A stretch of DNA of 20,756 nt, taken from positions 1-20,756 of the IMG/VR virus record IMGVR_UViG_3300021376_000437, one strand, 5' to 3'. Each line of letters starts with the position of its first letter. Positions within the stretch are counted from its first letter, which is position 1. The notes beneath the pieces were generated by a model that searched no databases, was not told where the DNA came from, and saw only the letters and a list, made by a program, of their open reading frames with translations. This DNA is from a virus. Positions 1 to 20,756 of the stretch are shown one piece after another. The translations under genes were made by a program, and so were the position numbers.

Positions 1-219
1 TGGACTTTAGAAGTTGAGAAGGTTCATGAAGAATATTTTATTAGTCTCCCAGATGATCTGCTTGATGCTGCCAACTTAAAAGAGGGTGACAATGTAGAAT
101 GGGTTGACAATGGAGATGGTTCATTTATTATGAAAAAACTTCCTCCAATGACTTATGATGATATGATTGCTGAGGGTTGGACAATGACTGCAGATGGATT
201 TTGGATAAAGGATAAATAA
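1..219 (+). CDS. AbrB/MazE-like DNA-binding domain protein, 3' part only
   Basis: The gene enters from the left edge in frame 1 and stops at 217-219, leaving 72 residues. The first ~45 residues follow the swapped-hairpin AbrB/MazE pattern: a short strand (LEVEKV), then LPDDLLDAANLKEGDNVEW and an NGDGSFIMKK strand, matching the familiar pattern in which a helix end is followed by LKEGDxV and a hydrophobic strand ending in KK. In bacteria this fold binds DNA as a dimer, as an antitoxin or regulator. The tail (MTYDDMIAEGWTMTADGFW) is not part of that fold and is unknown to me. The N-terminus is missing, so a fused upstream domain cannot be excluded. The stop codon lies inside the late promoter of the next gene. 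Confidence 0.6.
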   Translation, partial: WTLEVEKVHEEYFISLPDDLLDAANLKEGDNVEWVDNGDGSFIMKKLPPMTYDDMIAEGWTMTADGFWIKDK

Positions 220-226
220 GTAAATA
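211..226 (+). promoter_or_regulatory. Tandem T4-type late promoter motifs
   Basis: GATAAATA (211-218) is followed at once by GTAAATA (220-226). T4 late promoters consist essentially of TATAAATA at the -10 position, read by the phage sigma gp55. The first copy matches 7 of 8 bases and the second is weaker. Transcription from the first would start near 224, about 20 bases before the tail-tip gene at 246. The motif overlaps the stop codon of the preceding gene. Assignment is by motif and position only. Confidence 0.6.
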
Positions 227-245
227 AAAGAAATATTATTGTAAG

Positions 246-809
246 ATGGCAGCAACATTAACCGCTACTGGTTTAACCTTTGATGACGGAACTTCATTAA
301 ATTCAAAGTATGGAGTTTTGGCACAAGGAACAGTATCGGTATTTTTTCAATCCTCAGCACCAACTGGATGGACACAAGTTACCACTCATAATGATAAAGC
401 ACTGAGAGTTGTGTCTGGAACTGGTGGTGATTTTGGATTTGGTGGAGTATCTGGTGCTGGTGGATTATCATTTAGTACAGTATTTCCAAGTAGCACTTCT
501 CCAGTTAGTGTTAATTTTAATGCAAATGTTCCTGTTAGTGGAACTGTTGGAGATACAACATTAACAACTTCACAAATACCGAATCATACTCATAACTCTC
601 TTACTGGTGGAAGCGCAAATGCTGCTAGTGGAGGATCTAGTTTTTTGGTAAGTGGAACAAATAATACTGGTGGAGTTGTGTCTCCTGGGGGAATTGGAGG
701 ATCACATAATCACCCATTCAGTGGTAATATAAATTTTACTGCAACTGGTAGTGGAACAATTGACCTGAGACTACAGTATATCGACGTTATTCTCTGCTCT
801 TTTAATTAA
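246..809 (+). CDS. Tail-tip / short tail fibre-like protein, copy 1
   Basis: 187 residues. The N-terminal TATGLTFDDGTSLNSKY resembles the attachment end of phage fibre proteins. It is followed by APTGWTQV and KALRVVSGTGG (residues 39-61), typical of the phage tail-collar fold, then a Gly/Ser/Thr-rich region with QIPNHTHNS (HTH at 114-116) and GSHNHPFSG (HNH at 154-156), and a beta-strand end LQYIDVILCSFN. Paired HxH motifs occur in T4 gp12 and gp37 tips, where histidines hold a metal ion at the trimer axis. It is therefore probably a trimeric receptor-binding virion protein. It is much shorter than a full T4 fibre, so it may be a tip on another fibre or baseplate protein. The next gene begins one base after its stop and is a paralogue. 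A late promoter lies upstream. Confidence 0.75.
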   Translation: MAATLTATGLTFDDGTSLNSKYGVLAQGTVSVFFQSSAPTGWTQVTTHNDKALRVVSGTGGDFGFGGVSGAGGLSFSTVFPSSTSPVSVNFNANVPVSGTVGDTTLTTSQIPNHTHNSLTGGSANAASGGSSFLVSGTNNTGGVVSPGGIGGSHNHPFSGNINFTATGSGTIDLRLQYIDVILCSFN

Positions 810-810
810 T

Positions 811-1386
811 ATGGCAAGACTAACTTCTACTGGCATTTTGTTTGATATTGCAGATACTGCAAATTCTATTAATAGTTTTTATTGGTTGTATCCTGCTGGT
901 ACTGTAAAAGTCTTTTATCAGTCGGCAGCACCAACGGGATGGACTAAAATTGCTACTCAAAATAATAAAGCATTAAGGGTTGTTTCTGGAACAGGTGGTG
1001 GATCTGGAGGAACAACAAATTTTACAACAGTGTTGTCATCAGCAGCTGGTAATTTATCTGTAAATGTTAATAATACATTTCCAGTTCAAGTTGTCTCTGG
1101 ACTTGGACAAAACGTTGGCGATACAACATTATCTTTATCCCAATTACCAGATCACGTTCACTTTGGACTCACTGGATCACCAGGAGGATCTGGTGCTACA
1201 CCTTTTAGTAATACTGGTGGTAGACTTGTTTTTGGTAGTACAGCTACAGGTCAAATGATAGAAAACACTGGTGGTGGTTCTCATACACACCCCTTTAGTG
1301 GATCTGCAACCATGAATGAGACAAGAACTTTTGGATTGGATTTGTCGGTGCAATACATAGACACCATCATTTGCTCATTAAACTAA
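811..1386 (+). CDS. Tail-tip / short tail fibre-like protein, copy 2
   Basis: 191 residues, clearly paralogous to the gene before it: APTGWTKI and NKALRVVSGTGGG near residues 40-64, VGDTTLSLSQLPDHVH (HVH 115-117), GGSHTHPFSG (HTH 158-160) and the closing strand VQYIDTIICSLN. The collar core and both HxH motifs are kept. The N-terminus (residues 12-32) and the Gly/Ser-rich loops between the HxH motifs have diverged, as expected if the loops contact receptor. It is probably a virion adhesion protein made late and co-transcribed with copy 1, from which it is separated by one base. Whether the two form one heteromeric tip or two alternative tips cannot be told. Confidence 0.75.
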   Translation: MARLTSTGILFDIADTANSINSFYWLYPAGTVKVFYQSAAPTGWTKIATQNNKALRVVSGTGGGSGGTTNFTTVLSSAAGNLSVNVNNTFPVQVVSGLGQNVGDTTLSLSQLPDHVHFGLTGSPGGSGATPFSNTGGRLVFGSTATGQMIENTGGGSHTHPFSGSATMNETRTFGLDLSVQYIDTIICSLN

Positions 1387-1398
1387 ATATGTTATAAT
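1383..1398 (+). promoter_or_regulatory. Putative late promoter (CTAAATA) with adjacent TATAAT
   Basis: CTAAATA (1383-1389) overlaps the stop of the second tail-tip gene, and TATAAT lies at 1393-1398. The same CTAAATA heptamer stands before the fucosyltransferase gene and, on the other strand, before the candidate head-protein gene. That recurrence supports a late promoter. The next gene starts at 1422. No good -35 is visible for the TATAAT. Confidence 0.5.
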
Positions 1399-1421
1399 AC
1401 AATTACTATTTTGATTTAATC

Positions 1422-1757
1422 ATGGCTCAAATCAAACCTGGAAACTTTTGTCCTCTTATTCAATCCGATTGTAAAGGTCTTGAATGCTCTTGGTATACCC
1501 AAATTAGAGGAACTAATCCAAATACAGGTGAACCAGTGGATGAATGGGCATGTGCTATTAATTGGTTACCAATGTTAATGATTGAAAATTCTCAACAACA
1601 ACGTTCGACTGGTGCAGCGGTAGAATCGTTTAGAAATGAGATGGTAAAAGCAAATGAAAGTAATATTAATGTTTTGTCCGCTGCTGCTCAAATGCTGCAA
1701 CATGCAAGAGAGAATAAAGTTCTAACTGCTAACGTTCAAGAGGTAACAGAAGAATGA
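1422..1757 (+). CDS. Conserved cyanophage-type protein with four-cysteine N-terminus
   Basis: 111 residues, function unknown. The first half carries Cys10, Cys17, Cys22 and Cys44 in aromatic-rich sequence (CPLIQSDCKGLECSWY and DEWACAINWLP), which could bind a metal. The second half (from about residue 57) is helical and Gln/Ala/Asn-rich (QQQRSTGAAVESFRNEM). It follows the tail-tip genes under a CTAAATA motif and is ATGA-coupled to the next gene at 1754, so it is probably a late or virion-associated protein. I recall similar proteins in T4-like cyanophages but know no role. The metal-binding idea is inference from cysteine spacing only. Confidence 0.75.
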   Translation: MAQIKPGNFCPLIQSDCKGLECSWYTQIRGTNPNTGEPVDEWACAINWLPMLMIENSQQQRSTGAAVESFRNEMVKANESNINVLSAAAQMLQHARENKVLTANVQEVTEE

Positions 1758-2554
1758 AAAAATTTACATTAATTGAACAGGATCGATACATTGGTATTGA
1801 TGGCATAGGTATTTTCTTCGATGAAAATAATTGGCCATTTGCAGATATAGAACATCTTTGGGCTATTCAATGGAAAGATAATGGGACTGAGGATGGTGAT
1901 GGATGGATTGAATATGATTCTCCTGTTCCAAACACTCCATGCACTCTTGCTGATGTTCAAAAGTATGTAAATCATTTTGATGCTGAATATGAGCGTCAAA
2001 TGGATACTAAAAGGAAGAAAGAAGAGGAAGACGCTAGAAAAGCAATTTCATGGCAGGATGCTATGAGAGAACTGGAAGAGCAGATGGAAAAGATGCAACA
2101 ACGTCATGAGAAGACGATTGAAACTATCAAAGAAGATCATGATGCTCAGATGCAAAAAGTGCATCAAAGAGTTGCAGAATCTCACGAGAATCTGTTCTAT
2201 TCCGCTGGTGTGATGCAGGATAATATTGAGGAAAGTAAGAATGCATTCCAAGTTGAAGCGGGATATGATAATTTAACTATCTTTGATGGTAATGTTGATC
2301 CATCGCTGTTTGATGAGTCTATTGACGAATCATTCTTTGATGATACAACCATATCTGAAGAAATGTTATTGAGCAATCCAGATTTGGGCAATCGAAATGT
2401 TATTGAAAACTTTAACAACATTGATTTAAGTGTATTGGATAGTGAGTTTAATCTTGAACTGTTGTTTGAGGAAGATCCAACTGAGCAAGTTGTAAATGAA
2501 ATTGAAGAACTGATTGAAGAAGTTGAAAATGAGGAGGATTCCGCTGCTAAATGA
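1754..2554 (+). CDS. Coiled-coil protein with acidic tail, unknown function
   Basis: 266 residues. Residues 1-75 form a compact domain (IEQDRYIGIDGIGIFFDENNWPF, HLWAIQWKDNG, DGWIEYDSPVPN) that looks like a beta-rich module with many Trp and Asp. Residues ~75-145 are a charged coiled coil rich in Glu, Lys, Met and Gln. The rest is very acidic, with repeated Asp/Glu-Ser-Phe-Phe-Asp segments, and ends in a run of EE pairs. ATGA coupling joins it to both neighbours. A long coiled coil plus acidic tail beside tail genes would fit a virion scaffold or chaperone-like role, but nothing in the sequence proves it. Confidence 0.75.
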   Translation: MKKFTLIEQDRYIGIDGIGIFFDENNWPFADIEHLWAIQWKDNGTEDGDGWIEYDSPVPNTPCTLADVQKYVNHFDAEYERQMDTKRKKEEEDARKAISWQDAMRELEEQMEKMQQRHEKTIETIKEDHDAQMQKVHQRVAESHENLFYSAGVMQDNIEESKNAFQVEAGYDNLTIFDGNVDPSLFDESIDESFFDDTTISEEMLLSNPDLGNRNVIENFNNIDLSVLDSEFNLELLFEEDPTEQVVNEIEELIEEVENEEDSAAK

Positions 2555-3705
2555 TTTCTAAATTATTTGAAGACAACTATCTGGTTGTTCCTAACTTTAT
2601 ATCATCAGACAAAGCAAAGCAATTAGCAGAAGATTTTAAACAATATGCAGATACTTATGATCTAAAAGAAGATCCTCAAGTATCTGATTGTAAAAGTAAG
2701 TATGATCACATTTCTTTTGTTGAATTGTTGTGTGAAAAAACAACCACAGTATCTCAGTTAATTGGAGAGACTGTGGTTCCAACATATTCTTATGCAAGAA
2801 TATATCAACATGGCAATGAATTAAAGCCTCATGTTGATAAGTGTCAGTGTGAGATATCATTGACTGTTAATTTAGATTGCGATGAACCATGGGCAATATG
2901 GATTGAGACTCCTAAAAAGATAAAGAAAGAGGTAGTTTTAAATCCAGGTGATGCAATGCTTTACTTGGGTATGGAAGGTCTTCATTGGAGAGAACCATTC
3001 AAAGGAACATATTGTAATCAGGTGTTCTTACATTATGTAAGAAGTCGTGGACCTTATTTTGCTAGTTACTTTGATAAAGACCGCAAAATAACCAATGATA
3101 CTATTAAATCAGTTGAGAATAAAGTTACTGTGTCTAAAAGTTTGAATAGAGTTGCAAGTTATATTAAAATCTATGATGATATTCTTACAAAAGAAGAATG
3201 TGACTTCATCATAGGAGAATATAAGAATGCAGTGGAGTGGAGAACGTCAGAAATTGGTGTGAGTGGTAATCAAAATACTTCAGTCAGAAATTGTGATATT
3301 ATTAATATATCTCTGGGTCATGTAATTGATGCCAATCAAGATATTAGAAAGAGAATAGATGATATTCTTTTTAATAAATCTGCACTTGCTGCAAAAAAGT
3401 ATATTGCAGACTTTCCTGATTGTTTTTTACAGTCTGATAGTGGATATGACCTTTTAAGATATCAAGAGGGTGGGTATTATATTCAGCACACTGATAACTT
3501 TAAGACACAACCTAGAACGGTGTCTATGTCATTTAATTTGAATGATGATTATATTGGTGGTGAGTTTGCATTCTTTGATAGAGAGATGCAAATTAGAACA
3601 AGACCAGGTTCTGTTGTTGTATTCCCATCCAACTTCATGTATCCTCATGAGGTTATGCCTGTTATTAAAGGAACACGATACTCAATTGTCACCTGGTTCA
3701 CTTGA
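2551..3705 (+). CDS. Two-domain 2-oxoglutarate/Fe(II)-dependent oxygenase
   Basis: 384 residues with two oxygenase-like domains. Domain 1 (about 1-170) has the iron motif H94-V-D96 (LKPHVDK), a CEISLTVNL strand, NPGDAMLYLG and the distal H145 (GLHWREPF). Domain 2 (about 198-384) has H313-T-D315 (YYIQHTDNF), RPGSVVVFPSNFMYPHEV with distal H366, and R376 in KGTRYSIVTWF for 2-oxoglutarate. These enzymes use O2 and 2-oxoglutarate to hydroxylate, commonly proline or lysine side chains in the P4H branch. Aligning KGTRYSIV with KGTYCNQV puts Tyr154 where domain 2 has Arg376, so domain 1 may bind its co-substrate differently. The start overlaps the previous stop (ATGA). Probable role: modification of a virion or host protein. 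Confidence 0.85.
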   Translation: MISKLFEDNYLVVPNFISSDKAKQLAEDFKQYADTYDLKEDPQVSDCKSKYDHISFVELLCEKTTTVSQLIGETVVPTYSYARIYQHGNELKPHVDKCQCEISLTVNLDCDEPWAIWIETPKKIKKEVVLNPGDAMLYLGMEGLHWREPFKGTYCNQVFLHYVRSRGPYFASYFDKDRKITNDTIKSVENKVTVSKSLNRVASYIKIYDDILTKEECDFIIGEYKNAVEWRTSEIGVSGNQNTSVRNCDIINISLGHVIDANQDIRKRIDDILFNKSALAAKKYIADFPDCFLQSDSGYDLLRYQEGGYYIQHTDNFKTQPRTVSMSFNLNDDYIGGEFAFFDREMQIRTRPGSVVVFPSNFMYPHEVMPVIKGTRYSIVTWFT

Positions 3706-3730
3706 CAACAATTGCGCTTGCTGGTATATT
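3702..3730 (+). promoter_or_regulatory. Strong sigma70-type promoter
   Basis: TTGACA (3702-3707), 17 bases, then TATATT (3725-3730). The -35 is the exact consensus and overlaps the stop codon of the oxygenase gene. Transcription should start near 3737, about 17 bases before the ATG at 3754. A promoter this close to consensus suggests early transcription by the host RNA polymerase. Confidence 0.8.
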
Positions 3731-3753
3731 GTCAATAGTTGTTATTTTATTCG

Positions 3754-3975
3754 ATGGCACTGTCTCAATCTGTTGAAACAAGTCTGAAGGAAGCAGAATC
3801 TTCTCTTCGTAATGCTTTGTCCTATGCTGCTCGTCAGGAACGTCCTGTGGTTTGCAACGCAATCTCAAAGCTGATTTTGGATATTGACCATATCATGAGC
3901 TTTGATGGTCTTTTGGACAAACTGGAACAGAGAGCGGAGGGAGACAAAGGAACTTGGGGTCCGTTTGGTTCGTAA
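3754..3975 (+). CDS. Small helical protein, conserved cyanophage type
   Basis: 73 residues, MALSQSVETSLKEAESSL onward. It appears mostly alpha-helical, with an internal VVCNAISKLILDIDHIMSFDGLLDKLEQR stretch and a Gly-rich end (GTWGPFGS). The frame is open upstream to a TTG at 3739, but ATG 3754 sits ~17 bases after the predicted start of a consensus sigma70 promoter, so I take 3754. It is the first gene after a promoter that resembles an early one. Function unknown; no motif recognised. Confidence 0.75.
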   Translation: MALSQSVETSLKEAESSLRNALSYAARQERPVVCNAISKLILDIDHIMSFDGLLDKLEQRAEGDKGTWGPFGS

Positions 3976-4024
3976 AGTTTTGTTACAACACTCTAAAAAC
4001 AATATTAAGGAATCACACTTTATG

Positions 4025-4032
4025 ATTAAATA
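4025..4032 (+). promoter_or_regulatory. Weak late-promoter-like motif
   Basis: ATTAAATA at 4025-4032 resembles the T4-type late box, with mismatches at its first bases. If used, it would start transcription about 30 bases before ATG 4072. That fits choosing 4072 over the upstream in-frame ATG at 4033, which would lie in the promoter. Weak evidence. Confidence 0.3.
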
Positions 4033-4071
4033 ATGTTAGAATATGCTGACAATTCACAGGAGCAATCCATA

Positions 4072-4236
4072 ATGACAATTTCCACCAATTCAAGCAGCAA
4101 ACTCACTGATGATGAATGGCAGGAGATGATCGCCCTTAGGGATGCAATTAACACCAATCCAGCAACAGTTCACCCAGAAAAAATGGAGCAGTTTACTAAG
4201 TATCTTGTTCGTAGTATGAGGGAGATGGGAGCATAA
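4072..4236 (+). CDS. Small conserved cyanophage protein (NPATVHPEKME motif)
   Basis: 54 residues. It contains KLTDDEWQEMIALRDAINTN, then NPATVHPEKMEQFTKYLVRSM. I remember closely similar short proteins in many T4-like cyanophages, none with a known function. ATG 4072 is preceded by AGGAG at a spacing of 9 bases (4058-4062), which decides the start over the in-frame ATG at 4033. It stands alone, with small gaps on both sides. Confidence 0.8.
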   Translation: MTISTNSSSKLTDDEWQEMIALRDAINTNPATVHPEKMEQFTKYLVRSMREMGA

Positions 4237-4242
4237 GATTAT

Positions 4243-4260
4243 AGATAATATATCTTATCT
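4243..4260 (+). repeat. AT-rich inverted repeat between genes
   Basis: AGATAA (4243-4248), six-base spacer TATATC, then TTATCT (4255-4260). It lies in the short gap before ATG 4269. The stem is only six A/T-rich pairs and no T run follows, so it is a poor terminator. It may be a protein-binding palindrome or chance. Confidence 0.35.
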
Positions 4261-4268
4261 CAGCTAAA

Positions 4269-4757
4269 ATGGATTCTGATTTACTTGAATTATACAACAA
4301 AGGTGTAAAAACAAAGGAAGATATAGAGTCGGATTATAAGAGCAGACTGGAAGAAAAAGAACGTGTTAAAAGCACGATTCTCCTTAAAACTGGTCTGCTT
4401 TGTCTTAGATTAACTGAAGACTATTTTAGAGAGACTCGTTATATTTTAAGTAGAAGAGAGTTGGAAGAGGGTGAAACAGTAGAGATTAAGTATAAAAGAA
4501 GAGAACTTGATAATAACTTGGATATTGGTTCTTTTGTTATAGATGATGACAATAGAAAATATTATCGAATCTTACAATTAACTGATACTGATACTCCAAA
4601 AACACATTGTTTTGTTGACATGAAGACTGGTATTGTGTATAAAGCACGTAACTCTACATCTGCAAATAAAAAACTGGCATGGGATATTGATGAATGCATT
4701 AGGGTAGCAGATTGGAGAGGATATTACTTAAATGAGGATCCAAAAATAGGAGAATAA
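4269..4757 (+). CDS. Unknown protein with ydl-like C-terminal domain shared with the 12591 gene
   Basis: 162 residues. Residues 1-50 are charged and helical; the middle holds RYILSRRELEEGETVEIKYKRREL. The C-terminal ~70 residues (KYYRILQL, THCFVDMKTGIVYKARNS, ADWRGYYL) match the protein encoded at 12591-13052 (KYHKVIM, VHCFIDKKTGEVYKSASW, ADWAGHYLY). The shared core is xHCFxDxKTGxVYK followed by ADWxGxYL, probably a small beta-rich domain. No catalytic motif was recognised and the function is unknown. The gene starts 32 bases after the previous stop, beyond an AT-rich inverted repeat. The label 'ydl-like' is descriptive only and implies no known family. Confidence 0.7.
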   Translation: MDSDLLELYNKGVKTKEDIESDYKSRLEEKERVKSTILLKTGLLCLRLTEDYFRETRYILSRRELEEGETVEIKYKRRELDNNLDIGSFVIDDDNRKYYRILQLTDTDTPKTHCFVDMKTGIVYKARNSTSANKKLAWDIDECIRVADWRGYYLNEDPKIGE

Positions 4758-4759
4758 TC

Positions 4760-5161
4760 ATGGGAATGTTTGACACAGTTAAAAGTTCTTACGATCTTGG
4801 TCCAGGTTATCAAAAGGAATTACAAACAAAAGATCTAGATTGTGTAATGCATCATTACTGGATTGATCCAGTTGGTAGATTGTTTTTGATTGATGATTCT
4901 CATACTGCCGACTTTGTAGAAATAAATGAGGGTGATGATGAATATGATCCTAAAAGATTATATTTAAATTATAAATGGGTTCCAAATGGTATTCATGGTA
5001 AAGTGAGACCAGTTTATCATTATGGTGTTGTGGAGGTTTATCCTGCTATGTGGGATTCCAAATATTCACCTTGGCCTAGTTGTCAATTATATTTTAGATA
5101 TGGTATTATTGAGAAGGTAGTTCAAGAAACAGAACGATTTCAACTAGCAAGAGGTTATTGA
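4760..5161 (+). CDS. MGMFD-type conserved phage protein
   Basis: 133 residues, beginning MGMFDTVKSSYDLGPGYQKELQTKDLD and continuing MHHYWIDPVGRLFLID. I remember proteins with an MGMFD start, a nearby QTKDL and a short YxIxxxGxL strand in many phages and some bacteria, without a settled function. The remainder is beta-rich and aromatic (YHYGVVEVYPAMWDSKY). AGGAG 8 bases before ATG 4760 supports the start. It lies two bases after the previous gene and its stop abuts the next ATG, so it is part of a small operon at 4269-5840. Confidence 0.75.
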   Translation: MGMFDTVKSSYDLGPGYQKELQTKDLDCVMHHYWIDPVGRLFLIDDSHTADFVEINEGDDEYDPKRLYLNYKWVPNGIHGKVRPVYHYGVVEVYPAMWDSKYSPWPSCQLYFRYGIIEKVVQETERFQLARGY

Positions 5162-5554
5162 ATGTTCACCAATAGAGTACTGGGAACAGATAATAAGAGA
5201 CTCACCCTGAATTGGTGGGAGTATTGGATTGGACACTGCTGGATGACTGGTTGGCAAAGCATTCGTGGAGCATTCCGCATTTGGAGTGACCTTATGACAG
5301 ACAACTATAAGGATTATACTCTTCTTCATGATGATGATCCTTTTACTGAATGTTATGAATGGTTTTGGGTTACTCTTGGTGAAGATGAGGTTTATCCAAA
5401 AGCATTTCTTGAACATTTGATGCAACTTGCAGATGACGTTGAGACTGGTAAAGAGAAGGTTTATCCACTGGATGAGGACTTTTTTGAACGATTAAAAGAA
5501 CTTACTGATGGTGTTGATGTAAATTTATTTGGAGAAGACGATGAAACTAATTAA
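5162..5554 (+). CDS. Tryptophan-rich protein of unknown function
   Basis: 130 residues. The N-terminal half is rich in Trp and aromatics (LNWWEYWIGHCWMTGWQSIRG; YEWFWVTLG), and the C-terminal half is acidic and helical, with DEDFFERLKELTDG. There is no clear membrane segment despite the Trp content, as charged residues interrupt it. The start directly follows the previous TGA. The 3' end overlaps the next gene by 14 bases. No family recognised. Confidence 0.7.
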   Translation: MFTNRVLGTDNKRLTLNWWEYWIGHCWMTGWQSIRGAFRIWSDLMTDNYKDYTLLHDDDPFTECYEWFWVTLGEDEVYPKAFLEHLMQLADDVETGKEKVYPLDEDFFERLKELTDGVDVNLFGEDDETN

Positions 5555-5840
5555 ATTTAAGCACAGAGTTGACTTTGGACATGACTGGTATGTTCAAATT
5601 TTGAATACTGGAAGACACTTTCCTAAGTTCATTAAAAACTATTCATTAATCCAATTGTCTGTAAGTTGGAATGATAGTGCTGGATGGCCTTATTTGCAAA
5701 TTAGTTCTGGAGCTAATGGTCTTCTTAGTATTCTTTTTTGGGTTTATAAGTTTGGATTTGATATTGATATTCTCTCACGCACTTGGAATTTTGGTTACTT
5801 GGAAAAATTAGATGAAGAATCTCCCAGAAACCAGTATTGA
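5541..5840 (+). CDS. Unknown protein, paralogue of the 9125 gene
   Basis: 99 residues. The frame is open from TTG 5529, but ATG 5541, inside the end of the preceding gene, gives MKLIKFKHRVDFGHDWYVQIL and aligns with the 9125-9394 product (MKLFDYETYEDYGKEWFLQIL). Shared features are the MKL start, a GxxWxxQIL strand, GR(H/Y), a Trp pair around SWNDSAGWPYLQI versus QWDEYHGEEWFPRI, and a C-terminal aromatic strand block. It is probably a small beta protein. The function is unknown. It closes a small operon before a strong promoter. Confidence 0.7.
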   Translation: MKLIKFKHRVDFGHDWYVQILNTGRHFPKFIKNYSLIQLSVSWNDSAGWPYLQISSGANGLLSILFWVYKFGFDIDILSRTWNFGYLEKLDEESPRNQY

Positions 5841-5842
5841 AA

Positions 5843-5885
5843 CTGTCACACCCACCCTTGACTCTGCCCCACCCTGCCCTATAAT
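5843..5885 (+). promoter_or_regulatory. Promoter with CTGNCACAC box, copy E
   Basis: CTGTCACAC (5843-5851), 28 bases, then TATAAT (5880-5885). This copy also has a good -35, TTGACT at 5858-5863 with a 16-base spacer, and has no hairpin in between. The start would be near 5892, about 15 bases before ATG 5907. It is the only copy of the family with an ordinary -35 hexamer. Confidence 0.75.
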
Positions 5886-5906
5886 ATTCTCATACACAAC
5901 AAACCA

Positions 5907-6314
5907 ATGACTTACAAAGCAACTCTCAAGGTTAAGTTTGATACTGAATGGACTTCCACTTCTTATAGTAGTGGATATGATCTTAGTATGCTTCCTGAAG
6001 AGCATTATACTTTTCAGGTTCCTGCTGAAGACCTTAATGTTCATCAACTGTTTCGTTTCTTCGCAACTGTTGCCCGTGCAATGGGTCATAATGACATCAA
6101 CATTATGAAAGGTGCTTGTAGTGTTGCATTTAGTGAGGAAAGAAGTTACGAAGATATGCGTAAGGTTGCTGATGAGTTTGAACTGACTTTGGGTGAAGAC
6201 CTAAAAACGAAGTTTGATGATATGCAGCAAGCAGAAGAAGAGTGGGAACGACTTAAGAAAGGTCCTATGGGAACTGTCCTGACTGATGAGGAACAATGCG
6301 AAGAGTCACTGTAA
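5907..6314 (+). CDS. Unknown protein heading the small-gene operon
   Basis: 135 residues. A beta-rich N-terminal part (YKATLKVKFDTEWTSTSY) leads into EHYTFQVPAEDLNVHQLFRFF, then a helix with ATVARAMGHNDINIMKGAC and a charged C-terminal helix (QAEEEWERLKK). It is the first gene after the promoter at 5843-5885, and its arginines are mostly CGN, unlike the genes to its left. Function unknown. It overlaps the next gene by 19 bases. Confidence 0.75.
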   Translation: MTYKATLKVKFDTEWTSTSYSSGYDLSMLPEEHYTFQVPAEDLNVHQLFRFFATVARAMGHNDINIMKGACSVAFSEERSYEDMRKVADEFELTLGEDLKTKFDDMQQAEEEWERLKKGPMGTVLTDEEQCEESL

Positions 6315-6496
6315 AACCTAAATCTAGCAAGGCAAAGAACCGTCTTGCTAACTCTATGGATGGTAATCCTATCTGTGTTGTTGAGCAAGACAAAGGAGAT
6401 GGTATGTTGTTTCTTGCTAGTGAAAACCAGAAATACTTCTTCTGGGTCAATGTAAGTGAAGACTGCCATTGGGAAACTGAATGGGAAGTATTATGA
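6296..6496 (+). CDS. Small conserved cyanophage protein (KPKSSKAKNR motif)
   Basis: 66 residues: a basic N-terminus RRVTVKPKSSKAKNRLAN, then CVVEQDKGDGMLFLASENQKYFFWVNV and an acidic, Trp-bearing end (DCHWETEWEVL). I recall similar basic small proteins in cyanomyoviruses. The basic start could bind nucleic acid, but that is a guess. It overlaps its left neighbour by 19 bases and its right neighbour by the four bases ATGA. Confidence 0.75.
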   Translation: MRRVTVKPKSSKAKNRLANSMDGNPICVVEQDKGDGMLFLASENQKYFFWVNVSEDCHWETEWEVL

Positions 6497-6696
6497 CTAA
6501 AGCCCAGCAGATTATGAAGTCCTATGATAGAAAGTGGGCAAGTATGAGAAACAAAAACTGCTATGATAGGAAATATGCTATCGCACACCTTATTCGTGAG
6601 ACGGCACATCAAATCCTCCCACACAATCCCAGTCACCCATTTACTGCCTGGAAACAGGAAATGCTACAAATTGCTGATGAAATTGAGGCATTATGA
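6493..6696 (+). CDS. Small helical protein, possible paralogue of the 16915 gene
   Basis: 67 residues, MTKAQQIMKSYDRKW onward. The frame extends to ATG 6481, but ATG 6493 sits in the ATGA overlap with the previous stop and is preferred. It is helical and basic, ending EMLQIADEIEAL. The product at 16915-17118 is also 67 residues, is similarly helical and ends EMFKIAEELENL, so the two may be distant paralogues. Function unknown. Confidence 0.7.
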   Translation: MTKAQQIMKSYDRKWASMRNKNCYDRKYAIAHLIRETAHQILPHNPSHPFTAWKQEMLQIADEIEAL

Positions 6697-6875
6697 AACC
6701 TAAAATGCGTGTCATTCTTGAGATGGCGATTGAAGAAGGTGTGCGTCGTGGGTATGCACGAGCACACAAACATGTAGAGAATCCTACTGAAGGTGCTATA
6801 ATAGAGCACATTGAGGAGGCAGTGATGTCTTCTATCTACGAATACTTTACTTTTGACGAGGAGGATTATCAATGA
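6693..6875 (+). CDS. Small helical acidic-tailed protein
   Basis: 60 residues. MKPKMRVILEMAIEEGVRRGYARAHKH forms a basic amphipathic helix, then NPTEGAIIEHIEEAVMSSIYEYFTFDEED ends acidic. ATGA overlaps join it to both neighbours. A CACAC-hairpin-TATAAT element lies inside its coding sequence (6759-6802) and could drive the genes after it. Function unknown. Confidence 0.75.
   Translation: MKPKMRVILEMAIEEGVRRGYARAHKHVENPTEGAIIEHIEEAVMSSIYEYFTFDEEDYQ
6759..6802 (+). promoter_or_regulatory. Possible internal CTGNCACAC-type promoter, copy H
   Basis: CGAGCACAC (6759-6767), 29 bases, then TATAAT (6797-6802). In between, GTAG (6774-6777) pairs with CTAC (6784-6787). The spacing and architecture match the other copies, but the box is a poor match (CGAG for CTGN) and the site is within a gene. 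The next gene starts 70 bases downstream. Confidence 0.35.
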
Positions 6876-7111
6876 GCTTGATTGATACGCTAGAATACTT
6901 CATCGATGATACCAGGGCACGTTGTTCTGATATTGAATGGGAGATCCGTGAGGAAGGAAACTATGCTCATGAAGAAGATCACACAGCACGATTTGATTAC
7001 TTCTGTGAAGAGTATGATGAAGCAAAAGCACGGTTAGATGATCTGCTACAAATCAAATCCATTATTGAGGCACAACTTCATCAATGGATGGAAACAGGGG
7101 ACGGCGTATGA
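6872..7111 (+). CDS. Small acidic coiled-coil-like protein
   Basis: 79 residues, strongly acidic and helical: LEYFIDDTRARCSDIEWEIREEG, HTARFDYFCEEYDEAKARLDDLLQIKSIIEAQLHQW. The second half looks like a coiled coil. Joined to its neighbours by ATGA overlaps. No recognised family. Acidic small proteins of this sort in phage early operons often bind host proteins, but nothing specific is visible here. Confidence 0.7.
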   Translation: MSLIDTLEYFIDDTRARCSDIEWEIREEGNYAHEEDHTARFDYFCEEYDEAKARLDDLLQIKSIIEAQLHQWMETGDGV

Positions 7112-7278
7112 CTACTAAACCACAAACATTCAAGCATATCTCCCGTGCGATTGATAAACACGGAGTTCATCATCTTGATGCTCTGGATGAATTTGGACGG
7201 CACTGGTATGCTACAATGGAACAGAAAGAAGAACCTTGGCTCACTTATGTTCAACACTGGACTTTGAGGACACACTGA
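7108..7278 (+). CDS. Small protein of unknown function
   Basis: 56 residues, MTTKPQTFKHISRAIDKHGVHHLDALDEFGRHWYATM and so on. I start it at ATG 7108 in the ATGA overlap rather than at the in-frame ATG 7084 inside the previous gene. The DKHGVHHLDALDEFGRHWYATME segment reads as a two-stranded sheet of the kind seen in small phage proteins. Function unknown. Confidence 0.65.
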   Translation: MTTKPQTFKHISRAIDKHGVHHLDALDEFGRHWYATMEQKEEPWLTYVQHWTLRTH

Positions 7279-7280
7279 TT

Positions 7281-7466
7281 ATGTTATTTGACGAACCACT
7301 ACTAAATTCACTACAAGGAACTATGGCTACGATTGACCCCTATTCAGTAAAGAAAGAAGCAATTGATGAGTATCGTATGGATACTATTGAGGAACGACTT
7401 ACTCGTATTGAAGATAAACTTGATTTACTTATTATGCAACTAAAAATAGAGTTTTACAAAAAATGA
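7281..7466 (+). CDS. Small coiled-coil protein
   Basis: 61 residues from ATG 7281. The C-terminal MDTIEERLTRIEDKLDLLIMQLK is a clear leucine-rich coiled coil, so it probably dimerises. GAGGA lies 10 bases before ATG 7281. ATG 7323, with AAGGA four bases ahead of it, is an alternative start giving a 47-residue protein that keeps the coil. ATGA overlap with the next gene. Function unknown. Confidence 0.65.
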   Translation: MLFDEPLLNSLQGTMATIDPYSVKKEAIDEYRMDTIEERLTRIEDKLDLLIMQLKIEFYKK

Positions 7467-7636
7467 TTGACCTTATCAAAACACTACTCAAATCAGCACT
7501 TGCCACCTCCCGTTGGGGTCCGCTAACAGAGGCAGATGAAGAACTTGTATGGGACTCTTCTTTTGCTAAAATATTCAAAGCATCATCTATCCGCCGAACA
7601 CCGTCAACACCACGCACTGCAATTACACTTGAATGA
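7463..7636 (+). CDS. 57-residue protein in the coupled chain
   Basis: Starts at ATG 7463 within the ATGA overlap and stops at 7634-7636, again in an ATGA overlap with the next gene. Exact coupling on both sides is the main reason to call it. The product begins MIDLIKTLLKSALATSRWGP with a short amphipathic helix, then ADEELVWDSSFAKIF and a basic end SSIRRTPSTPRTA. Function unknown. Confidence 0.6.
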   Translation: MIDLIKTLLKSALATSRWGPLTEADEELVWDSSFAKIFKASSIRRTPSTPRTAITLE

Positions 7637-7863
7637 CTCAACTTATTGATCCTTCTGATCCACGCTATTTCCGTCAAACATCTGACGAACCATATCTCCG
7701 TCACGATTATAAATTAGTAACAAGCACTGGCGAATCTGTTATCTTTGATAATTATGAAGATGTGCAGCGTAGGTGGTTTGAGCGTGGTGGTAATTTTTTA
7801 AGTCACGTTGAGGTTCTAGATCACAAAGAACCGAAAAAAAGCAAAAAGACAAAGGGTTTCTGA
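7633..7863 (+). CDS. SHVEVLD-type small cyanophage protein, copy 1
   Basis: 76 residues: SDEPYLRHDYKLVTSTGESVIFDNYEDVQRRWFER, then LSHVEVLDHKEPKKSKKTKGF. The product of 20533-20736 has the same plan (SDAPYDKHRYAVVS, LILDDYMEVYQVW, LSHVEVLDRIEKKKPVKGF), so the two are paralogues. The shared features are a beta hairpin, a DxYxxV helix, the invariant SHVEVLD strand and a basic KGF tail. I recall this family as widespread in cyanomyoviruses; function unknown. ATGA-coupled to the previous gene. Confidence 0.8.
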   Translation: MTQLIDPSDPRYFRQTSDEPYLRHDYKLVTSTGESVIFDNYEDVQRRWFERGGNFLSHVEVLDHKEPKKSKKTKGF

Positions 7864-7865
7864 TT

Positions 7866-8327
7866 ATGATTGACTGGACAACGAGATTTGAAGCTCTGCC
7901 CGATGTAGAAAAAGATAAGATTGCTCTGTTGCGAGTGATTGAATGTACGAATGGTATTATTCAACACACCTATCGTGCTGGTGAAGATGATACACTGACT
8001 GTTGATGAAGTCAGAGATGCCATGAAGTTCTCTATGGGATGTATGAAGCGTATGGAAATACCTGTAGGAGATAAAGTGGTTACATTTGCACCTGAAACTG
8101 CGGAACTCTTCACTGAAATGAGACGATTGTATATCTCTGGTGCGAAACAAAACAATCAAGAAGATTTTAATGAGTTTCTCAAAGGATCTAAAGCAAATCT
8201 ACTTGCAATAGGTAAAGAACGCATCCTGGAAGCAAGACGACTTGCATTTGAACATATTGACGAATTACCACCTCATACACTAGAATGGGGACTTGAATAC
8301 ATCTTTAGTTTTGCTGGGTGGGTATGA
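7866..8327 (+). CDS. Helical protein of unknown function
   Basis: 153 residues, mostly alpha-helical: LPDVEKDKIALLRVIECTNGIIQHTYR, LTVDEVRDAMKFSMGCMKRMEI, ETAELFTEMRRLYISGAKQNN, NLLAIGKERILEARRLAFEHIDELP. It begins two bases after the previous stop and overlaps the next gene. No motif recognised. It is one of the larger proteins in this chain. Confidence 0.7.
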   Translation: MIDWTTRFEALPDVEKDKIALLRVIECTNGIIQHTYRAGEDDTLTVDEVRDAMKFSMGCMKRMEIPVGDKVVTFAPETAELFTEMRRLYISGAKQNNQEDFNEFLKGSKANLLAIGKERILEARRLAFEHIDELPPHTLEWGLEYIFSFAGWV

Positions 8328-8629
8328 TGACTGACAAAATTACACTTGAACTCACACTTGAAGAACTCAAACTGATTGATAAGTATGTTGAGTTAAATGA
8401 TGAGACCCAGAGTGTATTTGATAAAATCAAGTATGCTTATCCTAAACCAGAAACTCTCTATGATGTTTGTATGACTTGGTGGGGGAGAGTGTTTGATAAT
8501 AATGATGATATGGAAACTTGCATTGATGATTTGGTAGATAATATTGACTATTGGTTGCCGAAAGAACACGACACTAACAGTTATAAATGGAATGAGTGTA
8601 TCCGAACAATTAGGGAGAAACTACGATAA
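8324..8629 (+). CDS. Small acidic protein of unknown function
   Basis: 101 residues from ATG 8324 (MMTDKITLELTLEELKLIDKY). ATG 8327 and GTG 8318 are alternatives; ATG 8324 lies in the ATGA overlap. It begins with a strand-helix, then ETLYDVCMTWWGRVFDNNDDMETCIDDLVDNIDYWLPKE, and ends basic (CIRTIREKLR). The LELTLEELKLI opening resembles common small phage proteins but gives no function. Confidence 0.65.
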   Translation: MMTDKITLELTLEELKLIDKYVELNDETQSVFDKIKYAYPKPETLYDVCMTWWGRVFDNNDDMETCIDDLVDNIDYWLPKEHDTNSYKWNECIRTIREKLR

Positions 8630-8823
8630 TGCCTTTTTTTCCTGACTGCTATGATGAGTGGGGATTGTATCAGATCACCTACGATGGAGACCACAAACTA
8701 TATGAAATGTTGTTTGAGGGCACAGAAGAAGAGTGTCGTCAATATGCCTACGATAACTACACTGACAAGGAGCAAACTAACATGTGCTTGATGGATTGGG
8801 AAGCTAGGGAGTGGGATGTATGA
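8629..8823 (+). CDS. Small acidic aromatic protein
   Basis: 64 residues: DEWGLYQITYDGDHKLYEMLFEGTEEECRQYAYDN, then MCLMDWEAREWDV. It reads as a beta hairpin, the phrase GTEEECRQYA starting a helix, and a final strand. That arrangement is common among small phage proteins that display a feature value or parameter strand, with no known activity. Start TAATG overlaps the previous stop by one base. Unknown function. Confidence 0.65.
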   Translation: MPFFPDCYDEWGLYQITYDGDHKLYEMLFEGTEEECRQYAYDNYTDKEQTNMCLMDWEAREWDV

Positions 8824-9128
8824 CTAACATAATCAACAAACTACTTGCCATTTTTAATCTCAAACTTGTATCCACTAAACCAGATACAAGTTTGGCAAAA
8901 GAAACTGTAAAGTTCTTGGAACGACATAAAGATTATTGGAATGGTGATGTTTTTTTCCCTTCTTATGTTGGAGATATTAACTATGTCCAAGAATGGGTGG
9001 AAGGTGAGTTTCCGCAAGTTTCTGGTGGGATTTATATTTGCGAACGAGTATTAGGAACAGAAGACAAGTATTATGATTATAATGGAGATACTTATACAGC
9101 AGAGCAACTTCAAGAAAAACTAAAATGA
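8820..9128 (+). CDS. Unknown protein with N-terminal hydrophobic helix
   Basis: 102 residues from ATG 8820 (ATGA overlap; GTG 8811 also in frame). MTNIINKLLAIFNLKLVST is a hydrophobic, weakly basic helix that may touch the membrane. Then come TVKFLERHKDYWNGDVFFPSYVGDINYVQEW and an aromatic, acidic C-terminus with EDKYYDYNGDTYTAEQLQEKL. Not recognised. Confidence 0.65.
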   Translation: MTNIINKLLAIFNLKLVSTKPDTSLAKETVKFLERHKDYWNGDVFFPSYVGDINYVQEWVEGEFPQVSGGIYICERVLGTEDKYYDYNGDTYTAEQLQEKLK

Positions 9129-9394
9129 AACTTTTTGACTACGAAACTTACGAGGATTATGGTAAGGAATGGTTCTTACAAATCCTTCCGCACGGTAGAT
9201 ATGCCCTATTAGATTTTTCACTACAGTGGGATGAATATCATGGTGAGGAATGGTTCCCACGGATTGCTATTCATATTGGTGATACTACTGTGTGTGGATT
9301 TTTCATTCGTTATAGACGATTGTATTTTAGTTGTGATATAATTTGTATCAAACGTGATTTTAGCTGGTATAGAAATAGGAGTAGTTATGTCTGA
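9125..9394 (+). CDS. Unknown protein, paralogue of the 5541 gene
   Basis: 89 residues, MKLFDYETYEDYGKEWFLQILPHGRYALLDFSLQW onward. It shares the MKL start, WxxQIL strand, GR(Y/H) and the following Trp-bearing strands with the 5541-5840 product. The C-terminal half is aromatic (RYRRLYFSCDIICIKRDFSWY). It overlaps the previous gene by ATGA and the next gene by eight bases. An extended -10 promoter motif lies within it. Function unknown. Confidence 0.7.
   Translation: MKLFDYETYEDYGKEWFLQILPHGRYALLDFSLQWDEYHGEEWFPRIAIHIGDTTVCGFFIRYRRLYFSCDIICIKRDFSWYRNRSSYV
9334..9342 (+). promoter_or_regulatory. Extended -10 promoter motif inside a gene
   Basis: TGATATAAT: a TG dinucleotide one base before a perfect TATAAT (9337-9342). 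No good -35 is visible, but extended -10 promoters often lack one. A start near 9349 would give a ~38-base leader for the gene at 9387, which has its own strong ribosome-binding site (AGGAG). Confidence 0.45.
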
Positions 9395-9731
9395 ACCATA
9401 CCCTGATGAAATGTTTGAGGAAGCAGCACGAAGAGAAAAAGAAAACAAAGTCCTAGACATCGCAAAGAACCTTATGGAAGAACATAAGGAAGCATTCCAA
9501 CATCTTGCTGCGATTGAAAGAAAAGAACTTGCCGAAAAAGGATTTGAAGAACTCACCACAAATGAGAAAATTCAACTTGCCCTTGAAGAGATTGATTGGA
9601 TTGTGATTGGTGGTCAAGATGGTGAAGAGTTTTATGGTTCTATTCAGTTTCTTCGTAAGGTGTTGAGGAGCCTTGTGATACCTGAACAACCGTCACAAGG
9701 ACACACCAGAACCGACCTGGATGCCCTATAA
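9387..9731 (+). CDS. Charged helical protein of unknown function
   Basis: 114 residues from ATG 9387, preceded by AGGAG at a spacing of five; that is why I prefer it to the upstream in-frame GTG. The first ~70 residues are one highly charged helical run (PDEMFEEAARREKENKVLDIAKNLMEEHKEAFQHLAAIERKELAEKG), then ALEEIDWIVIGGQDGEEFYGSIQFLRKVL. The end overlaps the next promoter. Not recognised. Confidence 0.7.
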   Translation: MSEPYPDEMFEEAARREKENKVLDIAKNLMEEHKEAFQHLAAIERKELAEKGFEELTTNEKIQLALEEIDWIVIGGQDGEEFYGSIQFLRKVLRSLVIPEQPSQGHTRTDLDAL

Positions 9732-9732
9732 T
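9690..9732 (+). promoter_or_regulatory. CTGNCACAC-type promoter, copy F
   Basis: CCGTCACAA (9690-9698), 28 bases, then TATAAT (9727-9732). In between, CCAG (9706-9709) can pair with CTGG (9717-9720). No -35 hexamer stands at the usual place. The box deviates at its second and last bases. Start near 9739, about 17 bases before ATG 9756. Confidence 0.6.
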
Positions 9733-9755
9733 ACACTTGTACACACAGAACTCTA

Positions 9756-9995
9756 ATGTCTAACTTCTACACTTTACTTCCTGGAACTGATGTGCTCCGC
9801 AGTAAGATTGATGTCTTTACTTGGACTAATCCCGAAAATGAAAATGAAACTGAACGAGTAGAACTCACAGTAGATAATGCTGGTATTTTCATTACTTCTT
9901 GTTCTGGTGGTGCTCGTGAAGATATGAGTATTTCACAGAAGGATTTGGCGATTGCTCTTGCTCGTGGAATTCTTGAAGCATATGGAGTTGGTTGA
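9756..9995 (+). CDS. Small protein heading a new operon
   Basis: 79 residues: FYTLLPGTDVLRSKIDVFTWTNPENENETERVELTVDNAGIFITS, beta-rich, then SISQKDLAIALARGILEAYGVG, a helix. The ending ALARGILEAYG resembles the end of the 10784 product (SFARSILESMG), hinting at a shared small fold. It is first after promoter copy F. Function unknown. Confidence 0.7.
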   Translation: MSNFYTLLPGTDVLRSKIDVFTWTNPENENETERVELTVDNAGIFITSCSGGAREDMSISQKDLAIALARGILEAYGVG

Positions 9996-10319
9996 ATGAC
10001 TGACATTTCTAAACTTTCTTATAAAGAACTCCAAAAACTTGCAAAACAAATTGATGAACGCAAAGAGGTATTGCGTAAGTCAAAAGACTGTGTTGAAGGT
10101 TATAAAATCACCTTCTGTGTAAAGTTCAATCCTGCTGAACACCAATTTGATGAATTGAAAAGTCCAGAAGATTTTGGTGATTATTTGGCAAATGATGTGG
10201 CAAATATGATTATCAAAGATTTGGGTCTTCTGCAATCTGATGTAAGTGCTTTTATCATTGAAGAAATGACTGATGAAGATAAGGTAGAATGGAAGAACTT
10301 CTGGGAGGATGATGAATGA
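9996..10319 (+). CDS. Helical protein of unknown function
   Basis: 107 residues. The N-terminal MTDISKLSYKELQKLAKQIDERKEVLRK is a charged helix of the type seen in H-NS-like and small phage proteins. It is followed by a domain with YKITFCVKFNPAEHQFDE, FGDYLANDVANMIIKDLG and an acidic end. The start directly follows the previous TGA and the gene is ATGA-coupled to the next. The H-NS-like impression rests on one helix only and I do not assign it. Confidence 0.7.
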   Translation: MTDISKLSYKELQKLAKQIDERKEVLRKSKDCVEGYKITFCVKFNPAEHQFDELKSPEDFGDYLANDVANMIIKDLGLLQSDVSAFIIEEMTDEDKVEWKNFWEDDE

Positions 10320-10615
10320 CTTACAAACTTGATCCAGAAGCAAAAGCATTCTCATACACTCGTGAAGAGTTGTTTGAGTGCATCAAAAAGATTGTAGCAC
10401 ACCCACACACTGCGATCACGAAGCACGACCAATCCCGTGCTCTTGCGATTATGATGGTGTTTGATGATTACTTCACCAATTACACTGAAAGTGATAACAA
10501 TGGTGGGCATTATGTTTATGAACAAGATGCAATTGACTTTATTTCTTTTGTAAGATTTAAACTTGGTATTGCTGGATTACCTGATGGTATTGATGTTGAT
10601 GAGGTGTTGAAGTGA
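10316..10615 (+). CDS. Unknown helical protein
   Basis: 99 residues: AFSYTREELFECIKKIVAHPHTAITKHDQSRALAIMMVFDDYFTNY, then QDAIDFISFVRFKLGIAGLPDGIDVDEVLK. All-helical in appearance, with a histidine-bearing loop. Coupled by ATGA on its left and by GTGA on its right. No family recognised. Confidence 0.7.
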   Translation: MTYKLDPEAKAFSYTREELFECIKKIVAHPHTAITKHDQSRALAIMMVFDDYFTNYTESDNNGGHYVYEQDAIDFISFVRFKLGIAGLPDGIDVDEVLK

Positions 10616-10800
10616 GCAGATTTACTGAAAATCCTGATGAGATTGTGCTTCAAGACATTCAGATGTTTCATCTGGAAAGTATGAATGAGAGGACACTCTG
10701 GATTGGTGTCTATACAGAGAGTGATAAAATCTATCACTTGAATATTTCTGCTGTTGGTGATAAACTGAGCTATTGGTGGAGTGATGAAACCTGTGACTGA
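10612..10800 (+). CDS. Small protein with GTG start
   Basis: 62 residues. GTG 10612 lies in a GTGA overlap with the previous stop. NPDEIVLQDIQMFHLESMNERTLWIGVYTESDKIYHLNISAVGDKLSYWWSDE reads as a compact beta sheet with MFHLExMxxxxxWIGV; I recall similar cyanophage proteins of unknown role. It overlaps the next gene by 17 bases. Confidence 0.7.
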   Translation: MSRFTENPDEIVLQDIQMFHLESMNERTLWIGVYTESDKIYHLNISAVGDKLSYWWSDETCD

Positions 10801-10999
10801 CGAACAAAAACTTACATTTCTACTTAAAGAACTTAAAATTTTAGCAAGAGAAACTCATTGTTATGATGGTAAAGGTGGTGGAGATTATTATGAATATCCA
10901 CCACATGATTATGATGTATTTGCTGATGGTGAAAAGTATGGACTGGTTTCCTTCGCTCGCAGTATTTTAGAGAGTATGGGTGAGAGTTGTGAGATTTGA
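10784..10999 (+). CDS. Small protein of unknown function
   Basis: 71 residues from ATG 10784; GTG 10793 nearer the previous stop is an alternative. TDEQKLTFLLKELKILARETH is a helix, followed by an aromatic loop GGDYYEYPPHDYDVFADGEKYG and the ending LVSFARSILESMGE. The ending resembles that of the 9756 product. Not recognised. Confidence 0.65.
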   Translation: MKPVTDEQKLTFLLKELKILARETHCYDGKGGGDYYEYPPHDYDVFADGEKYGLVSFARSILESMGESCEI

Positions 11000-11345
11000 A
11001 GAACCTACAAAATGGGAACTCTTCCTTGATGGATTCCATAACTTCTGGAACTGTCTGGATTGTTATAATGATGGTGATACTTGGGGTTATGATGAGTTCT
11101 GGGAAGGACTATCTCTGGGATGGTATATGGAATACATCTATCCTTATGATGACCCATATAATATCACCATTTCCCCTGAGCGTAAGTTGAGAATTGACCA
11201 AAGACCACCAGTAATTTATGTTTCAGAAGAGGCATATGATAGACTGGTAGAGGCAATCAATTCACCACCAGACCCAGAATCTGTAGAGAAACTTCGTAAA
11301 CTGTTAGAACGTAAAGCACCATGGGATGACGATTATGGCAATTGA
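10980..11345 (+). CDS. Unknown protein with antitoxin-like C-terminus
   Basis: 121 residues from GTG 10980 (GTG 10989 also possible). Residues 1-65 are Trp/Tyr/Asp-rich (TKWELFLDGFHNFWNCLDCYNDGDTWGYDEFWEG). The last ~45 read PPVIYVSEEAYDRLVEAIN, then SPPDPESVEKLRKLLERKAPWDD. That pattern (hydrophobic strand, S-E helix start, NxPPxP, leucine-rich helix, APWD) resembles the toxin-neutralising C-terminus of DUF1778/TacA-type antitoxins, as I remember it. No ribbon-helix-helix DNA-binding part and no adjacent toxin are present. The assignment is tentative. Confidence 0.6.
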   Translation: MRVVRFEEPTKWELFLDGFHNFWNCLDCYNDGDTWGYDEFWEGLSLGWYMEYIYPYDDPYNITISPERKLRIDQRPPVIYVSEEAYDRLVEAINSPPDPESVEKLRKLLERKAPWDDDYGN

Positions 11346-11583
11346 TGTAAAAGAAGAACAAGACGGATCATTTACTATTTCATGGGATGAGAATGATCCA
11401 GAGGAGTCTATGTTTAACACATGGACAGAACAAGACTTTGTAGATGCTATTCTTGAGCATTGCAATAGGGTCTTGGGACAGTATGAAGAGTGTCCACCAG
11501 AGGCAGAGGATTCCCTGGATTTGGCAGTAGACTTACAGAGTCCTTCAGAAGACAACCATGAAACCCTACCCCCTGGGTCTTGA
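11335..11583 (+). CDS. Small conserved cyanophage protein (ISWDENDPEESMFNTW)
   Basis: 82 residues from ATG 11335, which overlaps the previous stop. The N-terminal EEQDGSFTISWDENDPEES then MFNTWTEQDFVDAILEHC is very like short proteins I recall from many T4-like cyanophages. The C-terminal part is acidic and low-complexity (EECPPEAEDSLDLAV). Function unknown. It overlaps the next gene by 26 bases. Confidence 0.75.
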   Translation: MAIDVKEEQDGSFTISWDENDPEESMFNTWTEQDFVDAILEHCNRVLGQYEECPPEAEDSLDLAVDLQSPSEDNHETLPPGS

Positions 11584-11734
11584 CAATCCTTACGTTATCC
11601 GTGGTATCCATGGCAGCACACGTTGGGGATTGTATCATCGTGACACCTATCAGAAGATAGCAGAGTTTGCTTCTCAGACTCAAGCTTATGATGCTCGTCG
11701 TGCTATCCTAAAGGTTCAGGGGTATGATGCATGA
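11558..11734 (+). CDS. 58-residue basic protein
   Basis: Reads from ATG 11558 within the end of the previous gene to TGA 11732-11734. It contains MKPYPLGLDNPYVIRGIHGS, TRWGLYHRDTYQKIAEFASQ and AYDARRAILKVQGYDA: a strand-hairpin-helix arrangement with a basic helix at the end. Its last bases form an ATGA overlap with the tiny membrane gene at 11731, which supports both. Function unknown. Confidence 0.65.
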   Translation: MKPYPLGLDNPYVIRGIHGSTRWGLYHRDTYQKIAEFASQTQAYDARRAILKVQGYDA

Positions 11735-11799
11735 AGGTATTCAAGTTCATGTTTTACGTTATTCTTGGAATGCTAGTTTACTCTCTTTTTAAAAAATGA
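11731..11799 (+). CDS. 22-residue membrane peptide
   Basis: Starts at ATG 11731 and stops at 11797-11799, with exact ATGA overlaps on both sides. The peptide MKVFKFMFYVILGMLVYSLF plus KK is a single membrane span with basic ends. Being shorter than usual gene-calling limits, it would normally be missed. The two couplings and the perfect transmembrane character are the evidence. Phages and bacteria encode such one-helix peptides that modulate membrane complexes or photosystems, but no specific match is claimed. Confidence 0.55.
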   Translation: MKVFKFMFYVILGMLVYSLFKK

Positions 11800-11987
11800 A
11801 AACTTCTACTGCTCTTGGTGTTGCTTTTGGTGCTCTTGTTTTTGCCACTGCTATTCTATTATTTGAAGCGTGGTTAGTTGGGATGATTTTGTCTTGGTTT
11901 GGAGTAACCTTGTCATTCTGGCAGAACTTTGTTATGATTGTACTTGCTAATATGATTTTCAAACCCTCTGGAGTTTCTTCTAAATGA
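11796..11987 (+). CDS. Small two-span membrane protein
   Basis: 63 residues with two hydrophobic segments, about residues 6-32 (ALGVAFGALVFATAILLFEAWLVGM) and 38-54 (TLSFWQNFVMIVLANMI), and a short polar tail KPSGVSSK. It is ATGA-coupled on both sides within the membrane gene run. No signal cleavage site. Holin-like size and topology are possible, but neighbouring lysis enzymes are absent, so I do not call it a holin. Confidence 0.7.
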   Translation: MKTSTALGVAFGALVFATAILLFEAWLVGMILSWFGVTLSFWQNFVMIVLANMIFKPSGVSSK

Positions 11988-12106
11988 TTACCACAATTAT
12001 GGCAGGATTTGCCTTTGGTTATTGTGTGATGGATATTATCCAAAACTATCGTGCTCGACGCACTATGGATGAACTGCTCAAATCTACTATCGAAGGTGAC
12101 AAATGA
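11984..12106 (+). CDS. 40-residue membrane-associated protein
   Basis: Reads from ATG 11984 (ATGA overlap) to TGA 12104-12106 (ATGA overlap with the next gene). MITTIMAGFAFGYCVMDII is a short hydrophobic helix; QNYRARRTMDELLKSTIEGDK is a basic then mixed cytoplasmic tail. The positive patch after the helix predicts the tail inside the cell. Function unknown; probably works with its coupled neighbours. Confidence 0.6.
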   Translation: MITTIMAGFAFGYCVMDIIQNYRARRTMDELLKSTIEGDK

Positions 12107-12510
12107 ACAAACAAAACGGATTTATTGACCCTGCAGTTGCTGCTATTGCTGTAGGTGTGGTAGTGATTGGTGGTCTCATCTTTATTGGTGGTCCCCAATA
12201 CAATGTGTGGCAACAATCTCTTGCTGGTAAAGCAGAACTGCAAAAAGCAGAATATACCCGCCAGGTAGCAGTTCTGGAAGCACAAGCAAAAAAAGATAGT
12301 GCTCAACAACTTGCTGATGCTGAAATCATTCGTGCCACTGGTGTTGCTAAGGCAAACCAAATCATCGGTGATTCGCTGAAAGATAACCGTGAGTATCTTC
12401 AGTATCTGTATATCACTGGTATCGAAGATGGTTCTAAGAATGGTAATGTAACCATCTATGTGCCCACTGAAGGTGGTATGCCTGTTCCTACTCTTCAGAT
12501 GAACAAGTGA
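12103..12510 (+). CDS. Membrane-anchored SPFH/band-7-tail-like protein
   Basis: 135 residues: a short polar start, one membrane span at about 11-30 (AVAAIAVGVVVIGGLIFIGG), then a helical coiled coil (WQQSLAGKAELQKAEYTRQVAVLEAQAKKDSAQQLADAEIIRATGVAKANQIIGDSL), REYLQYLYITGIED, and NVTIYVPTEGGMPVPTL. The Ala/Glu-rich coil followed by EYLxYLxI and a TIYVPT strand is how stomatin/prohibitin (SPFH, HflC-like) proteins end. The SPFH domain itself, normally ~150 residues, is missing, so this is anchor plus tail only. It may join host membrane scaffolds. Last gene before a strong terminator. Confidence 0.7.
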   Translation: MNKQNGFIDPAVAAIAVGVVVIGGLIFIGGPQYNVWQQSLAGKAELQKAEYTRQVAVLEAQAKKDSAQQLADAEIIRATGVAKANQIIGDSLKDNREYLQYLYITGIEDGSKNGNVTIYVPTEGGMPVPTLQMNK

Positions 12511-12521
12511 CACTTTGAAGA

Positions 12522-12564
12522 CTGTCCACACCACCCCTTCTGGGGTGGTTTTTTGCTTTATACT
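12522..12564 (+). promoter_or_regulatory. CTGNCACAC-type promoter, copy A
   Basis: CTGTCCACAC (12522-12531, one extra base), 27 bases, then TATACT (12559-12564). The intervening DNA is the terminator hairpin (12530-12554), whose TTCT loop lies where a -35 would be. Start near 12571, 20 bases before ATG 12591. Here terminator and promoter occupy the same bases. Confidence 0.6.
12530..12554 (+). terminator. Rho-independent terminator
   Basis: ACCACCCC (12530-12537), loop TTCT, GGGGTGGT (12542-12549), then TTTTT. It is a perfect eight-pair GC-rich stem with a T run, 20 bases after the stop of the SPFH-like gene. It is the only hairpin of its kind in the window with a proper T tract. Confidence 0.85.
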
Positions 12565-12590
12565 GACTTCAGTTCAAACAAACACCTCTC

Positions 12591-13052
12591 ATGACTGCTT
12601 CCACCTTTGACCAGTATGTTGCTGAGCAGGATGCCCGCAACACAATCCAACTCAATGTGACCAAGTGGACTTGGTTGTTGTGTGATGCTCTGCGGCAGAA
12701 TTATATTGACTATTCCATTCGTAGTCACTATAATGCTCTTCAGCGTGGGGAAGATACTAACTATCACGAAGCATGTATTGTTGACTTGAAGAATGGTCAT
12801 TGTGGTTATGACTTTACTTTTGAGAGTGGTAAAAAATATCACAAAGTTATCATGAGCATTGACAATGGTGGCAAACTGCCCAACTCTCGTAGTGTGCATT
12901 GCTTCATTGACAAGAAGACTGGTGAAGTCTACAAGTCTGCATCTTGGAAGTCTCCTGCCAAAGGTGTTCGCTACGATCTGCGTATTCTCAATCAGCGTGA
13001 ATGGTTACTTGCCAACGCTGATTGGGCAGGTCATTATCTCTACGCTCGATGA
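12591..13052 (+). CDS. Unknown protein sharing a C-terminal domain with the 4269 gene
   Basis: 153 residues. The first part is helical (DQYVAEQDARNTIQLNVTKWTWLLCDALRQNYIDY), the middle has HEACIVDLKNGHCGYDFTFESGKKYHKVIMSIDNGG, and the end has VHCFIDKKTGEVYKSASW and ADWAGHYLYAR. The last ~70 residues match the 4269-4757 product. The two proteins differ at the N-terminus, so this domain is probably a mobile unit or the fold core. First gene after the terminator/promoter element. Function unknown. Confidence 0.75.
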   Translation: MTASTFDQYVAEQDARNTIQLNVTKWTWLLCDALRQNYIDYSIRSHYNALQRGEDTNYHEACIVDLKNGHCGYDFTFESGKKYHKVIMSIDNGGKLPNSRSVHCFIDKKTGEVYKSASWKSPAKGVRYDLRILNQREWLLANADWAGHYLYAR

Positions 13053-13153
13053 TCTATGCACTGATCATCCTAGCAGGATTTGCATGGGGAGGATTTGTCC
13101 TATTCTCCCCCTTCTTTAATTACCTTGATGAACAAAAACATGACAAAGACTGA
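13049..13153 (+). CDS. 34-residue membrane peptide
   Basis: Begins at ATG 13049 in an ATGA overlap with the previous stop and ends at TGA 13151-13153. MIYALIILAGFAWGGFVLFS is a membrane span, followed by PFFNYLDEQKHDKD, a short polar tail. Exact coupling plus clear hydrophobic character support it. It overlaps the next small gene by 14 bases. Confidence 0.55.
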   Translation: MIYALIILAGFAWGGFVLFSPFFNYLDEQKHDKD

Positions 13154-13238
13154 TAAACTTATCTTTGTGGGGTCATTCATTTGGTTCTTGCACTGGGGAA
13201 CACGTCTTACACAGGTGGTTTTTGATGTTTTACTATGA
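13140..13238 (+). CDS. 32-residue membrane peptide
   Basis: Begins at ATG 13140 inside the previous small gene and ends at TGA 13236-13238 inside the start of the metallopeptidase-like gene. MTKTDKLIFVGSFIWFLHWG then TRLTQVVFDVLL: basic start, hydrophobic aromatic segment, and a second hydrophobic stretch. Weaker than its neighbour, but the frame, start and coupling fit. Confidence 0.5.
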   Translation: MTKTDKLIFVGSFIWFLHWGTRLTQVVFDVLL

Positions 13239-13662
13239 AATCAATGGGTATGGTGCCCATAAAAAGCTTTGCGAGGACATTTTGATTTGGTTTATCACCA
13301 AATTCTATCCTCGTCACAAGATTGATATTACTGTGAGTCATCGCGGTATGAAGAGAGAGGGTGCATATGGATATTGTGATATTATGGGTGGAGAACGCTA
13401 TCCACGCACCTTTTTGATTGAAATGCAGTCTAATATGAATAAAAGACTGTATGCATCAACTTTGCTGCATGAATTGATTCATGTAAAGCAGTGGATTGAT
13501 GGAACAATGAAACTCAATAAAGGGAAAAGGATTTATAAGGGAATTAATGTGGAGGAGTTGGATTATTCTGACCAACCACATGAGGTGGAAGCACATGAGA
13601 ATGAGGAGAAGTATCTACTCACATTCATGTGTGATAGTGGTAGAGTGTGGACAGGTCTCTAG
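13225..13662 (+). CDS. HEXXH zinc metallopeptidase-like protein
   Basis: 145 residues from ATG 13225. Further 5' the frame continues through DNA used by the small membrane gene, so I prefer this start. The core is STLLHELIHVKQW with HELIH at residues 82-86, the zinc-binding helix of metallopeptidases: two His ligands and a catalytic Glu. Residues 113-125 (DYSDQPHEVEAHE) resemble the downstream PxExEA segment of SprT-like and related phage/bacterial peptidases, where a Glu or His completes the zinc site. Before it, TFLIEMQSNMNKRLYASTLLHE is the expected strand-helix. It is probably a cytoplasmic peptidase of unknown substrate. A hairpin/promoter element follows its stop. Confidence 0.75.
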   Translation: MFYYEINGYGAHKKLCEDILIWFITKFYPRHKIDITVSHRGMKREGAYGYCDIMGGERYPRTFLIEMQSNMNKRLYASTLLHELIHVKQWIDGTMKLNKGKRIYKGINVEELDYSDQPHEVEAHENEEKYLLTFMCDSGRVWTGL

Positions 13663-13707
13663 CTGGCACACTACCACCCCACGTAGGGGTGGTTCTACCC
13701 CTATAAT
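13663..13707 (+). promoter_or_regulatory. CTGNCACAC-type promoter, copy B
   Basis: CTGGCACAC (13663-13671) starts right after the TAG stop; 30 bases later comes TATAAT (13702-13707). The hairpin ACCACCCC (13673-13680), loop ACGTA, GGGGTGGT (13686-13693) has the same stem as terminator copy A but lacks a T run. Start near 13714, 19 bases before ATG 13733. No -35 hexamer. Confidence 0.65.
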
Positions 13708-13732
13708 GAGTATGTTCCAAACAGGTTCAACC

Positions 13733-13918
13733 ATGACTTCCATTCAAGACCACTTCAAACTCTACGCTTCTGGTCTGTGGGCATGTCCTAGGACTGGTAT
13801 GCTGCTGACTCTGGATCAGGCACCTCTCTGCTGGGAGGAGGTTGATGCCATGGAGCATGACTGCTTTGACTCTTACAATGAGTGGAGTGAGCACTGCTCC
13901 AATCTGTTTGCTGCTTGA
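13733..13918 (+). CDS. Small protein, single gene between two promoters
   Basis: 61 residues from ATG 13733: MTSIQDHFKLYASGLWACPR, then TGMLLTLDQAPLCWEEVDAMEHDCFDSYNEWSEHCSNLF. It is acidic with four Cys and several Trp. The frame is open far upstream, but that part runs through the previous gene and the promoter hairpin. It is bracketed by promoter copy B and a consensus sigma70 promoter. Function unknown. Confidence 0.7.
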   Translation: MTSIQDHFKLYASGLWACPRTGMLLTLDQAPLCWEEVDAMEHDCFDSYNEWSEHCSNLFAA

Positions 13919-13943
13919 CACACTGATTCTTTTCTTCTACAAT
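13915..13943 (+). promoter_or_regulatory. Strong sigma70-type promoter
   Basis: TTGACA (13915-13920), 17 bases, TACAAT (13938-13943). The -35 overlaps the stop codon of the previous gene, the same arrangement as at 3702. Start near 13950, about 17 bases before ATG 13967. Confidence 0.75.
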
Positions 13944-13966
13944 TGAGGAGTTCTTTACTTACAACA

Positions 13967-14209
13967 ATGGCACAAAAGTATTTTTACATCGTTGATCACT
14001 ATGTTCCCTTCCCCTCATCTGAGTATGGTGGACTGTGGAATGTAATTGCAGAGAGTGATGATGAATGTTTTGACCTCATCGCTGCTGAGGATGATGGTAA
14101 TTTTTATGAGCATCACTACAGTAACCTGCGAGAAAACATTATGAATGCTCGTGTGTATGCCATCGCAGAAGATGTTGGTTCCTGTGTAGTGGAGCAATTT
14201 ACCACATGA
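13967..14209 (+). CDS. Small conserved cyanophage protein (YFYIVDHYVPFPSSEYGG)
   Basis: 80 residues from ATG 13967. YFYIVDHYVPFPSSEYGGLW then NVIAESDDECFDLIAAEDDG, NLRENIMNARVYAIAEDVGSCVVEQFTT. I remember almost the same protein in many cyanomyoviruses: a beta-alpha-beta domain with an acidic helix, no known function. ATGA-coupled to the next gene and driven by the sigma70-type promoter just upstream. Confidence 0.8.
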   Translation: MAQKYFYIVDHYVPFPSSEYGGLWNVIAESDDECFDLIAAEDDGNFYEHHYSNLRENIMNARVYAIAEDVGSCVVEQFTT

Positions 14210-14349
14210 TCGCAATCAAAGACCCAGACTTTATCGCTGCTCAACAGCACAGGTTGACATATCTGGAATCCCAACTAGAATGCATCCTGAAGGAAATGAC
14301 CCAAATTCAGGAGTTTTTAAATGAGTATCAAGTCAGACCTGATGCATGA
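14206..14349 (+). CDS. 47-residue coiled-coil protein
   Basis: From ATG 14206 (ATGA overlap) to TGA 14347-14349. MIAIKDPDFIAAQQHRLTYL then ESQLECILKEMTQIQEFLNE: a leucine/isoleucine heptad coil covers most of it, so it should oligomerise. It overlaps the next gene by 29 bases. Function unknown. Confidence 0.6.
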   Translation: MIAIKDPDFIAAQQHRLTYLESQLECILKEMTQIQEFLNEYQVRPDA

Positions 14350-14509
14350 GAGATGCATCACTCACTGTGAGGAATTCTTCATGGATCGTGTAAGTCAACT
14401 TGTTGATAGTTACAATCTTGATGATGCAGATGCTCTTCACAGTGAATTTGTTGTTGATGGTGAGGAACCAGATGATTGGTTGTTTATCAATGATTTGACC
14501 GATGTATGA
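14321..14509 (+). CDS. Small acidic protein of unknown function
   Basis: 62 residues: MSIKSDLMHERCITHCEEFF, then MDRVSQLVDSYNLDDADALHSEFVVDGEEPDDWLFINDL. Helical then acidic. AGGAG ahead of ATG 14321 sits inside the preceding gene. Overlaps the next gene by eight bases. Not recognised. Confidence 0.7.
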   Translation: MSIKSDLMHERCITHCEEFFMDRVSQLVDSYNLDDADALHSEFVVDGEEPDDWLFINDLTDV

Positions 14510-14777
14510 ACCAGAAGTCAACGATTATGTTGAATGGACAAAGGGTGTAGAGGGATGGGTTTATTTTAAGGACAGAGAGTATATCACAATTGAGGTATCT
14601 GTCCGCCCCAAAGATCGCACCAATTATAAGGCATGTAGTCTTCATAGAAATGATAGACTACTTGTTTTATGTTATGTTGATCAATGGAAGGAACTTAAAT
14701 ACATTACAACAAGAGAGTCCATTTATGAAGATTTGGAGACTTTGGGCAAAGGCGCTGGGGGAGAAAGCAACCAGTGA
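14502..14777 (+). CDS. Conserved cyanophage-type protein (GWVYFKDREYITIEV)
   Basis: 91 residues. VNDYVEWTKGVEGWVYFKDR then EYITIEVSVRPKDRTNYKACSLHRNDRLLVLCYVDQWKELKYI: an SH3-like or barrel-like run of strands, VxDYVxW...GWVYF..EYITIE..., that I recall from several cyanophages without known function. The C-terminus overlaps the next gene by 53 bases. Confidence 0.75.
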   Translation: MYEPEVNDYVEWTKGVEGWVYFKDREYITIEVSVRPKDRTNYKACSLHRNDRLLVLCYVDQWKELKYITTRESIYEDLETLGKGAGGESNQ

Positions 14778-14970
14778 TGACAAAGAATCAGACCACATTG
14801 CTTGTTTACGCACTTTTATATTCATCACTTATCTCATTACTAATATTTGCATTGTCGCGGGGGTCATAAGACACTGGAACGACAAAACAGAGGTTTATGT
14901 TGAGATAATGATGGAGGAACCAGTTGTGCCAAATATTTTAATTAAAAATCAAAGAGGAGAGTTTGAATGA
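14725..14970 (+). CDS. Small single-span membrane protein (RLWAKALGEKA)
   Basis: 81 residues from ATG 14725, well inside the preceding gene. The frame opens further upstream, but MKIWRLWAKALGEKATSDDKESD is the start of a protein I recall from many cyanophages. A membrane span follows at about 27-48 (ACLRTFIFITYLITNICIVAG), then a polar tail with MMEEPVVPNILIKNQRG. The basic N-terminus predicts that end inside. ATGA-coupled to the oxygenase gene at 14967. Confidence 0.75.
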   Translation: MKIWRLWAKALGEKATSDDKESDHIACLRTFIFITYLITNICIVAGVIRHWNDKTEVYVEIMMEEPVVPNILIKNQRGEFE

Positions 14971-15755
14971 TAACTGCAGGATACCTAGATGTATTGGATC
15001 AACAAGGAATTGATGCCACATTAGAACGAATTAATTTATTGGATGATTGGTGGATTCCAAGAGGAATTTACTGTGCAAACACTGGGTTCTCTCCTGATGA
15101 TGAGAATCCAGTGGATTTCTATACTCTAGGTCCTGCAACATATATTGATTGTATGGTTAACACTCAGGTGTATACCATGATGACTATGCAGACAAATCCA
15201 TTACTCAAAGACTATTTTGATTGGTTATATGATACTGTGATTTATCATTTGTATTATGAGATTGGTCCTTGTCGTCTAAATGAATCCTTAGCATACCCTG
15301 GATTTCATATATTTGGATGTAAACCTGGACAAGAACCAAAGCCAGCAACAAAAGAATATATGGAACGTCCAAGTGCAACTATTCATGTGGATCTTCAACA
15401 AGAGAGGCATGGTACAGTATGGAATCAATATAATGAGGTAGACCTTGAGAATTGCCTGTCATTTACTCTTTGTTTAGAGGTTCCTAAAACTGGTGCTGGT
15501 CTCAACACATGGAATGAAGAATCTATTAAATGCTATGAGGCAAATGATGACTATGCAAAAGCAATCAAATCGCTTGAGTATGGTGCATATGGAACACCAA
15601 CTGTGATTCCTTATATTCCTGGTAAAATGTTTTATTTTATTGGTCCATTACAACACCAGATCGCTCCTGCATATAATTTGGCATTAAATGATCGTAGGAT
15701 CACACTACAGGGTCATGGTGTCAAATGTGATGGGGTTTGGGAGATATATTTCTAA
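14967..15755 (+). CDS. 2-oxoglutarate/Fe(II)-dependent oxygenase-like protein
   Basis: 262 residues. An N-terminal helical region precedes the oxygenase barrel: ERPSATIHVDLQ (H140-V-D142, first iron ligands), CLSFTLCLEVPKTGAGLNTW, IPGKMFYFIGPLQHQIAP (distal H230), and NDRRITLQGHG (Arg243/244, the likely 2-oxoglutarate anchor), ending GVWEIYF. The layout (HxD, GxGLNxW, LxHQIAP, RRITLQGHG) matches a family I recall from cyanobacteria and their phages. It differs in sequence from the two-domain enzyme at 2551. The substrate is unknown. A fucosyltransferase-like gene follows, so a sugar or virion modification role is possible. Arginine codons are AGA-rich. Confidence 0.75.
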   Translation: MITAGYLDVLDQQGIDATLERINLLDDWWIPRGIYCANTGFSPDDENPVDFYTLGPATYIDCMVNTQVYTMMTMQTNPLLKDYFDWLYDTVIYHLYYEIGPCRLNESLAYPGFHIFGCKPGQEPKPATKEYMERPSATIHVDLQQERHGTVWNQYNEVDLENCLSFTLCLEVPKTGAGLNTWNEESIKCYEANDDYAKAIKSLEYGAYGTPTVIPYIPGKMFYFIGPLQHQIAPAYNLALNDRRITLQGHGVKCDGVWEIYF

Positions 15756-15758
15756 ATA
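15752..15758 (+). promoter_or_regulatory. Putative late promoter (CTAAATA)
   Basis: CTAAATA overlapping the stop codon of the oxygenase gene, 24 bases before ATG 15783. Same heptamer as at 1383 and at 18577 (minus). Confidence 0.5.
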
Positions 15759-15782
15759 ATAACACTGGATAATTTGCGCGAC

Positions 15783-16913
15783 ATGATTAAATTTCATCAA
15801 GATTTTGCTGCTACTGGAACTGGATTAGGATATCAAATATCTTCATATATGTTAATGCGTTCCATTGCAAATAGAACGGGGTATAGTTATACTATCAATA
15901 CAAATGGATTAAAAGCACTTAGAAATACATTTACCAATTTACAATTTAACAGCATTAAAGATGAACTTGATGCGGATTTAAAACCAATTGAGTTTTTGGA
16001 TGATAACTCTTTTGAAGAAGTTGTTGCAATGGTGGAGGATAATTGTGAATTATATGGTTATCCCACTGTTAAGAGTATGGTTGATCCTGCTAATTTTGAA
16101 TCTGTTAAAAAAGAACTGCACTTTAGACCAGAGATTGTTGAGAAGTGCCAAAAGTTTATGTCCCAATTTGATGGGCAAGAAGTAGTATCAATGCATCTAC
16201 GTAGAGGTGACTTTGAAGATCTTCAATCTGGAATGTTTTTAATTGATGATGATTACTATAAAGAAGCATTAGAGTTGCTACCAAAAGATATTCCTGTTCT
16301 TATTTTTTGTAATGTAAAAGATTATATTTTAACTCATCCTATTCTAACTGCAAGTGATCCAGAGAGATTTACTTTTGTTCTTGATATATTCAATGATAAT
16401 GAATTTATTAATTGTGATGTAGGGCAAGAGTTGGATAGATTGGTTGATGCTTCTGGAGAGTGTAGATTTGATTATAAAGCAGCATTAGCTAAACACGCTT
16501 ATGATAATCTAATACCATCCACCCCGACTCAAGAGGAGTTAAATCAAGAGATGGTGAGACTTGCAAAAGAATTACATCCATTATATAAAAAGAAGATTGC
16601 AAATAATCTTTATAATTATTCATTTGAACTTTGTTTAATGTCAATGTGTGATTATCATATTATGGCAAATAGTTCATTTGGTATGTGGGGCGTTCAATTG
16701 TCAAATACTAAGAAAGTAATATATCCTAAGTATTGGATGCAAGGTCATGATGAAGAGACAAGGAATGCTTTTGCAGAAATTGGTTTAGGTGCGATTAAAA
16801 TAGATCTTGGTGGTTATGATCAAACCAGAGACCTTGCAGAATATATTATTGATAAACCACACTACATAGGATTAGAGAATCCAGATCAACGTTCATTTAC
16901 AATTGTTAGTTAA
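15783..16913 (+). CDS. GT11-like alpha-1,2-fucosyltransferase
   Basis: 376 residues from ATG 15783 (a TTG nine bases earlier is less likely). N-terminal GTGLGYQISSYMLMRSIANRTG (12-33) corresponds to the GxLGNQxFQYAxxxxLA opening of family GT11. MHLRRGDF (137-144) is the HxRRxD donor-binding motif I. MSMCDYHIMANSSFGMWG (286-303) is the 'CxHxIIANSTFSWW' motif. These enzymes transfer fucose from GDP-fucose to a galactose-type acceptor. Usual members are ~290 residues; this one has about 80-90 extra residues between the two motifs (roughly 190-280), rich in Asp, Glu and Leu. A CTAAATA late motif precedes it. It may decorate virion or host surface sugars. Confidence 0.8.
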   Translation: MIKFHQDFAATGTGLGYQISSYMLMRSIANRTGYSYTINTNGLKALRNTFTNLQFNSIKDELDADLKPIEFLDDNSFEEVVAMVEDNCELYGYPTVKSMVDPANFESVKKELHFRPEIVEKCQKFMSQFDGQEVVSMHLRRGDFEDLQSGMFLIDDDYYKEALELLPKDIPVLIFCNVKDYILTHPILTASDPERFTFVLDIFNDNEFINCDVGQELDRLVDASGECRFDYKAALAKHAYDNLIPSTPTQEELNQEMVRLAKELHPLYKKKIANNLYNYSFELCLMSMCDYHIMANSSFGMWGVQLSNTKKVIYPKYWMQGHDEETRNAFAEIGLGAIKIDLGGYDQTRDLAEYIIDKPHYIGLENPDQRSFTIVS

Positions 16914-16914
16914 G

Positions 16915-17118
16915 ATGTCAACCAGAGCAAAAAGATTAGAACAAGAGTATTTGAGAACCATGAATATTCTGCTCAAAACTACTCATGATAAAAAAGATAA
17001 AATTGGCACAAAGGCATTGGCAGGATTTGTCAGAACGTTAATTGATGAATGTCCACAGATGAATCTTAAGACTGCTCAGGAAATGTTCAAAATAGCAGAA
17101 GAACTGGAGAATCTATAG
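16915..17118 (+). CDS. Small helical protein, possible paralogue of the 6493 gene
   Basis: 67 residues from ATG 16915: MSTRAKRLEQEYLRTMNILL, KDKIGTKALAGFVRTLIDECPQMN, LKTAQEMFKIAEELENL. Helical and basic, the same length and same ending type (IAxExExL) as the 6493 product. TTG 16903 opens the frame earlier but lies in the previous gene. Function unknown. Confidence 0.7.
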   Translation: MSTRAKRLEQEYLRTMNILLKTTHDKKDKIGTKALAGFVRTLIDECPQMNLKTAQEMFKIAEELENL

Positions 17119-17133
17119 TAGACAGCAAAACAA

Positions 17134-17176
17134 GTGGCACACAGGGGCACGGGGACGCCTCTGGTGAAGTTATAAT
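17134..17176 (+). promoter_or_regulatory. CTGNCACAC-type promoter, copy C
   Basis: GTGGCACAC (17134-17142), 28 bases, TATAAT (17171-17176). AGGGGC (17143-17148) pairs with GCCTCT (17157-17162) with one G-U. The loop is centred where a -35 would be, and no -35 hexamer is present. The -10 overlaps ATG 17175, so if the promoter is real the gene should start at ATG 17199. Confidence 0.6.
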
Positions 17177-17507
17177 GATTATGCGTTATTCACCAATCAT
17201 GTCAATCATTGCTGGTCTCGCTTGTGGGATTGCCACTTTCTATGGTATAGGAGATGGATTTCATGGACAAATTACGGCAAATGGTGAGCGGTTTGATGCT
17301 TATCGTTGGACTGCAGCTCATCCTTATCTACCTATGGGTACACGCATACGGGTAACCAACCAAGATAATGGTAAACAGGTAATTGTAAGAGTAAATGATC
17401 GTGGACCTTATTCACATGCTGATTTGGATTTGAGTTACGCTGCATTCTCTCACATCGAATCTGCCAAAAAAGGCAATGCTACCGTTTGTTGGAGAGTTGT
17501 GGTATAA
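17175..17507 (+). CDS. RlpA-like septal peptidoglycan glycosylase domain protein
   Basis: 110 residues. A hydrophobic N-terminus (SPIMSIIAGLACGIATFYGIG) is a signal sequence or anchor; then the double-psi beta-barrel of RlpA: YGIGDGFHGQITANGERFDA, TAAHPYLPMGTRIRVTNQDNGKQVIVRVNDRGPY, DLDLSYAAFSHI. Glu38, His49 and Asp75 have the same spacing (11 and 26) that I recall for the catalytic Glu120, His131 and Asp157 of Pseudomonas RlpA, a lytic transglycosylase acting on stem-peptide-free septal glycan. No SPOR domain is present. ATG 17175, 17181 and 17199 are all in frame; promoter position favours 17199. First gene of an envelope-directed group. Confidence 0.8.
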   Translation: MIMRYSPIMSIIAGLACGIATFYGIGDGFHGQITANGERFDAYRWTAAHPYLPMGTRIRVTNQDNGKQVIVRVNDRGPYSHADLDLSYAAFSHIESAKKGNATVCWRVVV

Positions 17508-17707
17508 TGTACTCTGCACTATTCACTCTGTTACAGTTATGTGTAAATGAGATTTACATCTGTGAGAGAGATTATCCTAAACCAGCTCAGGTTTATTATG
17601 AACCAGAGAAGTCTTGTTATCGAGATGGTGTATTCTATCCCAGATGTAAAGACCTAGAAAACCCAGAAGTATTACACTATCACAACTTATTCAAAAAAGA
17701 TTCATGA
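17507..17707 (+). CDS. Small cysteine-bearing, possibly exported protein
   Basis: 66 residues from ATG 17507, overlapping the previous TAA by one base. MYSALFTLLQLCVNEIYICE has a short hydrophobic start that could be a weak signal sequence; then YPKPAQVYYEPEKSCYRDGVFYPRCKDLENPE with paired Cys suited to a disulfide. Lies between RlpA-like and signal-peptide proteins, which supports export. Function unknown. Confidence 0.6.
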   Translation: MYSALFTLLQLCVNEIYICERDYPKPAQVYYEPEKSCYRDGVFYPRCKDLENPEVLHYHNLFKKDS

Positions 17708-18090
17708 TTAAGCAACTTCTTGCAATTTCTACCATTCTAATTGCTGCACCTGTATTTGCACAGACTGCACCACCAAAACCAAAAACTTATCGTCCATTTG
17801 CATATGAGAGTCCATGTGTATTGGAGGCAGGACTTCAAACCTATCATGATACATGTAAGGTAGTAGAAACTCGTGAGACTGGTGGTGCTCTTCGCACTCG
17901 TAACATCTTCTCTAATAAGTTTGGTCTGACTATCAAAGGTCGATTTGATAAAGAGAAGGGTTATATGACTTGGGATAGTCATAACAAATATGAATATAAG
18001 TGGCAGTATAAGATTGGTGGTATTCAAGAATTTGGTGCATGGACATATGTAATGCCTGGATTCTTACTTCAAAATGTTTCTTGGGATTGA
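17704..18090 (+). CDS. Exported protein with cleavable signal peptide
   Basis: 128 residues. MIKQLLAISTILIAAPVFA is a textbook signal peptide with a V-F-A cleavage site before Gln20, then TAPPKPKTYRPFAYESPC. The mature part (AGLQTYHDTCKVVETRETGGALRTRNIFSNKFGLTIKGRF, YKWQYKIGGIQEFGAWTYVMPG) is beta-rich with two Cys. It should act in the periplasm. ATGA-coupled to the gene before it. Function unknown. Confidence 0.8.
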   Translation: MIKQLLAISTILIAAPVFAQTAPPKPKTYRPFAYESPCVLEAGLQTYHDTCKVVETRETGGALRTRNIFSNKFGLTIKGRFDKEKGYMTWDSHNKYEYKWQYKIGGIQEFGAWTYVMPGFLLQNVSWD

Positions 18091-18093
18091 ATT

Positions 18094-18318
18094 ATGATTA
18101 TGAAGGATTATGTGTTGTATCCAAGTTTTATCCTAACAGCGGTGCTTGGATTTATTACTGGTGGTGCATTTTATGCCCAATCGTCTTTTGACGATGCACT
18201 TAAACTATGCAATCAAAAACCATTAGAGTGTAAGTTTAAGTATGATATTATCAATTATCATGAGACTGGCAAGGTTCCCTATACTGCATCAGTAGCAAAA
18301 CCAAAACCTCAACCTTGA
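18094..18318 (+). CDS. Membrane-anchored protein with proline-rich tail
   Basis: 74 residues: a basic start, the span YVLYPSFILTAVLGFITGGAFYA, then QSSFDDALKLCNQKPLECKFKYDIINYHETGKVP and a Pro/Lys tail ending KPKPQP. An Ala-x-Ala-like site (FYAQS) could be cleaved or the helix could stay as an anchor; the charge pattern puts the rest outside. The end overlaps the convergent minus-strand gene by 10 bases. Confidence 0.7.
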   Translation: MIMKDYVLYPSFILTAVLGFITGGAFYAQSSFDDALKLCNQKPLECKFKYDIINYHETGKVPYTASVAKPKPQP

Positions 18319-18554
18319 GATTGACGTTCTAATCTATCTAATCTTTGTTGTTTTATCTGTGCCGCCTTCTCTCTGGCGGCATTTTGTCTATCTAATGCGT
18401 TTTGTTTAAATTCTGCTTCTCTGTCTGCACTTGATGTACTTGCTGCTTGTCTTCTTGCAGTCATTCTGTTTTTTGGTGCTGATTGGCGATCAAGAGTTTG
18501 CAAGTCTCTTCTTAGTTGGTTTAGATCTTCATTAAACTCTTGAAAGGTCTTCAT
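18309..18554 (-). CDS. Candidate internal head protein with capsid-targeting-like start
   Basis: 81 residues, the only minus-strand gene. MKTFQEFNEDLNQLRRDLQT is very like the capsid-targeting sequence of T4 internal proteins (MKTYQEFIAE), which sends IPI-III and Alt into the prohead and is removed by protease gp21. The rest is basic, Arg/Gln/Ala-rich and helical (REAEFKQNALDRQNAAREKAAQIKQQRLDRLERQ), as expected for a DNA-packing or injected protein. A CTAAATA late motif (minus, 18577-18583) lies 23 bases ahead of the ATG. No clear gp21 site (I/L-x-E) is visible near the N-terminus. Confidence 0.7.
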   Translation of the reverse strand: MKTFQEFNEDLNQLRRDLQTLDRQSAPKNRMTARRQAASTSSADREAEFKQNALDRQNAAREKAAQIKQQRLDRLERQSQG

Positions 18555-18561
18555 TGTATGC

Positions 18562-18590
18562 TTGACATTTTTGAATATTTAGATTATAGT
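18562..18590 (+). promoter_or_regulatory. Strong sigma70-type promoter (divergent)
   Basis: TTGACA (18562-18567), 17 bases, TATAGT (18585-18590). It points right, with a start near 18597 and a 41-base leader to ATG 18638. It overlaps the minus-strand late motif, so host-type and late polymerase could compete here. Confidence 0.75.
18577..18583 (-). promoter_or_regulatory. Putative late promoter (CTAAATA), minus strand
   Basis: Plus-strand TATTTAG reads CTAAATA on the minus strand. Predicted start near 18571 gives a ~17-base leader to the ATG at 18554. A TATAAT also reads on the minus strand at 18583-18588. Confidence 0.5.
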
Positions 18591-18637
18591 TATGTCTGAG
18601 TTTAATACACTCACACATCACACACAGGAGTAACACA

Positions 18638-18835
18638 ATGACACCTTACGAACTTCGATTCCAAATCTTCCAACAAGCGAATGGTTTGGCACAAGATGAA
18701 TACCATGCTAATTTTGCATTAGTTGAACAGTGGAACAAAGAACATTCAGTTAAAATGGATTATCCTCAGTTCCCCTCATATACTGACATCGAAAGTCTTG
18801 CAGATAAAATCAACGCATTTGTAAGTTCTAAGTGA
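18638..18835 (+). CDS. Small conserved cyanophage protein (MTPYELRFQIF)
   Basis: 65 residues: MTPYELRFQIFQQANGLAQD, EYHANFALVEQWNKEHSVK, YPQFPSYTDIESLADKINAFVSSK. I recall MTPYELRxxIF proteins as common in T4-like cyanophages; role unknown. AGGAG at a spacing of eight bases supports ATG 18638. Strong sigma70-type promoter upstream. Confidence 0.8.
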   Translation: MTPYELRFQIFQQANGLAQDEYHANFALVEQWNKEHSVKMDYPQFPSYTDIESLADKINAFVSSK

Positions 18836-18846
18836 CACTTCAATAG

Positions 18847-18890
18847 CTGGCACACTGGGCACTCTGGTTCGCTGGAGTGCCCTTTATACT
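18847..18890 (+). promoter_or_regulatory. CTGNCACAC-type promoter, copy D
   Basis: CTGGCACAC (18847-18855), 29 bases, TATACT (18885-18890). A perfect eight-pair hairpin, GGGCACTC (18857-18864) with GAGTGCCC (18875-18882), fills the gap; no -35 hexamer. Start near 18897, so the gene begins at ATG 18915 rather than ATG 18891. Confidence 0.65.
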
Positions 18891-18914
18891 ATGAGGGTAG
18901 TCAACAAACACTGC

Positions 18915-19364
18915 ATGTCCAACTCCGCTGCGATTGCCTTCTACGAGGACAATCTCACCTATGTCAAAGCATTTGGTCTGTCCAATCTTGACCGTGAGGA
19001 TCGTCTTCTGTTCCGTCAGGGTAAAAAACTGATTGAAGATGCCATTCAGGCAGAACAGAAGCAGAATGAGCGTATTCCGTTCATTGAAGAGGAGATTCTT
19101 CCTGTTTTGCAGGAGTATCTGGCATCCTATGGTGAAGATGGTCAAATCAAAGTATTTGATCGTCATGTTGCTGCTGAAGGTATGCAACCGTTCCGTAAGA
19201 ATCCGATTGCATCTGCAATGGGATTGCATGGTCAAATTGTCTTCCTTGACATGAAGAACAATACGATTGTAAAATCGTTTGACCGCACTGGTAAAACTCT
19301 TAAAGAGTTGCTCAAGAGTTACAATGACTCTATTGGTTACACCCGATTCAACATTGAGGACTGA
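18915..19364 (+). CDS. Unknown protein, CGN-arginine type
   Basis: 149 residues from ATG 18915; ATG 18891 is in frame but falls directly after the -10 box. Residues: SNSAAIAFYEDNLTYVKAFGLSN, LDREDRLLFRQGKKLIEDAI, then IPFIEEEILPVLQEYLASYG, PIASAMGLHGQIVFLDMKNNTIVKSFDRTGKTLKELL. It is mixed helix and strand. All eight arginines are CGN codons, against three of thirteen in the fucosyltransferase. Function unknown. Confidence 0.75.
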   Translation: MSNSAAIAFYEDNLTYVKAFGLSNLDREDRLLFRQGKKLIEDAIQAEQKQNERIPFIEEEILPVLQEYLASYGEDGQIKVFDRHVAAEGMQPFRKNPIASAMGLHGQIVFLDMKNNTIVKSFDRTGKTLKELLKSYNDSIGYTRFNIED

Positions 19365-19371
19365 ACTTACC

Positions 19372-19497
19372 ATGGATTACGATTACAACGAGTATCAACT
19401 GCGCTCTGTGCTGGACACTGACATGGAACTGGATTCACTCCTGGATGAGGAGTGGCCAATTGAAGAACTGCCACACGAACTCCTGCGTGAGTTCTGA
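19372..19497 (+). CDS. 41-residue acidic protein
   Basis: ATG 19372, eight bases after the previous stop, to TGA 19495-19497. MDYDYNEYQLRSVLDTDMEL then DSLLDEEWPIEELPHELLREF is extremely acidic, like many small phage inhibitor or anti-restriction proteins, but no specific match is claimed. Its last codons contain the box and hairpin of promoter copy G. Confidence 0.6.
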   Translation: MDYDYNEYQLRSVLDTDMELDSLLDEEWPIEELPHELLREF

Positions 19498-19510
19498 GGC
19501 ACTCTATAAT
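19468..19510 (+). promoter_or_regulatory. CTGNCACAC-type promoter, copy G
   Basis: CTGCCACAC (19468-19476), 28 bases, TATAAT (19505-19510). Perfect six-pair hairpin GAACTC (19477-19482), loop CTGCGT, GAGTTC (19489-19494), with the loop centred on the -35 position. The box and hairpin are also codons of the 41-residue gene. Start near 19517, 19 bases before ATG 19536. Confidence 0.65.
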
Positions 19511-19535
19511 TACAAGGTAATCAAGGGAACACCGT

Positions 19536-19727
19536 ATGGCACTCTCCTTCCAATCCAAAGCACATCACCTTGCTGCTCTGTATGATGCCTGTGCTCTGAT
19601 TGTAGACACCTACAAAGAGACTGATGTGTTCAAGGTCTACAGTGATGAAGGTCTTGAGGATCACATCGACTTTGCTGCCACTGCTCGTGAGGTGATGGGT
19701 CTGATTGCTGAAGGTGACATCAAGTGA
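19536..19727 (+). CDS. Small helical protein of unknown function
   Basis: 63 residues: MALSFQSKAHHLAALYDACA, LIVDTYKETDVFKVYSDEGLEDHIDFAATAREVMGLIAEGDIK. Helical with a His-His-Leu-Ala-Ala-Leu-Tyr helix. First after promoter copy G and GTGA-coupled to the next gene. Not recognised. Confidence 0.7.
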   Translation: MALSFQSKAHHLAALYDACALIVDTYKETDVFKVYSDEGLEDHIDFAATAREVMGLIAEGDIK

Positions 19728-19894
19728 GGTATCGTATTACGATTGAAACACTTGATGGTCAACGGTTTGTAGACTACGCTCGCTCACGCTGTAACTCTGA
19801 TACACTGTGCGAGCGTATCTTCAATCAGACACCAAATGTTCGTCGCGTTGAGGTTAATCTTTGCGATGATGATTTTAACCCTGTTTATTGTTAA
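19724..19894 (+). CDS. 56-residue protein with GTG start
   Basis: GTG 19724 lies in a GTGA overlap; the stop is TAA 19892-19894, one base into the next ATG. MRYRITIETLDGQRFVDYARSRCNSDTLCERIFNQTPNVRRVEVNLCDD reads as strand, helix, strand, a ferredoxin-like half fold, with four Cys. Function unknown. Confidence 0.6.
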   Translation: MRYRITIETLDGQRFVDYARSRCNSDTLCERIFNQTPNVRRVEVNLCDDDFNPVYC

Positions 19895-20064
19895 TGATGA
19901 CTAGCAAACAAATCACCTACATCTTCCTTGCCGTCATTGGTATTCTGATGTGGAATGTATTTCTAATTCAACGTGACAACAAAATGTTTGACGGTTATAA
20001 GAATCGTCAGCAACAAATCTGTGAACAACTTAAAACCTTTCACCCTGACTGTCATATCGAATAA
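19894..20064 (+). CDS. Small single-span membrane protein
   Basis: 56 residues from ATG 19894 (TAATG overlap; ATG 19897 also possible). TSKQITYIFLAVIGILMWNV then FLIQRDNKMF: one membrane span, then a polar, Gln-rich helix and HPDC. Basic residues after the span suggest that side is inside. Function unknown. Confidence 0.6.
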   Translation: MMTSKQITYIFLAVIGILMWNVFLIQRDNKMFDGYKNRQQQICEQLKTFHPDCHIE

Positions 20065-20071
20065 GTAAACT

Positions 20072-20254
20072 ATGATTGAATCCGAAATGAATCTCTGCGT
20101 TGATGCAGAGGAACACGAGATGATTAACATTGCATTGAATCATCTTCTTGATGCTTCGATGGAATTGAGTATTGATGACAATGAGCGTACACTGTTGTTA
20201 AAGCGTGTGCGTGATAAATCCTACAACCTCTGGGCACAACGATTCTCTAAATGA
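20072..20254 (+). CDS. Small helical protein
   Basis: 60 residues: MIESEMNLCVDAEEHEMINI, ALNHLLDASMELSIDDNERTLLLKRVRDKSYNLWAQRFSK. An all-helical pair, acidic then basic. ATGA-coupled to the 32-residue membrane peptide. Not recognised. Confidence 0.7.
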   Translation: MIESEMNLCVDAEEHEMINIALNHLLDASMELSIDDNERTLLLKRVRDKSYNLWAQRFSK

Positions 20255-20349
20255 CATTCCTAACTTATTACGGTATTCTGGTTATTCTGTCTGTGATTGT
20301 CAATTACTTTATTCAAGGACCACAAAGAATTGTAGATGAAGAAGATTAA
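20251..20349 (+). CDS. 32-residue membrane peptide
   Basis: ATG 20251 (ATGA overlap) to TAA 20347-20349. MTFLTYYGILVILSVIVNYF is a clear membrane span, followed by IQGPQRIVDEED. It overlaps the next gene by 14 bases. It resembles in plan the 22- and 34-residue peptides elsewhere in the window. Confidence 0.55.
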   Translation: MTFLTYYGILVILSVIVNYFIQGPQRIVDEED

Positions 20350-20536
20350 AGAGTCACCGATTAAGATTACAAAGTCACGGGATGAGGAATTGTTCCCGTG
20401 GCAATCTTTTTTATGGAGAATTGATAATTTAGATGAGAAGCGAACATGTTGGTTTGAATGCCAAGAACATGCAGAGAAGTATATTCGCCGTTATAATCCA
20501 AAATACAAATTCACTCATTATATGGGCAAAAAATGA
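20336..20536 (+). CDS. Small conserved cyanophage protein (TCWFECQEHAEKYI)
   Basis: 66 residues: MKKIKESPIKITKSRDEELF, PWQSFLWRIDNLDEKRTCWFECQEHAEKYIRRYNPKYKFTHYMGKK. Basic ends and a CWFEC core (Cys-x3-Cys) that might bind metal or form a disulfide. I recall similar short proteins from cyanophages. ATGA-coupled to the next gene. Confidence 0.7.
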   Translation: MKKIKESPIKITKSRDEELFPWQSFLWRIDNLDEKRTCWFECQEHAEKYIRRYNPKYKFTHYMGKK

Positions 20537-20736
20537 ATCTTAAAACTTTTACTCGCACATCAGATGCACCGTATGACAAACATCGTTATGCCGTTGTATC
20601 CAATCGTGGTGAGCGTTTGATTCTTGATGATTATATGGAAGTATATCAGGTATGGGCACAATCTGATGAGTTGTCACATGTGGAAGTTCTTGATAGAATA
20701 GAGAAGAAGAAACCAGTCAAGGGATTTGGAGGTTAG
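20533..20736 (+). CDS. SHVEVLD-type small cyanophage protein, copy 2
   Basis: 67 residues: TRTSDAPYDKHRYAVVSNRGERLILDDYMEVYQVWAQSDE then LSHVEVLDRIEKKKPVKGFGG. Paralogue of the 7633 product, with the same SHVEVLD strand and KGF tail but a shorter N-terminus. ATGA-coupled to the previous gene. Function unknown. Confidence 0.8.
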   Translation: MNLKTFTRTSDAPYDKHRYAVVSNRGERLILDDYMEVYQVWAQSDELSHVEVLDRIEKKKPVKGFGG

Positions 20737-20756
20737 TACAGTATGGTGAATCCTGC

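Follow-up and report, generated by a model that had tools for sequence, protein, structure and literature searches.

Seven promoters of a cyanomyovirus contig share an upstream inverted-repeat operator with host yfr2 promoters and probably use the host regulator PMM1637/PlmA

Seven promoters of one kind lie on the + strand of the window, which is the whole 20,756 nt stretch of virus DNA analysed here (IMG/VR record IMGVR_UViG_3300021376_000437). A first-pass annotation had placed −10 boxes at 5880, 9727, 12559, 13702, 17171, 18885, and 19505, each preceded by a recurrent upstream box, and all seven were located with their boxes (7/7 positions checked). The box is half of a 24 bp dyad, TGTGNCASTTNNNNAASTGNCACA, approximately 28 bp before the −10, with the inverted half directly upstream of the box; the window sites fit 13 to 16 of the 18 fixed dyad positions. 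With +1 set at the seventh base after the −10, the box ends at about −41 and the dyad is centred at about −53 relative to the predicted start, and a leader of 15–20 nt runs to an ATG at all seven sites (5907, 9756, 12591, 13733, 17199, 18915, and 19536).

The first operator (5827..5850; box 5843-5851; 13/18 dyad positions; total profile score 44.7) precedes TATAAT at 5880..5885 at a gap of 28, with a predicted +1 at 5892 and a gene at 5907-6314. The second (9674..9697; box 9690-9698; 15/18; score 28.4) has TATAAT at 9727..9732, gap 28, predicted +1 at 9739, and a gene at 9756-9995. In the third (12506..12529; box CTGTCCACA(C) at 12522; 13/18; score 19.0), a terminator-like stem-loop occupies the spacer (12530..12549; spacer MFE −14.6 kcal/mol) before TATACT at 12559..12564, gap 28, with a predicted +1 at 12571 and a gene at 12591-13052 (DUF7717). 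The fourth (13647..13670; box 13663-13671; 13/18; score 28.5) also has a spacer stem-loop (13673..13693; spacer MFE −15.5 kcal/mol), followed by TATAAT at 13702..13707, gap 30, predicted +1 at 13714, and a gene at 13733-13918. The fifth (17118..17141; box GTGGCACAC at 17134-17142; 13/18; score 19.8) precedes TATAAT at 17171..17176, gap 28; its predicted +1 at 17183 means that the gene, which extends to 17507 and has a DPBB domain, probably starts at 17199 instead of 17175. Likewise, the sixth (18831..18854; box 18847-18855; 16/18; score 38.4), with a terminator-like spacer stem-loop (18857..18882; spacer MFE −19.4 kcal/mol) and TATACT at 18885..18890, gap 29, has a predicted +1 at 18897, so that the start codon of the gene extending to 19364 is probably 18915 instead of 18891. 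The seventh (19452..19475; box 19468-19476; 14/18; score 39.4) has TATAAT at 19505..19510, gap 28, predicted +1 at 19517, and a gene at 19536-19727.

By itself, with up to two mismatches, the box was found 159 times in the window against 161 expected and is not enriched. The exact box CTGNCACAC followed by 22–34 bases and TATAAT occurs three times on the + strand of the window and not on the − strand, and the reversed control of this pattern had no matches there. A loose combined rule (box with up to two mismatches, TATAAT or TATACT at a gap of 27–30, both strands) gave nine matches, whereas 100 shuffles (first-order Markov resamples, like all shuffles here) averaged 0.45 and never exceeded 3; the combination is enriched. 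These nine are six of the seven sites, 12559 being missed, together with 6759 (+), 16362 (−), and 3440 (−). Trained on other virus contigs alone, a profile found, at 18 bits or more, precisely the seven sites in the window and none besides; over 200 shuffles of the window it averaged 0.025 matches and never gave more than 1. The seven sites are confirmed as observed, and a real promoter class is supported.

Most gaps between box and −10 are as first given, except at 12522, where a gap of 27 had been counted; this copy, CTGTCCACAC, is one base longer than the other boxes and, taken as a 9-mer, stands at a gap of 28. The −35 hexamer, described as missing from all but the first site, has a near match before 5880 alone (TTGACT at 5858, 5/6 letters), the other six sites having at most 2/6. 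Across virus contigs, a −35-like hexamer of at least 5/6 letters was present at 11 of 113 sites, against 0.9 % in shuffled spacers, therefore the class is not strictly without a −35. The upstream box had also been read as an activator-type site; its position ahead of the −10 agrees with this, but the box is only half of the site.

In virus contigs, 131 sites (not deduplicated) have gaps of 28 (61 sites), 29 (38), 27 (20), 30 (5), 31 (4), and 26 (3). When the operator alone was the seed and up to one mismatch was allowed in the −10, a TATAAT-like hexamer stood at a gap of 26–30 in 88 of 114 virus sites among the matches listed, and in 57 of the 80 sites whose loci were new relative to the TATAAT search. 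Genome-contig sites served as the null, with a pattern slightly looser than that for viruses, and had a −10 at the phage gap in 4 of the 115 listed. The operator-like pattern was present in at least 118 genome-contig stretches; the 80 listed are mostly from unrelated bacteria, with six from cyanobacteria, and none of these 80 has Synechococcus or Prochlorococcus in its title.

Ten cyanophage genomes together hold 167 strong operators, of which 112 are accompanied, on either side, by a −10 at a gap of 26–31; control gaps gave a mean of 9.0. The remaining 55 have no good −10 at the proper gap, and the −10 variants TATTCT and TATGCT are frequent in Syn9 and S-CRM01. Strong operators alone reach 18 bits when the profile is scored at shifted gaps (up to 7.5 times per genome), therefore these confounded counts do not show the spacing, which is supported instead by the operator-only and ten-genome tests. 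The expectation that box, gap, and TATAAT would be enriched at a fixed distance ahead of genes in related phages is upheld. Profile sites of at least 18 bits number 6 to 31 per genome in the ten phages, some being one palindrome read on both strands; 8 of 10 + strand sites in P-TIM40 (44–57.5 kb) and 10 of 17 in P-SSM2 (42–70 kb) are 63–75 nt ahead of an annotated gene start. Of 13 phage records, six contain the perfect dyad TGTGNCA-N10-TGNCACA, at 23 places in total, and its reversed control had no match. Ten T4-like cyanomyoviruses share the dyad, as does S-SKS1, and S-TIM5 carries its own operator variant, CTGGCCCAA; among the phage genomes tested the dyad is absent from T4, from Ma-LMM01, which infects a cyanobacterium, and from P-SSP7, Syn5, PSS2, and S-CBS2.

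Profile matches cluster among small unknown genes at 44–53 kb in Syn9 and 45–56 kb in P-TIM40, a comparison of location and not of expression classes. In Syn9, Doron et al. (ISME J, 2016) are said to have described a novel element for early genes and host-like promoters for middle genes. Nothing was found in support of the middle timing first proposed; the small-gene location and the Syn9 study point to early, and the promoters are probably early. No gene list for expression timing was found in the accessible part of PMC5082946.

The same dyad is present at approximately the same position upstream of the host small RNA gene yfr2, an observation that is new here. Among 386 genomes from the cyanobacterial phylum, six contain the exact dyad, at seven places in all; its reversed control had no match. 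Just downstream in five of the six exact-dyad loci fetched is the Rfam Cyano-1 RNA, which we take to be Yfr2; L461 is the exception. The two RNA names appear together in one publication and were not found together in two others. Loci L460-L465 were picked via the operator itself and are therefore excluded from the enrichment at yfr2, for which loci were fetched by RNA family alone (28 of 30 placed, not L478 or L495). With the phage-trained profile, 11 of these 28 yfr2 promoters score at least 10 bits, where the sequence outside the promoters of these loci predicts 0.031, and 17 score less. In small-genome cyanobacteria (33 of 35 regions placed, not L534 or L543; 15 loci common with the RNA-family set), 10 of 33 promoters reach 10 bits and 23 of 33 reach 3 bits, counts for which no expectation was computed. 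Of the 17 lower-scoring promoters in the RNA-family set, five of Prochlorococcus size (L472-474, 476, and 477) have kept one clear half-site and score 3.1.

The best host −10 hexamers have one to three mismatches at gaps of 24–33, so that the host operator-to-−10 gap is not clean. Firmer is the distance from the operator end to the GAGG of the RNA, 42–49 nt in loci of at least 10 bits, which may be compatible, within a few bases, with the approximately 40 nt from the phage operator end to the predicted +1. Not every host occurrence is at yfr2: L461 is not, and the six loci from cyanobacteria in the genome-contig listing have an operator-like word with no Rfam family at gathering. Cyano-1 was not found in 30 small genomes of the phylum, searched with five larger genomes of which three matched; Cyano-2 was not found in the 30 either, which is uninformative, the control genomes likewise being without a match. 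The 30 are presumably non-photosynthetic relatives, therefore the class Cyanobacteriia was searched in their place.

PMM1637, a host regulator of the GntR family, is reported to bind those yfr2 promoters that have a motif named CGRE1, and the induction of Yfr2 under high light and during late nitrogen starvation is attributed to it (PMC6778093). The portions available of two further papers describe PlmA as universal in, and restricted to, cyanobacteria, with about 200 dimers per cell in S. elongatus (PMC7344720), and the Synechocystis Yfr2a promoter as very strong and light-stimulated (PMC2662882). A GntR domain (PF00392) was found in 8/8 hosts and in 0/11 phage records tested. Probably, then, these are sigma-70 promoters of a cyanomyovirus that depend on an activator, host PMM1637/PlmA. 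Each combines the approximately 24 bp inverted-repeat operator, its centre some 53 bp ahead of the predicted +1, with a −10 and the 15–20 nt leader, and six of the seven do without a −35. A dimer of the GntR-family PMM1637/PlmA would most likely bind the phage operator, because this is of the same kind as in yfr2 promoters; as at yfr2, bound PlmA would bring the RNA polymerase of the host to the −10, and a regulator already in the cell could thus drive the small-gene, probably early, operons with no need for a phage protein. PlmA is accordingly predicted to bind phage DNA, and the dyad-bound factor to activate and not to repress. The phage dyad is putatively identical with CGRE1, to judge by the shared yfr2 promoter.

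Because yfr2 promoters have a named motif and a named published regulator, the earlier description of the class as unnamed, and its attribution to a phage-coded counterpart of MotA, are both doubtful. A literature search, with Doron et al. 2016 and Lambrecht et al. 2018 beyond reach, found no publication joining phage promoters and PlmA; the motif was not found in the accessible parts of PMC5780444, PMC11237433, PMC8776855, PMC7238727, PMC6414667, PMC9692554, PMC2864571, PMC7368042, or PMC10452541.

It is unlikely that a phage-coded or virion-carried activator outside the GntR family binds the dyad, the yfr2 likeness being convergence or a site that it also uses. The greater density of the operator in phages than in host genomes, the many unknown small proteins of phages, and the S-TIM5 variant would suit such an activator, but the dyad is the same and its position nearly the same in host yfr2 promoters, the factor for early genes would have to be in the cell beforehand or enter with the virus, and the one annotated small 'transcriptional regulator' tested, Syn9 gp230, is without a Pfam match. 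Considerably less probable is a repressor site, through which host PlmA or a phage repressor would delay or shut off the promoters. Many GntR proteins are repressors; however, a centre near −53, a missing −35 in six of seven sites, and a tight gap of 27–29 are typical of activation, and Yfr2 induction is described, in the text available, as PMM1637-mediated (PMC6778093). It is extremely improbable that these are ordinary sigma-70 promoters and the upstream word a coincidence: the unenriched box, TTGACT at site 1, and the 11/113 sites with −35-like hexamers would fit them, but chance is ruled out by the shuffles, the operator-only test against the genome null, and the ten cyanophage genomes, and the spacing is fixed in independent genomes.

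If the promoters do run on host PlmA, their regulator has a name and the idea is directly testable. The accessible part of a 2010 paper calls early and middle transcription in T4-like cyanophages without MotA and AsiA unclear (PMC2984593); the matching site before a host small RNA gene suggests that the virus may borrow a host switch to turn on small genes. More tentatively, PlmA might be a general activator of small-gene (early) promoters in marine and freshwater cyanomyoviruses and in the separate lineage S-SKS1, early transcription reading the host photosynthetic and nitrogen state and limiting itself by titration. Titration is conceivable because 6 to 31 sites per phage genome face about 200 PlmA dimers per cell (the S. 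elongatus figure); replicating phage DNA would then soak up PlmA, which would shut off the early promoters of the phage and, in the host, the sRNA Yfr2 as well. With PlmA as the regulator, virus takeover in abundant ocean phototrophs would be linked to how the host signals light and nitrogen. A simple sequence rule also follows from the dyad, by which such operons, and the likely start codons of their genes, can be found in contigs of uncultured viruses.

Among known systems, canonical sigma-70 and T4 early promoters are rejected, a −35 hexamer 16–18 bp before the −10 being present in 1/7 window sites. T4 middle promoters are alike in having an upstream activator site in place of the −35 and a good −10. 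The T4 MotA box is centred near −30, whereas here there is a 24 bp dyad centred near −53 with the box ending at about −41; the layout is distinct, as first proposed, and a MotA middle promoter is ruled out by position and sequence. Cyanomyoviruses are reported, in the part available, to be without motA and asi homologues (PMC2984593). Sites for the host activator NtcA are reported in cyanophage genomes, in the accessible portion of PMC3037559; an NtcA promoter is ruled out here, the GTA-N8-TAC core being missing from the consensus of 113 sites. Doron et al. (2016) reportedly dealt with an early element in Syn9 and P-TIM40, the same phages in which the present sites are in small-gene clusters. 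Host yfr2 promoters have a dyad with a CAGTY/AACTG core and TGNCACA arms, at what may be about the phage distance in the loci of at least 10 bits; whereas CGRE1 in Prochlorococcus MED4 is reportedly at yfr2 only, in the text available (PMC6778093), the phages have many copies, before protein operons.

All seven −10 boxes annotated in the window (5880, 9727, 12559, 13702, 17171, 18885 and 19505) were found, each with the upstream box claimed for it in the first-pass annotation. By itself this box is not enriched, with 159 copies in the window and 161 in shuffled sequence. When box, gap and −10 are combined by a loose rule, there are nine matches (six of the annotated sites and three others, with 12559 missed), against a mean of 0.45 and a maximum of 3 in 100 shuffles. 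A promoter profile trained on other virus contigs, with a threshold of 18 bits, returns exactly the seven sites, against a mean of 0.025 and a maximum of 1 in 200 shuffles. The combination is therefore a real recurrent element, above chance by the loose rule and by the independent profile, and the original observation is confirmed and strengthened. The reported lack of a −35 hexamer at all but the first site also holds, a −35-like hexamer being present at one of the seven.

The predicted leader is 15–20 nt at all seven sites. The ATGs at 17199 and 18915 are likely to be the true starts, since the longest ORFs open at 17175 and 18891, ahead of the predicted transcription starts. The first of these ATGs opens a gene for a DPBB-domain (lytic transglycolase) protein (17199–17507); the window also carries genes for a 2OG-Fe(II) oxygenase (2551–3705) and a family 11 glycosyltransferase (15774–16913). 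Two proteins belong to the DUF7717 family (4269–4757 and 12591–13052), the second directly behind one of the promoters. The window is an IMG/VR virus record of 20,756 bases, and its best-matching named phages are Synechococcus phages S-SRM01, S-SZBM1 and S-PM2, with matching patches of at most 3 % of the window each.

A scan of viral contigs with the pattern CTGGCACAC-N26..31-TATAAT matched at least 120 stretches. Among the matches listed, 131 sites, not deduplicated, have gaps of 28 (61), 29 (38), 27 (20), 30 (5), 31 (4) and 26 (3). In the 113 distinct sites with gaps of 27–29 among the matches listed, an inverted half adjoins the box upstream (C90 A81 S T85 T67 N4 A81 A90, in percent), therefore the whole element is a dyad, larger than the box, with the consensus TGTGNCASTTNNNNAASTGNCACA. 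Its centre lies at about −53, taking +1 as the seventh base after the −10. An RTA motif occupies bases 7–9 after the −10 and is followed by an A-rich leader; 97 of these 113 listed sites have an ATG within 40 nt (30 % in shuffles), most commonly 22–24 nt after the −10. Some members of the class keep a −35, as a −35-like hexamer (at least five of six letters) is found in 11 of the 113, more than the 0.9 % in shuffled spacers.

At three of the seven window sites a strong, terminator-like stem-loop occupies the spacer between this dyad operator and the −10 (12530–12549, 13673–13693 and 18857–18882). Spacers with a minimum free energy of −10 kcal/mol or lower make up 31 % of the 113 listed virus-contig sites and 1.5 % of shuffles, and in many cases the stem-loop runs into T's. 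It appears that the terminator of the upstream operon is folded into the next promoter, a compact design.

The spacing was also examined without the −10 in the query. An operator-only seed gave at least 114 distinct sites in virus contigs, and a −10 (TATAAT, at most one mismatch) stands at a gap of 26–30 in 88 of the 114 listed, including 57 of the 80 listed sites at loci new relative to the TATAAT-pattern scan. Genome contigs of bacteria and archaea served as the null set; searched with a somewhat less strict seed, they have such a −10 at 4 of 115 listed sites. Fixed-gap enrichment in related phages, proposed earlier as a check, was likewise found: of the 167 strong operators counted in ten cyanophage genomes, 112 are paired with such a −10 at a gap of 26–31, and control gaps give a mean of 9.0. 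Six virus-contig loci (L162, L164, L166, L183, L185 and L206) have no −10 at gap 28; they carry CACTT...AAACTGTCACAC or AAACTGGCACAC, then a G/C-rich inverted repeat (ACCAACCCCC...GGGGGCTTTGGT).

Profile sites of at least 18 bits (+/− strand) are present in Syn9 (8/0), S-PM2 (15/1), P-TIM40 (11/2), P-SSM2 (17/8), P-HM2 (8/6), S-RSM4 (0/11), S-SZBM1 (0/6), S-SRM01 (29/2), S-TIM5 (5/0), P-SSP7 (0/1), S-SKS1 (2/16) and S-CRM01 (18/7), several minor-strand matches being the palindrome read backwards. At this threshold there are none in T4, Ma-LMM01 or HTVC008M, and none in shuffled phage genomes except 0.33 in P-TIM40 and Ma-LMM01. Six of 13 phage records contain the perfect dyad TGTGNCA-N10-TGNCACA, at 23 places in total (reversed control, 0 in all). 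With up to three mismatches, the full dyad is matched in 12 of 19 records: Syn9 (4), S-PM2 (10), P-TIM40 (7), P-SSM2 (13), S-SRM01 (17), P-HM2 (9), S-RSM4 (6), S-SZBM1 (2), P-SSM4 (6), S-CRM01 (20), S-SKS1 (8) and HTVC008M (2, with 1 in its reversed control; controls gave 0–2 per record). No such match was found in S-TIM5, T4, P-SSP7, Ma-LMM01, Syn5, PSS2 or S-CBS2. S-TIM5, a cyanomyovirus of another lineage placed outside Kyanoviridae, has at 163–171 kb a variant operator ending CTGGCCCAA, with gaps of 28–29 and TATACT/TATATT-like −10s. Unusual −10 regions (GTGTATTCTATAAGAGT-like; TATGCTAGCTAAGT) lie behind the operator in Syn9 (48574, 51016 and 53012) and S-CRM01 (127–135 kb), perhaps as a subclass.

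A search of 386 genomes from the cyanobacterial phylum also found the exact dyad, at seven places in six of them (reversed control, 0). In five of six fetched loci, L461 being the one without, an Rfam Cyano-1 RNA lies directly downstream. We take Cyano-1 to be the Yfr2 family of host small RNAs; it was found in 168 of 194 Cyanobacteriia genomes, which fits the abstract of PMC6778093, where Yfr2 is called 'almost universally present'. To avoid motif-based choice, a second host set was picked by RNA family alone, with 28 of 30 loci placed. The phage-trained operator profile reaches at least 10 bits 40–52 nt before the GAGG of the RNA in 11 of the 28; the background in the remainder of these loci would give 0.031. 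In small (1.6–2.9 Mb) genomes, 10 of 33 yfr2 promoters reach 10 bits and 23 of 33 reach 3 bits. Six Prochlorococcus-size loci have the element as TGTGACAGTTAAGATAGAGG, with a score of only 3.1 in five of them, and in other small-genome loci it is CAGTCAACCAACTGATAC or similar. Operator and GAGG are 42–49 nt apart in the host loci of at least 10 bits, within a few bases of the phage layout, and the host −10 is weak. Six cyanobacterial loci with an operator-like word, among the matches listed from the genome-contig scan, gave no Rfam family at the gathering threshold.

The candidate binder of the phage operator is most likely PlmA, a host GntR-family regulator, judging from its published regulation of Yfr2 and from the GntR domains in the hosts tested and none in the phages tested. 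According to PMC6778093, the host GntR regulator PMM1637 (PlmA) occupies yfr2 promoters containing a motif called CGRE1, which may be this dyad, and is responsible for inducing Yfr2 in high light and late nitrogen starvation. In PMC7344720, PlmA is credited with Yfr2 regulation in marine picocyanobacteria, is universal in and restricted to cyanobacteria, and has PII-PipX and, in Synechocystis, also a thioredoxin as partners. A GntR domain was found in all eight host genomes examined and in none of 11 phage records searched, a set outside which S-SKS1, S-CRM01 and P-SSM4 fall. The sole GntR protein of one Prochlorococcus-size genome has 330 residues and is putatively PlmA; no NCBIfam model reaches its cut-off on it.

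Many profile matches are clustered, for example in Syn9 (44–53 kb), P-TIM40 (45–56 kb), P-SSM2 (42–69 kb) and P-HM2 (34–40 kb), with others elsewhere, and the annotation at these clusters consists of runs of mostly small hypothetical genes. An annotated gene starts 63–75 nt downstream, the distance predicted from the window layout, for 8 of 10 + strand matches in P-TIM40 (44–57.5 kb) and 10 of 17 in P-SSM2 (42–70 kb). The class is more likely early than middle: its sites stand at the front of small-gene clusters, the activator proposed for it would already be in the cell before infection, and the results reported by Doron et al. 2016 point the same way. That study reportedly assigned the early genes of Syn9 to a novel regulatory element and its middle genes to host-like promoters, with similar results for P-TIM40. 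The dyad may well be this early-gene element; if so, the class of promoter has been published before, and the present analysis would add no more than its connection to the yfr2 operator, which Lambrecht et al. 2018 may itself already describe. Of the first interpretation, an activator-dependent promoter class unlike that of T4 stands, other parts being replaced by a dyad, a host operator and, probably, early expression.
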